A stretch of DNA of 57,657 nucleotides from a virus. The stretch is from positions 1 through 57,657 of the IMG/VR virus record IMGVR_UViG_3300042392_002002; one strand, written 5' to 3'. The position numbers and the translations under genes were made by a program. This document shows, piece after piece, positions 1 to 57,657 of the stretch; the first letter of the stretch is position 1; each line of letters starts with the position of its first letter. The notes beneath the pieces were generated by a model. That model was not told the DNA's origin and ran no database searches. It saw nothing but the letters and a program-made list of their open reading frames with translations.

Positions 1-374
1 GGTGGTAATATGTGGGGGAACTTTGTTCCCCATTATAAACCACCTACTAATATGATCACCATAGTGTTTACTAATTGTGTCACTTATAAATGGAGAACGA
101 ACATCGTAGATGTGAGTGATTAAATGGGGGGGAACTATCAGGTAAACTTTCTATACATGAGAACCTCATCATGTAAACGATTTATACATTACATTACTGT
201 TTAAGATATGTCCCAATAATTACCACATATCCTTTATACAAAGGTAAAGATTACTCTTGTTTGTTATACAAAGGTAAAGATTACTCTCGTTAAGAGTATA
301 GGATAAATTTATGAGGTGAATTCTGAAACGAAGTGGAAGACTATGAACCGAATGAATTGATCGTATAATCTTAA
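1..374. other. Non-coding left edge: hairpin and promoter-like repeats
   Basis: No convincing gene is seen. Bases 1-44 can fold into a hairpin: GGTGG at 1-5 pairs with CCACC at 40-44 and GGGGAAC at 15-21 pairs with GTTCCCC at 25-31 around a TTT loop; no T-run follows. Two tandem copies of a promoter-like repeat lie at 234-291 and point leftwards. On the minus strand an ATG at 33-31 opens a frame that leaves the window after eleven codons, so the repeats could drive a gene beyond the left edge with a leader of about 200 nt, or a non-coding RNA. Confidence 0.4.
234..291 (-). promoter_or_regulatory. Tandem 30-bp-period repeat carrying two TACCTTTG boxes
   Basis: Two nearly identical 28-bp units (234-261 and 264-291) each contain TACCTTTG on the minus strand (246-239 and 276-269), matching the Bacteroidota -7 consensus TAnnTTTG. 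The TTTG of the right copy sits 22 nt upstream of the left box, so it could serve as its -33 element. Duplicated promoter in front of an unseen leftward transcript is an inference. Confidence 0.45.
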
Positions 375-704
375 TTAATCTAAGGTTTCCCACCATTCTG
401 TTATTCTATCTTTGAAATGTTTTTTTACATTTGAAAACTCTTCATCATACCACGACCCTTTTATTGTTGGATACATTAAATGTGATACTGAATCTAATAA
501 TAATTCCACAACTTCCTTTGTAAAAAAATGTAATTTGTAATCGTCATTTAATATAGGTCGATATCTATAATATTTTTTTGTTGCTAGTTTTAATGCGTGA
601 CCAAAAGACTCCTCTAACTTATCCATAGGAACTCTTCTAAGGAACCTTGGACTAAGTCCCGACTCTTCCCTTAATATTCTTCTTATGTTCTCTTGTAGGT
701 TCAT
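375..704 (-). CDS. Small protein with capsid-targeting-like leader
   Basis: 109 residues. The first 14 residues, MNLQENIRRILREE, form the leader shared by many genes here: a short basic amphipathic helix ending in Leu-Arg-Glu, then Glu. In T4-type phages such a leader sends proteins into the prohead and is removed after (L/I)-x-E. The remaining ~95 residues (basic around KLATKKYYRYRP, acidic and Trp-rich at the C-terminus) match no family I recognise. The ATG overlaps the stop of the upstream gene as ATGA, so the two are probably co-translated. Its first 34 bases (671-704) are identical to those of the metallopeptidase gene starting at 3404. Packaged head protein is inferred. Confidence 0.75.
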   Translation of the reverse strand: MNLQENIRRILREESGLSPRFLRRVPMDKLEESFGHALKLATKKYYRYRPILNDDYKLHFFTKEVVELLLDSVSHLMYPTIKGSWYDEEFSNVKKHFKDRITEWWETLD

Positions 705-1222
705 CTATTTAAATAATCATTAATTATTACTTGTATTTCAGGATCACTTCCTTTGTATATTATATCAACAAGATACCTATGAAGTGGATGAATTCTATTG
801 GTTAATACTCTTTCCTCAAACTCACCACCTTTACTTGTTCCAGTATCGTTAGGGTCTAAACCATAATAATTAAATGGTTCTACTTCATACTTTGTTTCTA
901 ATCTTGATTTATCAAGAACAAATACCATGTCATCATTTGAAATACTTTCACCTGACCCTTTACCTATTGATTGATCGGGCTTCCAATTTTTTTCTCTTGT
1001 GAGTGATATCGCACTTTGTTTTTCTGTGTCAGCCAATCTTTTATCTATATTAAGATATTCATCAGAAGGTTTGGTTCCGATAAGAGAATCCGAATTTATT
1101 ATTTTAATTCCAGTTTCAGTTGAGGTTTTATGATATAATGGTGTTCCTTGTATATCTTCTAACTTTTCAGATATAACCCCCATCATTGATCTAATCCTTT
1201 GTATGTTTTCTTGTAGGTTCAT
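701..1222 (-). CDS. Leader-bearing ADP-ribosyltransferase-like protein
   Basis: 173 residues. The leader MNLQENIQRIRSMMGVISE (1-19) ends in Ile-Ser-Glu. The body begins with GTPLYHKTS (residues 26-34), has AISLTRE at 71-77, a strand FVLDKSRL near 101-108 and FEERVL at 135-140. A Tyr-His-x-Thr-Ser start, a central Ser-Leu-Thr-Arg strand and a late Glu resemble ADP-ribosyltransferase-fold proteins; I infer this from motif order only. T4 packages and injects an ADP-ribosyltransferase (Alt) carrying a comparable leader, so an analogous role, modifying host proteins just after infection, is attractive. ATATTTAT lies 4 nt before the ATG. An RNA 2'-phosphotransferase-like or non-enzymatic member of the fold is an alternative. 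Confidence 0.6.
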   Translation of the reverse strand: MNLQENIQRIRSMMGVISEKLEDIQGTPLYHKTSTETGIKIINSDSLIGTKPSDEYLNIDKRLADTEKQSAISLTREKNWKPDQSIGKGSGESISNDDMVFVLDKSRLETKYEVEPFNYYGLDPNDTGTSKGGEFEERVLTNRIHPLHRYLVDIIYKGSDPEIQVIINDYLNR

Positions 1223-1226
1223 ATTA

Positions 1227-1234
1227 ATAAATAT
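1227..1234 (-). promoter_or_regulatory. Late-type promoter box ATATTTAT
   Basis: ATATTTAT on the minus strand, 4 nt before the ATG at 1222. It belongs to the (A/G/C)TATTTAT set found before leader-bearing and virion or lysis genes. The spacing implies a leaderless or nearly leaderless mRNA. Confidence 0.5.
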
Positions 1235-1243
1235 ACTTATATA

Positions 1244-1525
1244 TCAATTAACCCCATACTCTTTTATACGATCCTTATTTAATTTACATAATACCTTAAA
1301 CACATATGGAAACATATTTTCCATATCATCTTTTATATCACTTAACTTCATTGGGGTTTTATTATCAGATTTATAATATTCACAATAATCTTCATATGTT
1401 TTAACATATATTGTAATGAGACAAATCCCGATTTGATCTTTTATGCTTACATTAATATCACCATATGGTAATAAATTTATCACCTTGAAGTATTTTTCCA
1501 CAATATGTTCTAATTTACTTTGCAT
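1244..1525 (-). CDS. Small hypothetical protein
   Basis: 93 residues from the ATG at 1525 (MQSKLEHIVEKYF). An in-frame start further upstream exists, but it would overlap the preceding gene by 65 nt; the chosen start leaves an 11-nt overlap. An N-terminal helix, a central beta-rich segment (INVSIKDQIGICLITIYV) and a charged helical C-terminus recall the ~100-residue units of the large polyprotein, which share a helix followed by strands. No leader motif is present. Function unknown. Confidence 0.65.
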   Translation of the reverse strand: MQSKLEHIVEKYFKVINLLPYGDINVSIKDQIGICLITIYVKTYEDYCEYYKSDNKTPMKLSDIKDDMENMFPYVFKVLCKLNKDRIKEYGVN

Positions 1526-1787
1526 AATGTAACGATATAAATGATATTGGAATATTAATTTCTTTAACCCTAATAACATATAATGATTTTGGAAGATATG
1601 ATTTTAAAGTTTTCATTATTTCCATTACTAAATTATGATTACGATATGCCATAACTTTATATCTCTCCTCACAATTACGATAGTCTCTTATAACATTAAC
1701 CTCGTAGATATTGTTCACATAATTTACCTCGCAGGCGTTTTTAATCCCATCGAGCAGTGTTTCTATATATTCAGTTAGGTCTTTCAT
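1515..1787 (-). CDS. Small protein, possible weak leader
   Basis: 90 residues. It starts MKDLTEYIETLLDGIKNACE, a helix ending in Ala-Cys-Glu; Ala-x-Glu is also tolerated by T4-type prohead proteases, but this is a poor match to the leaders nearby. The rest alternates strands and helices (YEVNVIRDYRNCEERYKVMAY) like the short units of the polyprotein. It sits behind the terminator at 1802-1833, so it starts a short two-gene unit with the next gene. No known family recognised. Confidence 0.6.
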   Translation of the reverse strand: MKDLTEYIETLLDGIKNACEVNYVNNIYEVNVIRDYRNCEERYKVMAYRNHNLVMEIMKTLKSYLPKSLYVIRVKEINIPISFISLHYAK

Positions 1788-1801
1788 TACCGCTAATATA
1801 C

Positions 1802-1833
1802 AAAAAATCCCCCATCTTTACAAGTGGAGGATT
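1802..1833 (-). terminator. Intrinsic terminator after the CphA-like gene
   Basis: AATCC (1806-1810) pairs with GGATT (1829-1833), with further imperfect CCA/TGG pairing inside; on the minus strand the stem is followed by a T-run (A at 1802-1807). It lies 15 nt beyond the stop of the gene ending at 1849. Confidence 0.6.
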
Positions 1834-1848
1834 AAATTATTTGTTCTT

Positions 1849-2766
1849 TCATATAAACATTATATTAGTGGCCTTACAACCAAACTTTTCATTTATTAAA
1901 GCTAGTAACTCAATTTTCCAATTACCTTTACGTCCCAAGTAATCCTCAATTTCTTCGGCAAACACTTCGTAAAATATTATAAAATTAAAGTTTGGGTTTT
2001 TAACATCAGGCATTTCATAACATACTTCAGGTAACTCACCCATTACTTCTTTAAAGTATTTACCATTATCGTCATAGTTATTACCATCAACCAATTTGAA
2101 TAAATAATCATCATAATTATTTTTTGGAAGAACAAACCCAACAGCATATGGGTCACAACAAACACCCATTCCACAATTATATTGAGCCCAATCATAATAG
2201 ATATCATCAAATCCATCAAACAACATATTAAGTAAATTGTTTAGAATGGGTTTAATGTTGGTTTCTTCCCTTAATATTCTTCTTATGGATTCTTTTAAGT
2301 TTTTTGGTTTTAATTTTTTAACTATTCTATCTATTTTTGGATCTATATCATTTATAATATCATTCACAACATTAAATGCTTCTCTTGCGGCTAGTTTTCC
2401 ACTGTCTTTGTTTTCATAATTAAACACAACATTATACACTCCTTTTTGTCCTTTAACTCCTCTTGTTCTTCCCCATCCTGTATTCATTCCGGCAAGTGTT
2501 TGTAATTCCAATGCCACATGTTCTATAATGTGTCCCATCCATGTTCCATCTTTAATTCTTTTAAGAAACCCTCCTGGTTTTCCTTCAGAACATCTGTGAC
2601 TTTTTAATGATGGTAAATATTCTTTTATTCTTTCGTAAAATCCTTCTATTTTATCTGATGGTTTTTCTTCAAATTCACCCAAATCTAAAATCATATGAAT
2701 AAGCTTATCTTTGGACTCACTCCATTTGTTTTTTCCATTGATAACATTGATTGATTTTATTTTCAT
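1849..2766 (-). CDS. Cyanophycin-synthetase N-terminal domain fused to an internal leader and a small C-terminal domain
   Basis: 305 residues. Residues 1 to ~145 closely resemble the N-terminal domain of cyanophycin synthetase CphA: MKIKSINVINGKNKWS, DLGEFEEKPSDKIEGFYERI, HRCSEGKPGGF (57-67), GTWMGHIIEHVALELQTLAG (74-93), KGVYNVVFNYE. The ATP-grasp and Mur-ligase domains of real CphA are absent. In some CphA enzymes this domain is reported to have a metallopeptidase-like hydrolytic site, and HIIEH (79-83) is kept here. KNLKESIRRILREE (155-168) then repeats the packaging leader internally, with Leu-Arg-Glu at 165-167, followed by ~137 residues containing CGMGVCCDPYAVGF. Cleavage after Glu167 would release a separate C-terminal protein. 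A fusion made by recombination between leader copies is likely, since an orphan leader lies just upstream at 2772-2807. Confidence 0.75.
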   Translation of the reverse strand: MKIKSINVINGKNKWSESKDKLIHMILDLGEFEEKPSDKIEGFYERIKEYLPSLKSHRCSEGKPGGFLKRIKDGTWMGHIIEHVALELQTLAGMNTGWGRTRGVKGQKGVYNVVFNYENKDSGKLAAREAFNVVNDIINDIDPKIDRIVKKLKPKNLKESIRRILREETNIKPILNNLLNMLFDGFDDIYYDWAQYNCGMGVCCDPYAVGFVLPKNNYDDYLFKLVDGNNYDDNGKYFKEVMGELPEVCYEMPDVKNPNFNFIIFYEVFAEEIEDYLGRKGNWKIELLALINEKFGCKATNIMFI

Positions 2767-2771
2767 ATTAT

Positions 2772-2807
2772 TTATCTAATACTTTGTATGTTTTCCTGTA
2801 GGTTCAT
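2772..2807 (-). pseudogene. Orphan leader fragment MNLQENIQSIR-stop
   Basis: An 11-codon frame starts directly after the TAG of the upstream metallopeptidase gene and encodes MNLQENIQSIR then TAA, i.e. the packaging leader cut short. Over 26 nt it differs from the start of the gene at 1222 at a single base. It is either a relic left when the CphA-like domain was inserted or a small coupling peptide. Confidence 0.6.
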
Positions 2808-3404
2808 CTATATATTATTTTTAACCATATTATAAAAGAACTCACTGATCTTATCAGGAGTTGTTATGTTCTGTTGTTTTAATTGTGATCTGTAAAACCC
2901 TACCATTGCAACTATTTGTGAGATAGGAACATTTTTATATAATGAAGGAGGAATAAACCCTTTATCTAACAATCCTTGTTTTTGAAGTTGTTTAATTTTT
3001 TTTCCTGCAAACTCATCTGCAACTTCTTCAGTATGTTTCATTAGTTTTGCTGCTTCCTCAACACTTATATCACCAAGATAACACTCATACATTATATCTT
3101 CACCATACTTTTTAAACTGATACTGATGTGCGGTCTCGTGAAATATAATAAACAATAGGTATTCTAACCTTTGGTTTAACGCAATTTTATTTATTAACAC
3201 ACCATCATGTAAAGCAACTCCCATAGCCGGCATCTTAAAATTGGCAAATTCTATTTTTTTGCAGTTTGATTGTGAAATAAAGTCTTTTACCTTTTCTATT
3301 AACTCATCAGACATTTCATGTCTTGATGTAATAACATCTATTAAGGCGTTAACGCCATCAGTTTCCTCCTTTAATATTCTTCTTATGTTCTCTTGTAGGT
3401 TCAT
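2808..3404 (-). CDS. Leader-bearing HExxH zinc metallopeptidase-like protein
   Basis: 198 residues. The leader MNLQENIRRILKEE (1-14) ends in Leu-Lys-Glu. After a short N-terminal region come LLFIIFHETAHQYQFKKYG with the zinc motif HETAH (89-93), and HTEEVADEFAGKK (about 124-136), where a Glu three to eight residues before the FAG could be the third ligand as in gluzincins. The length suits a minimal single-domain peptidase. A protease carried in the head and injected, or one acting on head proteins during maturation, are both possible. The 34 bases that encode the leader (3371-3404) are identical to 671-704. A degenerate box (ATAATTAT) precedes the ATG. Confidence 0.75.
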   Translation of the reverse strand: MNLQENIRRILKEETDGVNALIDVITSRHEMSDELIEKVKDFISQSNCKKIEFANFKMPAMGVALHDGVLINKIALNQRLEYLLFIIFHETAHQYQFKKYGEDIMYECYLGDISVEEAAKLMKHTEEVADEFAGKKIKQLQKQGLLDKGFIPPSLYKNVPISQIVAMVGFYRSQLKQQNITTPDKISEFFYNMVKNNI

Positions 3405-3450
3405 ATAGTATAATTATCTTTGTGTTCACTAATGTTATATTTCATATTAC

Positions 3451-6400
3451 TTATCTATTCCAATCACCATTTTTAATTGTTTCCATCATCCAAGAAATAA
3501 TAGTTAATAACTCATCATTAGTTAGGTTGTTAATAGTTGTTATGTATTGGTCGTTTTGTTCAGTATGTCCATACTCGTCTTGATCAAATTCCAATATCTC
3601 AACAGCAATTTGGTCGCTGTCTTGAACCGTTATATCGTCAACATATTTGTTATCACTTAATTGGATTTCATATCCACTAAGTGTTCCACTATTATCTCCC
3701 CATTTATTACCATGTTTTAAAACAAAATCCCTGATATATTGTTTTAATACTTCTTTAGGGTTATCCATGTTTTTTAAAACCGAACTAATTTGACTAATGT
3801 CTAATCCAGACATTTCTATAAAATTATATAACCCTTCCTTTTCTATTGTCTTTAATAAGGATTGTTTTTTATTTTCTGATTCATTTATATTACGACCAAA
3901 AAAAGTGTCGTATTTATCTTTAATCTTATTATGAAAATGATTTGAAAGGAATTTATAAATCTCATCATACGGGTAATCATTTTCTCCGTAATTAGTTAAA
4001 TCATTGTAATAATTATCTATAAAATAATTTATGGCATGATCTTCAAAGGTTTCAAAATTAAAACCCACACCATTATTATATTTATCTAAATAAACATCGG
4101 TAATAATATTTAAATTCTCAAAGAACTCTTTTTCCATTAAACTCGTATCAACCCTTCTAAGAAAGAATGTAGATTCATTCATGGGTTTCCATTCGCAATT
4201 TGGTTTTGATATGGATCCAACATATATATTATCTATTGGCAAATAATCTTTAATTGTGTTTTTAACATCATTTCTTAAATTTATTGTATATTCAGCTCTT
4301 TGAAGAAAACTAGAAAATTTATCATTTAGTTCTTCCGTTCCAAATACCAAATAAATAATATAAAAATCGTCTTCGGATGTTACTCTAATTTCGCAAACAC
4401 AATCTTCTTCTTCTTTAAATGGTTCTATAAGATTTTTAATTATATTAACATACTTTGGTTGTTTTTCTTCAGATTCATTTATAACATTTCCTTCATTATC
4501 GTATTTTAGTTTAATGGCATCTAAACGAAAATCTGCATCAGTGTTATACTGAATATTGTGCCAATACGGAATAAGTTTAATACCTGTATATTCATATATT
4601 TTATCTTGTATTTGTTCAGCAAAATAAGTCTCTTCATTACCAGCATATTCATCGTTATCAAAATAAACTCTTATCATTGGTTTATTTTCATATTTTTTAA
4701 TATCAATAAAACTAACATCATCAAAAAACTCATGAATCATTTTTGTAACCAACTTAAGTTTTTTGTCTTCAGATTTGTCAACTGATTCCATTATTCCCCC
4801 ATCTTTACCTGAACCTTCATAGATAAGTTTGATTGCCTCTTTAGGTATGTCTTGAAAGGTTACTATATGTTTTTTACTTGATTCGTAGTGTCTATCCTTA
4901 TACCATTTGATTTCGGGCATCATTGTTGTATCAATTTCCCAAACATCATCATCATAAGTAGAATCAAACCACGATCTCTTATTTGTTGAGTTGGTTGCAA
5001 ATATTGCAGGTTTACATTTTGTTCCATATCCTGCATATATTTTATAACATTCACCAGCACGAACTTTTAATCCTTGTTCTATAATCTTGTCTCTGAACTT
5101 AGGATTAGATTTATGTATAACAATTTCGTTTGGAATTATTTCTTTACCAGCAGGGCTATAATTTTCATTAAGTTCTTCCTCATATCTTTCAGTATCTATG
5201 TAAAAATCAGGGTCCTTTTTTAATTCTGTTCGTTTCTTGTAGTCATACCAAGGAACAACATTTAAATTGGTATAATCATTTATAGTATCACATATTTCTG
5301 AACTCTCTAACTCTTCTTGTGTATCATAGTAAACCATAATCTCATTTCTTTTGGCGATGTATTCTAAATCTATAATATTATCAAACATGGTATATATAAT
5401 ATCTTTAACCAACTTAAGTTTATTATTTTCAGATTTGCCAATTGATTCTCTAAGATAAATGTTTTCTTGTTCATCACATTTGGGCGTTGTTTCCATAGTA
5501 ACGCCAACTGGAATATTAATGTAATCGTAAATAGTATTCCAAATTTCATCTAAAACATCACTATACATTTTTTGAATTCCTTGTGTGGTAGGCCAAAGTT
5601 TTGTTCCATACCCACCAATAAAAGTAACATTAACTACAGGTTCATTAAAAACCTCATCATTTTTTACATCATAACCACAAATGATATGTTTATATTCAGG
5701 AAAAATAATGTTGTCCATAATTTTTTCTATGATCTTGTTTCTTTTCTCATCACTTTTATCTATACTTTCGTTCATAAACTCAACCTCATCCTCACAATTA
5801 TCAACATGCCATGGTGAAAATACATAAGGTCTGAGACCCATAGCTTTTATTGATTCTTCCACAAAATTTAATTCATTAACAATTTCGTCATGATCAAAAT
5901 GTCTTTTTATTGACTTGGATCTGATTTCATAATCCTTATCAACAGGATTATATTCTACCCATATATCACAAAGTCCTTCCCAACTAATTTGAGATAACAA
6001 TATCTTAATTGTTCTTAAATTTTTTTGAATTTCTTTAGTGTTATCTACCTCCTCTTTAATAATATTATCATATCCTAACGTTTCTACTATTTCCCGAATA
6101 TCAGACAGATCATAACTGCGACTTAAATCGGTTGTATTTTTTTGTGCAGTTTTCCCATTTATTTCCCCTAACTGAACATAGGTTTTATGCATTCTAGGTT
6201 CATCACTATTAAGTTTAAGAACTCTTACCGAACTTTCATCATTAAAAGAATCATATAAAAAATCTTTAAATTTATAATTCTCATCTTTAGTTAATTTATT
6301 TTCATTATAAATAATATTAACTATTGGCCAACTATTAGTCATCCATATATTCCACCCTGCACCAATAATTTTAAATGGCAAATCAATTGATGGATCGTCT

Positions 6401-6624
6401 CCATCCGTTGTCCAAGACACTTTAACTAACCCTTTTTGGTTTTCAATTCTTTCAACCATTTCGGGGTTATCTTTTAGTATCTTCTTTAGGTTGTCTAATC
6501 CCCCAACTAATTCAGCAATAGAATACAACCCCTCATCTTCAATTTGTTTAATTAGTTTTGATTTGGTGTCACGAGTTTCCTCTTTTAAGATATGTCTAAT
6601 TAAATCTTTATTCACCATCATCAT
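3451..6624 (-). CDS. Giant polyprotein of capsid-internal proteins with repeated cleavage-like sites
   Basis: 1057 residues. It begins with a leader (DLIRHILKEE, Leu-Lys-Glu at 13-15). (I/L/M)-x-Glu followed by Ser, Glu or Asn recurs at Glu191, 286, 393, 487, 613, 717, 817 and 915, giving nine segments mostly 94-126 residues long. Several segments begin alike (ESIDKSDEKR, ESIGKSENNK, ESVDKSEDKK, ESENKKQS) and share a helix, then beta strands, then an IYxYT-like helix, so they are tandem homologues. Residues 16-191 carry the EGLYSIAELVGGLDNLKKIL module also found in the gene at 46731; 916-1057 carry a second version. Segment 488-613 (IVIHKSNPKFRDKIIEQGL, then AIFATNSTN) looks ADP-ribosyltransferase-like. 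I infer a precursor cut by the prohead protease into many small packaged proteins. Three adjacent ATGs (6624, 6621, 6618) are possible starts. Last gene of the leader operon. Confidence 0.8.
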   Translation of the reverse strand: MMMVNKDLIRHILKEETRDTKSKLIKQIEDEGLYSIAELVGGLDNLKKILKDNPEMVERIENQKGLVKVSWTTDGDDPSIDLPFKIIGAGWNIWMTNSWPIVNIIYNENKLTKDENYKFKDFLYDSFNDESSVRVLKLNSDEPRMHKTYVQLGEINGKTAQKNTTDLSRSYDLSDIREIVETLGYDNIIKEEVDNTKEIQKNLRTIKILLSQISWEGLCDIWVEYNPVDKDYEIRSKSIKRHFDHDEIVNELNFVEESIKAMGLRPYVFSPWHVDNCEDEVEFMNESIDKSDEKRNKIIEKIMDNIIFPEYKHIICGYDVKNDEVFNEPVVNVTFIGGYGTKLWPTTQGIQKMYSDVLDEIWNTIYDYINIPVGVTMETTPKCDEQENIYLRESIGKSENNKLKLVKDIIYTMFDNIIDLEYIAKRNEIMVYYDTQEELESSEICDTINDYTNLNVVPWYDYKKRTELKKDPDFYIDTERYEEELNENYSPAGKEIIPNEIVIHKSNPKFRDKIIEQGLKVRAGECYKIYAGYGTKCKPAIFATNSTNKRSWFDSTYDDDVWEIDTTMMPEIKWYKDRHYESSKKHIVTFQDIPKEAIKLIYEGSGKDGGIMESVDKSEDKKLKLVTKMIHEFFDDVSFIDIKKYENKPMIRVYFDNDEYAGNEETYFAEQIQDKIYEYTGIKLIPYWHNIQYNTDADFRLDAIKLKYDNEGNVINESEEKQPKYVNIIKNLIEPFKEEEDCVCEIRVTSEDDFYIIYLVFGTEELNDKFSSFLQRAEYTINLRNDVKNTIKDYLPIDNIYVGSISKPNCEWKPMNESTFFLRRVDTSLMEKEFFENLNIITDVYLDKYNNGVGFNFETFEDHAINYFIDNYYNDLTNYGENDYPYDEIYKFLSNHFHNKIKDKYDTFFGRNINESENKKQSLLKTIEKEGLYNFIEMSGLDISQISSVLKNMDNPKEVLKQYIRDFVLKHGNKWGDNSGTLSGYEIQLSDNKYVDDITVQDSDQIAVEILEFDQDEYGHTEQNDQYITTINNLTNDELLTIISWMMETIKNGDWNR

Positions 6625-7042
6625 ATTCTTCTTGCGTAAAATGGTATTTCATCTTCATTGTATAATCACCTTCAGCACTCCATTCACAACCAATAAACCA
6701 ACACATCAAGTTATTATATTTACCTTTCTTTTTCCCAAAAGAACCGTTACTTGTAAATGAATAATTAAGTAAAACTGTGTCCAATTCTTTATCAACTAAT
6801 TTCAGTTGGTTTGTAAACGAAAAAAGGTCAGGATCATCACACCAAGATGTTATTAACAATTCACCATCAATGCTGTTATGATTGTTATTATAATTAATAC
6901 TTCCAATTTCAATTTCTGTAAAAAGATTTGAATCTACATTACTTTGGATAATATAAGGAATGGATTGGGCGGATCTAACAAACCTTTCTTTTAGGTTTTC
7001 ATTTTCTTCTTCTTTTAATATGTGTCTAATTAACTCTTTCAT
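6608..7042 (-). CDS. Leader-bearing small protein
   Basis: 144 residues. The leader MKELIRHILKEE (1-12) is almost the same as that of the downstream polyprotein. The rest contains a beta-rich stretch (FTEIEIGSINYNNNHNSIDGELLITSW) and a hydrophobic and Trp-containing C-terminal part (NNLMCWFIGCEWSAEGDYTM). No known domain recognised. It overlaps the upstream stop by one base (TAATG) and the downstream polyprotein by 17 bases, so it is translated within the operon 8458-3451. Probably a packaged internal protein. Confidence 0.75.
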   Translation of the reverse strand: MKELIRHILKEEENENLKERFVRSAQSIPYIIQSNVDSNLFTEIEIGSINYNNNHNSIDGELLITSWCDDPDLFSFTNQLKLVDKELDTVLLNYSFTSNGSFGKKKGKYNNLMCWFIGCEWSAEGDYTMKMKYHFTQEEYDDGE

Positions 7043-7365
7043 TACATTACTTGGGATAAAAACTTTTTAATTGTTCTAATAACTTTTTGTCTATATGGAT
7101 TGTTTTCATTTGAAAAATTATCAATTGGTTCTGTAACATTATTATCTTCTAACATATTTAAAATCAATCTTACTTGTCTTTTTTTATTATCAAAAGTTCC
7201 AATATTATAATAATCATCATCTACTTTGAAATGAATCCTTTTAAGTCTAATATTGTCGTCAATATTTATTTCTTTAACTTCATATCTTCGCACAAGAAAA
7301 TTCATAACCTTTTGGTCAATTTCTTCTGTTTCTTCTTTCAATATGTATCTAATTAGTCCTCTCAT
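7042..7365 (-). CDS. Leader-bearing small protein
   Basis: 107 residues. Leader MRGLIRYILKEE (1-12), then a compact charged domain (NFLVRRYEVKEINIDDNIRLKR ending the first strands, then FKVDDDYYNIGTFDNKKRQVRLILNML) resembling a small alpha/beta unit. The start is a TAATG overlap with the upstream gene and the stop overlaps the next start in the same way. Third gene of the five-gene leader operon. No family match by eye; packaged role inferred from the leader. Confidence 0.72.
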   Translation of the reverse strand: MRGLIRYILKEETEEIDQKVMNFLVRRYEVKEINIDDNIRLKRIHFKVDDDYYNIGTFDNKKRQVRLILNMLEDNNVTEPIDNFSNENNPYRQKVIRTIKKFLSQVM

Positions 7366-7817
7366 TAAACAAAAATAAAATCATCAACTTTTAATGCTTT
7401 ATAGTTAGTCCTTGAAGAACCATACGTATCCTTTTCTTCTAACTTTAATTCTTCAGGTATATATTCATACATTTCAAATACATATTCACTTAATTTTTGA
7501 GACTCTATATATGGGTCAAAATTGTCTTCATATTTAAATGGAGTAAGGACATATGCCACTTGTCTGTTTTTAATATATTCAAGGCTATACGTCATTTTAG
7601 GTTTTAAACCATAGAACTCTTTTACTTTTTCATATTCAACAACCAAATCAATATAAATGCTTGTTATATATTCATCATAATTGTCATGTAATTTCCAACC
7701 AACAACAAATGGAAATTCTTTTTTTAATCCGTTAATAACAATATCAATACCCTTATCTATTTGTTGTTTAGATACTTCTTCTTTTAATATGTGTTTAATA
7801 AGTTTTCTCATTACCAT
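7365..7817 (-). CDS. Leader-bearing small protein
   Basis: 150 residues (148 if the second ATG at 7811 is used, which forms a TAATG overlap with the upstream stop and may be preferred). Leader MRKLIKHILKEE, then ~130 residues with a helix (QQIDKGIDIVINGLKKEF) followed by strands (YITSIYIDLVVEYEKV) and a C-terminal helix plus strand, the same order as the repeated unit of the polyprotein. Function unknown; likely a free-standing relative of those units. Confidence 0.72.
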   Translation of the reverse strand: MVMRKLIKHILKEEVSKQQIDKGIDIVINGLKKEFPFVVGWKLHDNYDEYITSIYIDLVVEYEKVKEFYGLKPKMTYSLEYIKNRQVAYVLTPFKYEDNFDPYIESQKLSEYVFEMYEYIPEELKLEEKDTYGSSRTNYKALKVDDFIFV

Positions 7818-8458
7818 CTACTTCCTCTTACTCTATCCACTTCTGAGCTACGCAGTTTATCTGTATATAATTTTTCCAACCATTCACGTTCATCTACAAT
7901 TCTTTTTTCTAACTCATCTCTTCTAAATAAAGTATTTTTGACAATAAAATCAATCATTTCATCATCTGTAACCCCTTCAGGTTTTGAAACAGGAGGAACG
8001 CAAACTTGAGACTTTTTAGGGTGTTCAGAAAAATCATCTATTGATATATCATTTCTTCCCAATGCACTTTTGATTTTTTCTAACAATGTATCTTCAAACC
8101 ATTCTTCTACAATATATCTTAAATAGTTTCTTCTTACCGGTATATCAGTTTCTAAATCATCTATAATATCTTCAGGTATTGAAAATTCTCCTGATTCAAA
8201 ATTTCGTTCACTTGTTTTTCTTTTGTCATCCCAAGCATCGTGATCATGGTTAAAATCTATAATAGCTTGAGCTATTTCCATACCATTATTACACCATTCA
8301 AAAGTATAGCTAAACGCATAGTCCTTTGTTTGATACATTTTAGATCCTGAAAAATAGTTATTTAACCAATTATATATTAGTTTTTCAACGTTTGGTGTTG
8401 GTTTTGGGTATTTCTTATTTACCTCCTCTTTTAATATTTTTCTAATTAGGTGTTTCAT
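7811..8458 (-). CDS. Leader-bearing protein, first gene of the leader operon
   Basis: 215 residues. Leader MKHLIRKILKEE (1-12). The body is charged and mostly helical: KLIYNWLNNYFSGSK, AQAIIDFNHDHDAWDD, NYLRYIVEEWFEDTLLEKI and a basic-acidic C-terminal helix (RRDELEKRIVDEREWLEKLY). HDHD could bind metal but fits no family I know. Preceded by GTATTTAT 6 nt before the ATG and by a terminator for the genes further upstream, so this is where the operon 8458-3451 is transcribed from. Confidence 0.75.
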   Translation of the reverse strand: MKHLIRKILKEEVNKKYPKPTPNVEKLIYNWLNNYFSGSKMYQTKDYAFSYTFEWCNNGMEIAQAIIDFNHDHDAWDDKRKTSERNFESGEFSIPEDIIDDLETDIPVRRNYLRYIVEEWFEDTLLEKIKSALGRNDISIDDFSEHPKKSQVCVPPVSKPEGVTDDEMIDFIVKNTLFRRDELEKRIVDEREWLEKLYTDKLRSSEVDRVRGSRW

Positions 8459-8464
8459 ATTATT

Positions 8465-8472
8465 ATAAATAC
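8465..8472 (-). promoter_or_regulatory. Late-type promoter box GTATTTAT
   Basis: GTATTTAT on the minus strand, 6 nt before the ATG at 8458 and just after a terminator; the presumed promoter of the five-gene leader operon. Confidence 0.5.
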
Positions 8473-8479
8473 CTTAGAT

Positions 8480-8510
8480 AAAAAAAAATCCTCACATTTT
8501 AAGTGAAGAT
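8480..8510 (-). terminator. Intrinsic terminator after the gene at 8527
   Basis: ATCCTCAC (8488-8495) pairs with GTGAAGAT (8503-8510) with one internal mismatch, and a run of T follows on the minus strand (A at 8480-8488). It separates the DUF2237 operon from the leader operon. Confidence 0.65.
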
Positions 8511-8526
8511 TGATTTAAAATGTCTT

Positions 8527-9159
8527 TTATTCGTTATCTTTGGCGAACTCAGTCATGTATGAATAATCTGTAGTGTGATATGTTTTATTCTCCACCGAAT
8601 ATATATTTAAATCTATTTCATAACCAGGATTCTTATCTATCCTATTAAATGTCCAAGCTCTGTCAAACCAAATTATCCTGTTGTTGGGATAAATAAAATA
8701 ATTACCATTATCCATTTTGAATACGTGACCACATTTGTGTTCAGGTGTTTCAGAAAAACCTAAATCAAGATTGTTTCTATTTTCGTGAGACCAATCAAGT
8801 GTGAATAGATATGTTCCCACTCTTTTAACTCCAGTGATTGATATTAAATCGGCTCTTAAACCTGATAGTCTCTCCCTAACTTTTACGTCAATGTAAGGAC
8901 TAAAACAATCCCAATATATATGTTCAGTTAAATCTAATACTTCCGCATCTTCTTTCCATACAAATGCGTGTATTGGTCTTCGTGTCCAATTTACTCCGTT
9001 CTCCAAGAATGCCTCAAATAAAGGTGTTCTCCCTTGAATCGATGCAACCGAATGAACATCACATGGTGTAAATTCACCATTTCCTTTTTTATGGTTAAAT
9101 AAAAATTCGTTTCTAATTAAACAGTTAATTATTGGTAGGTTTGCATTTAAATATGACAT
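8527..9159 (-). CDS. Conserved-looking hypothetical protein
   Basis: 210 residues from the ATG at 9159 (MSYLNANLPIINCLIRNEFL). This start is preferred because the upstream small gene ends in TAA two bases before it (TAATATG). The sequence is well structured, rich in Trp, His and aromatic residues (FTPCDVHSVASIQGR, GVNWTRRPIHAFVW, HIYWDCFSPY, NRIIWFDRAWTFNR), with the look of a globular enzyme or structural protein, but I cannot name its family. No leader. Co-transcribed behind the DUF2237 and Cys-motif genes; terminator at 8480-8510. Confidence 0.75.
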   Translation of the reverse strand: MSYLNANLPIINCLIRNEFLFNHKKGNGEFTPCDVHSVASIQGRTPLFEAFLENGVNWTRRPIHAFVWKEDAEVLDLTEHIYWDCFSPYIDVKVRERLSGLRADLISITGVKRVGTYLFTLDWSHENRNNLDLGFSETPEHKCGHVFKMDNGNYFIYPNNRIIWFDRAWTFNRIDKNPGYEIDLNIYSVENKTYHTTDYSYMTEFAKDNE

Positions 9160-9160
9160 A

Positions 9161-9325
9161 TTACTTTGTCTTCTTAACACAGTTAGGGTATCTCTTACCA
9201 AACATTGTCTTCATACCTTTTTGAGTATATCCTGCCCAACATTTTTCTGTAAGTTCACCTTCTTTCATTACTCTTTTAACTAATGAAATAAGTTCTGATT
9301 CTGTTAATCTTATTATTTTTTTCAT
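9161..9325 (-). CDS. 54-residue leader-bearing Cys-motif microprotein
   Basis: Short gene from the ATG at 9325. The N-terminus MKKIIRLTESELISLVKRVMKE has the leader layout and ends in Met-Lys-Glu before Gly. The C-terminal half is a compact basic motif, CWAGYTQKGMKTMFGKRYPN followed by CVKK, with two cysteines bracketing Gly-Tyr and Gly-Lys-Arg. I have the impression that similar Cys-Gly-Tyr tails occur in other large phages, but cannot confirm it. The gene sits exactly between the DUF2237 stop and the next ATG with 1-nt gaps, which strongly supports it being real despite its size. Confidence 0.75.
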   Translation of the reverse strand: MKKIIRLTESELISLVKRVMKEGELTEKCWAGYTQKGMKTMFGKRYPNCVKKTK

Positions 9326-9326
9326 A

Positions 9327-9803
9327 TTACCTGTTGTATGGCCTAAACCTTGCTGGGTTTGCCTTTATTGCCGACTTTGGGAATCTTAACCCAACCCCCT
9401 GTTGTCTTGCGTTTTTAAGTGTTCTTGCGTATTCATCAAGTTCTTGTTCAATACCACCAATTATATTTAATGTTTTAATGTTTGTTGAACTTTTAATCAT
9501 TTCAGGAGCAACTCCCTCTTTGTTTGCCTCTTCCCATCTTTTTGCACATAAACACCATTTGTCACCAGGTTCCAACATATCAAGATTGTTCCCCATTGAA
9601 TTGGTAAACTCTAAAAACTCTTCTGTTACTTTTGCGCACACCGTATGACTTCCTGTGTCATTATTTCCTGTTCTACAATACCCATCCTTGTAAAACCCTG
9701 TCATTGGATTTCTTGAACATGGTTTTAATTTCTCACCATAAAGATTCTTATCTTCATTAAATTCTTCTCTTAATATTCTTCTTATAGATTCTTGTAGGTT
9801 CAT
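9327..9803 (-). CDS. DUF2237 protein with packaging leader
   Basis: 158 residues. Leader MNLQESIRRILREE (1-14, Leu-Arg-Glu at 11-13), then a typical DUF2237 domain: KLKPCSRNPMTGFYKDGYCR, GSHTVCAKVTEEFLEF, PGDKWCLCAKRWEEA, GVAPEM. DUF2237 is a small Cys-rich bacterial domain of unknown function, with conserved cysteines all present here. The C-terminus (YARTLKNARQQGVGLRFPK) is a basic extension. A cellular domain joined to the phage leader illustrates the plug-in nature of the leader. CTATTTAT lies 4 nt before the ATG, and two further genes follow with 1-nt spacing. Confidence 0.88.
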   Translation of the reverse strand: MNLQESIRRILREEFNEDKNLYGEKLKPCSRNPMTGFYKDGYCRTGNNDTGSHTVCAKVTEEFLEFTNSMGNNLDMLEPGDKWCLCAKRWEEANKEGVAPEMIKSSTNIKTLNIIGGIEQELDEYARTLKNARQQGVGLRFPKSAIKANPARFRPYNR

Positions 9804-9807
9804 AATG

Positions 9808-9815
9808 ATAAATAG
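9808..9815 (-). promoter_or_regulatory. Late-type promoter box CTATTTAT
   Basis: CTATTTAT on the minus strand, 4 nt before the ATG at 9803 (DUF2237 operon). Confidence 0.45.
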
Positions 9816-9818
9816 TAT

Positions 9819-10538
9819 TCACATATACATTATTTGCCACTTACCTTTAAAATCCTCCACAAGACATGTGGAGTTCTCACAGAAGTCTCCTGAATTCATA
9901 TAATCCACATCTAACTTAGGTTGGTGAATGTGTCCACATACCGCAACATCAAATCCTTTTTGTTTTGATAAACCTTTTGCGTTTTCCTCAAAATCAGACA
10001 CAAAGTTGATTGCCCCCTTTACAGATTGTTTAATATCATTTGCCAATGAATGGTATGGTAAGTTAAACTTTCTTCTTATGTAGTTATAAAATGTATTTAA
10101 TCTTATCACCAAATCATATGACCATCCACCAAGAACTGCCAACCATCTTACTTTCATAATAACAAAGTCCAATACGTCTCCATGAAAACAATAGTAACTT
10201 CTTCCGTCCGCTCCGATGTGTGTGTATTTTCTAACAATCTCTATGTTGTTTAATAAGAACGGAACAAATGGTTTTAAAAAGTCATCGTGATTTCCTCTAA
10301 TATATACTACCTTTGTTCCATCTTCTGATCGTTTCATAAACCGTCTGAATATCTTTGAACAATCTTTTTTCCATTTACCACCACCCTTTAATGCCCATCC
10401 ATCAATAATGTCACCATTTAATATTAGTGTTTCAGATTCATTCTCTTCTAAGAATCTTAATATCTTATTTGTTTGTGATTGTCTGGCGCCTAAATGTAAA
10501 TCACTCATTATAATTGTTCTCCACTTTTTCATTTCCAA
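9819..10538 (-). CDS. LpxH-like metallophosphoesterase
   Basis: 239 residues, calcineurin-like fold. Motifs in order: IIMSDLHLGARQSQ (D-x-H), LILNGDIIDGW (GD), VVYIRGNHDDF (GNHD), YCFHGDVLDF and VAVCGHIHQPKL (GHxH). The overall pattern, including GGKWKKDCSKIFRRF, matches the UDP-2,3-diacylglucosamine pyrophosphatase-like proteins (LpxH/COG2908 group) common in Bacteroidota. Cellular relatives act in lipid A synthesis at the inner membrane. Start at 10538 or the second ATG at 10532. It overlaps the glycosyltransferase upstream by 10 nt, so the pair may modify host lipopolysaccharide; that role is inferred. Confidence 0.85.
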   Translation of the reverse strand: MEMKKWRTIIMSDLHLGARQSQTNKILRFLEENESETLILNGDIIDGWALKGGGKWKKDCSKIFRRFMKRSEDGTKVVYIRGNHDDFLKPFVPFLLNNIEIVRKYTHIGADGRSYYCFHGDVLDFVIMKVRWLAVLGGWSYDLVIRLNTFYNYIRRKFNLPYHSLANDIKQSVKGAINFVSDFEENAKGLSKQKGFDVAVCGHIHQPKLDVDYMNSGDFCENSTCLVEDFKGKWQIMYM

Positions 10539-11251
10539 TAACCTTTGTCGTTTGTAAAGTATTCTTTGTTATTTTTGTTGAAAAATGATGATAACATAAG
10601 TCTTAACATATACATCACACCTTTGTTTTCAAATCTTCTTGGTGGTGTATATACAATATTGTTTATTCTTCCGAATTTCTTTGGTTTAATTTGTTTTGAA
10701 AGCATATAATCTTCAGCAACTTTAATCTCTTCATCAAAACCTCCGATTGACTTAAACGTTTCTGAACGAACTAACATATATCCACCAAGGCAGAATGGTG
10801 TTGACCACTTGGAGAGTGTCTGTATTAAATCAAATACCTTATACACGTAATTATAATTCCCATTATCAGAACGAAACTTTGTTGTTACTAGATCTAAATT
10901 GTGTTTTTTTATCTTTATTACCGATCTTATTAATACCTTTGGGTCTAATAAGAATACATCAGCATCCATAAACAACACATATGGTGTTGTAACAAGTTTG
11001 AATCCGTTGTTTCTTGCTATTGCTGGAAGTCCACCATCCATTACTCGTAAGACAAACAGGTCGGTTCTATTCACATACTCTAACCTTGTAATTAGATCTA
11101 ATTTTGTTATCCCATCATTTGATGCGTCACATACAACAACTTTTACGTTATGTATATCAACTTGATAGTTTAATAGGTCCAACGTTTTTAATATAATATC
11201 CTTTTCGTTTTTACAAGGTATTACAATCGTTACAAGATTTGATAACTCCAT
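10529..11251 (-). CDS. Family 2 glycosyltransferase
   Basis: 240 residues, GT-A fold. LVTIVIPCKNEKDIILKTL at the N-terminus is the nucleotide-sugar binding strand and loop; LPAIARNNGFKL and VLFMDADVF (D-x-D metal site near residue 95) follow, then GGYMLVRSETFKSIGGFDE and VAEDYMLSKQIK (the catalytic-base ED region). A complete single-domain GT2 enzyme transferring a sugar to lipid, glycan or protein; acceptor unknown. Directly upstream of the LpxH-like gene with a 10-nt overlap, suggesting a shared surface-glycan job. Confidence 0.88.
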   Translation of the reverse strand: MELSNLVTIVIPCKNEKDIILKTLDLLNYQVDIHNVKVVVCDASNDGITKLDLITRLEYVNRTDLFVLRVMDGGLPAIARNNGFKLVTTPYVLFMDADVFLLDPKVLIRSVIKIKKHNLDLVTTKFRSDNGNYNYVYKVFDLIQTLSKWSTPFCLGGYMLVRSETFKSIGGFDEEIKVAEDYMLSKQIKPKKFGRINNIVYTPPRRFENKGVMYMLRLMLSSFFNKNNKEYFTNDKGYWK

Positions 11252-11336
11252 ATTTTTTTTTATACTTAAAATAATCTTTACGATCTTTTAAAATTATTAA
11301 AACTAAAGACAACACTACTAATAAAATTAAAACCAC
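11211..11336 (-). CDS. Possible membrane microprotein overlapping the glycosyltransferase start
   Basis: 41-residue frame from a GTG at 11336, overlapping the start of the glycosyltransferase gene by 41 nt. It encodes a very hydrophobic helix (VVLILLVVLSLVLIILKD) followed by a basic KDYFKYKKKYG tail, a typical small single-pass membrane protein. There is no ATG in the frame, so the start is uncertain; a chance frame in AT-rich DNA is quite possible. Confidence 0.25.
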   Translation of the reverse strand: MVLILLVVLSLVLIILKDRKDYFKYKKKYGVIKSCNDCNTL

Positions 11337-11432
11337 AATTCTTTTTAATAATAGATAGTTATAAATTTACTTAAACATAATTTTAAAATCAAACTTAACT
11401 TTTTGGTAACATAAAAAACCACAATATGTTAT

Positions 11433-14249
11433 TTAAGCCGTTTTCATCCCATCAGGATTTTTAATGGCCTCTATTACTTTACTTTGGTTTAATCCAGTGT
11501 CTAATCTTGATTGACAGGCAACATCAATTAATTCTTTGTCGGATTTTCCGTCTTTTACCGCGGCTTCTAATTTTCTTCCGAATTTTTGAAAGAATCCGGG
11601 ACCATTCCAACTTGCGTATGACATATGCACTAATAATCCTTTATTTCCCATAATTTTTTCTTTGGTCTTAGAGTCTTTAATATAACTACTCATGTTTTTA
11701 TTAAAGTATTTTTCCATAATTTCAGTTGCAAGATCTTCTAATTTTTCTTTTTTATCTCCACCTCTATATAACCATTTCCATTTTTTACAAAAGTTACCCA
11801 TGTTTGTCCATTTCATGTTTTTACCTTCACCACTAGATGTGGCTCCAGCTGCGATTTTTTCATCGTCTATAATCTTAAAAAATTCTTTTCCTTTATCAGT
11901 GCTTTCAATATTACCATTATACCTATCCAAACCAAACATAGTCTCAGTTGATTTACCCATACGGCTAGTTGGGTGCGGGCAAAATGGATTCCAATATCCT
12001 CCTTCAAAATTTGCAATTACTTTTTTTGTTATTGTTTTAAAATCGGAATCTGTGGTGGTTGTATTATTACTTGTTGTGTCACCACTTGTTGTATTATTGC
12101 TTGTTGTATCACTACTTTTTGTGTTTGTTTTGTTTTTGAATAATTTTTCTTTAATTTTGGATAAAATACCTTTTATACCAAATAAATCATTTTCTGATGA
12201 GTTTGTTGTTAAAGATGTATTAGTGTTATCAACATTTAAACCATCTTTAGTTGGGTGAGGTGGATATTTATTTGGGTCTGTATATTTGAAAAAGTATTGG
12301 TGAATTTTATTACCAGATGGATTTACAAAATGGTCTTTTCCGTCAAAAGTGATTGGTGTTATGTCTTGATATCCTTTTGAACTTAATTGTTGTTTTAAAG
12401 GACCTACTTGATCTAAAGCTCGTTTTTCTGAACTACCACCAGTAGATCCTCTTGTTGAAATTCCCATGTATGCTTTACCATCAGTACTAGGACCAATAGT
12501 TGCGCTCCACGTTACCGTAGAGTTTTTAGAATCTACATTTAACTTTAAATCAGTTATGTCAGGGTTAATTCCATCATCATAAAGTTTTTTTAGTTTCTCC
12601 TCAATTTGGGTTCCAATAAGAGCCCCTTGTTTGTCAGATTTTCGTCTTTCAAACGCATGAAGTAAATCAGCATCTCCTGGTATTGGTGATTTCCAAGTAG
12701 CCCCAAATGTTTCTTCTTTTATTAACATTTTTTTTATATTTTTGTAATTAATCTGATTTGGAATTAAATCTTTTTTTCTAATTAAGTTGTAATTTTCATT
12801 AACATTATTAGTTTCTTTAATTTTTTCTTTAAGAATTCTTGCAAATTCATTTTGTATCATTTTAGTAAATTTAACATATGGAGAGTCATCAGATTCAGAA
12901 TTATATTTATATTTACCTTCAGGTGGTCGTTTAGATCTACCTAAATAAGACAATCCTGAAATATTGGTAATACATTTATGTCCACCACTATTTGATTTAA
13001 TTAAATCCCAAGCGTTTACACTAATTGAGTCCAACATTTTCATTTCGTTTTGTGTCAATTCACTAAATGGTTTTTTCATTACAACATCAATATCATTTAA
13101 TATTTTTTCACCATTATCCATTCTTTTAAATTCTTTTCCATACAAAGCATTAAAGTCTTTAAATGTAAAACCAACAGATTCTTCATTAAAACTTTTTCCT
13201 GATTCAGATATCCATTTAATTGTGGACAAAGGAATGTCTTTATTTTGTAATTGTGATTTCCACTTGTTTAAGACCTCATCTTTAATTTCACCTAAGTTCA
13301 CACCTTTAAGTGCTCTTTCTTTCTTAAATGGATTACAAGACGCTTGTACCAACCCTAAGGGCCAAGCAATCACCAAGAAGTCAGCGTCAGGATTATTTCT
13401 GAATGGTGTGTATCTATCATATGATCCTGGTTTCATCATACTACCTCCACCATATTGAACTATTATCCCATCATCAACTTTAACATTCTTATTTATCTTC
13501 ATTGATTGGACATACATCTCTTTATTTTTTTCTAATGTGTCCACATCAGCATATCCACTATCTTTAATTTGAGATTTAATATACATTAAAATACTTAATA
13601 GTGATGGATTTGCATTCATTACGATATTTTCTAAAAATTTTGGTTTGTTTTTAAATGCTAATAATAATTTATTGGTTACCATTCCCATAACCATTTTGTT
13701 TTTTTGTAATGATTGATCTTTATCTACCTTAAACAAATAATTCATTACCTCTTCGGGTGTTATATCGTATTGTGCGTAGTTTGCTGAATCAACAGTAGAA
13801 ATTAAAGTTATATCGTCTGATGGAAAAATGTCGTTTGGTGATACGGTTTGAGATATTGTCTCAACGTTTGATCTTGACGCTTTAAAATTGGTTGATGTTC
13901 CTTGTTCTACACCAGCTTGCGTATCGTGATGGTCAGTATGTATAACAAACATTGGTTTACCGTGAGCAAAGTCAACTAACACCGGCATAACATCACCTTC
14001 GGCGTCTAATTTTTTAATTGCAAATTCCTTATCACCATATTGGATAATTTCAGAGTCAACCACTTTAATTCCATTTTGTTCTAAGTAGTTTTTCATACCT
14101 AAAGCAGTTGTCACTCCATCCAAATCCTGATGAAAATATATTTTTGCCTTAGGATATCGTTTAGATAATTCTTTTATGTTTCTAATACCAGACTCAAAAA
14201 TTAATTTTTTTGATTCTTCTGTTAATATTTGTATTACAAGATCTTTCAT
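11433..14249 (-). CDS. Leader + DHH phosphoesterase + middle domain + lysozyme-like domain
   Basis: 938 residues. The leader MKDLVIQILTEE ends in Leu-Thr-Glu at 9-11. Residues ~33-480 carry a DHH-family phosphoesterase pattern: FHQDLDG (39-45), Asp92 in LVDFAHG, TDHHD (105-109) and Asp154, the four metal sites typical of RecJ/NrnA-like nucleases and phosphodiesterases. NIKKMLIKEE (~504-513) is a second leader-like site, Ile-Lys-Glu at 510-512. An unidentified domain follows to ~665, then a Ser/Thr/Asn linker with repeats of DTTSNNTTS (~670-743). The C-terminal ~195 residues start NFEGGYWNPF and contain RMGKSTETMFGLDR and SYASWNGPGFFQKFG, which I read as a lysozyme-like muramidase with the Glu of FEGG as candidate acid. 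Cleavage at the two sites would separate leader, DHH part and the middle/lysozyme part. Confidence 0.78.
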   Translation of the reverse strand: MKDLVIQILTEESKKLIFESGIRNIKELSKRYPKAKIYFHQDLDGVTTALGMKNYLEQNGIKVVDSEIIQYGDKEFAIKKLDAEGDVMPVLVDFAHGKPMFVIHTDHHDTQAGVEQGTSTNFKASRSNVETISQTVSPNDIFPSDDITLISTVDSANYAQYDITPEEVMNYLFKVDKDQSLQKNKMVMGMVTNKLLLAFKNKPKFLENIVMNANPSLLSILMYIKSQIKDSGYADVDTLEKNKEMYVQSMKINKNVKVDDGIIVQYGGGSMMKPGSYDRYTPFRNNPDADFLVIAWPLGLVQASCNPFKKERALKGVNLGEIKDEVLNKWKSQLQNKDIPLSTIKWISESGKSFNEESVGFTFKDFNALYGKEFKRMDNGEKILNDIDVVMKKPFSELTQNEMKMLDSISVNAWDLIKSNSGGHKCITNISGLSYLGRSKRPPEGKYKYNSESDDSPYVKFTKMIQNEFARILKEKIKETNNVNENYNLIRKKDLIPNQINYKNIKKMLIKEETFGATWKSPIPGDADLLHAFERRKSDKQGALIGTQIEEKLKKLYDDGINPDITDLKLNVDSKNSTVTWSATIGPSTDGKAYMGISTRGSTGGSSEKRALDQVGPLKQQLSSKGYQDITPITFDGKDHFVNPSGNKIHQYFFKYTDPNKYPPHPTKDGLNVDNTNTSLTTNSSENDLFGIKGILSKIKEKLFKNKTNTKSSDTTSNNTTSGDTTSNNTTTTDSDFKTITKKVIANFEGGYWNPFCPHPTSRMGKSTETMFGLDRYNGNIESTDKGKEFFKIIDDEKIAAGATSSGEGKNMKWTNMGNFCKKWKWLYRGGDKKEKLEDLATEIMEKYFNKNMSSYIKDSKTKEKIMGNKGLLVHMSYASWNGPGFFQKFGRKLEAAVKDGKSDKELIDVACQSRLDTGLNQSKVIEAIKNPDGMKTA

Positions 14250-14254
14250 ATTAT

Positions 14255-14262
14255 ATAAATAC
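14255..14262 (-). promoter_or_regulatory. Late-type promoter box GTATTTAT
   Basis: GTATTTAT on the minus strand, 5 nt before the ATG at 14249. Confidence 0.5.
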
Positions 14263-14307
14263 TTTAAAAAAAATTAAATAAATAATAGTTGATTTAAAAA
14301 ATATTTG

Positions 14308-14315
14308 TATATTTG
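14308..14315 (+). promoter_or_regulatory. Host-type -7 box TATATTTG
   Basis: TATATTTG ends 4 nt before the ATG at 14320. In Bacteroidota the -7 element TAnnTTTG places transcription starts a few bases downstream, so this mRNA probably begins at or next to the AUG. Confidence 0.65.
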
Positions 14316-14319
14316 TAAC

Positions 14320-14670
14320 ATGATAATGAAAAAAATTAATGACCGAGTTTATGAGTTCTTTGATCTTAAACCAGAAGATGAGAACATCGAAATAACTAAT
14401 GTAATAACTTCTAAATCTGAAGATAATAATTATTGGTTATACGACGAATTAAAAACCGCCGATTTAGATGTTAGTTCGTGGATGAAAGATTTAGTTGACG
14501 ATAATGACAATGATTATGATGATTATGAGGATGTCCAAGTAATAACAAAACCTAAATCAAAGAGAGATGAATTAGTTGATAGTTTAAACTATCTTAAATC
14601 TAAAGAATTTAAAACTAAACAAGATCGTGAGTCCATCTATACTTTAGAAGTGATTTTAAAAAATATGTAA
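14320..14670 (+). CDS. Small acidic protein
   Basis: 116 residues from the ATG at 14320 (114 from 14326). A rare plus-strand gene with its own host-type promoter directly before the start. The sequence is strongly acidic (DLVDDNDNDYDDYEDVQVI) with a basic, helical C-terminal half (KPKSKRDELVDSLNYLKSKE). Such acidic small proteins are common as early phage regulators or DNA mimics, but nothing specific supports a role here. Convergent with the next minus-strand gene (7-nt gap). Confidence 0.65.
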   Translation: MIMKKINDRVYEFFDLKPEDENIEITNVITSKSEDNNYWLYDELKTADLDVSSWMKDLVDDNDNDYDDYEDVQVITKPKSKRDELVDSLNYLKSKEFKTKQDRESIYTLEVILKNM

Positions 14671-14677
14671 TTAATTA

Positions 14678-15469
14678 TTATAAATTGTTAACCGCATCAG
14701 TATTTGTTTCCATGTGATTACTATTTTTTACACTTGAAACAATTTTGGATATAAAATTTTTAGCGTCATCGTTTTGAGATCCAAATGAGGTATAATAATA
14801 TTTAACTTTTGAACTATTGTCTTTAACAAATTTCTTATAAAAATTACCTACTGACCCACCCATCCAAATGTCCACAAGTAAAATTTCACTAAAATCACCT
14901 GAGTTAGAATTTAGTAATTCTTTTCCAGGTTTATATCCACCAGAAAATAAATAAAGTATTTTAGAAGATGGTGTAATATTATTTTCCTTTAAAGACTCTA
15001 AAACTTTTTTATATGAATTAAGACCACTTACCTTATGGTCATTAGCAACAAATATAGTATATTTATCTTTTAATTTATTAACATAATCCCACATATATAC
15101 CCCACTTTTTTTTCCACCAACATTTATTCCACCATAAACCATAAGTAATGGGGCTGTTTTATTTTTAGAAAACAATATTTCACCATAATCATTAATAGAC
15201 GTTTTACCTATTAACTCGTCATTATTTAATTTATTTGTTACCTCATCACCATATGATTTGCCAAATTCTTTTTTATATGCCAATTTTGTTTTTGGTCCCA
15301 TAACACCATCAATACCATCGTTATTTGGTCCAGACAATCCAATATTATAACCTTTATTAACTAAATCTGTTTGAATTTTGATTATTTCATCATTTTTTTC
15401 TTCAGATATTAATGTTTTAATATTACCTAACTTAGATTCTAACAATATTTTAAATCTATTTACATCCAT
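14678..15469 (-). CDS. Leader-bearing peptidoglycan-binding protein
   Basis: 263 residues. The N-terminus MDVNRFKILLESKLGNIKTL followed by ISEE offers two cleavage-like sites (Leu-Leu-Glu at 9-11 and Ile-Ser-Glu at 21-23). Residues ~30-70 form a peptidoglycan-binding type 1 repeat (IQTDLVNKGYNIGLSG, DGIDGVMGPKTKLAYKKEFG). The remaining ~180 residues look like an alpha/beta domain with a hydrophobic strand and glycine turn (PLLMVYGGINVGGKKSGVY, SSKILYLFSGGYKPGKELL), perhaps hydrolase-like, but no catalytic set is clear. A packaged protein that binds cell wall during entry is a reasonable guess. ATATTTAT lies 18 nt before the ATG. Confidence 0.72.
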   Translation of the reverse strand: MDVNRFKILLESKLGNIKTLISEEKNDEIIKIQTDLVNKGYNIGLSGPNNDGIDGVMGPKTKLAYKKEFGKSYGDEVTNKLNNDELIGKTSINDYGEILFSKNKTAPLLMVYGGINVGGKKSGVYMWDYVNKLKDKYTIFVANDHKVSGLNSYKKVLESLKENNITPSSKILYLFSGGYKPGKELLNSNSGDFSEILLVDIWMGGSVGNFYKKFVKDNSSKVKYYYTSFGSQNDDAKNFISKIVSSVKNSNHMETNTDAVNNL

Positions 15470-15487
15470 TATTCTATTTTATTAATA

Positions 15488-15495
15488 ATAAATAT
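15488..15495 (-). promoter_or_regulatory. Late-type promoter box ATATTTAT
   Basis: ATATTTAT on the minus strand, 18 nt before the ATG at 15469; divergent from the plus-strand UvrC-like gene. Confidence 0.4.
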
Positions 15496-15536
15496 TGATT
15501 AATAAATTTTTACTTAAAATTACCATAAAAAATTAC

Positions 15537-15544
15537 TATATTTG
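15537..15544 (+). promoter_or_regulatory. Host-type -7 box TATATTTG before a GTG start
   Basis: TATATTTG ends exactly 4 nt before the GTG at 15549, the same spacing as at eight other genes here. This spacing is what identifies GTG at 15549 as the start. Confidence 0.6.
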
Positions 15545-15548
15545 TATT

Positions 15549-16823
15549 GTGATTACAGAGAAACTTTCAAATATACCCCAATCTAGTGGCTGTTACCTTT
15601 TCAAAAACGAGAAGGGTCAGATTATCTATGTGGGTAAGTCAAAGTTTTTACCTAAACGAGTTAAGTCTTACTTTCAAAAAAACCACAAAGATAAAAAGAC
15701 AACTTTCTTGGTAAATGAGATTCGTGATGTTGAGTTCATGACCACTGATGATGAATCTCAAGCTCTTTTGTTGGAAGACGAACTTATCAAATCACACAAA
15801 CCAAAATACAACATCAAAGCAAAAGATGACAGATCTCGTCGTTGGTTTATCACTTTGAGTTCGGATGAGTTCCCAAGACTTTTAGTTTGTAACCCTTCTA
15901 ACTTTACTGGTGAAGTTCTTTTGGAATCTACAAGTTCTAACTCTTGTTATGAGATCTATGAGATGGTTCATGACATTTTCAATCTTAGATCTTGTTCTTA
16001 TAACTTGACTGAAGAAAATATTCAAAATGAAAAGTTCAAGACTTGTTTGGAATTTCATCTTGGTCGTTGTAATGCTCCTTGTGTTTCCTCAATTCAGAAG
16101 TTTTCTTACTTAAAGATTGTAAGTGAGATGAGAGATGTATTTTCCTTTCAGTTTGACAAGGTTCGAAATCGTTTGAGAAAGTTTATGAAGTATCATTCTG
16201 AACAAATGGAGTTTGAGATTTCTCAGAACTTAAAAAACAAAATGGATGTTGTTGATTTGTTAGAGAAAAAACTTGAGTCGTTTCGTGTTAGAAAGTATTG
16301 TGATATTTCAAGATCTTTCAAAGAACAATTTGGTTTATTGAATGTTCCAACTCTTATTGAAGCTTTTGATAACTCTCACACTGCTGGTGATTGTCAGGTG
16401 TCTGCCCTTGTTCGTTACAAGAATGGTAAGACCGATAAGTCAAACTATCGTAAGTTCAATATCAAAACTGTTGAGGGTCCTGATGACTACGCATCATTTA
16501 CTGAGGTATTAAATCGTCGTTTCAAAAGACTTTTAAATGAGAAACAAGAGTTACCTTCACTTGTTGTTATTGATGGCGGTAAAGGTCAGTTGGGTGTTGC
16601 AAAAAAAGTATTTGAATCTCTTGGATTGTTATCTTCTATTGATTTGATCTCCATTTCTAAAAACGATAAACACCAATCTCAAACAATACACAAGATTGAT
16701 GGGTCAAGTTTTGATATTCCAAGAAGTGAGTTTGGGTTTTTATTGGCTGAGATTCAAAATGAAGTTCACCGATTCGTGATTACTTTTCACCGACAAAAAA
16801 GATCAAAGAAAGTTATTGGATAA
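15549..16823 (+). CDS. Truncated UvrC-like excinuclease
   Basis: 424 residues from a GTG. The N-terminal GIY-YIG nuclease domain contains SSGCYLFKNEKGQIIYVGKS and LPKRVKSYF, then ALLLEDELIKSHKPKYNIK, as in UvrC. A central Cys-containing segment (CLEFHLGRCNAPC) matches the UvrC Cys motif. The C-terminal RNase H-like nuclease domain has EAFDNSHTAGDCQVSALVRY and LPSLVVIDGGKGQLGVAKK. Cellular UvrC is ~600 residues; the helix-hairpin-helix tail is missing and the UVR region is weak. It could cut damaged DNA with host UvrAB, or degrade host DNA. A 58-residue UVR-motif protein is encoded separately at 52334. The end overlaps the convergent next gene by 11 nt. Confidence 0.88.
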   Translation: MITEKLSNIPQSSGCYLFKNEKGQIIYVGKSKFLPKRVKSYFQKNHKDKKTTFLVNEIRDVEFMTTDDESQALLLEDELIKSHKPKYNIKAKDDRSRRWFITLSSDEFPRLLVCNPSNFTGEVLLESTSSNSCYEIYEMVHDIFNLRSCSYNLTEENIQNEKFKTCLEFHLGRCNAPCVSSIQKFSYLKIVSEMRDVFSFQFDKVRNRLRKFMKYHSEQMEFEISQNLKNKMDVVDLLEKKLESFRVRKYCDISRSFKEQFGLLNVPTLIEAFDNSHTAGDCQVSALVRYKNGKTDKSNYRKFNIKTVEGPDDYASFTEVLNRRFKRLLNEKQELPSLVVIDGGKGQLGVAKKVFESLGLLSSIDLISISKNDKHQSQTIHKIDGSSFDIPRSEFGFLLAEIQNEVHRFVITFHRQKRSKKVIG

Positions 16824-17496
16824 ACTTTGTATCGTAATAAGTCGCAATATAATCCGCATTTAAAAGTGGATGTTTGGTAATTATCTCATCTATTTTTTTA
16901 TAATATTCTTCTGACTCATAGTAAGTTTCTACTTTAGGTAAAAACTCATCTATATATTTGTAAATAACCTCACTCACATCAACATTTTCGCCATTTTTTG
17001 TTGCAGATATTGGAACAACCTTGTTTTGGAGATAAAATGATTCAAGATCAAAATGTTTATTGTTAAAACCAATTGAATTTATTTCAATAACATATTCTTT
17101 GCCATCACCATCTAAATTTCCTGTTGTAAATTTAATTTCTTTTACAGAGTCAAAAACTTTTTGTATTTTGTTTCTTGTTTCGTCGTTAAGATAAAATTTT
17201 GGTTGTGTGTCCTCCCATATTATATTTGGTCTTAGTTTAATACTAATATATTGGGTAAATTCTTCTAATAATTCTAATAACTCTTCATAAATTATTGCAT
17301 AAAAATAACAGACATTATTTGGATTTTTTATTTTAAAGTGAATTTGATGATATGGGTTTGGATTCCAACCGGTACCCATAATAGAATTATGTGAACCATA
17401 TTCACCAACCCCAACAGGAATACATTGAAGTCCGGAAATGTTTACCTCTTCACCCACAAAGTTTTTAAATAATTTTAATATTTTTTCTTTATTCAT
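16813..17496 (-). CDS. Hypothetical protein
   Basis: 227 residues. Starts MNKEKILKLFKNFVGEE, a basic helix ending in Val-Gly-Glu that only faintly resembles the packaging leaders. The middle has GVGEYGSHNSIMGTGWNPNP and alternating strands and helices; the C-terminus is acidic and Tyr-rich. Family not recognised. The ATG overlaps the stop of the GH24 lysozyme gene (ATGA), so both are expressed from the box at 18412; the 3' end overlaps the UvrC-like gene head-on. Confidence 0.7.
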   Translation of the reverse strand: MNKEKILKLFKNFVGEEVNISGLQCIPVGVGEYGSHNSIMGTGWNPNPYHQIHFKIKNPNNVCYFYAIIYEELLELLEEFTQYISIKLRPNIIWEDTQPKFYLNDETRNKIQKVFDSVKEIKFTTGNLDGDGKEYVIEINSIGFNNKHFDLESFYLQNKVVPISATKNGENVDVSEVIYKYIDEFLPKVETYYESEEYYKKIDEIITKHPLLNADYIATYYDTKFIQ

Positions 17497-18407
17497 GATG
17501 TAAACATTTTATATTCCCTCATTCTTCTTGGTTCAAGACCGGGGAATTTTTTAAACAGGTTTGAACTTGTGGTTAATATTTCTTCTGCCGCTAAATATGT
17601 ATTGCCCGATTTTAAAGCTTTAATAAAATCACTTTTTATAATACCAGGACCCATATTATATGCCATTGATACCATAGCATTATACATTCCTTGACTAACC
17701 TTAATTTTAATACCTTCTGTTTCCCATTTATTAAGAATTTTATTTATTATCTCTTCGGAATTACTAATATCGTCTTTAAGTAGTATCTCCGCCTGATCTT
17801 TAGTGATTTTAGTTTTACCTGGTATTATTTTATTATAATTCGGTAGGAATTCATACCCTTCATTTTCACCTCTAAATATTGCGTGACCATAACCAATAGT
17901 GTATGCCCCATCACCAAGATTATAGGCGACCAAAACAGGTTCTCCTTTTTTTGTTATGGAACCTTCTTCATATCTCATGTGTTCATATAATTCTGGACTT
18001 GATTTTCTAATTCTTAGTGAAATAATTTTTTCGATTGTTTCTTTCTCAATTTGATCAGCCTTTTTTACAACTGGTTCAACCATTTTATTTAGTTGTTTAA
18101 TTGAAAGTAATCCAATAAAAGAATATATTACATATTTTAAGATTTTTTTTCTTAATTCAGGTGGAATATTTTTAATTTTATCCACAACACTTTCAACGTA
18201 TTGGATCGCATCTTCTTTTGTTTTAACCCATAACTTTGATTTATCTATATCTTTTTTAACATTGGTGAAATCCCACTCCATGTCAGGTTCGGTTTTACCG
18301 TCCTCAACAATTAAAGATATTTTGAAAACCATGTCGTCCAAAATACCTTCATAAATAAGTCTATTATTGAATGATCTAAGTTGTTCTTCTGTTAATGACA
18401 CTTTCAT
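17493..18407 (-). CDS. Leader-bearing GH24 (T4-type) lysozyme with membrane segment
   Basis: 304 residues. The leader MKVSLTEEQLRSFNNRLIYE (1-20) ends in Ile-Tyr-Glu before Gly. A likely transmembrane or hydrophobic helix (LKYVIYSFIGLLSIK, ~90-104) follows. Residues ~130-300 form a GH24 lysozyme: MRYEEGS with the catalytic Glu at 147 or 148, YTIGYGHA (169-176), ITKDQAEILL, and NAMVSMAYNMGPG. It hydrolyses peptidoglycan. With a packaging-type leader and an internal hydrophobic helix it is more likely a virion entry lysozyme than the main endolysin, since a GH19 endolysin is present in the lysis cassette. ATATTTAT lies 4 nt before the ATG. Confidence 0.87.
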   Translation of the reverse strand: MKVSLTEEQLRSFNNRLIYEGILDDMVFKISLIVEDGKTEPDMEWDFTNVKKDIDKSKLWVKTKEDAIQYVESVVDKIKNIPPELRKKILKYVIYSFIGLLSIKQLNKMVEPVVKKADQIEKETIEKIISLRIRKSSPELYEHMRYEEGSITKKGEPVLVAYNLGDGAYTIGYGHAIFRGENEGYEFLPNYNKIIPGKTKITKDQAEILLKDDISNSEEIINKILNKWETEGIKIKVSQGMYNAMVSMAYNMGPGIIKSDFIKALKSGNTYLAAEEILTTSSNLFKKFPGLEPRRMREYKMFTS

Positions 18408-18411
18408 ATCA

Positions 18412-18419
18412 ATAAATAT
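18412..18419 (-). promoter_or_regulatory. Late-type promoter box ATATTTAT
   Basis: ATATTTAT on the minus strand, 4 nt before the ATG at 18407 (GH24 lysozyme). Confidence 0.5.
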
Positions 18420-18428
18420 AAAAGAACT

Positions 18429-18800
18429 CTAAACATATTGAATCTTTGACACGCAAATGTTTTCAATTCCAAAAAACTGTAATTCGTCCTGTAGTAATTT
18501 CTCATTACTCCAATTTCTAACTCGACTGTTAATACCTCTTTTATTGTTTTTAACCCAAGATTCGGAAACCCCAAATTCATCTGTGAATTTAATTTTAACA
18601 TCTAACTCATAACAGTAACGCACAATCTCTTTGCTTAAGTAATATCCTTGTTTGTATTTTCTGATGTTAGTTATTTCAATTTGAATTTTTTTGCACCAAA
18701 CTTTACCATCACATTTAATTAATTTTTTCTTAAAAAGTTTTTTAACTTTTTTGATGTGATCATCCTTGATTACATGTCCTATTTTGTTTGTGTTGTTCAT
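18429..18800 (-). CDS. Small basic hypothetical protein
   Basis: 123 residues, very Lys-rich at the N-terminus (KKVKKLFKKKLIKCDGKVW). A strand-rich centre and ESWVKNNKRGINSRVRNWSN suggest a nucleic-acid-binding protein, perhaps a small DNA-binding regulator or nuclease fragment; no family recognised. It has its own host-type promoter directly before the ATG, unlike the lysozyme gene that follows, so it is probably expressed early. Confidence 0.6.
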   Translation of the reverse strand: MNNTNKIGHVIKDDHIKKVKKLFKKKLIKCDGKVWCKKIQIEITNIRKYKQGYYLSKEIVRYCYELDVKIKFTDEFGVSESWVKNNKRGINSRVRNWSNEKLLQDELQFFGIENICVSKIQYV

Positions 18801-18804
18801 AGAA

Positions 18805-18812
18805 CAAATATA
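18805..18812 (-). promoter_or_regulatory. Host-type -7 box TATATTTG
   Basis: TATATTTG on the minus strand, exactly 4 nt before the ATG at 18800. Confidence 0.65.
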
Positions 18813-18824
18813 AGCAAAAAAATC

Positions 18825-19787
18825 TTAACGACGGTGATTTTTTTTAATATTTTCTAATTTAGCCTTTTTTAATGCAACTGATAGTTGTGAGGAGATTGGG
18901 TAATTGGTGTTTTGGTTAATATGGTTATAATTGATTGTTTTTGGCTTTACCTCTGTTTTAATATTTTTTGGTTTATTTAAAAATATATCTGCAATAGATT
19001 CGTGTTTTAATTTTTTTTTCTCATAATCACTTACTTCAATCTCCAAATTAATATCATTTTGTGACTTTAAAAGTATTTTGTCTTCAACATCAACTACCTT
19101 ATAATTTGATTTTAAAAATTCTTTATTTTTAATATTTTCAATTGTTTTCTTCTTACTCATGTGGTAATAATTACCCCTTAACGCAGATGACAATCCTGTT
19201 CTTGGGTGAATTGTTAGTGAGTTAGGGTGTATTCTTCTATGGAAAAGAATGTGTGATGTATGTAGAATATTTTTATTTGTCTTATAAAGTCTACCCATAA
19301 AATCTGAATCAGCGGCAACTTGCCACCCTTCAAAACCATTCATTTCAATAAACAATTCTTTTATAATACCAAACACACCTTCACCAAAAGTTGGTTTTTT
19401 TCCAACATATTCTCTAATACCGTTTTGATCTTTAAAGTCCATGTATTTTGGTTTAACAACCAAATACGTGTTTAACTTTGAATCAATTTCACTTATTAAA
19501 TCAGGCATCATAACATCATCTGAGTCAAAGAAAAATAGTTTATCAAAAGAAGATAAATCAGATAAAGTATTTTTAATTAAATAAGGACCTTTGTTTTCTA
19601 AAAAAAAGAAGAACTTAAAGTTTGTTGGAAATTGATTTTCATAAACATATTTTAAGGTATCTTCACAAGAATCAATTCCAATTAAAACTTCGTATTCACC
19701 AGTGAAATTACATTTATCTATTGAGTCAAATAACTCAGGAAGAAACTCTACGTTTTTGAAAGTAGGTATGATTATACTAAGACTCAA
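18825..19787 (-). CDS. Family 2 glycosyltransferase
   Basis: 320 residues. The frame has no upstream ATG; TTG at 19787 (LSIIIPTFKNVEFLPELF) is the best start. GT2 features: the IIIPTF strand, LIGIDSCEDTL, FFFDSDDVMMPDL (D-x-D near 93) and WQVAADSDFMGRLYK (acidic base region), then HRRIHPNSLT. The last ~90 residues are a Lys-rich tail with no fold that I recognise, comparable with the tail of the enzyme at 24936. First enzyme of the glycosylation island around the two Pro/Thr-repeat genes; it may glycosylate them or host glycans. Confidence 0.85.
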   Translation of the reverse strand: MSLSIIIPTFKNVEFLPELFDSIDKCNFTGEYEVLIGIDSCEDTLKYVYENQFPTNFKFFFFLENKGPYLIKNTLSDLSSFDKLFFFDSDDVMMPDLISEIDSKLNTYLVVKPKYMDFKDQNGIREYVGKKPTFGEGVFGIIKELFIEMNGFEGWQVAADSDFMGRLYKTNKNILHTSHILFHRRIHPNSLTIHPRTGLSSALRGNYYHMSKKKTIENIKNKEFLKSNYKVVDVEDKILLKSQNDINLEIEVSDYEKKKLKHESIADIFLNKPKNIKTEVKPKTINYNHINQNTNYPISSQLSVALKKAKLENIKKNHRR

Positions 19788-19858
19788 TTCAACTTTTTTT
19801 GTATTTTATTTTAACAAAAAGTTATTACAACATTAAACATAGTAAACACCGACACCAA

Positions 19859-22018
19859 TTAAGATCCTGGTATTGCAAGTATTGGACAACAATTAGCCGG
19901 TGAAGGTGTTATAGTTGGTAGTGGTGTTAATGTTGCTGTTGGCGTAGGTGTTGGTGTTGGGTTGATGCTAATTATAATATTTGGTATAACAACTCCAGCA
20001 TAGTTTGTAATTGTTATATTATTCACATAACTTAAGTTAGATACTTGTGCCGCATTTCCTGGAAGTGTAGTAGTTACAGATCCTTGTAATGTGGATGCAG
20101 GGATCGTAATACTTTCAGGGACTGTAAATATTACACCATTTGTTAAAATAATATTTACTGTGAAGTAAACTATAGTTGGAACTGGAATTCCTAAATTGTA
20201 AGAAACAGTTGTTATTACTGATATTGATCCATCAACCACATTTACATTAAAATTTGCATTTAAAGTGGCAGGTGCTGGAGATTTAGATGGGGTAACAGTT
20301 GCTGTCGGTGTAGGAGTTTGAGTTTGTGTTTGAGTAACAGTAGGTGTAAGTGTTTGTGTTGCCGTAGGCGTAATCGTATTAGTAGGTGTAACCGATGGTG
20401 TTTCTGTAAGTGTTGGTGTAATAGTTGGTGTAACCGATGGAGTTCCTGTTGGTGTTTGAGTTGGTGTCTCCGTAACTGTTGGTGTAACCGATGGAGTTCC
20501 TGTTGGTGTTTGAGTTGGTGTTTCCGTAACTGTTTGTGTTGGTGTTGTTGTATTTGTTGGAGTTACTGTCGGAGTATTTGTAGGTGTTTCAGTAACCGTA
20601 GGAGTAACAGTAGGAGTAACAGTAGGTGTTTCCGTAATTGTAGGTGTAGGTGTTGGTGAAGACGCAAAACTAGGTGTAATACTTATTGTTGGTGTAAGTG
20701 TTGGTGTATTAGTTGGTGTCTCAGTTGGCGTAATAGTAACCGTAGTTGTTGGTGTAATAGTAGGTGTGACAGATTGTGTTACAGTTGCTGTAGGTGTTGC
20801 TGTAGGTGTTTCTGTTGCGGTTGGTGTAGGAGTTTCTGTTACAGTTGCCGTAACTGTTGGGGTAGGTGTTTCTGTAAGTGTTGGCGTAAGTGTTGGCGTA
20901 TTAGTTGGTGTCTCAGTTGGTGTAATAGTAACCGTAGTTGTAACTGTTGGCGTAACTGTAGGTGTAGGTGTTGGTGTTGGTGTCTCCGTAACTGTTGGCG
21001 TTACTGTTGGCGTAATTGTGGGTGTAACGGTATTTGTTGGTGTTACGGTTGGTGTTTGCGTGTTGGTTGCCGTAACCGTTGGTGTTGGTGTTGGTCCAAT
21101 AATATTCATTTGGATATTATTATCGGGTCCATACCAATTATATACTCCAGTATTTAAACCCATACCGGCAATTGTTGTTCCAGTAAAAGTTATACTTGTA
21201 TTAATATCATCAGTTAAAGCATTTTGATCAAAGTAAGCCCCTTGATTGTCAACTCTAAAAGGAGTGAACTGAGATCCAATATTAGCGGTTCTTGAGGTAT
21301 TCCCAAAACTTGGTGGGAAAGAATTTATTTGCACTTTACAAAAACCAACACTACTAGACCCAAATTGTACCCATCTTTGTGATGAGAATATTGAATTTCC
21401 AGGTCCAAATCCAAGTCCACATGCCGTTACATATCCAGTCCCTATATTTCCAACAACTTCAACATAAACATTTCCATTAGTTTCAATAACGTTTATATTA
21501 ACATTTGACGTTGGTAATGGGTTGACGATAATTGTTAGAGTCTCAACCACACCAGTAGATCCAGTCCAACTTCGTGTAATTGTTTGTGGAGACATTCCTA
21601 AACCAGCATAGGTTAAACTTGGTAATAAAAAACCCCAACTAAAATTTAAACCTGAAACATAAGACTGTGGAACGGTTAATTGCCCTATAGTCGCATCTTG
21701 TCCCACCATAAAAAACTGACCTCCTGTTGCAAATGTATTTATAGCGGTAGTATAATCTGTTGAGGAGGTTCCAAAATTTGGTATTGTCGTAAATAAATTA
21801 GGGTAAAACCTATAATTAGTGTTAGGATTATTAAGACCTATCCATGATAATCTATTTAAAGCTAAATTATTTAAAGCATTAGATCTGAATCTAAGACCTT
21901 GATTTACGTTAGCCGCATTTCCTTGTGTTTTCCCAATAAATGAGTCTAAGTTTAGCGTTCCTGATCCTTGGAATTGAAGTCCGTTAGGTTGTTGGTAAAT
22001 ATTGATTGTAATTGGCAT
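19859..22018 (-). CDS. Pro/Thr-repeat virion or surface protein (719 residues)
   Basis: Residues 1 to ~308 form a beta-rich domain beginning [20 protein letters not shown], closely paralleled in the 932-residue neighbour ([20 protein letters not shown]). Residues ~309-578 are a low-complexity linker of [15 protein letters not shown] and similar units. A second globular domain (~579-684, with [19 protein letters not shown]) follows, then a short Pro/Thr stretch and PSPANCC near the end. No signal peptide. The layout suggests an extended fibre or head/tail decoration with an anchoring head and distal domain. The Thr-rich linker is a plausible target of the flanking glycosyltransferases. GTATTTAT lies 15 nt before the ATG. 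Confidence 0.75.
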
Positions 22019-22033
22019 AATCTATTTTTATAT

Positions 22034-22041
22034 ATAAATAC
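22034..22041 (-). promoter_or_regulatory. Late-type promoter box GTATTTAT
   Basis: GTATTTAT on the minus strand, 15 nt before the ATG at 22018. Confidence 0.4.
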
Positions 22042-22042
22042 A

Positions 22043-22078
22043 ATGACCCGACAAATTGTTTTATCGGGCCATCATTTT
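22043..22078. terminator. Terminator-like hairpin between the two Pro/Thr-repeat genes
   Basis: ATGACCCGA (22043-22051) pairs with TCGGGCCAT (22064-22072) with one mismatch. The T-run follows on the plus strand, while minus-strand genes flank it, so it is an imperfect terminator for the gene at 22093 and may leave read-through. Confidence 0.4.
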
Positions 22079-22092
22079 TTTTATCTTTTAAA

Positions 22093-24891
22093 TTAAATTA
22101 TACAACAGTTAGCCGGTGAAGGTGTTACTGTTGGGAATGGTGTTAATGTCGCTGTAGGTGTTGGTGTTGGCGTAGGATTTACCGTAATATTAATATTTGG
22201 AATAACGGTTCCTGAATAATTGGTAATCACAACATTACTAATATTTGTAAGTCCTTGTGATATTTGTGCCGCATTTCCTGGAATATTAAACGATCCAAAT
22301 CCTTGTGGTGTATTTGCCGGCATGTTGATTGTAAACGGAACTGTATACGTTGTTCCATTAGTATAAACCAAGTTCAGGTTGAAACTTACAATAGTTGCAA
22401 ATGGAATTGTATTGTTATAATTAATTGTAACTAACATGTTAATTGAACCATCAACAATTAATGTGTTGAGTAATATTGTCACATTTGATGGTGCTGGTGA
22501 AGTTGTTGGTGTTGGTGTCAACGTCGGTGTAATTGAAATAGTCGGTGTTACAGTCGCTGTTGGTGTTGCCGTTAATGTAGGCGTTACTGATGGCGTTGTA
22601 GTTACCGTAGGTGTAAGAGTTGGTGTTGAAGTTAAAGTTGGAGTAACTGTTGACTGTGGTGTTAATGTTGGAGTTGCAGTAGGTGTGACAGTTGGTGTTA
22701 CTGTTGACGTTACTGTTGGTGTATTTGTTGGTGTTTCAGTCGGTGTTACAGTTGGTGTTTGCGTGTTAGTTGCCGTAACAGTTGGCGTTACAGTAACAGT
22801 TGGCGTATTTGTTGGTGTTAATGTTGGTGTATTTGTTGGCGTTTCGGTCGGTGTTTCCGTAATTGTTGGAGTAACCGTAGGTGTTGGGGTTTCAGTAATC
22901 GTTGGTGTAACTGTTGGTGTAACTGTTGGTGTTGCCGTGTTTGTAGGTGTCGCTGTTGGTGACGCAGCAATACTTGGTGTAACACTTACGGTAACAGTTG
23001 GTGTTGGTGTTAAGGTATTTGTTGGTGTCGGTGTTGGTGAAGGAATTATTGCATCTAAATAACATAGTTGAAGACCCGTACCCCCCGAATCACCTGGTCC
23101 TGTTATAGTTAATATTGTGAAAGGAGAGGTAGGTATTATTTCAAAATAACCAGCCCCTGCAAGAAGATTACATGGCGTACTTGTCGAAATAACATTTCCA
23201 GAAACACTTAAACATCCGCTTTGACATGTGGTAATAGTTATAGGTCCACTGTCTGTTGTGAATGTAAATGAACATACCGGACTAACATTCATTCCATACA
23301 TTAAAAATCTTATCCCTTGAATCTGATTTGAAAAAGTTAAAGTATAAGTAAACCCACCATTTGTTCCTAAAATAATATCACTCAACATTGTAAATGATCC
23401 TATATATTGTTGGTAATACGTATTAATAGCATTAGGACCTACTCCAATGTTTCCAGAACCTGTAGCAGTTACGTTTGTGAAGTTTCTAACAACTGTTTGA
23501 TTAACTTGTGGAAGATTTTCAGGATTTGAACAACAGTTTGATGATATGTTTGGTGTGTTACTTGGAGTGTTAGTTGGTGTTGTTGTTGGTGTAGGTGATG
23601 GTGTTTTAGTTAATGTCGGCGTATTTGTAGCCGTAACTGTTGGTGTTAAAGTATTGGTAGGTGTAACAGTTGGTGTTGGTGTTTCAGTTTGAGTTGCGGT
23701 TATTGTCGGTGTAACTGTATTTGTAACTGTTGGCGTAAGAGTAAGTGTCGGTGTGACAGTTGGTGTTGCAGTATTTGTTGGCGTAATTGTTGGAGTTACA
23801 GTTGGTGTTGCGGTATTTGTTGGTGTTGCGGTATTTGTTGGTGTTACAGTTGGTGTTTTAGTAACAGTTGGTGTAACTGTTTTTGTTGGTGTAACTGTTG
23901 GTGTTGTAGTCTTAGTTGGTGTTACAGTTGGTGTAGGTGATGGTGGCGGTAAAACATTCATTTGGAATACGTTGTTGGGCGCCATCCATATGTAAGTTCC
24001 TGTAATGAAACCTAAGGTTTGAATCGTTGCTCCAGGATCATTATAAACCATTGATGTATTTATGTAACCGCTTGTCGCATTTGAACTAATTCCAAAACTA
24101 GAATTATCAATAAGAAAGTATGGTGGTTGTGATGGCTGAATATTGGCAGCAACAATGCCTTGATTGAGTGAAAAGGGTTGTGTAGGGTATGATGTTATCT
24201 GCCATGTTTGCATCTGAGCGTTATCAGGAAACATAAAAACCCTTTTATTTGGGTTTGAACCTTTTAAATAACCACCAGGATTATAAGTAAAAACACCATT
24301 AGGTACTAATCCGTTAGGGTTTATTGTTCCAACAACACTTACGTTAACAGTATTTAAAACTTGTTGTATAGTAATTATAACATTCGCGTTTTGTGGTTGT
24401 AATACCACAACCTGTACGTTGTCAGAAACACCTAACTGCGGATTTGTCCAACTATAAGTATTATTTTGTGGAACTATACCTAAACTTGTATAAGTTTGAT
24501 TAGGTATAAGATATGAAAAATTAAAAGGTTGATTTGAAATGTAATTATCAGAATAAGATAGGGCGTTTGGAAAAGAATTACTATCATTCCAAGGGTTACC
24601 TATTGAGAAAAAATAATTCATAGCCCCCCCCGTTAAATTAATAACACCACTAGTACCATATATACTACTTGATAATGTACTTATTGGCACTAAATTTTGT
24701 AGTAAGTTTGAATGTAACTTTATATTACCAACGGCTCCACCAACAATTTTACTTGGGCCTCTAAAAAAAATTCCAGTTCCCATGTTTAATCCCCATGATG
24801 GTAAATTTTGAAGTGAGGTTGTATTAAGTGTTCCTGATCCTGAGAATAAAACTCCGTTAGGTTGTTGTGATATTGTTAGTTTAATTGGCAT
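22093..24891 (-). CDS. Pro/Thr-repeat virion or surface protein (932 residues)
   Basis: A paralogue of the downstream gene with one more domain. N-terminal domain 1 to ~314; Pro/Thr linker ~315-447 (TPTVTPTKT units); an inserted Cys-rich beta domain ~450-615 ([25 protein letters not shown]); a second Pro/Thr linker to ~797; a C-terminal domain ~797-905 similar to that of the neighbour ([20 protein letters not shown]); and a tail ending PSPANCC. The repeats are also repetitive as DNA, so length change by slippage or recombination with the neighbour is likely. No signal peptide. Function as fibre, decoration or adhesin is inferred from layout. Confidence 0.75.
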
Positions 24892-24908
24892 AATAATGTT
24901 TTTTATTA

Positions 24909-24916
24909 ATAAATAT
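24909..24916 (-). promoter_or_regulatory. Late-type promoter box ATATTTAT
   Basis: ATATTTAT on the minus strand, 17 nt before the ATG at 24891. Confidence 0.4.
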
Positions 24917-24935
24917 TACAAAAACAAAATAAAAA

Positions 24936-25877
24936 CTATTTTTTAAACTTTTTATTACCTTTACCCATAAGTTTTGATATTGTTGATGAGTTTAATTTTA
25001 TATTAACCACCTCTTGATTGTTTTTTGCTTGTGTAATTGTTTTTGGGTTACTTTTTTGAAAAATAGAATTTATTTTATCGTAATTTATTTGTTTTTGAGT
25101 TAACTCAAGTGTTTTAAGTGTATTTTTTTTTACAAATTCTTGATCCTCAATTTTTGTTTCTACAATTTTTGTTTCTACAATTTTTGTTTCTACAAATTTT
25201 GGAGTAAATAATCCATTAACTAATCCCGTTTGAATTTTATCCGATTTTGAAGCTTCATTATAAATTGTTGTTTTTTGTGGAATATATTTCATATATCCTT
25301 CATCATGTTTTAAACAAATAATTTCTATATTATTTTCTATACAGTATTTTCCAATCCAAACATCCGCCATGTTTGGATTTTTAAAATAGTCAATAGGTAT
25401 TTTCATAAGTGAGGTATGGAAACACATTACTCCAGTTCCACCAAATTGAACTTTAACGTCGTTTTTAACTTTGCTTAAACATGAATACCTTTCACTTGCG
25501 GATCTATAATAACTAGATATTGGAAATGATGGGAAATTTCTTCCGTGATAAGTTACAACTTTTTTATTGTTAAATTCTTTACATCTTTTAATTGTGTCAG
25601 AAACATAAGTTGGCGGATAAATAAGATCGTCATCTATTGAAAAGTAATACCCGTCGACTTTTACTAAGTTTAAATACTTGAATGCATCACCTATAGAATT
25701 GTCAGTAAAAAAAAGATTTATTTTTTTGTGGTAAAAAAAATCAGGAATTTCCTCCATATAATGATCATTGAGCGCAACGTTAATTTCGTCACACTGATCG
25801 ATTATTGATTCTAAAGTCCTAATTAAAGATTCTGTTCTTTTATAAGATGCGACGTTTACTATTATTCTTTCACTCAT
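24936..25877 (-). CDS. Glycosyltransferase with Lys-rich tail and triplicated VETKI
   Basis: 313 residues. The N-terminal ~220 residues are GT2-like: IIVNVASYKRTESLIRTLES, FTDNSIGDAFKYL, GYYFSIDDDLIYP (acidic metal motif near 79) and GGTGVMCFHTSLM. The last ~90 residues are a Lys-rich tail containing three perfect copies of VETKI, matched by a tandem 15-bp DNA repeat (about 25150-25195). The ATG overlaps the stop of the upstream glycosyltransferase by 8 nt. Acceptor unknown; nearest candidate is the Pro/Thr-repeat protein encoded next to it. Confidence 0.8.
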   Translation of the reverse strand: MSERIIVNVASYKRTESLIRTLESIIDQCDEINVALNDHYMEEIPDFFYHKKINLFFTDNSIGDAFKYLNLVKVDGYYFSIDDDLIYPPTYVSDTIKRCKEFNNKKVVTYHGRNFPSFPISSYYRSASERYSCLSKVKNDVKVQFGGTGVMCFHTSLMKIPIDYFKNPNMADVWIGKYCIENNIEIICLKHDEGYMKYIPQKTTIYNEASKSDKIQTGLVNGLFTPKFVETKIVETKIVETKIEDQEFVKKNTLKTLELTQKQINYDKINSIFQKSNPKTITQAKNNQEVVNIKLNSSTISKLMGKGNKKFKK

Positions 25878-26574
25878 TTGTTTTTAAAGATGTTACTTTT
25901 CTTTCGTGGTAATTCATTTTAGATTCGTGATCTCCGTGAATAACCAAAGATTTTTTAGTGTGATACATTCCTAAACCTAATTTGTTTAGTCTATTACTTA
26001 TTTGTTGTCCAACCCCAGAACTTAAATTCGGATTTCCTTTCCATCTGTTTGGGCTAATTGGTATGATTTTAAATTCTAATGTTTCGAAAAAATTTCTTTT
26101 TGCAATAAAACATAAATCATTCCACTGTGTTTTATAGTATTCACCATAATCAATAGTTTTAAAGTCTGTCCAATTAGTTTTATTTACTCTACCGTCTGTT
26201 AAAATAGATAAACATATTTTATCTGAAAAATTAATAGATTCATAAATACGTTTTGTTTCATCAAAGAAATTTTCAACCAATGAAATATCATCAGGTAGGT
26301 ATATAAAATACTCACTTGAAATGTTTTTTAAAACACTGAGTGTTGAATTGATTATGTTGTAATATTTTTGTTTACCGTTGTTTGGGTATAACGATATTTT
26401 TTTATGGTAACTTTTATTGATATCAATATTTTGATTACCCCCATCATCAAAAATTGCAACAAAAATTCTATGATTTTTTTTCTCACTTTCAATTTGATTC
26501 AGAAGTTTATTTAACATCTCAGTTCTATTATAAGTTGTGATTATAATACAAAAGTCATAAGTTTCTTTAGTCAT
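25870..26574 (-). CDS. Family 2 glycosyltransferase
   Basis: 234 residues. CIIITTYNRTEMLNKLLNQI at the N-terminus, FVAIFDDGGNQN, YFIYLPDDISLVENF (D-D metal site) and a C-terminal GVGQQISNRLNKLGLGMYHT segment fit GT2. A complete single-domain enzyme. It shares one base with the upstream stop (TAATGA) and overlaps the downstream gene, so it belongs to the four-gene block 27823-24936. Confidence 0.82.
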   Translation of the reverse strand: MTKETYDFCIIITTYNRTEMLNKLLNQIESEKKNHRIFVAIFDDGGNQNIDINKSYHKKISLYPNNGKQKYYNIINSTLSVLKNISSEYFIYLPDDISLVENFFDETKRIYESINFSDKICLSILTDGRVNKTNWTDFKTIDYGEYYKTQWNDLCFIAKRNFFETLEFKIIPISPNRWKGNPNLSSGVGQQISNRLNKLGLGMYHTKKSLVIHGDHESKMNYHERKVTSLKTNE

Positions 26575-27185
26575 TATTTTTCTCCTAATATTTCTTTACA
26601 TTTATTCACAAATAAACTTACGTTACCAATTCTAGATTCAAATGCATGATATACTCTATTACCATAAGTAGTTCCTCTACCAAATCTTTCATTACCAACT
26701 AATAACCATTGTTTTTGTTCAACGTGTGAAGGATAGATTATATTAACAGGTAATTTCTTTTCTAAACATGTGTGTGTTAATTCGCCAGCAACATCAGATC
26801 TATCTGTTTCAATAAAAGAAGGCCTACCTATTGTGTCATATGTTTTTTTACTAAAAATTAAAAAAGCCGGACTTGCATAAACAACTTCACTTTTTTTGTA
26901 ATGTCTTTGTGCAACAGAGAATAACCCTAAATTGTTTTTTGCCCACTCAATTCCTTCATCAATTATTTTGTTATCTAATGGTATTGAATCGATATCAAAC
27001 AAAACAAAAATGTCCCAATTGTTCCCCAAACTTTTAATATGTTGATCAACTAAATGTCCGTGACCTGGCCAAGTAGGTGAGTTAATTTGATTTATCTTTA
27101 ATCCAAAATGATCAAATACTTTTTTTTGATACTGAACTATTTGATCATCTATTTTGTTATTGTAAAATGTTACGGCAATACTCAT
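26574..27185 (-). CDS. Glycosyltransferase-like protein
   Basis: 203 residues. SIAVTFYNNKIDDQIVQYQK, DIFVLFDIDSIPLD (D-I-D, a GT-A metal motif near 61), ASPAFLIFSKKTYDTIG and a His-containing C-terminus (GRGTTYGNRVYHAFESR). The pattern fits a GT-A fold sugar transferase, though the family is less clear than for its neighbours. Overlaps the upstream gene by 4 nt. Confidence 0.7.
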   Translation of the reverse strand: MSIAVTFYNNKIDDQIVQYQKKVFDHFGLKINQINSPTWPGHGHLVDQHIKSLGNNWDIFVLFDIDSIPLDNKIIDEGIEWAKNNLGLFSVAQRHYKKSEVVYASPAFLIFSKKTYDTIGRPSFIETDRSDVAGELTHTCLEKKLPVNIIYPSHVEQKQWLLVGNERFGRGTTYGNRVYHAFESRIGNVSLFVNKCKEILGEK

Positions 27186-27823
27186 AAATCAACTTTTACT
27201 TTTTTAACTTTATCTTCTAACTCAATGGTTTCATTTAGAGTATATTCTAATGTGTTTAATCCTTCCAAATCATAATCATATGGTGTTGTAATTCTCTCCA
27301 CATTTTTTTTATATTCTGGTGTGTGTTTTGGAGCTCTTTCGTGTAGTAAATTATCATACTTACCCAATCTTCTATGAAGTGGAAATCCTTTTGATTTGAC
27401 TCTAAATAGAAGATCGTTGTCTTCACCTCCCCAACCCCAAAACTCATTACTATATCCATTTATTTTAATAAAATCTTCCTTGTTAAAGTAGTTTACCCCT
27501 CCGTAATTACTATTTGCAGAAAGTCTATATCCCAAATGTTTTATTGCGTGAAATCCGTGTGTTGGTTGTTCAACATATGAATAATCGGCTTCTTCTGGCA
27601 TCATGTCCGCATCGTGAAAACAAAAATAATCAGACTCATCTTTTTTCAAATCAAATCCAATATTTAAAAGTTTTGCCCTATTGAATGGTTTTTTGTTATC
27701 CTGTTCAACAATCAATATGTCATAGTTAGACACATTTATTTTTCTTTTTATAATTTTTAAAAATATTTTTAAATGTTCTTCTCTATTTCTATAAGGTATC
27801 ACTATTGATAATTTTTTTTCCAT
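27182..27823 (-). CDS. GT7-type (beta-1,4-galactosyltransferase-like) glycosyltransferase
   Basis: 213 residues. LSIVIPYRNREEHLKIFLK, NRAKLLNIGFDL, YFCFHDADMMPEE (D-x-D) and NEFWGWGGEDNDLLFRVKSK are the hallmarks of the galactosyltransferase C-terminal family (WGWGGEDxD motif). It would transfer galactose or N-acetylgalactosamine to a terminal sugar. First gene of the four-glycosyltransferase block; a divergent plus-strand glycosyltransferase starts 40 nt away. Confidence 0.88.
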   Translation of the reverse strand: MEKKLSIVIPYRNREEHLKIFLKIIKRKINVSNYDILIVEQDNKKPFNRAKLLNIGFDLKKDESDYFCFHDADMMPEEADYSYVEQPTHGFHAIKHLGYRLSANSNYGGVNYFNKEDFIKINGYSNEFWGWGGEDNDLLFRVKSKGFPLHRRLGKYDNLLHERAPKHTPEYKKNVERITTPYDYDLEGLNTLEYTLNETIELEDKVKKVKVDL

Positions 27824-27863
27824 ACATATAATTATTCAATAAAAAATAATTACTTTTAAATTA

Positions 27864-28418
27864 ATGTCAATAACATTTGTAATACCTTCTTTATCTCGCC
27901 CAACTTTAAATAAAACTGTAGATTCTTTGTTAAATCAAACAAATAAATCTTGGAAGTGTCTAATAATTTATGATGGTGTTGATGGTCCAAATTTTGATGA
28001 CCCAAGAATTACAACACACAAAATAACTAAAACAGGAAATAATAGCAAACCAATGGGTGAGTCTGGATTAGTTAGAAATGTTGGTATAAAAAAATGTGAC
28101 ACAGAGTGGATTGGTTTTTTGGATGATGATGATACGGTTCATCCTGATTACGTTGAGACTCTATTTAAAAAATATTCTAAACATGATTTTGTTGTTTGGA
28201 GAATGAAAAACCCTTATGGTTTAGTAATTCCAAGATGGGGAAAAAATGAACTTGTTATTAACAATGTTGGGATTTCTTTTTGTTATAAAAACAAATTTAA
28301 AAATCTTTTGTTTGATAAAAATATAAATGGTGAAGATTTTTATTTTATTGAGAAATTATTAAATCAAACTAAAAATTATGTAATAACTGAAGAAGTTTTT
28401 TACTTTATCAGACATTAA
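27864..28418 (+). CDS. Short family 2 glycosyltransferase
   Basis: 184 residues. ITFVIPSLSRPTLNKTVDSL, GESGLVRNVGIKK and WIGFLDDDDTVHPDYVETLF (acidic D-D-D-D metal motif) are GT2. The C-terminus ends soon after NGEDFYFIEKLL, the catalytic-base region, so it is a minimal enzyme. It is on the plus strand, opposite the other glycosyltransferases, and overlaps the convergent zinc-ribbon gene by 4 nt. Confidence 0.85.
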   Translation: MSITFVIPSLSRPTLNKTVDSLLNQTNKSWKCLIIYDGVDGPNFDDPRITTHKITKTGNNSKPMGESGLVRNVGIKKCDTEWIGFLDDDDTVHPDYVETLFKKYSKHDFVVWRMKNPYGLVIPRWGKNELVINNVGISFCYKNKFKNLLFDKNINGEDFYFIEKLLNQTKNYVITEEVFYFIRH

Positions 28419-28723
28419 TCTTTTTTATTTCTACCCTGACAATGCGCCTTCTGACTAAATCCTTTTGGGTTATTACAATTTATTGACTTTTTATATTCTT
28501 TTGACCATTTTTCGTCAATTGGTTCTTTGGACAATTTCTTTTTCCAAAACTTGAATAGGTTTTCTTTATCGTAATCATCTTTTTTTTGATCCCAACCACA
28601 ATCATGACAAAGATAAGGATGTGAATCATCATCTTCTTTTTTCCAAGAGTGTTCACACTTCTTACATTCAATTTTGTCGTTGAATATTCTATCTGCCTGT
28701 TTTTCTGTTAATAATATTTTCAT
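28415..28723 (-). CDS. Leader-bearing zinc-ribbon protein
   Basis: 102 residues from the ATG at 28723, which shares its A with the upstream TAA (TAATG). MKILLTEKQADRIFNDKIE resembles the leaders of the MKIII type (Leu-Thr-Glu at 5-7). A zinc ribbon follows: CKKCEHSW then CHDCGWD. The C-terminus has SINCNNPKGFSQKAHCQGR, a compact Cys-containing basic tail that I believe recurs in unrelated proteins of other large phages. Binding of nucleic acid or protein through the ribbon is inferred; possibly packaged. Confidence 0.7.
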   Translation of the reverse strand: MKILLTEKQADRIFNDKIECKKCEHSWKKEDDDSHPYLCHDCGWDQKKDDYDKENLFKFWKKKLSKEPIDEKWSKEYKKSINCNNPKGFSQKAHCQGRNKKD

Positions 28724-29040
28724 TATTCGCAATCATCACTTATGTCATTATATATTTCAACCAAATAGTCGTAATATTTTTTTTGTATATATTCTTCAAC
28801 CTCATCTCTAACTTCTACCATTGCTGGTGATGGTTTTACATAATCTTCATCATCTTCATCACAATAACCTTCATCACAGTAATAAAAACGAAGTGCTTGT
28901 CCCATACAAAAATCGGCATAATCTTCTTCATCATCAAGATCACAAGGGTCTTGTATCTCGGTTTGATAATCAATTATATCTCCAATCTTTTCAAGATCTA
29001 CTCCTCTTCTTAATAATCTATTAGGTATCTCTTGATTCAC
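28723..29040 (-). CDS. Acidic small protein
   Basis: 105 residues, markedly acidic (DLDDEEDYADFCMGQALRFY, CDEGYCDEDDEDYV). No leader and no known domain. Encoded between the nuclease-like gene (ATGA overlap) and the zinc-ribbon gene (TAATG overlap), so it is translated with them. A DNA mimic or inhibitor that keeps the nuclease silent before packaging would suit its charge and position, but there is no direct evidence. Confidence 0.65.
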   Translation of the reverse strand: MNQEIPNRLLRRGVDLEKIGDIIDYQTEIQDPCDLDDEEDYADFCMGQALRFYYCDEGYCDEDDEDYVKPSPAMVEVRDEVEEYIQKKYYDYLVEIYNDISDDCE

Positions 29041-29891
29041 AACTGAATTTTTTCTTTAGTTTTATTATCATAAATAGTGAAAGGTGTTGCAATTATTATC
29101 CAATCAACATATTTGTAATCTTGGTCATATGCTTTTTCACTAGCTTTGATTTGAATTGTTTTGGTTCCATAATCAGGATGTGACATAATTAAATCTGTTC
29201 CAAAGACCATATCAATTAAATCTCCATTACCACCTTCATATTCCACTTTGAATCCTTTGTTTTGTAAATGTTCTTTAACTCTTTGTTCGGCACTTTCTCC
29301 AATGGCGGAAGTTCTTTGTATATTCTTGGTATAGTTTAACAGTTCTTCCACATCTTTAAAGTATTTTGCTAATAATTTTTCCAAGTATGGTTTAATTTTT
29401 GTCAAAGCATTGTTTGGGTCATTTATAATTTCTCGAATTATGTCTTTTGATCTATCACCACCTCTATAAATAAGATCTGTAAGTAGTTCTGCTAAATCAT
29501 AATAGTTCGTGTTCAACTTGTTAATTGGTTGCCAATCACCATTTAAATAAATCAATCTACCACCTCTAACTCTTTTATCAATAAAATTGTTTTTTTCTGT
29601 TTCTGATATTTTACCTAATGATTGTAATAATTCGGATCCTTCAATAAATTTAGTTTGTAAGTCCTTTGGGATTTCGGTTCCTAATTCATAAATTTTTCTA
29701 TTTATTATCTTTTTTAATCCAATACCTTCGTCTTTATGAAGATTACTTTTTAATGTTCCAATTTTTTTACAAAGTAACATTTTTTGTTTGTTTCCTGCAA
29801 ATCTTTCACAAAAGTTATATTCAGATTTATCATCAGACTCAATCATTAAACTTTTAATTCTTTCTATATTTTCTCTTATTAATTTATCCAT
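29037..29891 (-). CDS. Leader-bearing PD-(D/E)XK-like nuclease
   Basis: 284 residues. The leader MDKLIRENIERIKSLMIESD has Met-Ile-Glu at 16-18 before Ser. The middle is helical and basic. The C-terminal ~100 residues carry IGESAEQRVKEHLQNKGFKV, then GGNGDLIDMVFG and TKTIQIKASEK, i.e. the E...(G)D...QxK pattern of Mrr-type restriction endonuclease folds, and end in a strand WIIIATPF. A nuclease carried in the head could attack host or competitor DNA at entry; how the phage genome is spared is unknown. The acidic protein encoded directly downstream may be linked. Starts 2 nt after the upstream gene's stop. Confidence 0.72.
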   Translation of the reverse strand: MDKLIRENIERIKSLMIESDDKSEYNFCERFAGNKQKMLLCKKIGTLKSNLHKDEGIGLKKIINRKIYELGTEIPKDLQTKFIEGSELLQSLGKISETEKNNFIDKRVRGGRLIYLNGDWQPINKLNTNYYDLAELLTDLIYRGGDRSKDIIREIINDPNNALTKIKPYLEKLLAKYFKDVEELLNYTKNIQRTSAIGESAEQRVKEHLQNKGFKVEYEGGNGDLIDMVFGTDLIMSHPDYGTKTIQIKASEKAYDQDYKYVDWIIIATPFTIYDNKTKEKIQL

Positions 29892-29893
29892 TA

Positions 29894-30661
29894 TTAAAAT
29901 TTTAAGGTCATGTAATGTTCTAATTCCGTTGATTCAACATTTTGGTAATGTGTCATCGTCACTTTTTGTTCTTGGAAATTATAATTAATTGAGCCGCTAG
30001 ATCCTTCATTTATTTCCCAACCACCATAATAAAGTTCAAGTAAATCGTATGATATGGTTTCTAAATTTGTATCAATCCCATCAACATCAGCATCTGTTTC
30101 TTTTTTAATTTCTGTAATTCCATTTTCAGTTTCAATTTCATTTTCAATCCAACCACTATCACCACCCCCATCATATCTTAATTTACAAAAACTACCATAT
30201 TGTTTAATTAATTCATTAACAACATTTTGGTTTGTTAAAGTTTTTACTGTTCTTTCCTCACCTCTCCAACTAGCCGTTACATTTGAAAAATCCGAAAAGT
30301 TTTTTTCTATGTTACTCTCTTCAGTAATCATGTCATAATAATCATAGTTGATTATAATTTCTTTTTTTTCAGCGTTAAGTATAAAAAACAAAGTTCCGTT
30401 TTCATTATCATAGTATTCATTGTAGAAGTTACCCGTGTCAAAATTTTCTTTTATTTCTTCAAATAATTCACCTATTGATCCAGGTAAAAAATTTAACTCA
30501 GAACTTACATCTCTATTATTATAAGATGGACCATTAGGTTCATCATCTTCCCACTCACCATAATACCTATAATACCATTCAACACCATCTTCCATGTTTA
30601 ATGAATTCAAGATTAGTGAAAAACTATTAAGATCCTTTTTTTGTTTTTCTGTTAGTTCCAT
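29894..30661 (-). CDS. Hypothetical protein with DUF6878-like C-terminus
   Basis: 255 residues, acidic and aromatic-rich. The C-terminal part contains LRYDGGGDSGWIE and, further on, ELYYGGWEINEGSSGSINYN, close to the G-x-GDSG and GWE-x-N-x-G-x-x-G pattern that I associate with DUF6878. The N-terminal ~150 residues (VEWYYRYYGEWEDDEPNG) are not recognised. No leader. GTATTTAT precedes it by 15 nt, so it may begin the late unit leading into the nuclease gene. Confidence 0.6.
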   Translation of the reverse strand: MELTEKQKKDLNSFSLILNSLNMEDGVEWYYRYYGEWEDDEPNGPSYNNRDVSSELNFLPGSIGELFEEIKENFDTGNFYNEYYDNENGTLFFILNAEKKEIIINYDYYDMITEESNIEKNFSDFSNVTASWRGEERTVKTLTNQNVVNELIKQYGSFCKLRYDGGGDSGWIENEIETENGITEIKKETDADVDGIDTNLETISYDLLELYYGGWEINEGSSGSINYNFQEQKVTMTHYQNVESTELEHYMTLKF

Positions 30662-30676
30662 GTAAACTTTTATTTA

Positions 30677-30684
30677 ATAAATAC
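30677..30684 (-). promoter_or_regulatory. Late-type promoter box GTATTTAT
   Basis: GTATTTAT on the minus strand, 15 nt before the ATG at 30661. Confidence 0.35.
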
Positions 30685-30686
30685 TT

Positions 30687-31040
30687 TTAATCTTCAAACT
30701 CTAACTTTTTTGTTCTAGTTACCCATGTTGGTCTTTCACCAGATATTAATATCTTCATCCAATCTGACGCTGATGGTATGATTCCATCACAATCTTCTTT
30801 AACATGTTGTTCACCGGCATATCTTGTATAAACGGTTTTACCTTCACTATTTTTGAATTCAGATCCAAACCTTTGTTCCATTTCAAATATCCCTTCCGAA
30901 TGGTGTCTGAACGCTCTATGTAATGAATGTCCATACCATCCTTTGGTTTCGTCTAACCAGTTATGAATATGGATATAATCTTCCCACTTTCCACCAAATT
31001 TTTTGGCAGAACTTTTTGCATGTAAAATTGGATGCGCCAT
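30687..31040 (-). CDS. DUF6915-like protein
   Basis: 117 residues. MAHPILHAKSSAKKFGGKWE, HNWLDETKGWYGHSLHRAFR and HHSEGIFEMEQRFG match a small bacterial and phage family that I know as DUF6915, with conserved His residues throughout; the GEQHVKEDCDGIIPSASDW tail is also typical. Biochemical role unknown. It lies divergently from the DnaJ-finger gene. Confidence 0.75.
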   Translation of the reverse strand: MAHPILHAKSSAKKFGGKWEDYIHIHNWLDETKGWYGHSLHRAFRHHSEGIFEMEQRFGSEFKNSEGKTVYTRYAGEQHVKEDCDGIIPSASDWMKILISGERPTWVTRTKKLEFED

Positions 31041-31088
31041 ACTATTGTTTAATTGATAATTTTTTATTGTATTATTACTAAAAATAAA

Positions 31089-31096
31089 CTATTTAT
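31089..31096 (+). promoter_or_regulatory. Late-type promoter box CTATTTAT
   Basis: CTATTTAT on the plus strand, 19 nt before the ATG at 31116. Confidence 0.3.
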
Positions 31097-31115
31097 TTTA
31101 AAAAAGAAATTAATA

Positions 31116-31946
31116 ATGGATCCAAATAAAATTCTTTTACTTTTAAAATTTACTAAGCAACTTCACAAGGCGTTAAAAGACTATAACAACTCTGACACAT
31201 TTGAAACTGTTAATCAAATTAAAACGGGAATAAATACTGACGATTTTTTAAGACCATATTTTTCTAAATTAAATGATTCTGAAAAGTTGTATTTGTTTTT
31301 TTCAATATTTTATTATCACAGAACAAATGATGCTGTTAAATCTTTAGAATATGTTTTAAAAAATCTAAAAGGTTATGAATTTTATGTATGTGACCAAGGC
31401 GGATATGTTAATGAGGAGTGTCCTGATTGTAATGGTAGTGGAAGGGAAGAATGTGATAGTTGTGATGGAGATGGTAGTATAAGTTGTCGAACATGTGGTG
31501 GAAATGGTAATGAAGATTGTGGCGATTGTGGTGGTTCATCTGAAGACGAGGAAGGAAACGCTTGTGATAGTTGTGATGGCGATGGTACTGAAGATTGTTC
31601 TGAATGTAATGGTAGTGGTAATGAAATGTGTAATCAGTGTGATGGCGACGGATATTACGATTGTGTTTACTGCAATGGTAATGGAGAAATTGAAACTGAT
31701 GTTATGGAGTATGAGGAAAATAAACATAACATATATACCACAAACAAATTTGATAAACTAATTTCTAATTCTCCTTTTGAATTGTCCAAATATGAATCAG
31801 TTGTTTTAAAACAACCCTTTTTTATAGAATCAGATTATGTTGCAACTAATACTATAGAAGATATATTTTATGACTGGGGAATAGATGTAGAATTGGACAA
31901 GTTTAAAAATGGTTTTGTCATCTACGATCATGAATTATCATTGTAA
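31116..31946 (+). CDS. DnaJ-type Cys-rich zinc-finger protein
   Basis: 276 residues from the ATG at 31116 (MDPNKILLLLKF); an upstream in-frame start is poor. The N-terminal ~100 residues are helical. Residues ~110-195 hold about ten C-x-x-C pairs, many as CxxCxGxG (CPDCNGSG, CDSCDGDG, CNQCDGDG, CVYCNGNG), the fold of the DnaJ central zinc-binding domain but longer than the usual four repeats. The C-terminal ~75 residues have no J or DnaJ C-domain features. It could bind unfolded or host proteins. The 3' end overlaps the convergent next gene. Confidence 0.8.
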   Translation: MDPNKILLLLKFTKQLHKALKDYNNSDTFETVNQIKTGINTDDFLRPYFSKLNDSEKLYLFFSIFYYHRTNDAVKSLEYVLKNLKGYEFYVCDQGGYVNEECPDCNGSGREECDSCDGDGSISCRTCGGNGNEDCGDCGGSSEDEEGNACDSCDGDGTEDCSECNGSGNEMCNQCDGDGYYDCVYCNGNGEIETDVMEYEENKHNIYTTNKFDKLISNSPFELSKYESVVLKQPFFIESDYVATNTIEDIFYDWGIDVELDKFKNGFVIYDHELSL

Positions 31947-32462
31947 GAATTTCAACTTATACATAGTTGAATAAATCAACTCCTGAACAGTATCAATTTG
32001 ATTTTGAATATAACTATCATCACAACAATCTCTTTTTTCTTCAATCATATTCAATAAACTTGTAAAGTATTTTAATACTTGGTTTTTGTTTTTATAAGAT
32101 TGATTCTTAAATGATTTGTAATTAGTTAAAAGACCGTATTTACCTTGATAAGATTCAATAATACCGTCAATAAGTTCGTCTATTTCACTATAATAACCAT
32201 TAAGGGCCATGTGTTCTGCAAATGACTTTGTTCCTAAATGAAAAATGTGAGCTTGTTTTTGAGAGTGTAATATTTGACAAGCCATATCACAGAAATCTTC
32301 GTTATGATTGGAAGATTCAGTATCTTCTTCTTCTTCTTCGTTGTCGTCATCCTCTTCATTATCGTCCTCATCATCATTATCGTCCTCATCATCATCTTGT
32401 TCCCAAAGATTTCTTTTTTTTAATTCTTCTTTTAATTTTTCGGTAAGATTAAAATTGCCCAT
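31938..32462 (-). CDS. Hypothetical protein with acidic stretch
   Basis: 174 residues. After MGNFNLTEKLKEELKKRNLW there is a purely acidic run (residues ~21-50, Asp/Glu/Asn), then a helical domain with Cys and His (NEDFCDMACQILHSQKQAHI, EEKRDCCDDSY). Family not recognised. ATATTTAT lies 19 nt before the ATG. Confidence 0.65.
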   Translation of the reverse strand: MGNFNLTEKLKEELKKRNLWEQDDDEDDNDDEDDNEEDDDNEEEEEDTESSNHNEDFCDMACQILHSQKQAHIFHLGTKSFAEHMALNGYYSEIDELIDGIIESYQGKYGLLTNYKSFKNQSYKNKNQVLKYFTSLLNMIEEKRDCCDDSYIQNQIDTVQELIYSTMYKLKFLQ

Positions 32463-32481
32463 AATTTATAGTTTTATTATT

Positions 32482-32489
32482 ATAAATAT
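32482..32489 (-). promoter_or_regulatory. Late-type promoter box ATATTTAT
   Basis: ATATTTAT on the minus strand, 19 nt before the ATG at 32462. Confidence 0.4.
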
Positions 32490-32507
32490 ACCATAACTAA
32501 CATTAAC

Positions 32508-32831
32508 TCAATAATTGTTAATTTGTTGTTGTATTCTTTGTTTTATATCCTCATTTAGAATTGTTTCGTTAATTAGTATTTGTTCTAACAAGTCTTTAAT
32601 TTCTAATTTAGATTTTTCTTTTGATTTGTATCTATTCAATAACTCGACATTATATAAATGATATGAAACCTCATCAACTTTTTTTAGTTTTAAAAAGTAT
32701 TTTTCAACCCTTTGGTCTAATTTTCTTTTTCGTTCTAAATTTGTGATCGTTGGTAATGCTTTATGTAATTCATCTATCCTACCTTTGAGGTATTGAATTT
32801 CTCCGTATTTTGTAATTTCTTGGTCTGTCAT
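32508..32831 (-). CDS. Helical hypothetical protein
   Basis: 107 residues, almost wholly helical and charged (GRIDELHKALPTITNLERKR, LDQRVEKYFLKLKK), likely coiled coil. The ATG overlaps the stop of the upstream 48-residue gene as ATGA. No family recognised. Confidence 0.62.
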   Translation of the reverse strand: MTDQEITKYGEIQYLKGRIDELHKALPTITNLERKRKLDQRVEKYFLKLKKVDEVSYHLYNVELLNRYKSKEKSKLEIKDLLEQILINETILNEDIKQRIQQQINNY

Positions 32832-32974
32832 TTTATTATTTTTATATCTAAATAAAATTGGTAAAATGGTATTACCCCCATAATATACAAATAACCATTT
32901 TCGTATGAAATAACCAATCCTAATCCTAAACCAGGAAAAAAGTTACCAATAAAATTTATTCTGTTTTCTTTCAT
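32828..32974 (-). CDS. 48-residue hydrophobic microprotein
   Basis: MKENRINFIGNFFPGLGLGL, then VISYENGYLYIMGVIPFY and a DIKIIK end. A Gly/Phe-rich hydrophobic core suggests a small beta-barrel-like or membrane-associated domain. Its TGA overlaps the next ATG (ATGA), supporting real translation. Unknown function. Confidence 0.55.
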   Translation of the reverse strand: MKENRINFIGNFFPGLGLGLVISYENGYLYIMGVIPFYQFYLDIKIIK

Positions 32975-33031
32975 TTTTTTAATTTTAATAAAATATATTT
33001 TAATAATTTGTATTTTAATTTGTAAAACATT

Positions 33032-33412
33032 TTAATCTATTTTAATCCATTTATTGTCGTGATTATATTTAAAAGACCCAATGTGTTCACGATTCCATTC
33101 ATTTGGTCCTATTAAAGATAGAAAAATTTTTTTGTTTAATCCATAGTAAAGATGATATATTTTTCCAATCACAGGTTCAAAACTAAACTTTGCCTTATAA
33201 ACCAAGTCATTCCACTTGTATTCGTCAATTAGTTTTTGATATTCATTCTTTAATTCCTCAACTTTATCTTGGAATTGTTGGTTAACGTGAATCACTCTTG
33301 GTTGTTTCCAACTTTCCATATTAGGAACATGTATTGCAGGTGCCCCAATGTTACTCCCATAAGTTAGAAGAGATGCGTTTTCAACATAACTATCAGGTTT
33401 TTTATTTGACAT
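33032..33412 (-). CDS. DUF2452 protein
   Basis: 126 residues. ASLLTYGSNIGAPAIHVPNM, VNQQFQDKVEELKNEYQKLI and WNDLVYKAKFSFEPVIGKIY, then LSLIGPNEWNREHIGSFK are characteristic of DUF2452, a small family found mainly in Bacteroidota. Its presence points to the host lineage. Function unknown. TTATTTAT lies some 38 nt before the ATG and a GTATTAAT nearer, so its promoter is unclear. Confidence 0.85.
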   Translation of the reverse strand: MSNKKPDSYVENASLLTYGSNIGAPAIHVPNMESWKQPRVIHVNQQFQDKVEELKNEYQKLIDEYKWNDLVYKAKFSFEPVIGKIYHLYYGLNKKIFLSLIGPNEWNREHIGSFKYNHDNKWIKID

Positions 33413-33483
33413 TAATTTATAATTTATTAATACCTAAAAAGTATAAATAATTTAAATTATTAAATCAACTATGGTTTTGATTA

Positions 33484-34500
33484 TTAAAACCAATTCTTTG
33501 GATTCCATTTTGATTTTTTAGCGTCTTCTGCGGCTCTATTTAACGCATCTTGAGCGTCTCTTGCCTGTCTATCAAGTTCATCTTGTGCCGCTCTCGCTTG
33601 TCTATTAAGTTCATCTTGTGCCGCTCTCGATTGTCTGTCAAGTTCTTCTTGTGCTGCTCTTGCTTGTCTGTCAAGTTCTTCCTGTGCGATTCTTGCCAAT
33701 CTATCACTTTCTTCTTTAGCAGCTTTGGATTGTCTGTCAAGTTCTTCTTGAGCTTCTCTCGCCTTTCTTTCAGTTTCTTCTTGGGCTATTTTTGCAAGTC
33801 GTTCAGATTCTCTTTGTGTTGATTCAGCCAATTCTTTCGCTTCTGCCGCAGCACGTTCTGATTGTTCAGCCGCCAGTCTTGCGTCTTCAGCGATTTGATT
33901 CGTATCAACACTAACGCTTAGATCAACATCAACACCAAGTAAAACTGCCACTTCACCACTAACTCCGACAGTTGCGACACCATCTACATAAGTAGCTTCA
34001 CCACCACCACCAACACCAACTTGTTCTCCAACTGATACACCGGCACCTGCAGTTACTGAACCTTCTCTTAAATCTAAAGTTCCTTCACCATCGACACCAA
34101 CTGAACTTCCTGCCGATACACTTCCATTTGCAACCACTCCTTCATCACCTGCCCTTACTTCTAAACTTGCCTCATTTCCTGTTTTAGCGTAAGCGTCTAC
34201 AGTACCATTAACTCCGAATCCTTCTGCGTTAGCCTGACCTTCTACTGTTACATGAACTTCAGTTGTATCTGAATAACTGGCTTCAACATAAACGTTATTA
34301 CCATCTAATCCACCATCTACTGATGCCTCTGTTCCAGTTTTAGCGGACGCTTCAATACCAATTGAGGCATTTTCATCTCCTGTTTCTATTCCTGCGGATG
34401 CAGTAGTTGTATTATCAAATGATGCACCACCTGAGGTTTCATCTGAATGTGTTTCGGCTGTTTGATTTTGTTTCATACGTGCGTGTTTTTTTGTTTTCAT
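33484..34500 (-). CDS. Gly/Ala-rich protein with 11-residue coiled-coil repeats
   Basis: 338 residues. Residues ~20-205 are a low-complexity Gly/Ala/Val/Ser/Asp beta-type region (TGTEASVDGGLDGNNVYVEA). Residues ~205-325 form a long amphipathic helix of near-perfect 11-residue repeats such as AAQEELDRQAR and AAQDELNRQAR, an undecad seen in apolipoprotein-, LEA- and membrane-surface helices. It ends KKSKWNPKNWF, possibly an interface anchor. No signal peptide. Its position just before the lysis membrane proteins suggests membrane binding during lysis or a structural fibre. The ATG overlaps the upstream stop (ATGA). Confidence 0.72.
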   Translation of the reverse strand: MKTKKHARMKQNQTAETHSDETSGGASFDNTTTASAGIETGDENASIGIEASAKTGTEASVDGGLDGNNVYVEASYSDTTEVHVTVEGQANAEGFGVNGTVDAYAKTGNEASLEVRAGDEGVVANGSVSAGSSVGVDGEGTLDLREGSVTAGAGVSVGEQVGVGGGGEATYVDGVATVGVSGEVAVLLGVDVDLSVSVDTNQIAEDARLAAEQSERAAAEAKELAESTQRESERLAKIAQEETERKAREAQEELDRQSKAAKEESDRLARIAQEELDRQARAAQEELDRQSRAAQDELNRQARAAQDELDRQARDAQDALNRAAEDAKKSKWNPKNWF

Positions 34501-35108
34501 TTCTTTTTTATGGGTTTTTTAATTGTTTTTTTCTTTTTTACTGGAGTAATAACAATTGGCTTATCAAATCTGATTAAAATAACAAATCCCAATAGTAATA
34601 GAACCAAAAAGTATATATAAATGTTTAATTCAAGTATAGCTCGTTGAAGTTTGTTATTTGATTTTTCATATGTCACATCTCTTAGATGTTCTATACTAGA
34701 AATAATTCTAGTTTTATACGACAAATATTGATCAGTAAAAAATGCCGTGTCATTCATTGCTTTAAATGCCGGAGCCTCTATTACTGACGCTAATTCATTA
34801 CTCAAACTTAAACCTTCATTGTAATATACCATACCTTCAGGTATAATATCAAATTTTAGTTGTTTTCTTCTTTCTAAATGGGAATTAAACTCATTAATGA
34901 ATTTTTCTTTACCAGTGGCCGTATATGCTATTGCCAAATAGGTTAAACTATCCGTAGATGTTCTTAAATAATATGCGGTTCGTTTACCTAAATCTAGCTC
35001 TACATGAGCGTCTTCAATATCTTTTATTGCGGACATTGATAATAAGGCCGCTATAGCAACTGGTATTGATATGAGCCAAATTTTACTTTTTATTTTTTCT
35101 AAAATCAT
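34497..35108 (-). CDS. Two-TM membrane protein with receptor-like periplasmic four-helix bundle
   Basis: 203 residues. TM1 is IWLISIPVAIAALLSMSAI (~10-28), TM2 is IYIYFLVLLLLGFVILI (~161-178). Between them are ~130 residues of helices (RTAYYLRTSTDSLTYLAIAY, EFNSHLERRKQLKF) resembling the ligand-binding bundle of chemoreceptors and sensor kinases, with no HAMP or kinase after TM2, only a basic tail (KKKKTIKKPIKKK). It may sense, or block sensing, at the envelope, or regulate the holin. The neighbour at 35105 has a very similar basic tail. Confidence 0.65.
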   Translation of the reverse strand: MILEKIKSKIWLISIPVAIAALLSMSAIKDIEDAHVELDLGKRTAYYLRTSTDSLTYLAIAYTATGKEKFINEFNSHLERRKQLKFDIIPEGMVYYNEGLSLSNELASVIEAPAFKAMNDTAFFTDQYLSYKTRIISSIEHLRDVTYEKSNNKLQRAILELNIYIYFLVLLLLGFVILIRFDKPIVITPVKKKKTIKKPIKKK

Positions 35109-35464
35109 TCAACTGGTTTTTTAATAACTTTCTTTTTAATTGGTGTTTTTTTAATTGGTTTTTTTTTAACAGGTGTTTTCTCTTCAGGTTGAGGTGCAAC
35201 TTGGTTTAAAAATTTATTACTTAATATCTCTACTAATTTTAATCCTAAAAACCCAACAATAAAGGCTAAACCATTTTGTAATTTAGCTTCTTTTAAGTTA
35301 AGTAAGTCTGTCATTATTGGAGTAAGATAATTAGCTGCCGCCATACCACCAAAAATAGACAATATAGTAGATTTAATACTCGTTTGAGTGTTTTTAGATG
35401 CCATTAATATAGCTCCAAATAACCCACTAATTAAAAAACTTATGGTTATACCGATTTCTTTCAT
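35105..35464 (-). CDS. Holin-like membrane protein with basic tail
   Basis: 119 residues. Three hydrophobic segments (IGITISFLISGLFGAILMAS, ILSIFGGMAAANYL, GLAFIVGFLGLKLVEIL) followed by a Lys/Pro tail (KKKPIKKTPIKKKVIKKP). Size and topology suit a class I holin. It lies within the lysis cassette and overlaps the next gene as ATGA. The similarity of its tail to that of the next protein suggests the two interact with the same partner or arose by partial duplication. Confidence 0.65.
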   Translation of the reverse strand: MKEIGITISFLISGLFGAILMASKNTQTSIKSTILSIFGGMAAANYLTPIMTDLLNLKEAKLQNGLAFIVGFLGLKLVEILSNKFLNQVAPQPEEKTPVKKKPIKKTPIKKKVIKKPVE

Positions 35465-35473
35465 ATTTTTATA

Positions 35474-35773
35474 TTACCAAGTTTTTATGGTGTATGTAAC
35501 TGAGATTCCAAATCTTAAATCAGGTTGGTTTCCATTTATGTAATAGTTAGCACCTGCCCAAGTTCCAAAAGACCACTTTTTGATATTGTAGTTAAGATTT
35601 AAAGATGACCAACCATTGGATTGGTATATAGCTCCCTTTGGTTTAATATTTGACACATTAATATAACCGGCACTTGTGCTTAGAGCCCAATGTTTTATTG
35701 GTTTAGGGGCGCATTGACCATAAACTGTATAACTAAATAGGGTTAATATAATACACGCTATTATTTTTTTCAT
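35474..35773 (-). CDS. Small exported outer-membrane-like protein
   Basis: 99 residues. Signal peptide IIACIILTLFSYTVYGQ with likely cleavage around residue 20, then amphipathic strands (WALSTSAGYINVSN, WSSLNLNYNIKKWSFGTWAG, DLRFGISVTYTIKTW) ending in an aromatic residue, as in outer-membrane beta-barrels. At ~80 mature residues it is too small for a full barrel alone; it could oligomerise. In a lysis cassette it may help disrupt the outer membrane, in the role of a spanin, or change the cell surface. Confidence 0.6.
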   Translation of the reverse strand: MKKIIACIILTLFSYTVYGQCAPKPIKHWALSTSAGYINVSNIKPKGAIYQSNGWSSLNLNYNIKKWSFGTWAGANYYINGNQPDLRFGISVTYTIKTW

Positions 35774-35774
35774 T

Positions 35775-36032
35775 TTACTCTTCTGTTTTATCGTTATCTT
35801 TTTTACCCCAAATTTTATCTACCGATGCCAATCCTAAACACCCAAACGCTAACATTGCCACGGCATTTACTAAAGTGTCTGCAGGTTTTATATCTCCGTG
35901 AGTATAGCTGTTCGCATATAAAGTAACACATAAGGTAATACCACACAATATACCAATAAATCTTTTAGACGATGGGGATCCTTTTTCGTCCTTAAATAAC
36001 CCATTTATCCAATGAAACATTTTTTTAAACAT
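35775..36032 (-). CDS. Holin-like two-TM protein
   Basis: 85 residues. N-terminal amphipathic WINGLFKDEKGSPSSKRF, TM1 IGILCGITLCVTLYANS, TM2 LVNAVAMLAFGCLGLASV, charged tail. The acidic-GSPSSKR segment before two TMs is characteristic of putative holins in Bacteroidota phages. Only 1 nt separates it from the next gene and 25 nt from the L,D-transpeptidase-like gene. Confidence 0.7.
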   Translation of the reverse strand: MFKKMFHWINGLFKDEKGSPSSKRFIGILCGITLCVTLYANSYTHGDIKPADTLVNAVAMLAFGCLGLASVDKIWGKKDNDKTEE

Positions 36033-36057
36033 AACTTTATTTTTTTTATTTATTTAT

Positions 36058-36657
36058 TTATTTAATATCTAAACTTTCAATTAACGTATATGTAAATGAA
36101 TTACCGTGAATGTCACGAGACTTTCTACATATTTTCATAAAAGATTCAAAGTCTGCGGATTTTTTAAATACTTGACATCCTTCAGACCAATTTTCCACAT
36201 ATGTTGAGTCGGCACCTGCTTTATGAATGTTTATTCCAAATACCCCTTCTTGAATTAGTTTTTCGTCATATACCATATCACGGTTTGCATCTCTATAAAC
36301 TTTAACCGGTTTGTTTTGTCCTAACGCTTCGTATTTTCCTCCATGTAATCTAATAATGTGAGAACCTCTATATTGTCCTTCAACAAGTCTAGCAACTCCA
36401 GCTTTATTACCAAATTGTTTAACACCCTTTGTTCCTGGATCTGTAGTTGCCAACCATTCGTGATATTGCCAAACACCTTTTTCGTCTTTATAACTTAAGG
36501 TTAATAAATCGTCAAAAACATTTGTAACTTTGTCTCCAACAGATGAGTTTCTGATTCCAACAATATTTACATCATATCCTTTATTGTTTGTGTCTTCAAA
36601 CCAAACATAACCTTTAGTCTTTACGGTAGACTCAATCTTTTCTTTAGTGTATTTCAT
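36058..36657 (-). CDS. L,D-transpeptidase-fold peptidoglycan enzyme
   Basis: 199 residues, no signal peptide. IIRLHGGKYEALGQNKPV precedes GVFGINIHKAG (~143-153) and VENWSEGCQVFKK, giving the His ... Ser-x-Gly-Cys active site of YkuD-type L,D-transpeptidases and related carboxypeptidases. In phages such proteins act as cell-wall peptidases in lysis or entry. Divergent from the GH19 endolysin; ATATTTAT 14 nt before the ATG points to late expression. Confidence 0.75.
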   Translation of the reverse strand: MKYTKEKIESTVKTKGYVWFEDTNNKGYDVNIVGIRNSSVGDKVTNVFDDLLTLSYKDEKGVWQYHEWLATTDPGTKGVKQFGNKAGVARLVEGQYRGSHIIRLHGGKYEALGQNKPVKVYRDANRDMVYDEKLIQEGVFGINIHKAGADSTYVENWSEGCQVFKKSADFESFMKICRKSRDIHGNSFTYTLIESLDIK

Positions 36658-36671
36658 AATTTTATTTATTA

Positions 36672-36679
36672 ATAAATAT
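36672..36679 (-). promoter_or_regulatory. Late-type promoter box ATATTTAT
   Basis: ATATTTAT on the minus strand, 14 nt before the ATG at 36657. Confidence 0.45.
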
Positions 36680-36737
36680 ATGATAATATTTAAAATGACA
36701 TTTTTTTCATAAAAGTATTTACTTTTAATTTACTATT

Positions 36738-36745
36738 ATATTTAT
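36738..36745 (+). promoter_or_regulatory. Late-type promoter box ATATTTAT (plus strand)
   Basis: ATATTTAT on the plus strand, 16 nt before the endolysin ATG at 36762. It shows that the motif follows gene direction, since it appears here on the opposite strand. Confidence 0.5.
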
Positions 36746-36761
36746 AATAAACTTATATATT

Positions 36762-37586
36762 ATGTTATTAAAAAATGGATCTAAAGGAGAGGATGTAAAA
36801 AAACTCCAAACAAAATTAGGACTTACCGCTGACGGCGCATTTGGACCTGGTACGGAAAAAGTAGTAAAAGAATGGCAATCAGCTAATGGATTAACCGCAG
36901 ATGGTATTGTTGGTGATGGAACATGGTCAAAAATGTTCGGAGCTACCCAAGTCATCAAAGAAGATGTTGTTATTCCTTCAGGTGGATCATTAAATATTGA
37001 AAAATTAAAGGGTCATATACCTGATGCAGTAATTGCACAGATACCTGACACTGCAAAAAAATTCAATATTACAAATAACCTACGTTTGGCTCATTTTTTA
37101 GCCCAATGTGGTCACGAATCAGGAGGTTTTAAGGCGGTTTCTGAGAATTTAAATTATTCTGCGGATGGTTTGAAGAAAATATTTGGAAAATACTTCCCTG
37201 GTAACTTAAATGAGTCATACGCAAAACAACCTGAAAAGATTGCATCCCGTGTTTATGGTGGTAGAATGGGTAATGGTGACGAAGCTTCAAAAGAAGGTTA
37301 TAAATTTAGAGGTAGAGGTTTTATTCAATTAACAGGTAAGGCAAACTATACAAACTTTACAAAATTTATTGGTGAAGATTGTATTTCAAATCCTGATTTA
37401 GTTTCAACCAAATATCCTTTGGCTTCGGCAGCGTTCTTTTTTGACTCAAATAAACTTTGGTCTATATGTGATAAAGGGGCGGATGATGCTACGGTAACTG
37501 CAGTAACTAAACGAGTAAATGGCGGAACTATTGGTTTACCTGATAGAATCAAACACTTTAAAGAGTATTACAACTTACTTAAGTAA
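36762..37586 (+). CDS. GH19 endolysin with peptidoglycan-binding domain
   Basis: 274 residues. Residues 1-60 are a peptidoglycan-binding type 1 domain (GSKGEDVKKLQTKLGLTADG, GTEKVVKEWQSANGL). Residues ~85-274 are a GH19 chitinase/lysozyme domain: RLAHFLAQCGHESGGFKAVS with the catalytic Glu of HESGGF, YKFRGRGFIQLTGKANY, and VNGGTIGLPDR. It cleaves the glycan backbone of peptidoglycan at lysis. No signal peptide, so holin-dependent release. One of the few plus-strand genes; a strong terminator follows its stop by 5 nt. Confidence 0.92.
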   Translation: MLLKNGSKGEDVKKLQTKLGLTADGAFGPGTEKVVKEWQSANGLTADGIVGDGTWSKMFGATQVIKEDVVIPSGGSLNIEKLKGHIPDAVIAQIPDTAKKFNITNNLRLAHFLAQCGHESGGFKAVSENLNYSADGLKKIFGKYFPGNLNESYAKQPEKIASRVYGGRMGNGDEASKEGYKFRGRGFIQLTGKANYTNFTKFIGEDCISNPDLVSTKYPLASAAFFFDSNKLWSICDKGADDATVTAVTKRVNGGTIGLPDRIKHFKEYYNLLK

Positions 37587-37591
37587 AACAG

Positions 37592-37618
37592 AAAACCCCG
37601 ATCACTCGGGGTTTTTTT
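37592..37618 (+). terminator. Bidirectional intrinsic terminator after the endolysin
   Basis: CCCCGA (37596-37601) pairs with TCGGGG (37606-37611) around TCAC, flanked by AAAA and T7, so it can end transcription from both sides. The convergent gene stops at 37617. Confidence 0.88.
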
Positions 37619-37850
37619 ATGATATAATATTTATTTCACTTTCTGTTTCTATTACAACTCTTGCTCCACAACTGAGTAATGGTTTTTGATCTCCACTCCC
37701 ACAATATATAATTCTACTTGGTCCAAGTATTTCAACCTCATTACAATATGTGTTCTTTCTACCTTGTTTTATTGTAATCACAGGTAGATCTGTTTTTTTA
37801 GTTTTATTTGACCTTATGCGATGTTGGTTCACATGGATTTTGGTTTTCAC
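37617..37850 (-). CDS. Small conserved-looking phage protein
   Basis: 77 residues. KIHVNQHRIRSNKTKK, PVITIKQGRKNTYCNEVEIL, GPSRIIYCGSG and LLSCGARVVIETES form a compact beta-rich protein of a kind that I recall from many unrelated phages. Function unknown. Stop shared with the terminator region at the end of the endolysin gene. Confidence 0.72.
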   Translation of the reverse strand: MKTKIHVNQHRIRSNKTKKTDLPVITIKQGRKNTYCNEVEILGPSRIIYCGSGDQKPLLSCGARVVIETESEINIIS

Positions 37851-37851
37851 A

Positions 37852-38076
37852 CTACTTTAAATTTTTAATTTCGTAATCACCACAAACTCTTGTTGGTGTT
37901 CCAACATTATTATTATTATACCCTGGTTTATCATTAAATAAGATACAATCATCACCCGTTTTATTATAAAAATTACACAAGTAATATTGACCCTTATGAT
38001 CTGTAATTAAGTATTTGTATTTTGAAGTGCAGGATGTCATTAACACTATAAGACCTATTAATATTGTTTTTTTCAT
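37852..38076 (-). CDS. Small lipoprotein
   Basis: 74 residues. KKTILIGLIVLMTSCTS is a lipoprotein signal with the lipobox Cys at about residue 16, leaving ~58 residues (YKYLITDHKGQYYLCNFYNK). The mature part has no known fold. Exposed on the periplasmic face or cell surface; a role in superinfection exclusion is possible but unsupported. Confidence 0.68.
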   Translation of the reverse strand: MKKTILIGLIVLMTSCTSKYKYLITDHKGQYYLCNFYNKTGDDCILFNDKPGYNNNNVGTPTRVCGDYEIKNLK

Positions 38077-38077
38077 T

Positions 38078-38395
38078 TTATAATTTATGTGATTTTATTT
38101 CATTATTTTCTATCCATTTCCAACCTAAAAATAGTTCCATACATTTTCTGTGTAACCAATTTGGTTTTTTCTCCAAATAGATATGGAATCCTTTTCCAGT
38201 GCCCATAAAATAACTACCAACATTTTTATTTGTTATTAGTTTTTTGTATTCCAAATATGGTTTTTCTGAATTAACTACCTTATCAATTTTATTTCCAATT
38301 TTAGGAACGTCAATTTCTAAAATTTCTCTTTTTATTTTTGGTTTATAATATTTTTTCTTTGGGGTTGTTTCTTTTTTAATTTCTTGTTCTTTCAT
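38078..38395 (-). CDS. Small basic hypothetical protein
   Basis: 105 residues, rich in Lys and Trp (KKKYYKPKIKREILEIDVPK, KPNWLHRKCMELFLGWKWIE). No family recognised. Between thymidylate synthase and the small lipoprotein gene with 1- and 11-nt gaps, so part of the metabolic operon. Confidence 0.62.
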   Translation of the reverse strand: MKEQEIKKETTPKKKYYKPKIKREILEIDVPKIGNKIDKVVNSEKPYLEYKKLITNKNVGSYFMGTGKGFHIYLEKKPNWLHRKCMELFLGWKWIENNEIKSHKL

Positions 38396-38406
38396 TTTTT
38401 TTATTT

Positions 38407-39453
38407 TTAATTTGATAATGGTGCTTTAATTTTTTCGTGTGACTGATAACCTTTTAATGTGAAATCACCTATCACATAAGATTCTATTGATGGTCTTGAC
38501 CCTTCATAAGTTGGGAACTGATTTAAGGTTGGTAATGGAAACGGTTCTCTACCAATCTGTTCTTTTGCTTGTTCAATGTGGTTAAGGTAAAGGTGAGTAT
38601 CACCCAAGTTTCCAATCAATTCGTCAGGAACCATATTTACTTCTTTTGCCAATATTTCTAATAACAGTCCATATGAAGCGATATTGAATGGGATTCCCAA
38701 AAAAATATCACACGATCTTTGGTTCCACATTAAAGAGATTGATCTGGTTGGGACATTAAATTGATTGATTTCAGAATGAGATAAAGTATCAGGTCCTCCA
38801 CCATTATAGAGTCGATTAAACATTTCTTGACTGACTAATGATCTTCTTTCTTCTAAACTTAACTCTTTTGTATAAACTTGAAATCCATAATGGCAAGGTG
38901 GAAGAACCATTTGGTCTAATTCACCCACATTCCAAGCATTCACCATCAATCGTCTTGAGTCAGGATTTGTTTTAAGGTCGTTGATTAGATTTTGGATTTG
39001 GTCTATACCAATGAAGTATTCATTACTAATTGAGTCGTGTTTTCTTTCACCCCAACTTCTCCATTGCTTACCATACACAGGACCCATATCAAACATTGAA
39101 TCGTGAAAAGAATGATTACCATCTTTTACTTTCTGTTTAACCTCTTCTATTGTATATGGTTCTGAACAAGTAGTTTTGTAATTTTTTTCCCAATCACCGT
39201 CCCATATTTTACAATTATTTTCCCATAAAAACCTAATATCTGAATCACCACGAAGGAACCATAGTAATTCTGTTGTTATTGTTTTGAACGGCATTTTCTT
39301 AGTTGTAAGTAATGGAAACCCCTCACTCATTTTATGTCTAATCTGTCTTCCAAACACTGAAAGAGTTCCAGTACCAGTACGATCTGATTTTGTAACTCCA
39401 TTTTCAAGAATGTCCTGTAATAAATCAGTGTATTGTTTATCTAAATTATTCAT
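38407..39453 (-). CDS. thyA: Thymidylate synthase
   Basis: 348 residues. Converts dUMP to dTMP with methylene-tetrahydrofolate for phage DNA synthesis. Signatures: SDRTGTGTLSVFGRQIRH, LLWFLRGDSDIRFLWENN, MGPVYGKQWR, the nucleophile Cys187 in LPPCHYGFQ, RSCDIFLGIPFNIASYGLLL and LGDTHLYLNH. It is longer than bacterial ThyA (~264) because of insertions at ~92-115, ~140-150 and ~195-230, as in several phage enzymes. Its ATG overlaps the upstream stop (TAATG). Confidence 0.97.
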   Translation of the reverse strand: MNNLDKQYTDLLQDILENGVTKSDRTGTGTLSVFGRQIRHKMSEGFPLLTTKKMPFKTITTELLWFLRGDSDIRFLWENNCKIWDGDWEKNYKTTCSEPYTIEEVKQKVKDGNHSFHDSMFDMGPVYGKQWRSWGERKHDSISNEYFIGIDQIQNLINDLKTNPDSRRLMVNAWNVGELDQMVLPPCHYGFQVYTKELSLEERRSLVSQEMFNRLYNGGGPDTLSHSEINQFNVPTRSISLMWNQRSCDIFLGIPFNIASYGLLLEILAKEVNMVPDELIGNLGDTHLYLNHIEQAKEQIGREPFPLPTLNQFPTYEGSRPSIESYVIGDFTLKGYQSHEKIKAPLSN

Positions 39454-39902
39454 TATTTCTCACCTATAAACTTAAGTGCCGATGTGCTTCCGGCCATGTT
39501 GAAGGTAAAAACTTCAGATGAGCAAGTTATATCATTTACCCTAATTTTTAATAAACTACATAGTTTAAAGTCGTTAAGTATAGTGCTTTCCATTAAGTTA
39601 TCGACTATCCATATAATTGTTCTATCTTCAGAAACTTCCATAGGTTCAGAGTATTTCACATAAGAACCATTAACTAAAAAAGATAAGTCTACCGTTGGGT
39701 ATTCATCACAAGTATATCCCCCCAACAGATAAAAAAATATTGTCCCATCCACATTTTCTAACTTTAAAACTGATCCATTATTTTCAGCAGTATAACATAT
39801 CCGATAAGGTTCATCAAACCCATTATTAATATTTTTGTTCATCCATTGTGCGTTAACATTTAAGTTTAACATTAACGCGATACTAATTATTACTTTTTTC
39901 AT
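39453..39902 (-). CDS. Secreted hypothetical protein
   Basis: 149 residues from the ATG at 39902, chosen because it gives a clean signal peptide (KKVIISIALMLNLNVNAQ) absent with the upstream in-frame ATG. The mature part is beta-rich with Cys and Asp (FYLLGGYTCDEYPTVDLSF, RVNDITCSSEVFTFN). No family recognised. Stop overlaps the thyA start. Confidence 0.62.
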   Translation of the reverse strand: MKKVIISIALMLNLNVNAQWMNKNINNGFDEPYRICYTAENNGSVLKLENVDGTIFFYLLGGYTCDEYPTVDLSFLVNGSYVKYSEPMEVSEDRTIIWIVDNLMESTILNDFKLCSLLKIRVNDITCSSEVFTFNMAGSTSALKFIGEK

Positions 39903-39927
39903 ATTTTTTATAAATTTTGTTTTATTT

Positions 39928-40008
39928 TTAAAATCCTCGTTGGCAATATACCATTGCATTTATTTTTTCTTGTTGTAACCATATTAGGTATCTGAATAAC
40001 TTTTTCAT
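39928..40008 (-). CDS. Possible 26-residue microprotein
   Basis: MKKLFRYLIWLQQEKINAMV then YCQRGF. Basic N-terminus, amphipathic helix and Cys-containing end; it overlaps in position the unused N-terminal extension of the next gene. Resembles other tiny start-proximal frames in this region (45907, 46582). Modest support only. Confidence 0.35.
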   Translation of the reverse strand: MKKLFRYLIWLQQEKINAMVYCQRGF

Positions 40009-40088
40009 TTGTCTTTTGTTTTTACTTAGTTTTAATTTGCGATTTATATGAAAAATTCATACTTTTTGCAATAAAAAATTATATCATT

Positions 40089-40334
40089 TTAATCGTTTAA
40101 ATTTAAACTATAACCTTCAAGAGTCTCTCTTATTTCTTCTCTGATTTTTTCACAGATTTCCATTTCCTCACTTGATGCTTCTTCATTGGAATAAAACTTA
40201 ATTCCGTGTTTGGTTGTCGCTCTTAACTTTTGATCAAGATCCCACATTGCCAATTTCCATTTATAACCATCAAGAGCTACTCTAGCATCTTGTGATTCTT
40301 CTATCGAATCAAATTCTATTGTTATTTTTCCCAT
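40089..40334 (-). CDS. Small phage protein of a common type
   Basis: 81 residues. A beta strand (KITIEFDSIEESQDARVALD), then GYKWKLAMWDLDQKLRATTK and a long acidic helix. The W-D-L/I-D-Q-x-L-R segment is familiar from small proteins found in many phage genomes; function unknown. Host-type promoter box exactly 4 nt before the ATG. Confidence 0.7.
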   Translation of the reverse strand: MGKITIEFDSIEESQDARVALDGYKWKLAMWDLDQKLRATTKHGIKFYSNEEASSEEMEICEKIREEIRETLEGYSLNLND

Positions 40335-40338
40335 AAAA

Positions 40339-40346
40339 CAAAGTTA
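40339..40346 (-). promoter_or_regulatory. Host-type -7 box TAACTTTG
   Basis: TAACTTTG on the minus strand, exactly 4 nt before the ATG at 40334. Confidence 0.6.
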
Positions 40347-40355
40347 TAAATTTTT

Positions 40356-40574
40356 TTATAATAAATCAAGAAACTCGTTGAATTTTACTTTAGATGGTGG
40401 TCTTCCATCAATATCACAACAGGTATTGTAATAATTTCTGATTTTGTCAATTACTTCCTCAACTTTAATTTCTTTAAGGCCATCCATTAATGTGTTGTCC
40501 CATAATTTAATTTCGTCGTCATCCATATAAAAATCACCATCCGACCCTATGTAAGGTGTTATTTTTTCACTCAT
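40356..40574 (-). CDS. Small hypothetical protein
   Basis: 72 residues, acidic (YIGSDGDFYMDDDEIKLWDN) with a C-terminal helix (VEEVIDKIRNYYNTCCDIDG). No family recognised. Follows the next gene upstream with a 12-nt gap. Confidence 0.58.
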   Translation of the reverse strand: MSEKITPYIGSDGDFYMDDDEIKLWDNTLMDGLKEIKVEEVIDKIRNYYNTCCDIDGRPPSKVKFNEFLDLL

Positions 40575-40586
40575 GATATTTTTAAT

Positions 40587-40838
40587 TTAATTCTGTATTT
40601 CTTTATTTTCAAATTGAGATAACAAAGAAACCACAGTTTCATCAACCAAACTAACGTTATGTAATTCTTTTGATGTTTTATAATCGGAAACATTAATTTT
40701 TGATTTTATTTTTTTTTCTCCATCTGTTATGGTAATTTTAATCTCAAAATTTTGTTCCGGTTTTGTTTTCTTATCTACCGGTGGTTTGTAACCAAATTCT
40801 TTCTCTTGTCTTATTTCGTTGAGTGTTCTTTTTTTCAC
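40587..40838 (-). CDS. Small hypothetical protein
   Basis: 83 residues. Basic N-terminus (KKRTLNEIRQEKEFGYKP) and a beta-type middle (FEIKITITDGEKKIKSKIN). No family recognised. Confidence 0.55.
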   Translation of the reverse strand: MKKRTLNEIRQEKEFGYKPPVDKKTKPEQNFEIKITITDGEKKIKSKINVSDYKTSKELHNVSLVDETVVSLLSQFENKEIQN

Positions 40839-40864
40839 GTTTTATGTTTTTAGTAATTTATTTG

Positions 40865-41107
40865 TTATTCAATACCGTCCTCGAATTCTTTCTCTGCAAG
40901 AATACTACCCAAAAACTGTGTTTCATTTTCTAAGAAAACTATATAATTGTTTAATAGATTAATAGAATCTTTTTTACTTTTAATTTGGGTTTCAAGAGAG
41001 TCTATTCCGTTATTTAAATTTTTGGTATAAGCATCGCAATTAGATTTTGTCTTACATGAAGTCATGATAAATAACATAACGATCACAGGTAATAATAATT
41101 TTTTCAT
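40865..41107 (-). CDS. Small lipoprotein with coiled coil
   Basis: 80 residues. KKLLLPVIVMLFIMTSCKTK is a lipoprotein signal with the lipobox Cys at about residue 17; the mature part is a helix with heptad character (GIDSLETQIKSKKDSINLLN). Small coiled-coil lipoproteins can act as outer-membrane spanin subunits, but no partner lies next to it. Confidence 0.65.
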   Translation of the reverse strand: MKKLLLPVIVMLFIMTSCKTKSNCDAYTKNLNNGIDSLETQIKSKKDSINLLNNYIVFLENETQFLGSILAEKEFEDGIE

Positions 41108-41192
41108 ATTTTTAATTTGTTTTTATATTTTTATTATAATCAATTTTTATTGCAATGTCAACTCAGTCATAGGCATTAACCTACTAAAACAT

Positions 41193-41885
41193 CTATAAAA
41201 AGTCTATTTCATTGGTTATTGGATTCCAATCAATATTCCAAGGTTTGTGGGAATAAAGATATTGCTCGTTTAACGCAGACGCATTGAAGTAATGTGTGTG
41301 TCCATCATAGTAATGTCCGTGTCCGCTATGGATGTGACCACAGATATGGATTTTAGGTTTGATTTGTTTGATTTTCTCTGCAAGTAATTCACAACCCAAG
41401 TGAACATTGCGGTTACCTTCAACATCATCCAATATTCCCCAAGCCGGTCCGTGAGTAATCAAGATATCAATTCCTTCAGGAATCATATCCCATTTTGCTT
41501 TTAACTCTTCACCATTTTTTGGTAAGTTAAATGCCCAATTGTAGAACTCAGGTTGCCAAGGAGAACCCCAAATTTTAATTTCAGGTCCATCACCATCTTG
41601 GATGGTCATTAACTCATCTTGGATATACTCAATAGTTTTATATCCCGTTAAGATACCTTTTACTTTCTCAACGTTGTTTTGGAATCCCCAATCGTGGTTA
41701 CCCGCAATGAATACTTTATGATCGTAAGTTGCAATTTTATCATACCAACCCGCAAACTGAGTAATCTCGTGTTCGTAACCCATAGAACTTATGTCTCCGG
41801 CGTGAATTAACAAATCGCCACCATGTAAATCGTGGTGCACGTGTTTGTGTTTTCCGTGAGTATCTGATAGGATAGTTAATTTCAT
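41193..41885 (-). CDS. Metallophosphoesterase (MPPED2-like)
   Basis: 230 residues. KLTILSDTHGKHKHVHHDLH (D-x-H), LLIHAGDISSMG (GD), VFIAGNHDWGF (GNHD), IDILITHGPAWGILDD and IHICGHIHSGHGHY (GHxH) give a full set of metal ligands. The pattern matches the MPPED/UPF0046-type phosphoesterases, mostly cyclic nucleotide or RNA phosphodiesterases. It could degrade a host alarm or defence nucleotide such as a cyclic oligonucleotide; that is speculation. Host-type promoter 4 nt before the ATG, so likely early. Confidence 0.88.
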   Translation of the reverse strand: MKLTILSDTHGKHKHVHHDLHGGDLLIHAGDISSMGYEHEITQFAGWYDKIATYDHKVFIAGNHDWGFQNNVEKVKGILTGYKTIEYIQDELMTIQDGDGPEIKIWGSPWQPEFYNWAFNLPKNGEELKAKWDMIPEGIDILITHGPAWGILDDVEGNRNVHLGCELLAEKIKQIKPKIHICGHIHSGHGHYYDGHTHYFNASALNEQYLYSHKPWNIDWNPITNEIDFL

Positions 41886-41889
41886 AATA

Positions 41890-41897
41890 CAAATATA
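41890..41897 (-). promoter_or_regulatory. Host-type -7 box TATATTTG
   Basis: TATATTTG on the minus strand, exactly 4 nt before the ATG at 41885. Confidence 0.65.
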
Positions 41898-41907
41898 ATA
41901 AAATAAT

Positions 41908-42213
41908 TTAAATTAAATTCAATTCTATTCTATATTTTTTGATTTTATCTCTAGTTTTTTGATATTCGTCTTGGTCAATAGATTTGTGACCATTAATAAT
42001 TGCTCTTGTTATTATTAATTCATTTTTTAAAATAAAAGACATTTTTTCTTGATTGGTTAATTCGTAAGGAACAACTTCTGTCCTGATAAACTCTCTAATC
42101 ATTCCTCTAATATTTTCAATGTGTTCTTTTGGATTTTCTTTTGATCCGTGTACCATAACAGATTTTTGGTAGATTGTTCTACTTAAATCTAATATTTTTT
42201 TATCAAACCCCAT
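41908..42213 (-). CDS. Small helical hypothetical protein
   Basis: 101 residues, mostly helical (KILDLSRTIYQKSVMVHGSK, KEHIENIRGMIREFIRTEVV). No family recognised. Confidence 0.6.
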   Translation of the reverse strand: MGFDKKILDLSRTIYQKSVMVHGSKENPKEHIENIRGMIREFIRTEVVPYELTNQEKMSFILKNELIITRAIINGHKSIDQDEYQKTRDKIKKYRIELNLI

Positions 42214-42256
42214 TTAATTTTTTTATTTAAGATATGTTAATATTCAGAACTTTATT

Positions 42257-42508
42257 TTATAAAGTTTCGTGTTCTATTTTTTTTATTTTTACAAAATAAT
42301 TCTTAACCATTTGTTCTTTGGTTTTACAATACTCACCCGTTATAATAAAATCAAATAAAACTTCAATATCTTCTTTTATGAATTTTTTAACTTCAGGTTT
42401 TTGTGACCATTTTTGGGTTTCAGGACAAAAAGGATATAACTTTAAAATACCATTATCGTCGTATTTTACCATCCAATCATCATTATGTTTTATTAAATGT
42501 CCGACCAT
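42257..42508 (-). CDS. Small hypothetical protein
   Basis: 83 residues from the ATG at 42508 (MVGHLIKHNDDWMVKYDDNG). That start lies 4 nt after the stop of the upstream 58-residue gene; a longer frame to 42544 would overlap it. Beta-rich N-terminus, helical C-terminus. No family recognised. Confidence 0.6.
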   Translation of the reverse strand: MVGHLIKHNDDWMVKYDDNGILKLYPFCPETQKWSQKPEVKKFIKEDIEVLFDFIITGEYCKTKEQMVKNYFVKIKKIEHETL

Positions 42509-42512
42509 AATT

Positions 42513-42689
42513 TTACATATAAAGACGATATAATTTTTCGGCAATAAACTTTAACTGATTTTCAAGTTTTGCAACTTGTTTTTTTTGATCTTCATTTAGT
42601 TCAAAATTTTCGGCTTTTATATCTGAAATTTCATTTATTATCGCCCTATGATCATTCATTAATTTTCCGTGTAATATTTTCTTATCCAT
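42513..42689 (-). CDS. 58-residue helical microprotein
   Basis: MDKKILHGKLMNDHRAIINE starts a continuous charged helix (NEDQKKQVAKLENQLKFIAE, ending KLYRLYM), likely coiled coil. It fills the space between two genes with a 4-nt gap downstream, which supports translation. Confidence 0.55.
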   Translation of the reverse strand: MDKKILHGKLMNDHRAIINEISDIKAENFELNEDQKKQVAKLENQLKFIAEKLYRLYM

Positions 42690-42699
42690 AATGTTTTTT

Positions 42700-42828
42700 T
42701 TAATCCCAATACTGAGATAATCTTTCCTCTAAAAGTCGGAAAAAAAGTTTATTTGGTTTATTATAACTATAGTAAGATACTCTTAAACATAAAGTTTTTT
42801 TATCTTTAACCCCAATATCAGTAATTGT
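42700..42828 (-). other. Coding-like in-frame extension after a stop codon
   Basis: Directly after the TAA of the lipoprotein gene (42829), the same frame runs on for 42 codons that look coding (DKKTLCLRVSYYSYNKPNKL, RLLEERLSQYWD). It has no ATG, GTG or TTG start. Options are a gene with a non-standard start, stop read-through at AAAAAATAA, or a decayed gene. Confidence 0.35.
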
Positions 42829-43074
42829 TTATTTTTTTAAGCTGTGATCAATTAAAATAAATGGTGGATATATTCTAACTTCTGATCCATCACTGTTAAA
42901 ATAATATGCGACATCTCCGTCAAAACTTATTGTGTCTGTATACCAAATGGCATCATGCATTGGGTTAGTCCCTGAGGTTGGGACATAAACCTTTCCTTTA
43001 ATTTCATATTTGTATTTTTTTTCCACACAGGAAAAAACCAAAAACGATATTAGTAATATCTTAATTATTTTCAT
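42829..43074 (-). CDS. Small lipoprotein
   Basis: 81 residues from the ATG at 43074. KIIKILLISFLVFSCVEKKY is a lipoprotein signal with the lipobox Cys at about residue 16. The mature part (GTNPMHDAIWYTDTISFDGD, YYFNSDGSEVRIYPPFILID) is a small beta-type domain. The longer upstream frame lacks the signal at its start and is rejected. Confidence 0.65.
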   Translation of the reverse strand: MKIIKILLISFLVFSCVEKKYKYEIKGKVYVPTSGTNPMHDAIWYTDTISFDGDVAYYFNSDGSEVRIYPPFILIDHSLKK

Positions 43075-43138
43075 CTTTAAATCTTGTTTTATATTTTTTT
43101 TAATTATTAATATTATTTGTTTTATAAATATAACAATT

Positions 43139-44893
43139 TTACGGTAATTCATCAAACAAATTATCATAAGCTGGTATATCAAATCCTAATATTTCATTTT
43201 GCCAATAAGATAACTCAGGAGTATATGTGTCCCAATGTGGCACCATAGAGACTATTTTTGGTCCATTAACCGCTGTATCGTTATCAAATGTTGCTTGTTG
43301 TTCAATCTCTTTACCACTACGATATTTTTTAATCATCTTTGGTAATTTTAATGTTCCCAACTTATACATCAAATTGATATTTGCCAATTGTATTTTAGCA
43401 ACATGTGAAAACTCAACTGATGGTGTTTCATTAAACTTTGCTCTTTCTTGAACATTCAATATCTCATTTTTTCTGTATTGGTATTCCACAGTAATTCTTT
43501 CATCACTATCTATTGAACCTTTACGGATTGAGAATATTAAACAATCTGGTCTTTCTGAATAACTACGAACACAATTTCGTTGATGTTGTGATTCTTTTTC
43601 ATAATCCATAGTTTTACGAAGTAGAACAGGATAATAAGTTTCGTATTTGTGTTCCATAGGTGTTTCTAAACCATCTATATCACCATAGAATCTTTCAACC
43701 TCACCTTTTCTGTATGATTGTAAAAGACGACTAAGTTCCTCGTGTTCTAAATTAAAACTACTAATGTTTGTGAACTTAAATTTCACATCCTCACCAAGAT
43801 TTATTAAATCTCTTTTCATATCTAAATGGTCAAGTAATATTGCCCATTTATTATGTCCGTAAAAGTATTTTATCATGTCTAGAATTCTATCCTTTTCTTT
43901 TGAAGTTAAAGGTGTTGACATTCTATTACGTTGGTATTGATTGTATTGATCATAAAAACATTCAAAAAATCTTCCCATTTTATTATCCTCTATTGGAAGA
44001 CCAAATTCGTCGTTGCTGTAATACTCGTAAAAGTATTTATTTTCAATTTTATTAAATCTATCAATACCCAAAAGGTTGTAAGTCATATGCAATTTATCAA
44101 AGTCAACCCAGTCCATTTCATTAAAAATCTGTTTGACTTTGGATCCTTTTAGTTTTAGTTTATCCATTGCAGTCTCCACCAAGTTCATATCAAACTTTTT
44201 CAATTCTTTTTTAGAAAAGAATATACCTGTAAATTTTCTCCAATTGTTCGGTATTTTAATTCCATTAACCAAATAGAAAGTTAAACTATAAAAAGACTTC
44301 ATACAATCCCACTGAAAGTTTTGTGGGTTTTCAATGCCCATTCTATCCCAAATCTTTTCTAAGAAAAAATAAATATACTGGTCTAATTTAACACTTTCAT
44401 CAATTATAATATTTCTTAAAAGACTTTCAATTGCGTAATATGTTGGGTTTACCTTCATACTACTTCCAATAACTTTCTTTTTTTTAGTGGAGAATGTTCC
44501 TGAATAAAACATTTTCTTTTTGAAATTGAAGGTAAAGTAGTTTGTGGATTTTCTTTCTGAGAAATATTTGGAACCTACACCTCTAATTTTTCGGTGAGTC
44601 TGAAATTTGATTGATATTTTATCCTCACCCTCTTCTATGAATAATCGTTGTCTATTAAAATTAACAGTAGCACATGGATTTCCAAAATTTTTAACAAAAT
44701 CTTCTTCTGTAAAACATTGGGTATCAGAAAAAAATCTGTCTCCATTTTTGGTGACATATAAATTTAGTAAATTTTTATATCCAAGACTATTTGTATCTTT
44801 TTGATATATGTCGCAAAAATTATGATATAGTTCAGTCCTATAACTTTTTTTCTCAACTAACTTATGAAATGTTTTACCTTCTACTTCTAACAT
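43139..44893 (-). CDS. PcfJ-like protein
   Basis: 584 residues from the ATG at 44893. Most of the protein is unfamiliar and helical. Near residues 437-500 it has MDYEKESQHQRNCVRSYSER, LIFSIRKG, RITVEYQYRKNEILNVQERA, resembling the PcfJ domain of mobile-element proteins (Q-x-N-C-V-x-x-Y, then an F-x-R strand). PcfJ function is unclear; relatives occur on conjugative plasmids and phages. The start is fixed by the TATCTTTG box exactly 4 nt upstream; a frame beginning at 44908 would lie over the promoter. Confidence 0.68.
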   Translation of the reverse strand: MLEVEGKTFHKLVEKKSYRTELYHNFCDIYQKDTNSLGYKNLLNLYVTKNGDRFFSDTQCFTEEDFVKNFGNPCATVNFNRQRLFIEEGEDKISIKFQTHRKIRGVGSKYFSERKSTNYFTFNFKKKMFYSGTFSTKKKKVIGSSMKVNPTYYAIESLLRNIIIDESVKLDQYIYFFLEKIWDRMGIENPQNFQWDCMKSFYSLTFYLVNGIKIPNNWRKFTGIFFSKKELKKFDMNLVETAMDKLKLKGSKVKQIFNEMDWVDFDKLHMTYNLLGIDRFNKIENKYFYEYYSNDEFGLPIEDNKMGRFFECFYDQYNQYQRNRMSTPLTSKEKDRILDMIKYFYGHNKWAILLDHLDMKRDLINLGEDVKFKFTNISSFNLEHEELSRLLQSYRKGEVERFYGDIDGLETPMEHKYETYYPVLLRKTMDYEKESQHQRNCVRSYSERPDCLIFSIRKGSIDSDERITVEYQYRKNEILNVQERAKFNETPSVEFSHVAKIQLANINLMYKLGTLKLPKMIKKYRSGKEIEQQATFDNDTAVNGPKIVSMVPHWDTYTPELSYWQNEILGFDIPAYDNLFDELP

Positions 44894-44897
44894 AAAA

Positions 44898-44905
44898 CAA
44901 AGATA
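44898..44905 (-). promoter_or_regulatory. Host-type -7 box TATCTTTG
   Basis: TATCTTTG on the minus strand, exactly 4 nt before the ATG at 44893. Confidence 0.62.
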
Positions 44906-44924
44906 CAAAAAAATTATAAAATAA

Positions 44925-45245
44925 CTAAGATTTTTTCATAATTTCATGTCTTTTTTTAAACTGTAATAAAATAAAAATTAAATCGTCAAAATTTTCAAAA
45001 TCCCATTTTTCGGTTTTTAAAACTAAAAAATTTTTATTTTCACAATTTTCTGTTTTTATTTCTAATGTTTGAGATAGGTGAGTTCTATTACATCTGTTTG
45101 TTGGTTGATCCCAACTTATTGAAAATTTTTCATCACTGATATAAAAACTGTGTTCTGTTTCAATATCTTCTTTTTCTTCCGTATTTTCTATGTTACTTTC
45201 AATAATTAAATCCTCTTCAATTATTTTTTTTTTGAATTTTCTCAT
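44925..45245 (-). CDS. Small hypothetical protein
   Basis: 106 residues. Basic start (KFKKKIIEEDLIIESNIENT), beta-type centre (FYISDEKFSISWDQPTNRCN), helical end. No family recognised. Confidence 0.58.
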   Translation of the reverse strand: MRKFKKKIIEEDLIIESNIENTEEKEDIETEHSFYISDEKFSISWDQPTNRCNRTHLSQTLEIKTENCENKNFLVLKTEKWDFENFDDLIFILLQFKKRHEIMKKS

Positions 45246-45264
45246 ATTAAAAAATCATTTAAAA

Positions 45265-45582
45265 TTATAAAGTATATTTATAAATCCCATCTTCTAGTTC
45301 GACATCTAATGTTCCACCATTTTCAATTATTTTTTCTATTTGTTCAGATGTGAATTTTATATATTCAGGTTCCATAAAAATTTTATTTGCCTGAGTTAAA
45401 GATAGTTTTGACTCAGTTAATAAATTAAAAATTGTTTCATTTTCACAATTAACAATTGATGGATATTGTCCTCCAACTGTAACAATAACTTTATCCCCCA
45501 GTTCTATTTTATCTAAAGAAATGATATATGGTTTTTCTTCTACCATAATAAGTTTAACTTTTTGTTTTTTATTTTCGTCCAT
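45265..45582 (-). CDS. Small hypothetical protein
   Basis: 105 residues. KKQKVKLIMVEEKPYIISLD, KIELGDKVIVTVGGQYPSIV and a helix-strand C-terminus (TSEQIEKIIENGGTLDVELE). A small beta-barrel-like N-terminal part is likely; family not recognised. Two nt separate it from the upstream gene. Confidence 0.58.
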   Translation of the reverse strand: MDENKKQKVKLIMVEEKPYIISLDKIELGDKVIVTVGGQYPSIVNCENETIFNLLTESKLSLTQANKIFMEPEYIKFTSEQIEKIIENGGTLDVELEDGIYKYTL

Positions 45583-45584
45583 AT

Positions 45585-45899
45585 TTAAAGTCTTAAATTA
45601 TTTTTATTATTCATAGTTATAATATAATCCATTAAGTTTTTAACTAAAGAATTAGCATCTAATTCGTTATATAACTCAGGATATCTATCTTTAAGAATTT
45701 TATTTTCTTCATATTCTCTACAACTTGAAAGTATGTCAGATAACATGGTTTTTAACATGTGATCTTTATTATAAGTATTATTGATTTTCTTTTCAAGGAC
45801 TTCACCCTCCAATTCTTGACAATATTCTATCAATTCAATTACTTCGGGTTCATCCATTAGATGTATATTATTTTTGAATATTTGGTTTATGTTCTTCAT
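45585..45899 (-). CDS. Small helical hypothetical protein
   Basis: 104 residues, helical and acidic (VIELIEYCQELEGEVLEKKI, MLSDILSSCREYEENKILKD). No family recognised. Confidence 0.58.
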   Translation of the reverse strand: MKNINQIFKNNIHLMDEPEVIELIEYCQELEGEVLEKKINNTYNKDHMLKTMLSDILSSCREYEENKILKDRYPELYNELDANSLVKNLMDYIITMNNKNNLRL

Positions 45900-45906
45900 A
45901 TTAATT

Positions 45907-45990
45907 TTATAAATCCCAAATACTTTTTTTACCTTTCTTTGGGAACTTGAGTGATAACCACAACATAAACTTTTTAATCATTCTACTCAT
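45907..45990 (-). CDS. Possible 27-residue basic microprotein
   Basis: MSRMIKKFMLWLSLKFPKKG then KKSIWDL. The ATG overlaps the end of the HAD gene (GATGAGTAG) by 8 nt, and the stop lies 7 nt before the next ATG. Amphipathic basic helix, perhaps membrane-active. The exact fit into the gap supports it. Confidence 0.42.
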   Translation of the reverse strand: MSRMIKKFMLWLSLKFPKKGKKSIWDL

Positions 45991-46582
45991 CTTTCAAAAA
46001 CTTTAATATTTTTTCTTTAATACCACTTTGTTTGATTCCCTCACTTGCTTTTGGTGTTAGAACAAAATTAGATAGACCGGGGTTTTTATCATCATCTTTA
46101 CTATGTGAAAAGTTTTTAGATAAAAACTCAATACTCATGTTGAGGTCATCAATTGCAACCCAATGCGTAACTTCGGGATGGTTCTCTAACCAGTGTCCGA
46201 TCTCCATACTTCGTTCTATTTCTAAATCAGCACGAAACCTAAACGCATTCCATTCTCTTGGGAATATGTCTTTGAACATATCCGTTACTGCAATTGGTCG
46301 TTTGATGATTCCTTGACTTATGTAGTAATCGCCAAGTTCCTCAAGTGTTGCATTGTATCTCCAATCTGAACTTACAACTATTTCAGCACCGGTTTCTTCA
46401 AGTATTTCATTAAGGACCTTAATTGCCTTCTCATCAAAGTTATCAAACCTACAATCAATAGGACGATTTGTAAATTCAACATCAGGATTATCCTTATGAA
46501 AATTTGCCCATTTCTTTGCTCGTCCACCCCAATTATTGGATAAACAAATCACACCATCATTATCAAGTAGTATTATTTTCAT
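45983..46582 (-). CDS. HAD-superfamily phosphatase (RNA-repair-associated type)
   Basis: 199 residues from the ATG at 46582; a GTG one codon earlier is possible. KIILLDNDGVICLSNNWG is HAD motif I with D-x-D; IVVSSDWRYNATLEELGDYY is motif II (S-S-D-W-R); HWVAIDDLNMS gives the D-D of the C-terminal motif. This order matches the HAD domain often associated with 'Swiss army knife' RNA-repair proteins. It would remove phosphate ends from nucleic acid or nucleotides. Starts in a TGATG overlap with a 26-residue membrane microprotein. Confidence 0.8.
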   Translation of the reverse strand: MKIILLDNDGVICLSNNWGGRAKKWANFHKDNPDVEFTNRPIDCRFDNFDEKAIKVLNEILEETGAEIVVSSDWRYNATLEELGDYYISQGIIKRPIAVTDMFKDIFPREWNAFRFRADLEIERSMEIGHWLENHPEVTHWVAIDDLNMSIEFLSKNFSHSKDDDKNPGLSNFVLTPKASEGIKQSGIKEKILKFLKDE

Positions 46583-46662
46583 CACTTAAAGTGTTTTCCG
46601 TGTTTACCCCAAACCCCAATACATAGGATTAAAAGAATAAACAATATGGTCATAATTAACAT
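46582..46662 (-). CDS. 26-residue membrane microprotein
   Basis: MLIMTILFILLILCIGVWGK then HGKHFK: one transmembrane helix with a basic end. Its TGA overlaps the HAD ATG (TGATG) and a TATCTTTG box lies exactly 4 nt before its ATG, so it is the first gene of the HAD transcript. Confidence 0.55.
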   Translation of the reverse strand: MLIMTILFILLILCIGVWGKHGKHFK

Positions 46663-46666
46663 AACA

Positions 46667-46674
46667 CAAAGATA
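46667..46674 (-). promoter_or_regulatory. Host-type -7 box TATCTTTG
   Basis: TATCTTTG on the minus strand, exactly 4 nt before the ATG at 46662. Confidence 0.62.
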
Positions 46675-46690
46675 AGTAAAAGAATTAAAT

Positions 46691-46716
46691 AAAAAAAGGG
46701 AATTATATAATTCCCC
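46691..46716 (-). terminator. Intrinsic terminator after the gene at 46731
   Basis: A perfect palindrome GGGAATTATATAATTCCC (46698-46715) is followed on the minus strand by T7 (A at 46691-46697), 14 nt beyond the stop. Confidence 0.8.
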
Positions 46717-46730
46717 TTAAATTGTAGACC

Positions 46731-47177
46731 TCATCCAACCAACTCATCATCCTCCTCATCTACCTCATCTGTTGTGACTCCCCTTAAATCGTAGGCCTCA
46801 GACAACCATTCCTGTGTGACTTCCTGTATTTCAGAGTAGTTAAATCCAAAAACTTTTTCTAAAAATGACCAAATTATACTATAATTGATGTAAACAAAAT
46901 CAAATTCATCATCGTAAACCATTAGATTATTTCCTATTTCATATCTAAATAAAGTCAAATTAGGTTTTTCTTCACTATTAATAACATCCAAATCATTAAA
47001 TAAATTAAGAAAATCTATTGGTGATTCAATTCCAACAAGTTTTTTAAGATTATCAATCCCCCCAACCAATCCGTAAACACTTTTCCAACCATCTTCTTTA
47101 ATCATATCAATTAAAGATCCCTTAACAGAATTTTCTTTAATTAACTTTTGTTGACGTTCTGAAATTATTATTTTCAT
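46731..47177 (-). CDS. Leader-bearing protein sharing the GGxDNLKK module
   Basis: 148 residues. The leader MKIIISERQQKLIKE (1-15) ends in Ile-Lys-Glu before Asn. The following LIDMIKEDGWKSVYGLVGGI then DNLKKLVG matches residues 24-50 of the 1057-residue polyprotein (LIKQIEDEGLYSIAELVGGL, DNLKKIL), and more weakly the polyprotein's last segment. So this is a free-standing member of the same packaged family. GTATTTAT lies 5 nt before the ATG; the terminator at 46691 ends the unit. Confidence 0.75.
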   Translation of the reverse strand: MKIIISERQQKLIKENSVKGSLIDMIKEDGWKSVYGLVGGIDNLKKLVGIESPIDFLNLFNDLDVINSEEKPNLTLFRYEIGNNLMVYDDEFDFVYINYSIIWSFLEKVFGFNYSEIQEVTQEWLSEAYDLRGVTTDEVDEEDDELVG

Positions 47178-47182
47178 ATATG

Positions 47183-47190
47183 ATAAATAC
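47183..47190 (-). promoter_or_regulatory. Late-type promoter box GTATTTAT
   Basis: GTATTTAT on the minus strand, 5 nt before the ATG at 47177. Confidence 0.5.
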
Positions 47191-47199
47191 TTAGTTAAA

Positions 47200-47230
47200 T
47201 AAAAAAAAGGGGGAGTAGCGAATTCCCCCC
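47200..47230 (-). terminator. Intrinsic terminator
   Basis: GGGGGA (47209-47214) pairs with TCCCCC (47224-47229); a T8 run follows on the minus strand (A at 47201-47208). Confidence 0.7.
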
Positions 47231-47290
47231 TTTAAATCGTTACCCTAACGGATAACGGCCCTAAAGCCCATCAATTAAGATGGGGTCTCT
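47200..47290 (-). ncRNA. Putative small structured RNA, second of two
   Basis: On the minus strand, after the terminator at 47291-47323, the segment can form CCCATC-TTAATT-GATGGG, then CGTTA-GGG-TAACG, and ends in a terminator (GGGGGA at 47209-47214 pairing with TCCCCC at 47224-47229, then T8). No ORF and no own promoter seen, so it would arise by read-through or processing of the first RNA. Confidence 0.42.
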
Positions 47291-47323
47291 TAAAAAAAAA
47301 TCCCCACATATTTCAGTGGGGAT
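47291..47323 (-). terminator. Intrinsic terminator
   Basis: ATCCCCAC (47300-47307) pairs perfectly with GTGGGGAT (47316-47323); a T9 run follows on the minus strand (A at 47292-47300). Confidence 0.8.
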
Positions 47324-47423
47324 CAATTTCACCTAGGGGTGGGATTTTCAACCTGTGTCGGATTACGCCAGACACCCTACGATTGGTATTTTTTAATGAT
47401 TGAACCAATAACAATCAATTGTC
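47291..47423 (-). ncRNA. Putative small RNA with own promoter and terminator
   Basis: A TATCTTTG box (47434-47427) is followed by ~130 nt without a usable ORF, then by a perfect intrinsic terminator. The segment can form ATTGGT/ACCAAT and GTGTC-TGGCGTAATCC-GACAC hairpins. The promoter-to-terminator unit is the best RNA-gene candidate in the window. It is not a tRNA that I can fold and matches no RNA family I know. Confidence 0.5.
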
Positions 47424-47426
47424 TTA

Positions 47427-47434
47427 CAAAGATA
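47427..47434 (-). promoter_or_regulatory. Host-type -7 box TATCTTTG for the small RNA
   Basis: TATCTTTG on the minus strand with no start codon 4 nt downstream, unlike the other boxes; it reads into the putative small RNA. Confidence 0.5.
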
Positions 47435-47442
47435 ATACTTTT

Positions 47443-47961
47443 TTACAATTCCACAACTATATCCCCACTTTTACATGAATTTTCTTTTAAATTTTCTTTT
47501 TTACTTCTTGGTCTAACACCAAAATATAAAAAGTTACCGTCATCAGAAAAAGCAGAACTAACAATTTTTAATTCATTACTATCTTTTTGTATGAGAAATT
47601 CAATAACATCAAAGTATTCCTCATCTTCATTATTAACCATTCTTTTTGTAAATATGATTCTTTTATTACAAGGATTGTGCGTTTTAAAGCTATCAATAAT
47701 CTTACCAATATCTTTTTTAATTATCGGTATCAATAACTTATCACTAACACCAATCCTATAATCGTTATCTGAATTATTTTTTTCATAAAACAAATCAATA
47801 TTTTCCTTATACGAATTATCCCCATGTCGATCAAACCACTGATGGTATGTGGATATTATATTATATAACATTTTATCATAGACTTCACTACCTTTTTGTT
47901 TAGGAAATTTTCTTTCCTCCAAAAGATATTCTCTGACAATTCTTTCTATTAATGTTTTCAT
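47443..47961 (-). CDS. Leader-bearing hypothetical protein
   Basis: 172 residues. MKTLIERIVREYLLEE ends in Leu-Leu-Glu before Glu, a good leader. The body starts helical (VYDKMLYNIISTYHQWFDRH), then strands (KRIIFTKRMVNNEDEEYFDV, LKIVSSAFSDDGNFLYFGV). Family not recognised. ATATTTAT lies 5 nt before the ATG, directly after the terminator of the AAA ATPase unit. Confidence 0.72.
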   Translation of the reverse strand: MKTLIERIVREYLLEERKFPKQKGSEVYDKMLYNIISTYHQWFDRHGDNSYKENIDLFYEKNNSDNDYRIGVSDKLLIPIIKKDIGKIIDSFKTHNPCNKRIIFTKRMVNNEDEEYFDVIEFLIQKDSNELKIVSSAFSDDGNFLYFGVRPRSKKENLKENSCKSGDIVVEL

Positions 47962-47966
47962 ATTCT

Positions 47967-47974
47967 ATAAATAT
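47967..47974 (-). promoter_or_regulatory. Late-type promoter box ATATTTAT
   Basis: ATATTTAT on the minus strand, 5 nt before the ATG at 47961. Confidence 0.5.
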
Positions 47975-48003
47975 AAAACCCCACCTTTTTGAGATGGGGA
48001 AAT
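47975..48003 (-). terminator. Intrinsic terminator after the AAA ATPase unit
   Basis: CCCCA (47979-47983) pairs with TGGGG (47995-47999); T4 follows on the minus strand and runs straight into the late box at 47967. Confidence 0.6.
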
Positions 48004-48012
48004 TTTTATAAA

Positions 48013-48165
48013 TTATTTTATAAATCTTAAATAATAAACTTCACCTAATAATAACATTGATATTGTCGACATTACAAACCCTAAATAATTACTAACATAA
48101 AATGTCCAGACCATTATAAATAATAATATTAAAAATAACGGTATATAATAAATTCCTTTTTTCAT
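48013..48165 (-). CDS. 50-residue two-TM membrane protein
   Basis: MKKGIYYIPLFLILLFIMVW and LGFVMSTISMLLLGEVYYL give two transmembrane helices with a basic C-terminus. The ATG overlaps the stop of the AAA ATPase gene (ATGA), supporting translation. Role unknown; it might anchor the ATPase to the membrane. Confidence 0.6.
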   Translation of the reverse strand: MKKGIYYIPLFLILLFIMVWTFYVSNYLGFVMSTISMLLLGEVYYLRFIK

Positions 48166-49145
48166 TTTCCAAATCCTACTTTTTTAAATTCTTTAATTGT
48201 TGGTGCTTTTTTTAATCCTTCGAGGTTATCCATCACTTCCTCAAATTCTCTTCCCATAACTATAGTTGAAATTACAACTTCTTTCAAGTGTGAAAGAGAC
48301 ATTCCTTCAGTTCTTTTTACCCATTCATCAATATTAACATTTTTCAAATCATCTTCTGTTAATTTGTGACGGATATAAGCGTTTCTAATCTCTTCGTTTG
48401 GAAGTTCCACTTTGTATCGTCTATCAAAACGAGATGGTCTGTTTGTGATACGGTCTTGTAGTTTCTCAGGATAGTTTGTTGTTGCAATATAAACAACGTC
48501 TTCAATTTGTTTCACACCGTCAAGAATGTTTAATAACTTACTTGTCGCATGATTATTTTCGCCGGCAATTGAATCAATATCTTCCAACAAAACAATTAAA
48601 GGTCTGTTGGTTTCAATTTTTCTAAATGTTGCAATGAAATCAATAAAGTATTCAACATCGTCATGATCTTTAATGTTTAGAATAATCCCATCATTTTCAA
48701 TTAGTTGTTTTGAAATTAACTGTATGATTCCTGACTTACCACATCCTGGTTCACCATACATTAGAATCCCACGCTTATGAACAAAATTATATTCTCTATA
48801 TTTGTCACGACGATCCCAAAAATTTTGGATATCCTTGAGGATATCTTGGATCTCATATGAAGGTAATTGGTATAACTCATCTGTTTTAAATGGTTGTTTT
48901 TTTATTGTGTTACAATTTAATTGTCTATTGTAAATGATTTCATAAATTCCAGCCGGAACTTTTGGGACGGATGTAAATGCGGGGGCAAATTCTTCGTCTT
49001 GTAAAGTTCCCCAACATGTTGGTGAATTAGTTGGTGTCTTTGTGTCATCGTTTTTAATAAATCTATTTCTTGTCATTTCTATATTATCCATTTCTTCAAT
49101 CATTTTTAACTCTTCAATATAATCATCAATTTCGTTTTCTCTCAT
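48162..49145 (-). CDS. AAA+ ATPase
   Basis: 327 residues. The ATPase core follows an N-terminal ~90-residue region: Walker A GEPGCGKS (131-138), Walker B LIVLLEDIDS (183-192), sensor 1 Asn in ATTNYPEKL (near 224), and the Arg region NRPSRFDRRYKV (235-246). The lid is present (GMSLSHLKEVVISTIVMGRE). The arrangement resembles FtsH/BCS1/Cdc48-type AAA proteins without a protease domain. It would use ATP to remodel a protein or nucleic-acid complex. A membrane microprotein overlaps its end. Confidence 0.9.
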   Translation of the reverse strand: MRENEIDDYIEELKMIEEMDNIEMTRNRFIKNDDTKTPTNSPTCWGTLQDEEFAPAFTSVPKVPAGIYEIIYNRQLNCNTIKKQPFKTDELYQLPSYEIQDILKDIQNFWDRRDKYREYNFVHKRGILMYGEPGCGKSGIIQLISKQLIENDGIILNIKDHDDVEYFIDFIATFRKIETNRPLIVLLEDIDSIAGENNHATSKLLNILDGVKQIEDVVYIATTNYPEKLQDRITNRPSRFDRRYKVELPNEEIRNAYIRHKLTEDDLKNVNIDEWVKRTEGMSLSHLKEVVISTIVMGREFEEVMDNLEGLKKAPTIKEFKKVGFGK

Positions 49146-49165
49146 TGTATAATATTTTTTTAATT

Positions 49166-49360
49166 TTATGTTTCTGTTTCTGTTTCGTTTAATGATGTTC
49201 CAAGTATATATAATTCAAAAAATATGGTAATTACTATAGGGAAAAACCCACTAAATAACCACCAATTAAGTGGATTATAATCATTCTCAATCACTAACAT
49301 TATGGAATACCACAAAAAGTTTTTTGAAAAGAATGCAAATTTGTTTAAATCTTGTTTCAT
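49166..49360 (-). CDS. Small membrane protein
   Basis: 64 residues. NFLWYSIMLVIENDYN and WWLFSGFFPIVITIFFELYI are hydrophobic; likely two TMs, then SLNETETET. No family recognised. 20 nt upstream of the AAA ATPase start. Confidence 0.55.
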   Translation of the reverse strand: MKQDLNKFAFFSKNFLWYSIMLVIENDYNPLNWWLFSGFFPIVITIFFELYILGTSLNETETET

Positions 49361-49402
49361 TTTATTTAAATGTAATTAAAAAAGTGAACTAATCAATTCA
49401 AT

Positions 49403-49603
49403 TTATTTATAGTTAAGTTTTTTAATTAGATCTATAAAAACATTTTGTTCTGTGTTGTGTTCACCCAAGTTATAGTTAGTTCGTTTACCTGATTGTGAAC
49501 ATATTGACATCATTAAAAATCCAAGTTCGGATATATAAAACCCAATAAGTTCATGTTCTTCAGAGTTTAAAATTAATTTAGGGGTGTTTTTTTTATTTTC
49601 CAT
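49403..49603 (-). CDS. Small hypothetical protein
   Basis: 66 residues. Short strand-rich sequence (LILNSEEHELIGFYISELGF, LMMSICSQSGKRTNYNL) with a helical end. No family recognised. Confidence 0.52.
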   Translation of the reverse strand: MENKKNTPKLILNSEEHELIGFYISELGFLMMSICSQSGKRTNYNLGEHNTEQNVFIDLIKKLNYK

Positions 49604-49645
49604 TATCTTAATACGTATTAATTTTTTTTAATTTAATAGTAAGTA

Positions 49646-49674
49646 ATAAAAGTGACTCCATCAATGGGAGTCAC
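49646..49674 (-). terminator. Intrinsic terminator overlapping the RNA ligase stop
   Basis: GTGACTCC (49652-49659) pairs with GGAGTCAC (49667-49674); the stop codon of the RNA ligase lies in the loop and a short T-run follows. Confidence 0.65.
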
Positions 49675-50794
49675 CTACATTATTTTTTTCACAGAATATA
49701 CTATAATCAGGGTTGATCACTTTACCTACTTTGTGTCTATCACCAGTAACAGATTTAACAACAACACCTTCGTGTGGAACTTTGGTTCCCTCTATATTGT
49801 TATTGAATACGTATTTATCTTGTTTTTCTTTAGACCAAGTCCCCAAATAAAGAACCTCAACTCTTTGTAATCCCAAAGATTTGAAAACGTTCTTTTCATC
49901 GTAATAAGGTCGGTAATTACCATTTAACTCAACATCAAAACCAGCAAATTTAACATCAGTTAAACCATAATCATAATTTTTTTGTATACCATGACCATAT
50001 ATCTCACCATAGATGATTAACCCATCACCCAAATAGTCAGGACTACCATATGTCTTAACATAATCCCATAGTTTATCTTTTATTTTGTAATTATCTGCGA
50101 TTGTTTTCCATACATCTGATTTGTAAAACCCTTGAGAGTCAGAACCTTTCTCTACGTTGTGAGATCCATAAACATATTCGTAGTTAGCCCATTTGTTTCC
50201 AAATAACTTTCTTACATAATCCCACAAGGATAATCTTTTCTTTTTAACGATACCATAACGAGCATTTGTTCCGTGAAGTTTACGAGTAAAAGTAACTATG
50301 TCTTCCTCGTTAAACATTTCAGGTACATTCTTTAAGTTGGGAAACTTGTAGTAAACATGGAAGTTAGGGTTTTGGTGGTATTTGAATTTTCTACCCCCAC
50401 TTAACTGGACCATTTTAACTGGTGGTTCGTATTTAGTGACATTAAGTAAACCCATCATATCTTGTCCATCAACAAAACCATTGATAGATATTTCTGATTT
50501 AAATGTATATTTTAAAGATATGATTAAACACTCTGAGTAAACTCCACGAAGTTTAACAGTTCTAACTCTCTGACCCTTTCTTAAGTAACCAGTTACACCA
50601 ATTAAGTCGGATAACTCAACAGGTATAACCGCATCGGTGGTCGCAACAACAACCAAATCATCAACTTTATATTCTCCTTTTTTAGTTATGGCATTCCAAC
50701 CATTAACCATAACAAGTTCTATGTTATCTGCCCCTTCTATTGGCTTAACCTCTCCGATTGCACCAACATAACATACACTATTTAAATTTTCCAT
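49661..50794 (-). CDS. RNA ligase (DraRnl/Rnl5-type) with N-terminal OB-like domain
   Basis: 377 residues. Residues ~1-120 form an OB-fold-like domain (IGEVKPIEGADNIELVMVNG, GQRVRTVKLRGVYSECLII). The nucleotidyltransferase domain has motif I RKLHGTNARYG with the AMP-accepting Lys172, YGEIYGHG (Glu264), EGVVVKSV (342-349) and KVGKVIN (motif V). This layout fits the Deinococcus-type RNA ligase family (TIGR02306), which seals RNA ends through ligase-AMP and RNA-AMP. Next to the cyclic-phosphate receiver-like protein, it suggests RNA repair, for instance of tRNAs cut by host anticodon nucleases. Confidence 0.9.
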   Translation of the reverse strand: MENLNSVCYVGAIGEVKPIEGADNIELVMVNGWNAITKKGEYKVDDLVVVATTDAVIPVELSDLIGVTGYLRKGQRVRTVKLRGVYSECLIISLKYTFKSEISINGFVDGQDMMGLLNVTKYEPPVKMVQLSGGRKFKYHQNPNFHVYYKFPNLKNVPEMFNEEDIVTFTRKLHGTNARYGIVKKKRLSLWDYVRKLFGNKWANYEYVYGSHNVEKGSDSQGFYKSDVWKTIADNYKIKDKLWDYVKTYGSPDYLGDGLIIYGEIYGHGIQKNYDYGLTDVKFAGFDVELNGNYRPYYDEKNVFKSLGLQRVEVLYLGTWSKEKQDKYVFNNNIEGTKVPHEGVVVKSVTGDRHKVGKVINPDYSIFCEKNNVGDSH

Positions 50795-50797
50795 TTC

Positions 50798-51058
50798 TTA
50801 TACTTTTTCAAATTCTTCTTTAACTAAATTTATTTCTTCATCCAACTTTTCAAGTTCTTTGATCATCATTTCTTTTATAATCTCTTTATCATATAATCCC
50901 ACTTCACCTGGCGTTCGGAATTTACCTCCATACGTATAATTAATCTTAACCGCCAAACTACAAGATTTAAGTGCGGATTCCAATTTATGTTTCCGTGTTT
51001 TTAACCTTTCAAGGTTTTCTTTAACTTTTTTTGCTTGTTCAAATTTTTCTAATTCCAT
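50798..51058 (-). CDS. Coiled-coil small protein in the RNA-repair block
   Basis: 86 residues from the ATG at 51058 (MELEKFEQAKKVKENLERLK); a longer frame would overlap the upstream gene. Two helices flank a short loop (LAVKINYTYGGKFRTPGEVG). Only 3 nt separate it from the RNA ligase. Function unknown; possible adaptor. Confidence 0.6.
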   Translation of the reverse strand: MELEKFEQAKKVKENLERLKTRKHKLESALKSCSLAVKINYTYGGKFRTPGEVGLYDKEIIKEMMIKELEKLDEEINLVKEEFEKV

Positions 51059-51068
51059 AATTTTATTT

Positions 51069-51479
51069 TTATACTGTATGTTCAATTTTAACTCTTACAC
51101 AATTTTGTTCCATTCTATTCAAGTGTCGGTAATTGTTGATGTAACCCATCATGTTTCCACTACCCACCGCATTTGCTGAATGAACCACAACTTCAACAAT
51201 ATGTTTACCATCTAACCATTGATTCACTAACCACTTGGTGCAATCCATACCAGTTTTTTCTGTTATATTATCGTAATTGATGGTGTAGTTTTTTACAACG
51301 CCGTAGTGCCATTCTCTCATTGCACTATCACCCAAATCGTGATCCAATGAAATTAGTTCAATGTTCTCTAAACCAATTTCATTTATCTTACTAACAAATT
51401 CATCATAAGAACGAACAACCACCCAACTTGGATCTACCGGTGTACGAACATCATCTAGATAGATTTTTACTTTTGTCAT
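51069..51479 (-). CDS. Cyclic-phosphate processing receiver-like (cREC) protein
   Basis: 136 residues. VKIYLDDVRTPVDPSWVVVR (D-D-x-R), LISLDHDLGDSAM, GMDCTKWLVNQWLDGKH and VVVHSANAVGSGNMMGYINN match the receiver-like domain predicted to act on cyclic-phosphate RNA ends in RNA-repair systems. The conserved H-S-A-N and L-D-H-D-L-G are intact. It would prepare 2',3'-cyclic phosphate ends for the ligase downstream. Confidence 0.82.
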   Translation of the reverse strand: MTKVKIYLDDVRTPVDPSWVVVRSYDEFVSKINEIGLENIELISLDHDLGDSAMREWHYGVVKNYTINYDNITEKTGMDCTKWLVNQWLDGKHIVEVVVHSANAVGSGNMMGYINNYRHLNRMEQNCVRVKIEHTV

Positions 51480-51492
51480 AATTTTTTATTTT

Positions 51493-52017
51493 TTAATCTT
51501 CACCATCTTCTTCAGAATATTTTACCTTCATAGATCTTGGTTCAGTAAAATCCCATGTCTTACTTTCAAACCCTGTAACCCATTCATTAAGATCTTCTCT
51601 TGTCCAAATTGGCGCAAAAGAAGGGCGATATTTAAATGGTAAATTTTTACTTTCATCCCACTCATCAAGTCGTTGTGTTACATCATCAATAAAGTTTTTT
51701 TCTTTGTTGTATTTAACCCAGTCACGGTAATCATCTTCTGATTTAATAAACATAACGTCACCATAATTTTGAAACTCCATTTCAGGAAATTCTAAATTTG
51801 GATTGTTGGTATAAACATCAACAATACCATTGTCACCATAATATGAATCACAAAGTTCTTTTAAACCATATAAACTACTTGGTTTTTCTTCCCATACACT
51901 ACCAAACTGACGAACAGAACAGATATACAAATACCCATCTTCATAGGAATGTATTTTTCCTTGAATTTCATTTCTTAATGAAATAAGTTCGTCCATTGTT
52001 AGTTTGTCTAAATTCAT
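51493..52017 (-). CDS. Hypothetical protein
   Basis: 174 residues. N-terminal helix (LDKLTMDELISLRNEIQGKI) then a Trp/Tyr-rich, acidic body (VKYNKEKNFIDDVTQRLDEW, FAPIWTREDLNEWVTGFESK). No family recognised. Overlaps the upstream gene by 4 nt (ATGA). Confidence 0.62.
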   Translation of the reverse strand: MNLDKLTMDELISLRNEIQGKIHSYEDGYLYICSVRQFGSVWEEKPSSLYGLKELCDSYYGDNGIVDVYTNNPNLEFPEMEFQNYGDVMFIKSEDDYRDWVKYNKEKNFIDDVTQRLDEWDESKNLPFKYRPSFAPIWTREDLNEWVTGFESKTWDFTEPRSMKVKYSEEDGED

Positions 52018-52319
52018 TTTGCGTATTTTCTTATTAGTTTGAATATCTCTGTAATATCAGTAAATTCAGATGGTGGACTATCGTTTCTACCTGGTAAAAA
52101 TATTAATGTAAACCCGTGATTCCCTTCAAACTTTTCAGTAACTCTTTTACCACAGATCTCATCAATATAAACCCAAGGAAAGTTTCCTGATAGTTTTACA
52201 TCAATACCGATTTTTTTTAATCTTTCTACAAATACCGTGATTTTATCACCAGTTAATTTTGTGCTTGTTTCTGTTTCCATATCTACATATGTTCCAAATT
52301 TAGTTTCTATTGTTTTCAT
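52014..52319 (-). CDS. Small hypothetical protein
   Basis: 101 residues. Alternating strands and helices (DKITVFVERLKKIGIDVKLS, NFPWVYIDEICGKRVTEKFE, GFTLIFLPGR) suggest a small alpha/beta domain. Family not recognised. 14 nt after the upstream gene. Confidence 0.6.
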   Translation of the reverse strand: MKTIETKFGTYVDMETETSTKLTGDKITVFVERLKKIGIDVKLSGNFPWVYIDEICGKRVTEKFEGNHGFTLIFLPGRNDSPPSEFTDITEIFKLIRKYAK

Positions 52320-52333
52320 AACAATTTATTATT

Positions 52334-52510
52334 TTAAAAATCTTCACCTAAAGATTTTATTTCATCCCTTAACTTGGCACACTCATCATAATTCTCTTTT
52401 TCAAGATTTAGTACCATAAATGCTTTTAACCATTGAATATACACATCTTTATCCATATGAAAATTGTCACCATTTTTTACATTAATTTCTATTTTATCTT
52501 CTTTTTCCAT
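52334..52510 (-). CDS. UVR-motif microprotein
   Basis: 58 residues from the ATG at 52510. A strand (KIEINVKNGDNFHMDKDVYI) is followed by LNLEKENYDECAKLRDEIKS, which matches the UVR motif through which UvrB and UvrC bind. It may partner with, or compete against, host Uvr proteins or the phage UvrC-like enzyme. The TATATTTG box is exactly 4 nt before the ATG; an upstream in-frame start would run over the promoter. Confidence 0.65.
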   Translation of the reverse strand: MEKEDKIEINVKNGDNFHMDKDVYIQWLKAFMVLNLEKENYDECAKLRDEIKSLGEDF

Positions 52511-52514
52511 TCCA

Positions 52515-52522
52515 CAAATATA
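52515..52522 (-). promoter_or_regulatory. Host-type -7 box TATATTTG
   Basis: TATATTTG on the minus strand, exactly 4 nt before the ATG at 52510. Confidence 0.65.
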
Positions 52523-52558
52523 CATATTATTTTCTAATAATGTTTACTACTTCTATTA

Positions 52559-53245
52559 TTAATTTAATTTTTCACCTATTCTAACTATACCTTCAACTCT
52601 TGCAATGTTATTTGAACAATCGTCATGAGTTTCTTTTACACCATTTTGGATGATGTCATCAACACCCCACTTAGCAGTACGCCGTAGTGTGCCAATAGTC
52701 TCTTTCACCCCATTTTGAATGGTGTTTTCAATTTTAGAATCTTGACTCATTATTGTACTTTTGGTAAGTTTCACCCCATTTTGAATGGTGTCTTCAACGT
52801 CAGAGTCATCAGGCCTCAATCCCTCCTCGGTGTGTTTCACCCCATTTTGAATGGTGTCTTCAACGCTGAGTAACTCTTTATATAATACACTAGAGATATC
52901 TTTCACTCCATTTTGAATAACGTCTTCAACATATTGGTCTTGATCGAAAAATGGGTCAAAAGCCTCTTCAACCTTTGGCATTCCCAAAAATCTTGACTCA
53001 AACCATTTTTGAATAAGGTCTTTATCTTCAACACAATCCAAACCAATTAACTCCATCTCATCTTTAAAGAAGTTATAGTTATACCATAGAGTTTGGTCTT
53101 TAGTGTATTCAACAACCCATTTCATCTCATTGGTAAAGATTAACCACAAACTATCGTTATGATTATATCTATCAACCCCTTGACTTGCATCGTCAAACAA
53201 TTTAAAGATAATTTTTTCTAATTTTTTTCCTGTTGGGTTTATCAT
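52559..53245 (-). CDS. Protein with tandem VEDTIQNGVK repeats
   Basis: 228 residues. Residues 1 to ~100 are a globular, Trp-rich domain (RYNHNDSLWLIFTNEMKWVV). From ~105 the decapeptide (V/I)E(D/N)TIQNGVK recurs about every 22 residues (six copies, the last degenerate: VEGIVRIGEK), separated by 12-13 unrelated residues (such as HTEEGLRPDDSD and LTKSTIMSQDSK). At the DNA level this looks like a CRISPR array, but the frame stays open throughout. Function unknown; overlaps the upstream gene as ATGA. Confidence 0.65.
   Translation of the reverse strand: MINPTGKKLEKIIFKLFDDASQGVDRYNHNDSLWLIFTNEMKWVVEYTKDQTLWYNYNFFKDEMELIGLDCVEDKDLIQKWFESRFLGMPKVEEAFDPFFDQDQYVEDVIQNGVKDISSVLYKELLSVEDTIQNGVKHTEEGLRPDDSDVEDTIQNGVKLTKSTIMSQDSKIENTIQNGVKETIGTLRRTAKWGVDDIIQNGVKETHDDCSNNIARVEGIVRIGEKLN
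52567..52930. repeat. Six 31-bp repeats at 66-bp period with unique spacers
   Basis: Repeat units start at 52567, 52633, 52702, 52768, 52834 and 52900 (periods 66, 69, 66, 66, 66). Copies at 52768 and 52834 are identical over 31 bp; the outer ones are degenerate. Each contains a dyad (CACC...ATT-TTG-AAT-GGTG). The 35-38-bp spacers are unrelated. All lengths are multiples of 3 and no stop occurs, so coding constraint explains the frame. No cas gene nearby. Confidence 0.75.
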
Positions 53246-53463
53246 CTTAACACATATGAATGAATTACTATTACTAATTTACCATCGAATAATGCTCGGT
53301 CCGTTTGAATGTCAATATCCATCATACCCAAGTCTTCCTTGAGTCTATTAGCTTGAACTTCAACCTCGTGTTCAGCATCTTTTTCATTTTTGAAAAACCC
53401 AAAGTAGGAATCACAAGATCCAGTCTTATCACACACTCCGTAAATTACTTCTCTTTCTTTCAT
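53242..53463 (-). CDS. Small hypothetical protein
   Basis: 73 residues. VIYGVCDKTGSCDSYFGFFK then KDAEHEVEVQANRLKEDLG; small alpha/beta sequence with two Cys. No family recognised. Overlaps the repeat-protein gene as ATGA. Confidence 0.58.
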   Translation of the reverse strand: MKEREVIYGVCDKTGSCDSYFGFFKNEKDAEHEVEVQANRLKEDLGMMDIDIQTDRALFDGKLVIVIHSYVLR

Positions 53464-53481
53464 CTTTTTTTTAAATTATTA

Positions 53482-53652
53482 TCATATACTTCTTAACAAC
53501 CCTTTTTTATAATCCATGTAATCTTTCTCATACTTATATGGCCAAGCGATTAAATAAGTGTTTCTTTCACTCTTTGGATAAGTAAAAAGATTGTTTTTTA
53601 ATTTTTTTTTAAGCTTTCTCGGTAATCTGAACTTTTTGTTTTTTTGATCCAT
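53482..53652 (-). CDS. 56-residue basic microprotein
   Basis: MDQKNKKFRLPRKLKKKLKN then NLFTYPKSERNTYLIAWPYK and YEKDYMDYKKGLLRSI. Very basic start, Tyr-rich end. It begins inside the 3' end of the Cys-rich gene (44-nt overlap) in another frame. Coding-like composition; function unknown. Confidence 0.5.
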   Translation of the reverse strand: MDQKNKKFRLPRKLKKKLKNNLFTYPKSERNTYLIAWPYKYEKDYMDYKKGLLRSI

Positions 53653-53809
53653 AACATTCTAATTTTATATTTTTAACATTCCATAAATCTTTAACCCCTT
53701 CGGTCATATGACAATTATGTTTTTTACCAGTCCTTTGACCAAATTCAACAATCGTATCATTATGACGATTACGAATAACGTGGGGACATTCTTTGCATGG
53801 ATTTATCAT
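53609..53809 (-). CDS. Small Cys-rich protein
   Basis: 66 residues from the ATG at 53809 (MINPCKECPHVIRNRHND). PCKECP, KKHNCHMTEG and LECYGSKK form a small Cys/His metal-binding site of the P-C-x-x-C-P type found in phage and actinobacterial proteins (DUF6283-like, tentative). A host-type box precedes the start by 6 nt; a longer frame would run through it. Confidence 0.6.
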   Translation of the reverse strand: MINPCKECPHVIRNRHNDTIVEFGQRTGKKHNCHMTEGVKDLWNVKNIKLECYGSKKQKVQITEKA

Positions 53810-53815
53810 ATAAGA

Positions 53816-53823
53816 CAAAGATA
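53816..53823 (-). promoter_or_regulatory. Host-type -7 box TATCTTTG
   Basis: TATCTTTG on the minus strand, 6 nt before the ATG at 53809. Confidence 0.55.
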
Positions 53824-53844
53824 ATAAAATTTTTCTAATAAAAA

Positions 53845-53872
53845 CAAAAACCCCCATTTTTTATTTGGGGGC
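53845..53872 (-). terminator. Intrinsic terminator after the T9SS-type gene
   Basis: CCCCCA (53851-53856) pairs with TGGGGG (53866-53871); T5 follows on the minus strand. Confidence 0.75.
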
Positions 53873-53908
53873 TTTATATTCTTTTATTAAATATTTTAGA
53901 AATCCTAA

Positions 53909-55777
53909 TTACCTTATAATTCTTTTTATACTTCCGTCCTCATAAATTTCTATAATTATTCCGGTTGCATTCTCATTAACCTCTTGACCCGCTAAATTAA
54001 TTCTCTTAGCAATGATGTTTATTCTATCTCTATTGTTGATCGCTATTGGTCCAAATACCTCATCCACACCATCTATATCGTATTGATGTAATCTGTAGTA
54101 GTTGATAACTTGAGATACATCTTTATCTTCTAAACTATAATCTATTTTTTGAGTTGAGTTACCAGCAGATTGTACTTGTCCAATATCACTCCATTTAAAA
54201 CCATCCACACTCTTTTCAATAATAAAGTGACTACTATTATGTTCAGACGCTGTTGACCAATATAACATATTTGAGTTAACTTGTTTCTTACCTTCAAACG
54301 ATAACAATTCAATAGGTAATGCAGACATTCTAGTTACAGAAACATCTCTACATACACTTACTGTTCCACATAGTGAGTTTGTATTAACGTGTATGTATAA
54401 GGTATTATTGTTTGTCGGAGTAAAGGATAATGGTCCTAATCCAACAGCAACAACAGTTCCATTATATGCTCCACTTCTTACTGTTATCCAATCAGTTGCA
54501 ACCGTAGTCATAGCAATATATGGTGTTCCTACCACGGCTCCACTCCAAGTTGAGTATTCACCAGCAAACTGACAAGGTACGGTAGTGTATGATATTCCAC
54601 CAAATACAGGTAAACTTTGTGTTCCATACGAAATAGTATTAATGCATGGGCCTGGTGTTGGAGGGGCAACACAATTTACATTAATAGAAAAACTACTACT
54701 TGTACTATACCCATGAACTAATATATAGTAATTTGTTCCAACCACAGAAGACCATGAATATGAGGCTGATGAACTACCACAAGCAGGACCAAAATCATCA
54801 TTACCCCCTACACAAGTTAGACTTCCGCACCCTACCCCTGAAAATACAGACATTTTACTATCCCATGCGGTAGCACAAAGATTTGCCGTCATAATTTGTC
54901 CGTTTCCTGGAATAACATACCAAACACCGGGTTGTGTTTGACTAACAGAACAAAATCCACCTTCACCCGTTCCAGAGTTAGTTGCGTTTACAGTAGTCCC
55001 TGATATTGACTGACCACAAGTAATAGATGTTGAATTACACACTAAATCATTTGATGGGGGTGGTGGTGCAGTACAAGTTAAACATTCAATATAATCTGTC
55101 CCACAAGAAGAAGCAGTTCCACAACTTGAATTTGTATTGTAATGAACGTAATAAGTCCCTGATATAGTAGCGGTCCATGTTAGTGGAGAAGGTCCTGAAG
55201 TAACCACAGTTCCTCCTGGTGTTGTGTGTCTTACTGTTATCCAACCACCTAAACTATAAGTTGATCTGTATTGTCTACCTGCAACAACACTATTAAATGT
55301 ATTGTAATCCCCTTGAAAAGTGCATGTTCCAACTGAAAAAAAACCGGGAGTTGATGGCATTGTAGCCGTTAAATACGAATAGGTATTAGTACAAGGTCCC
55401 GGTGATACTGATGCACAACTTCCCGCCACTATATGACCTCCTGAAGTTGAGGTTCCAGCAAGTGGTTGAACGGTATTGATTATGGTAGATCCTGCTCCAT
55501 TGATAACTCGTATACGCATTTCAGAAGGATATGATCCTGATGCCGTGCGGTACACTCGTATTGTTGCCCCCACTGCTGCAGAAAATGTAGAAGAAGTAGG
55601 TCCATATCCGGCGCAACTTAAATTAGATAAAACGGTTACTCCATTAACGGAAACGGCCACAGTTCCTCCGTTCCAACCATCGCCCCAAGTGTCGGTTCGT
55701 TGTATGGTATGTGAACATGATTGAGAAAATAAGAAAGATGAAAATAGGACAAAAAGTCCAACCAATATATTCTTCAT
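53909..55777 (-). CDS. Large secreted Bacteroidota-type protein with T9SS-like C-terminus
   Basis: 622 residues from the ATG at 55777, chosen for the signal peptide KNILVGLFVLFSSFLFSQ. Next is a domain with DTWGDGWNGGTVAVSVNGV, typical of secreted Bacteroidota proteins; two homologous beta domains (GWITVRHTTPGGTVV..., DWITVRSGAYNGTVV...); between them a PPC-like domain (NDLVCNSTSITCGQSISG, PGVWYVIPGNGQ). Then LPIELLSFEGKKQ and YWSTASEHNSSHFIIEKS, the usual stem before a type A sorting domain, and a short end (RINLAGQEVNENATG, GSIKRIIR) that fits such a domain. Host type IX secretion would export it. GC looks higher than its neighbours, which suggests acquisition from the host. TTATTTAT 7 nt before the ATG. 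Confidence 0.82.
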   Translation of the reverse strand: MKNILVGLFVLFSSFLFSQSCSHTIQRTDTWGDGWNGGTVAVSVNGVTVLSNLSCAGYGPTSSTFSAAVGATIRVYRTASGSYPSEMRIRVINGAGSTIINTVQPLAGTSTSGGHIVAGSCASVSPGPCTNTYSYLTATMPSTPGFFSVGTCTFQGDYNTFNSVVAGRQYRSTYSLGGWITVRHTTPGGTVVTSGPSPLTWTATISGTYYVHYNTNSSCGTASSCGTDYIECLTCTAPPPPSNDLVCNSTSITCGQSISGTTVNATNSGTGEGGFCSVSQTQPGVWYVIPGNGQIMTANLCATAWDSKMSVFSGVGCGSLTCVGGNDDFGPACGSSSASYSWSSVVGTNYYILVHGYSTSSSFSINVNCVAPPTPGPCINTISYGTQSLPVFGGISYTTVPCQFAGEYSTWSGAVVGTPYIAMTTVATDWITVRSGAYNGTVVAVGLGPLSFTPTNNNTLYIHVNTNSLCGTVSVCRDVSVTRMSALPIELLSFEGKKQVNSNMLYWSTASEHNSSHFIIEKSVDGFKWSDIGQVQSAGNSTQKIDYSLEDKDVSQVINYYRLHQYDIDGVDEVFGPIAINNRDRINIIAKRINLAGQEVNENATGIIIEIYEDGSIKRIIR

Positions 55778-55935
55778 AGTAAAAATAAATAAAATAAAAT
55801 TATTTACTCTCTTGAAGAATCTTTTTAAGAAACCCCCATATTCCACGGGCAGGTTGAGTTCACTAATAAATACGAATACAATTGGGATTAGTGGTTAATA
55901 AATCCTCGTATTGAGCAAACTATGATTTTAGTTTA

Positions 55936-57183
55936 TTATTTAAGATTCCAATTTTTGTATTTTGTTTCAATTTTTCTTTTTCCATATTTTTTTTCCATAA
56001 TTTGTTGATGAAGTTCCCAATTGATGATTGATTCACTAACTTGTTCATCGTCTTTTGCCATAGCATATAATTTTGATATTTTCTTTAACATTTTATTTGC
56101 AACATATTGGAAGTTTTCAATTTCATCTTCAAAAAATTTGGTTGGATTTTTTTCGTATTTCATAACATATTTCAAAAACTTTTGTCTAATTGCATCTGTC
56201 TTTTGAATTCCCTCCAAATTTCCTTCCAACCCTGGAGGTAAAATGCCAAGTTGAGTTCCAAATTTTATAACATCATCCATCCCATGTTCCGTCATTGTCA
56301 TAAACATTTGCATTCTATTATTAACTAAATCAATATAACTTACTTCTAATACTACATTAATTTTTTCATCTATTGTCATGTCGGATGGGTCATCACCAAT
56401 GTGTTCAATAAGAGCATCTAATCTATCTTCACTTTCTTTTAATTGATTGATGAAGTCTTCAAATGTGAAGTTTTTAATTTCAACGAGTTCTTTATAAACC
56501 ACATTATTTTCTAAAAATTCTTTGAATTGTGACTTTGTAATATTTTTTCTTTTTAATTTGTAAGCCACTTCAGTTGGCCTTACAAGATTTTCAATACCAG
56601 AAATATAATACAAGTATCTAAAAAAAACTCTATCAATTACCGGTATTCCAAAAATACCTCTTCTTTGTGTTGCTTGATATTCAGCGTCTTGACCAATTAA
56701 ACCAAATTGTTTTGATTGTTTATCATATTTGTGTTTTATTTCATGAGCTAAAGATGCAACATGTTCGTCTTTGTCTTCTTCCATTTTTTCAATAAGACCT
56801 TCAGGTTTCCAATTTTCACCAACAGCAAATGTTATTGTTAATCCCAAAATTGTTGAAGGTTCGTTTTCTTTCATATAAACATCCCTATTAAATCCAAAAG
56901 CACCTCCCATTCCCATTGAGACAATATCTAAGACCCCTTCTTCATCTTCAATCTCCTCAATTTTTACTGTAAGAGTATATGAATCAATTTTGATTTTTTT
57001 CTTATCACCTAATTCAAATTCTAATTCACCATCAAAGTTATACTCATCTTGAATGTCTCTTATTGATTTGATGTCTCTTTCAACAATATCATATAACGTA
57101 TCGGCAGCATCCAAAATATTATCAGGAACCCCTAAAGCTTCGTTAATTAAATTAAGTTGTGATTCTCTTATAATGATTTTCAT
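55936..57183 (-). CDS. Leader-bearing HExxH metallopeptidase-like protein
   Basis: 415 residues. MKIIIRESQLNLINEALG has Ile-Arg-Glu at 5-7 before Ser and Ile-Asn-Glu at 13-15 before Ala. A beta-rich N-terminal part (KIKIDSYTLTVKIEEIEDEE) precedes ASLAHEIKHKYDKQ with zinc motif HEIKH (147-151) and, downstream, NLVRPTEVAYKLK whose Glu may be the third ligand. The C-terminal ~190 residues are helical. The order resembles HExxH proteins of large phages that carry AHE-x-K-H. ATATTTAT lies 4 nt before the ATG. Packaged protease is inferred. Confidence 0.72.
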   Translation of the reverse strand: MKIIIRESQLNLINEALGVPDNILDAADTLYDIVERDIKSIRDIQDEYNFDGELEFELGDKKKIKIDSYTLTVKIEEIEDEEGVLDIVSMGMGGAFGFNRDVYMKENEPSTILGLTITFAVGENWKPEGLIEKMEEDKDEHVASLAHEIKHKYDKQSKQFGLIGQDAEYQATQRRGIFGIPVIDRVFFRYLYYISGIENLVRPTEVAYKLKRKNITKSQFKEFLENNVVYKELVEIKNFTFEDFINQLKESEDRLDALIEHIGDDPSDMTIDEKINVVLEVSYIDLVNNRMQMFMTMTEHGMDDVIKFGTQLGILPPGLEGNLEGIQKTDAIRQKFLKYVMKYEKNPTKFFEDEIENFQYVANKMLKKISKLYAMAKDDEQVSESIINWELHQQIMEKKYGKRKIETKYKNWNLK

Positions 57184-57187
57184 ATTT

Positions 57188-57195
57188 ATAAATAT
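57188..57195 (-). promoter_or_regulatory. Late-type promoter box ATATTTAT
   Basis: ATATTTAT on the minus strand, 4 nt before the ATG at 57183. Confidence 0.5.
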
Positions 57196-57209
57196 ATTGG
57201 AGTTATGGT

Positions 57210-57657
57210 TTAACCCACAAGATCAATAATAACATCTAAGTGGTGATCTCCATTCATCTCTGACTCAACACATCGTTTATCCATCATATGAACGATCTCA
57301 CTTATACTATATGGATAAAGATTATTACCATCCATACCAACATCCATTTTTTTACCTTTACCAAATCTTTTATTTCTTGGTAGGTGTACGTGCCCATGAA
57401 GGTGAATAGAACCTTTATTTAGTTGGTTCCAACTTGATAATGGATAATGCGATAACACAAAATCAACACCACCAATATTAACCTCCAAGTAGTTTTGAAT
57501 AGATAAAAATTTATCTTTGGTGTTCTCTCTATTTTTTTTTATGTTCTGATCGTGATTACCCAAAACAAGGTGAACGTTTTTACAAACCAAACGATCCAAA
57601 AATTGTCCTATCTTTTCAACACCACCAAAAGCCACGTCACCCAAGTGAATTAAAGTA
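57210..57657 (-). CDS. Metallophosphoesterase, truncated by the window edge
   Basis: At least 148 codons; the frame stays open to the right edge (TLIHLGDVAFGG), so the N-terminus is missing. HLGDVAF (GD motif), HLVLGNHDQN (GNHD), VDFVLSHYPLSSW and IHLHGHVHLPRN (GHxH) are present; the first D-x-H must lie outside. A calcineurin-like enzyme distinct from those at 9819 and 41193. A TTG at 57644 should not be taken as the start. The C-terminal ~45 residues include MDVGMDGNNLYPYSISEIV. Confidence 0.85.
   Translation of the reverse strand, partial: TLIHLGDVAFGGVEKIGQFLDRLVCKNVHLVLGNHDQNIKKNRENTKDKFLSIQNYLEVNIGGVDFVLSHYPLSSWNQLNKGSIHLHGHVHLPRNKRFGKGKKMDVGMDGNNLYPYSISEIVHMMDKRCVESEMNGDHHLDVIIDLVG

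Follow-up and report, generated by a model that had tools for sequence, protein, structure and literature searches.

A 57.7-kb viral DNA fragment and its long relatives encode numerous unrelated proteins whose N-terminal leaders are drawn from a small recurring set; many of these leaders end at an (L/I)-x-E-type motif. They are probably T4-type capsid-targeting sequences (CTSs) that have expanded to a genome-wide sorting code, under which the tagged proteins would be packaged into the phage head and cleaved there. The window, the whole stretch analysed here, is the 57,657-base virus record IMGVR_UViG_3300042392_002002, a fragment of a larger genome. It has a GC content of 30%, carries nearly all of its genes on the minus strand, and is a piece of a large T4-like Bacteroidetes phage.

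The closest long contigs are G001 (IMGVR_UViG_3300034117_001582, 292 kb), G003 (294 kb) and G006 (304 kb). They have many genes in common with the window, with identities of up to 98% in G001. Their gene order is T4-like (portal, protease, acidic scaffold-like protein, capsid protein). A small gene that runs in the other direction was assigned as bS21-like by position and appearance, without a profile match. The bS21-encoding Bacteroidetes myoviruses described by Chen et al. (2022, PMC9723584) have predicted hosts among Flavobacteriia and their relatives, in lakes. They likewise carry bS21 between portal and protease on the opposite strand and reach 331 kb, and the relatives of the window almost certainly belong to this group. 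A search of the main text of that paper turned up no description of the leaders, and encapsulation of bS21 itself is only speculated on there. Flavobacterium phage vB_FspM_immuto (MW353175; immuto below) is a cultured relative.

Two further features of the window concern repeats. Positions 19859-24891 encode two long proteins with TPTPTVTPT-type repeats beside several glycosyltransferases, possibly glycosylated fibres, and the protein at 52559-53245 is built with repeated (V/I)E(D/N)TIQNGVK units.

Recurring leaders in the window and its relatives

We translated the DNA at all 18 gene starts for which a first-pass annotation had proposed recurring leaders. A leader of one of a few recurring types was present at every start, and the internal copy also proved real (Table 1). 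The starts, by which genes are named below, are the high coordinates of the genes because all of them lie on the minus strand. The proposed (L/I/M)-x-E end held for 17 of the 18 when the first position was widened to L/I/M/V/F, with the candidate site 11-23 residues in; the leader of 28723 has no such site. By itself, (L/I/M)-x-E also occurs within residues 9-25 of 11 of the 61 unlisted window genes. As for the description of the leaders as basic and amphipathic, the former applies weakly, with net charges up to the site of -1 to +3, and the latter was supported in the relatives, the hydrophobic moment in G001 being 0.44 for leaders, 0.32 for shuffled leaders and 0.27 for other genes.

Table 1. 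Leaders encoded in the window, with the residue that follows the candidate site.
Leader position	Strand	Leader	Next residue	Gene	Remarks
666..704	-	MNLQENIRRILRE	E	375-704	109 aa
1166..1222	-	MNLQENIQRIRSMMGVISE	K	701-1222	173 aa; DarT/KptA-like ART fold (predicted)
2260..2301	-	KNLKESIRRILREE		1849-2766	Internal copy, after Cyanophycin_syn N-terminal domain
3366..3404	-	MNLQENIRRILKE	E	2808-3404	198 aa; HETAH motif
6580..6624	-	MMMVNKDLIRHILKE	E	3451-6624	1057 aa
7010..7042	-	MKELIRHILKE	E	6608-7042	
7333..7365	-	MRGLIRYILKE	E	7042-7365	
7779..7817	-	MVMRKLIKHILKE	E	7365-7817	
8426..8458	-	MKHLIRKILKE	E	7811-8458	
9260..9325	-	MKKIIRLTESELISLVKRVMKE	G	9161-9325	54 aa
9765..9803	-	MNLQESIRRILRE	E	9327-9803	DUF2237
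14193..14249	-	MKDLVIQILTEESKKLIFE	S	11433-14249	938 aa; DHH-like
15401..15469	-	MDVNRFKILLESKLGNIKTLISE	E	14678-15469	
18348..18407	-	MKVSLTEEQLRSFNNRLIYE	G	17493-18407	Phage_lysozyme domain at 159-298
28673..28723	-	MKILLTEKQADRIFNDK (MKILLTEKQADRIFNDKIECK)		28415-28723	Leader-type N-terminus without L/I-x-E site
29838..29891	-	MDKLIRENIERIKSLMIE	S	29037-29891	Nuclease-like by motif only
47133..47177	-	MKIIISERQQKLIKE	N	46731-47177	
47917..47961	-	MKTLIERIVREYLLE	E	47443-47961	
57139..57183	-	MKIIIRESQLNLINE	A	55936-57183	415 aa; HEIKH

The internal copy reads KNLKESIRRILREETNI and occupies about residues 156-172 of its protein. In G001 the part downstream of it stands alone as a gene and begins with a leader of its own, MNQQESIRKILREETNI (94% identical). 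In the window gene a Cyanophycin_syn N-terminal domain is fused to the front of a leader-bearing protein, which leaves the leader internal, and G006 141671-142969 likewise contains an internal RLTESELVRIVKKILNEE. At the other end of the proteins, short basic Cys-containing modules (GYTQKGMKTMFGKRYPNCVKK, NPKGFSQKAHCQGR, CARGKASAKAKYDVYPSAY and AGKMSDSAKKAAC) recur at the C-termini of leader-bearing or head-cluster proteins, such as those at 9161-9325 and 28415-28723 in the window and at 149774 and 150229 in G001.

Repetition was measured by comparing N-terminal 25-residue segments, all against all, at a local BLOSUM62 score of at least 35 and with body-homologous pairs left out. The window contains 28 such N-terminal pairs, compared with 1 among internal segments, 4 among C-termini and 2 among shuffled N-termini. 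The recurrence of near-identical leaders on unrelated proteins, as first described, thus lies far beyond the chance level. The corresponding numbers were 284 against 8, 10 and 11 in G001, 113 against 8, 22 and 12 in G003, and 312 against 16, 21 and 17 in G006.

A strict rule for calling leader genes gave 11 in the window (control 2), 67 in G001 (control 4), 55 in G003 (control 6) and 64 in G006 (control 8), so that the leaders extend across the relatives at 55-67 genes per 290-300 kb contig (controls 4-8). The window count falls below the earlier 18 because the rule needs partners inside one genome. The distant 642-kb phage LR756502 has 244 leader genes by this rule (control 21) and immuto has 9 (control 0), or about nine to a dozen overall. 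Applied to T4 as a positive control, the rule called 4 genes (control 0), among them those for IPII and IPIII, both of which begin with MKTYQEFIAE, the classic capsid-targeting sequence. No leader excess above control was seen in S-PM2 (1, control 0), RM378 (0, control 2) or Mel-JY01 (7, control 4), indicating that leader expansion is not a general trait of T4-like phages.

Pooled with those of the relatives, the window leaders form one large network of 226 proteins, some of which are chance members. One leader, MNLQENIQRIKxMMGx(I/L)xE, was found on some two dozen different proteins in IMG/VR, of which two resemble P-loop kinases by eye. The immuto leaders include MENFDLKKFLVENxLT... and MKKQILSEQFxRMQxLAGIITES, and the scaffold-like protein of this phage ends in RWQKLAGIIK, which resembles one leader class.

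The candidate site is enriched to differing degrees. In G001, [LIVMF]-x-E falls within residues 8-27 of 63 of the 67 leaders and of 78 of 178 other charged N-termini (p=3.5e-14). The excess is smaller in G003 (38/55 vs 101/215, p=0.004), where 17 of the 55 leaders have no clear motif in this range, and in the 642-kb phage a recognisable site is present in 148 of the 244 called leaders (about 60%). The site-less leaders in the window, in G003 and in the 642-kb phage, together with the one internal leader copy, are points against the CTS reading. The number of tagged proteins also counts against it, because a phage with 55-67 internal proteins would go far beyond what T4 is known to have.

Leader boundary and candidate processing machinery

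Conservation falls at the end of the leader. In four leader classes, each comprising 19-29 mutually unrelated proteins, information content is 2-4 bits per column up to the E and about 0.5-1.5 beyond it; only the neighbours of E count as evidence for a boundary, since E itself is required by the search pattern. The cellular DUF2237 proteins (PDB 3ush, 4ioh and 2lq3) align through their residues 3-5 to residues 17-19 of the window protein, just past its leader. As the cellular proteins begin where the leader ends, the leader of 9803 is an added piece. In the 57183 family, E15 and G18-V19-P20 are invariant in 26 members, down to 41% identity. AlphaFold2 (AF2) predicts the leader of 57183 to be disordered (pLDDT about 30-44) and the body to be ordered with high confidence, as would be expected for a detachable tag.

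Leaders are also exchanged at this boundary. Orthologs of the DHH-like protein (arrows mark the candidate site) begin with MKDLVIQILTEESKKLIFE↓SGIRNI in the window, MKMVITESQYKRLLNE↓SGIRNI in G001, MRKIISE↓SGIRNI in G003 and MVMRKNLILE↓SGLRDI in G006, and with MISKYNQFINE↓EVGLRNI and MLRKYGQFINE↓EVGFKNL in the huge phages W01 and W02, respectively. This protein therefore carries at least four unrelated leaders over six phages, with the common junction E↓(S/E)-x-(I/L/F)-R/K. Similarly, the leader of the 46731-47177 protein is of the KIIISE type in the window and of the KELIRHIIKEE type in the G006 ortholog.

The relatives encode a T4-type prohead protease, which the first-pass annotation had named as something to locate; a lack of it, which would have spoken against the reading, is thus not seen in them. 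Profile PF03420 (T4 gp21 family) matched six long relatives with E-values of about 3e-23 to 6e-26 (T4 itself, 4e-113), and a gp21-type protease is present in immuto; the window itself, a 57.7-kb fragment lacking head genes, gave no PF03420 match, and this lack of head genes is another point against the CTS reading. The Gp23 profile matched the same six relatives (E 1e-62 to 1e-65), near the protease in T4-like order. At the position of the LTE↓A cleavage site of T4 gp23 (PMC9026906), the capsid proteins of the relatives contain ASHLINE↓AAS, ASFLINE↓ATS and similar sequences (INE↓A or INE↓S), those of W01 and W02 contain INE↓N, and that of immuto contains VSE↓A.

In the huge phages the PF03420 match is weak and lies within proteins of about 700 residues. 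In three phages of 460-640 kb (LR756500, LR756502 and LR745206) it falls inside open frames of 635-727 residues, which suggests that their protease may be fused or extended. The leader consensus of the 642-kb phage is M-K-(H/Y)-(L/I)-K-x-(Y/F)-x-x-F-E-S. It retains a hydrophobic residue 4 and an aromatic residue 7, the two positions on which targeting of T4 IPIII depends (MKTYQEF; PMC9026906); the leader classes of the window are laid out differently. The 642-kb phage type is the one leader type that can be aligned to the T4 CTS, and the match is short, which also counts against the CTS reading. As about 60% of the called leaders of this phage have a recognisable site and their P3 residues also include Y and F, the specificity of its protease may be broader.

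Many genes of the window, G001, G003 and G006 have the hexamer TATTTA 11-13 or 19-23 bases upstream of the ATG; in the window these include 704, 1222, 8458, 9803, 14249, 18407, 47177, 47961 and 57183. Among operon-first genes of G001, TATTTA precedes 21 of 31 leader genes and 32 of 140 others (p=5.6e-6), with similar enrichment in G003 (p=4e-5) and G006 (p=5e-8), and with no significant difference in the window alone (2/3 vs 7/36, p=0.13). The non-leader genes with the hexamer include those for portal, protease, tail and endolysin-like proteins. As leader and structural genes have it in common, the leader genes look late, and its position suggests that TATTTA is a late-promoter-like signal. 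Transcripts from a promoter at this site would be nearly leaderless, and the phages concerned also have a gene for a bS21-like ribosomal protein.

Taken together, the leaders, their boundary and swaps, the TATTTA hexamer, and the protease and capsid site of the relatives support the capsid-targeting reading of the first-pass annotation in part, with packaging, cleavage and injection the steps that we infer. The leader genes would be expressed late in infection, as the hexamer indirectly suggests. By comparison with T4, the leader helix would bind the prohead core, so that the tagged protein is built into the head. A gp21-type protease would then cut after (L/I)-x-E, as the motif, the protease and the capsid site suggest, and the mature protein would be released into the capsid before DNA packaging and kept in the head. 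The least certain step is the last, in which what the head contains would probably reach the next host together with the DNA, like T4 IPI and Alt.

Cargo and alternative explanations

Most leader-bearing proteins have no assignment in Pfam or PHROGs. Among 69 leader proteins of G001, Pfam identified pterin dehydratase, LysM, lysozyme, PAP2, GNAT, carboxypeptidase-regulatory, EF-hand and other domains, one each. The notion of a programmable arsenal therefore exceeds the evidence, because most cargo has no assignable function and the known functions are mixed. The DUF2237 and lysozyme (18407) assignments in the window were confirmed. Support for an ADP-ribosyltransferase (ART) at 1222 is modest: the AF2 model (pLDDT 74) found DarT or KptA/Tpt1 as its nine best PDB folds (prob 0.77-0.99; best E 0.009, about 0.01, at prob 0.99), and the predicted cargo looks like an ART of the DarT/KptA type. 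The DHH assignment corresponds to a weak Pfam match below the cut-off, the nuclease to a motif-level resemblance, and the peptidases to HExxH motifs in two window cargo proteins. In the family of one of these, 57183, H147, E148 and H151 are invariant. Its predicted fold matched nothing in the PDB, tblastn against named phages returned nothing, and a scan of genome contigs gave no cellular relative.

The main rival to capsid targeting with delivery is packaging without delivery, in which packaging and trimming occur as proposed but the proteins serve within the head or as core components (in head size or DNA condensation or as scaffold breakdown products). In T4, cleavage at the same motif processes the core proteins gp22, gp67 and gp68, most of which is lost from the head (PMC9026906). 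Some leader genes lie in the head cluster next to the capsid gene, and for most of the cargo no enzymatic domain is known. The cargo is, however, diverse and varies among close relatives, and it includes enzyme domains with no obvious role in the head (lysozyme, GNAT, PAP2, pterin dehydratase, ART-like). We consider this rival unlikely.

It is considerably less plausible that the leaders are localisation or partner-binding tags unrelated to the head, taking proteins, for example, to a host complex or into a replication compartment, with (L/I)-x-E incidental. Such tags would also be helical and recurrent, as the leaders are, and packaging is itself something we infer. This explanation leaves unaccounted for the boundary at E, the E junction kept on swapping, the invariant E15 of 57183 and the late-promoter association. 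It also sits poorly with the recognisable non-virion genes of the window, which have no leaders; recognisable genes without a leader include those for thymidylate synthase, an RNA ligase, a BCS1-like AAA ATPase, a UvrC-like protein, phosphoesterases and glycosyltransferases. The BCS1-like ATPase (48162-49145) is shared with huge phages. Phage BCS1 proteins have been suggested to move folded proteins into the head (PMC7824862), and by that analogy the ATPase would fit a cargo-loading phage.

The leader might instead be a mobile 5' cassette serving transcription or translation starts, or a recombination copy with no role at the protein level. The MNLQE leaders of the window have nearly identical first codons (ATGAACCTACAAGA) and background identity upstream and downstream, which indicates that leader copies do spread by recombination. 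In other classes, however, synonymous sites diverge while the protein sequence holds; in the RLTE class, identical codons occur at only 60-65% of identical residues. Moreover, upstream DNA is not shared, and the same cargo keeps (L/I)-x-E behind unrelated leaders. We regard this explanation as highly improbable, and a pure DNA-level cassette is rejected because of the synonymous divergence. Finally, paralogy within one family accounts for some recent duplicates among neighbours (e.g. G001 229250 and 229736) and is rejected for the bulk of the pairs, with a negligible chance of being the general explanation, because pairs with detectable body homology were removed and the bodies match different Pfam families.

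If capsid targeting with delivery is extended to the large T4-lineage Bacteroidetes phages as a whole, 20-25% of their genes would encode head cargo with lineage-specific, interchangeable leaders, and genome growth would largely be growth of a host-delivered payload. We offer this tentatively, as a possibility somewhat short of an even chance. If true, a signal readable from DNA would predict the protein payload of huge phages, hundreds of ‘hypothetical’ genes would become candidate injected effectors and counter-defence proteins, and some of the genes that 300-640 kb phages carry would be accounted for. The gain of a 12-20 residue leader would be a route by which a new gene product becomes a virion protein. 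The reading would also supply a practical annotation rule for phages and a direct proteomics prediction for a cultured phage.

Comparison with known systems

We found no earlier description of these leaders in the literature searched, and absence there is not proof. The closest parallel is T4, in which IPI, IPII, IPIII and Alt have capsid-targeting sequences cut by gp21 and propeptides are 10-19 residues long (PMC9026906). As in T4, the leaders are short, N-terminal, near-identical on unrelated proteins and end in L/I-x-E, and the lineage has a gp21-type protease, a gp23-type capsid protein with a matching site and, by indirect indication, late expression. Unlike T4, which tags few proteins, the 290-300 kb relatives have 55-67 by the strict count and the 642-kb phage has 244. 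Several leader classes run in parallel in each genome and leaders reach 23 residues; packaging here is a prediction from sequence.

The phages phiKZ, SPN3US and 201phi2-1 also process many head proteins after E and eject them, and two paralogs there have an identical 15-residue N-terminus; they differ in their S/A-x-E motif, in propeptides that mostly exceed 100 residues and in having about 8-20 processed proteins (PMC5694885). Polyvalent proteins are likewise thought to be co-injected with DNA and include ART domains, but they are large and multidomain (PMC5512222), whereas the cargo here consists mostly of separate small proteins with a common leader. The idea that T4-like phages can use capsid targeting to load a variety of proteins has already been put forward by T4 researchers (PMC9026906). 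New here are the scale, the parallel leader classes within one genome, the exchange of leaders from one lineage to another and the presence of the system in Bacteroidetes phages, some of them 635-642 kb long.

Follow-up and report, generated by a model that had tools for sequence, protein, structure and literature searches.

A candidate head polyprotein with a single leader and nine payload modules from an apparent T4-type jumbo phage

In phage T4, the prohead protease gp21 strips N-terminal propeptides from the internal proteins and from Alt, which is also cut near its C-terminus (PMC5694885). IPI-IPIII and Alt each have one gene and one short leader ending in hydrophobic-x-Glu, whereas gp22, gp67 and gp68 contain many cut sites that serve disposal. 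The heads of SPN3US and phiKZ, matured by an S80 prohead protease, likewise eject many proteins whose propeptides carry several cleavage sites, but the cuts fall inside the removed N-terminal propeptides and those reported leave one mature protein for each gene (PMC10052503, PMC5694885). The polyvalent proteins described by Iyer in 2017 are multidomain, presumed to be injected along with the genome, mosaics of reshuffled domains including ADP-ribosyltransferases (ARTs), and have already been likened to polyproteins; their splitting was proposed to be the work of embedded peptidases, a domain frequent but not universal among them (PMC5512222).

Here we analyzed a whole IMG/VR entry of 57,657 bp (the window), which appears to derive from a T4-type jumbo phage, and in particular its ORF 3451-6624, a minus-strand frame of 1057 aa with an ATG start. 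We consider it likely that this ORF is a polyprotein of virion payload domains, targeted to the capsid and cut by the prohead protease. It resembles the T4 internal proteins in its leader with an [IL]xE end, in belonging to a variable accessory set, in containing an ART-like candidate payload, and in the S77 protease and gp23-like capsid protein encoded by its relatives; it differs in placing nine modules and eight internal candidate sites (cut marked by a slash below) behind one leader. Unlike in polyvalent proteins, the sites match a prohead protease acting in trans, the module families have no significant Pfam match, and six of the nine modules occur elsewhere in a solo leader form or directly behind a leader. 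No peptidase domain was detected in the chain by Pfam and PHROGs scans, which may miss a remote one. The polyproteins of eukaryotic RNA viruses offer an operational analogy only, as one chain with a repeated motif giving separate products; their proteins and protease are unrelated, and here a payload chain would be cut at head maturation. The first-pass annotation of this DNA knew of no comparable phage head polyprotein. In the literature surveyed (preprints and most subscription journals lay outside its scope) we likewise found no tandem payload polyprotein cut by a prohead protease, but polyvalent proteins (PMC5512222) and the multiply cut T4 gp22, gp67 and gp68 are near precedents.

The tandem ORF and its candidate cleavage motif

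The nine modules S1-S9 measure 176, 95, 107, 94, 126, 104, 100, 98 and 142 aa (Table 1). An assembly artefact was ruled out because the same ORF (100% identity) is present in a second assembly, L002, and similar tandem proteins occur in relatives from other samples. The ORF lies within a same-strand run of genes with short leaders, e.g. MNLQENIRRILRE/E and MKELIRHILKE/E. The whole chain had no significant match in Pfam or PHROGs, and neither the full-length protein nor S5 had a match in a search of cultured phages. Genome contigs scanned with S5 for a clue to the host gave nothing beyond two 15-residue chance matches.

Table 1. Features of the tandem ORF and related leader genes (window coordinates unless a locus is named)
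Feature	Position	Strand	Remarks
Tandem ORF (candidate polyprotein)	3451..6624	-	leader + nine modules S1-S9
N-terminal leader MMMVNKDLIRHILKE/E	6580..6624	-	capsid-targeting-like propeptide, predicted cut after Glu15; leader class common to neighbouring genes and 175 leader ORFs in fetched loci
Module S1	6052..6579	-	aa 16-191, end IKE/E
Module S2	5767..6051	-	aa 192-286, end MNE/S, alpha-beta-beta-alpha-beta
Module S3	5446..5766	-	aa 287-393, end LRE/S
Module S4	5164..5445	-	aa 394-487, end LNE/N, S6 paralogue
Module S5	4786..5163	-	aa 488-613, end IME/S, KptA/ART-like predicted fold
Module S6	4474..4785	-	aa 614-717, end INE/S
Module S7	4174..4473	-	aa 718-817, end MNE/S
Module S8	3880..4173	-	aa 818-915, all-alpha FLRR type, end INE/S
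Module S9	3454..3879	-	aa 916-1057, final module, without terminal motif, N-terminus related to S1
Solo leader+S8-type gene, MNLQENIRRILRE/ESG...	375..704	-	22.6% identity to S8, E 2e-5; HMM
Solo leader gene	2808..3404	-	its module is the last in an L006 tandem protein, after internal leader SIRKVLKE/ETDGVN
Internal full leader NLKESIRRILREE	2263..2301	-	in ORF 1849-2766; Cyanophycin_syn-type domain on one side, L006-type module on the other
Solo leader+S1 gene	L065 4523-5065		
Solo leader+S3 genes	L073, L078, L079		
S4 directly behind leader	L066, L065		
Solo leader+S5 genes	L073-L076, L078-L081, L069, L070		
S6 directly behind leader MTLQESIKKILRE/	L006 11052-12122		

The first-pass annotation had listed nine cleavage-like sites, quoted the starts of several segments and noted a full leader on the first segment alone, all of which proved correct: the strict motif [ILM]xE/[SEN] follows Glu15, 191, 286, 393, 487, 613, 717, 817 and 915 and occurs nowhere else in the 1057 aa. 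Sequence shuffling gave an expected motif count of 4.65 +/- 2.07. Because 4.1% of shuffles reached nine or more (p about 0.04), the count alone is weak, unconvincing evidence; it was dropped as sole proof, and position was therefore taken as the test. Among nonredundant internal junctions in relatives, 69 of 70 carried [ILMV]xE/[SENDGAT] in the interval from -12 to +8 around the projected start of the module; for windows inside modules the share was 7.7-8.1%. The lone exception reads WRE/S. Since the segment HMMs had been seeded at the proposed cuts, the test was redone with the edges of whole-protein BLAST alignments, which use no pre-cut segments. These edges lay within 10 aa of the nine sites in 68% of cases; the corresponding shares were 17% with positions drawn at random and 27% with randomly drawn [ILMV]xE sites, and the observed value was reached in 0 of 2000 draws, although the figures and p-values of both tests overstate independence because junctions share descent.

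The junction consensus has L/I/M at P3, mostly N at P2, E at P1 and S at P1' (54/69), with S1/S2 (IKE/E) and S4/S5 (LNE/N) departing from the [IL]NE/S core. In 77 orthologous junction pairs, P1 Glu was identical in 100% (computed over the motif-bearing junctions only, 69/70), and the remaining columns in 42-84%. Within modules the strict motif is depleted (16 observed, 32 expected), and by a strict end test it closes 0 of the 30 modules that form a natural C-terminus; S7, where it is the final module (L047, L065 and L071), lacks the motif. A looser count over the last 10 aa (16/38) was discarded, as it caught intradomain IVE and MME. Judged from these sequences, the pattern at the joins fits a site retained for use better than a relic.

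Module folds, shuffling and solo forms

An AlphaFold2 model of the whole chain reached a mean pLDDT of 62 and a pTM of 0.24. In this model, all eight internal sites fall in linkers with pLDDT below 50 (p about 0.001 by circular shift of the site pattern), to which thin alignment at the joins may contribute. The first-pass annotation had also taken several segments to be homologous and had proposed structure prediction for a shared fold. A single fold for all segments was rejected: the chain is predicted to hold at least four fold classes, one of them ART-like. S2, S3, S4, S6 and S7 have a common predicted helix-strand-strand-helix-strand topology, S8 is predicted to be all helical, and S5 differs from both. 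Homology is clear for S4 and S6 (33-38% identity), weak for S3 against S4/S6 (hhalign E 6.5e-5, mostly at the N-terminus) and N-terminal for S1 and S9 (E 2e-5); S2 and S7 gave no profile match to S3/S4/S6 and share the topology alone. Full-chain Foldseek matches to PrgH, YscD, BON and KH proteins (tandem alpha-beta-beta-alpha-beta) were set aside as topology only, with low TM-scores on a low-pTM model.

S5 modelled alone gave a pLDDT of 76, and the model matched KptA/Tpt1 in the PDB (for KptA, Foldseek E 1.7e-4, probability 1.00, TM 0.54) and phage KptA homologues in BFVD. The KptA/Tpt1 RNA 2'-phosphotransferases are members of the ADP-ribosyltransferase superfamily. At the sequence level S5 gave no match; its alignment contains invariant H17-x-S19, R24 and G31-L32 (alignment positions, not KptA positions). 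By its predicted structure, S5 looks like an ADP-ribosyltransferase-like module. T4 Alt is a packaged ADP-ribosyltransferase, and such enzymes are frequent in polyvalent proteins (PMC5512222, PMC9503650).

Related viral contigs (six from a first scan, more from scans with S5, S3 and S6) carry the same segments reordered, duplicated, missing or as separate leader genes, with breaks at the nine Glu sites. In L006, one gene consists of leader+S6+S7+S9 and another of leader+S4+S5+S3 with an internal leader next and, behind it, the module that window ORF 2808-3404 carries, while positions 7172-8233 encode a tandem S1-S1. The orders X+S8+S4+S5+S6+Y, X+S5+S6+S3+S6+S7 and X+S5+S3+S6+S7 were found in L004, L005 and L007, respectively. 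An HMM survey recovered 23 proteins with at least two modules, 11 of them with at least five, and 20 different ordered neighbour pairs.

Modules S1, S3, S5 and S8 exist elsewhere as leader plus single-module genes, and S4 and S6 as first modules directly behind the leader in some relatives; no solo form of S2 or S9 was seen among the relatives surveyed. In solo S5 genes the leader MNLQENIHRIKEVMGLSE/ leads straight into the module and the gene stops at the module end. About 15 families were found both behind an N-terminal leader and within a longer chain (by single linkage, one family being a composite of several modules). All 175 leader ORFs, retrieved with a pattern built from examples, have L, I or V at P3. 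Full leaders also occur internally, as DDLQESIRKVLRE/EDYSPAGKE in L058, KLQESIRRILRE/DEYSPAGKE in L068 and NLKESIRRILRE/ETNIK at the join of window ORF 1849-2766, while at most joins the leader is reduced to its last residues. The chains of L047 and L071 and the N-terminal part of window ORF 1849-2766 have no obvious N-terminal leader. One solo S5 gene (L070 5956-6396, plus strand) ends in the stub of a further leader (TLQESIRSY, then stop) and has the appearance of a broken fusion. Many small proteins of these phages that are unrelated in other respects begin with a second, longer class of leader (MKRIIRLTERDLTRIVRRVIKE/; L002 16081-18390; G005 228792-232121 and 252722-254080).

Prohead protease of relatives and the proposed processing

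Neither the window nor its 80-kb copy contains head genes, and the protease is thus known from relatives. On the 292-kb contig that includes L006 we found genes for a gp21-type Peptidase_S77 protease (G005 154799-155509) and for a gp23-like capsid protein, and both are also present in six further related records (seven in total); five others, all fragments, gave no match. The capsid propeptide of these relatives ends in LINE/A or LLNE/S, and this [IL]NE/[AS] is the form of most polyprotein joins. In 6/6 protease sequences of the relatives the otherwise variable N-terminus has a conserved [IVL]xE motif, always in the same place; this would fit self-cleavage, a suggestion also made for T4 gp21 (PMC9958956). 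Judged by the capsid protein (40% identity), Flavobacterium phage immuto is one of the closest cultured relatives; the 70 kb of it that we examined held no obvious leaders of this type. Adjoining the capsid gene of G005, a Glu-rich low-complexity protein (152871-154421, minus strand), in which MYEEDDE repeats occur along with several [IL]xE sites, is likely a scaffold or core protein.

The idea of one precursor cut at the listed Glu sites, already put forward in the first-pass annotation, is supported by the module borders, shuffling, solo genes and internal leaders, and also by the absence of the motif where modules form natural C-termini, the matching capsid propeptide motif in S77-bearing relatives and the low-confidence linkers at the eight internal sites; packaging, cleavage, delivery and function in the host we infer as follows. 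The 15-residue amphipathic N-terminal leader would act as a capsid-targeting sequence of the T4 kind and bring the whole chain into the prohead core, where an active T4-type S77 prohead protease would cleave each [ILM]xE/[SEN] behind its Glu, which takes off the leader and opens the eight internal sites to release nine folded proteins of about 94-176 aa. The modules would remain in the head, leave with the DNA at ejection and act in the host. The chain probably arose by in-frame fusion of adjacent leader+module genes, the downstream leader first lying whole inside the chain and later eroding to the last few residues that form the cleavage site, and these sites are where modules are reshuffled. 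The full proposal, that T4-type jumbo phages have a one-leader head polyprotein with nine payloads freed by the maturation protease, and that its cleavage site also serves as the joint at which a shuffling library of effector modules, solo and tandem, recombines, is one we favor with somewhat less assurance than the assignment of the ORF itself.

That the chain instead stays uncut and works as one long polyvalent-type protein, its motifs being relics of old leaders, appears unlikely. The history of fusion is evident, full leaders are found internally, and among polyvalent proteins the virion RNA polymerase of N4 is packaged without being processed (PMC5512222). However, at most joins the leader helix has eroded while its last residues were kept; P1 is Glu without exception, and P3 is I, L or M throughout. 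Moreover, the motif that recurs in the capsid propeptide of S77-bearing relatives is depleted within modules and missing at natural C-termini, and any packaged chain would meet the S77 protease.

We give very little credence to a core or scaffold protein that is cut up to clear the head for DNA: gp21 does reduce the T4 core proteins gp22, gp67 and gp68 to small peptides (PMC9958956), but here the sites are confined to the stretches between folded modules and stay out of the modules themselves, the modules occur alone with leaders, the module set varies among relatives, unlike an essential scaffold, and the separate Glu-rich core candidate adjoins the capsid gene. Equally improbable is a leader that serves as some other targeting or assembly peptide on a chain processed by another phage or host protease. 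The leader types do differ from the T4 sequence; against this, chain and capsid propeptide have the same cleavage motif, which suits the specificity of an S77 protease, and the T4 internal proteins are built with a short N-terminal propeptide, 10-20 residues long, that the prohead protease takes off (PMC5694885).

If processing by the prohead protease holds, a tailed phage applies the logic of viral polyproteins to injected proteins, one tag loading an equimolar payload set, and payload evolution by fusion and by shuffling at cleavage sites is tied to the specificity of the capsid protease. Because each [ILM]xE/S joint marks a border, payload modules are easy to find, and the motif offers a route to listing candidate effectors of uncultivated jumbo phages. 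The natural design could also guide the packaging of multi-protein cargo in T4-type capsids.

Several other genes on the minus strand of the window have related features. ORF 1849-2766 has a Cyanophycin_syn-like N-terminal domain (PF18921, E 1.7e-44), preceded by no leader and joined through the internal full leader to a module that L006 encodes as a leader gene of its own (10600-11055). The 938-aa ORF 11433-14249, with leader MKDLVIQILTE/E, a weak DHH-like domain in its N-terminal part (E 5.5e-4) and an internal leader-like NIKKMLIKE/ETFG at aa 504, is probably a second two-part precursor. The leader gene at 701-1222 (LYHKTSTETGIKII...SAISLTRE) resembles an ADP-ribosyltransferase-type pattern by eye and has no Pfam or PHROG match. 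The gene at 9327-9803 encodes a DUF2237 protein (PF09996, E 2.5e-38) behind a leader; the family is a conserved bacterial one, and its member here appears to be a head-targeted payload.
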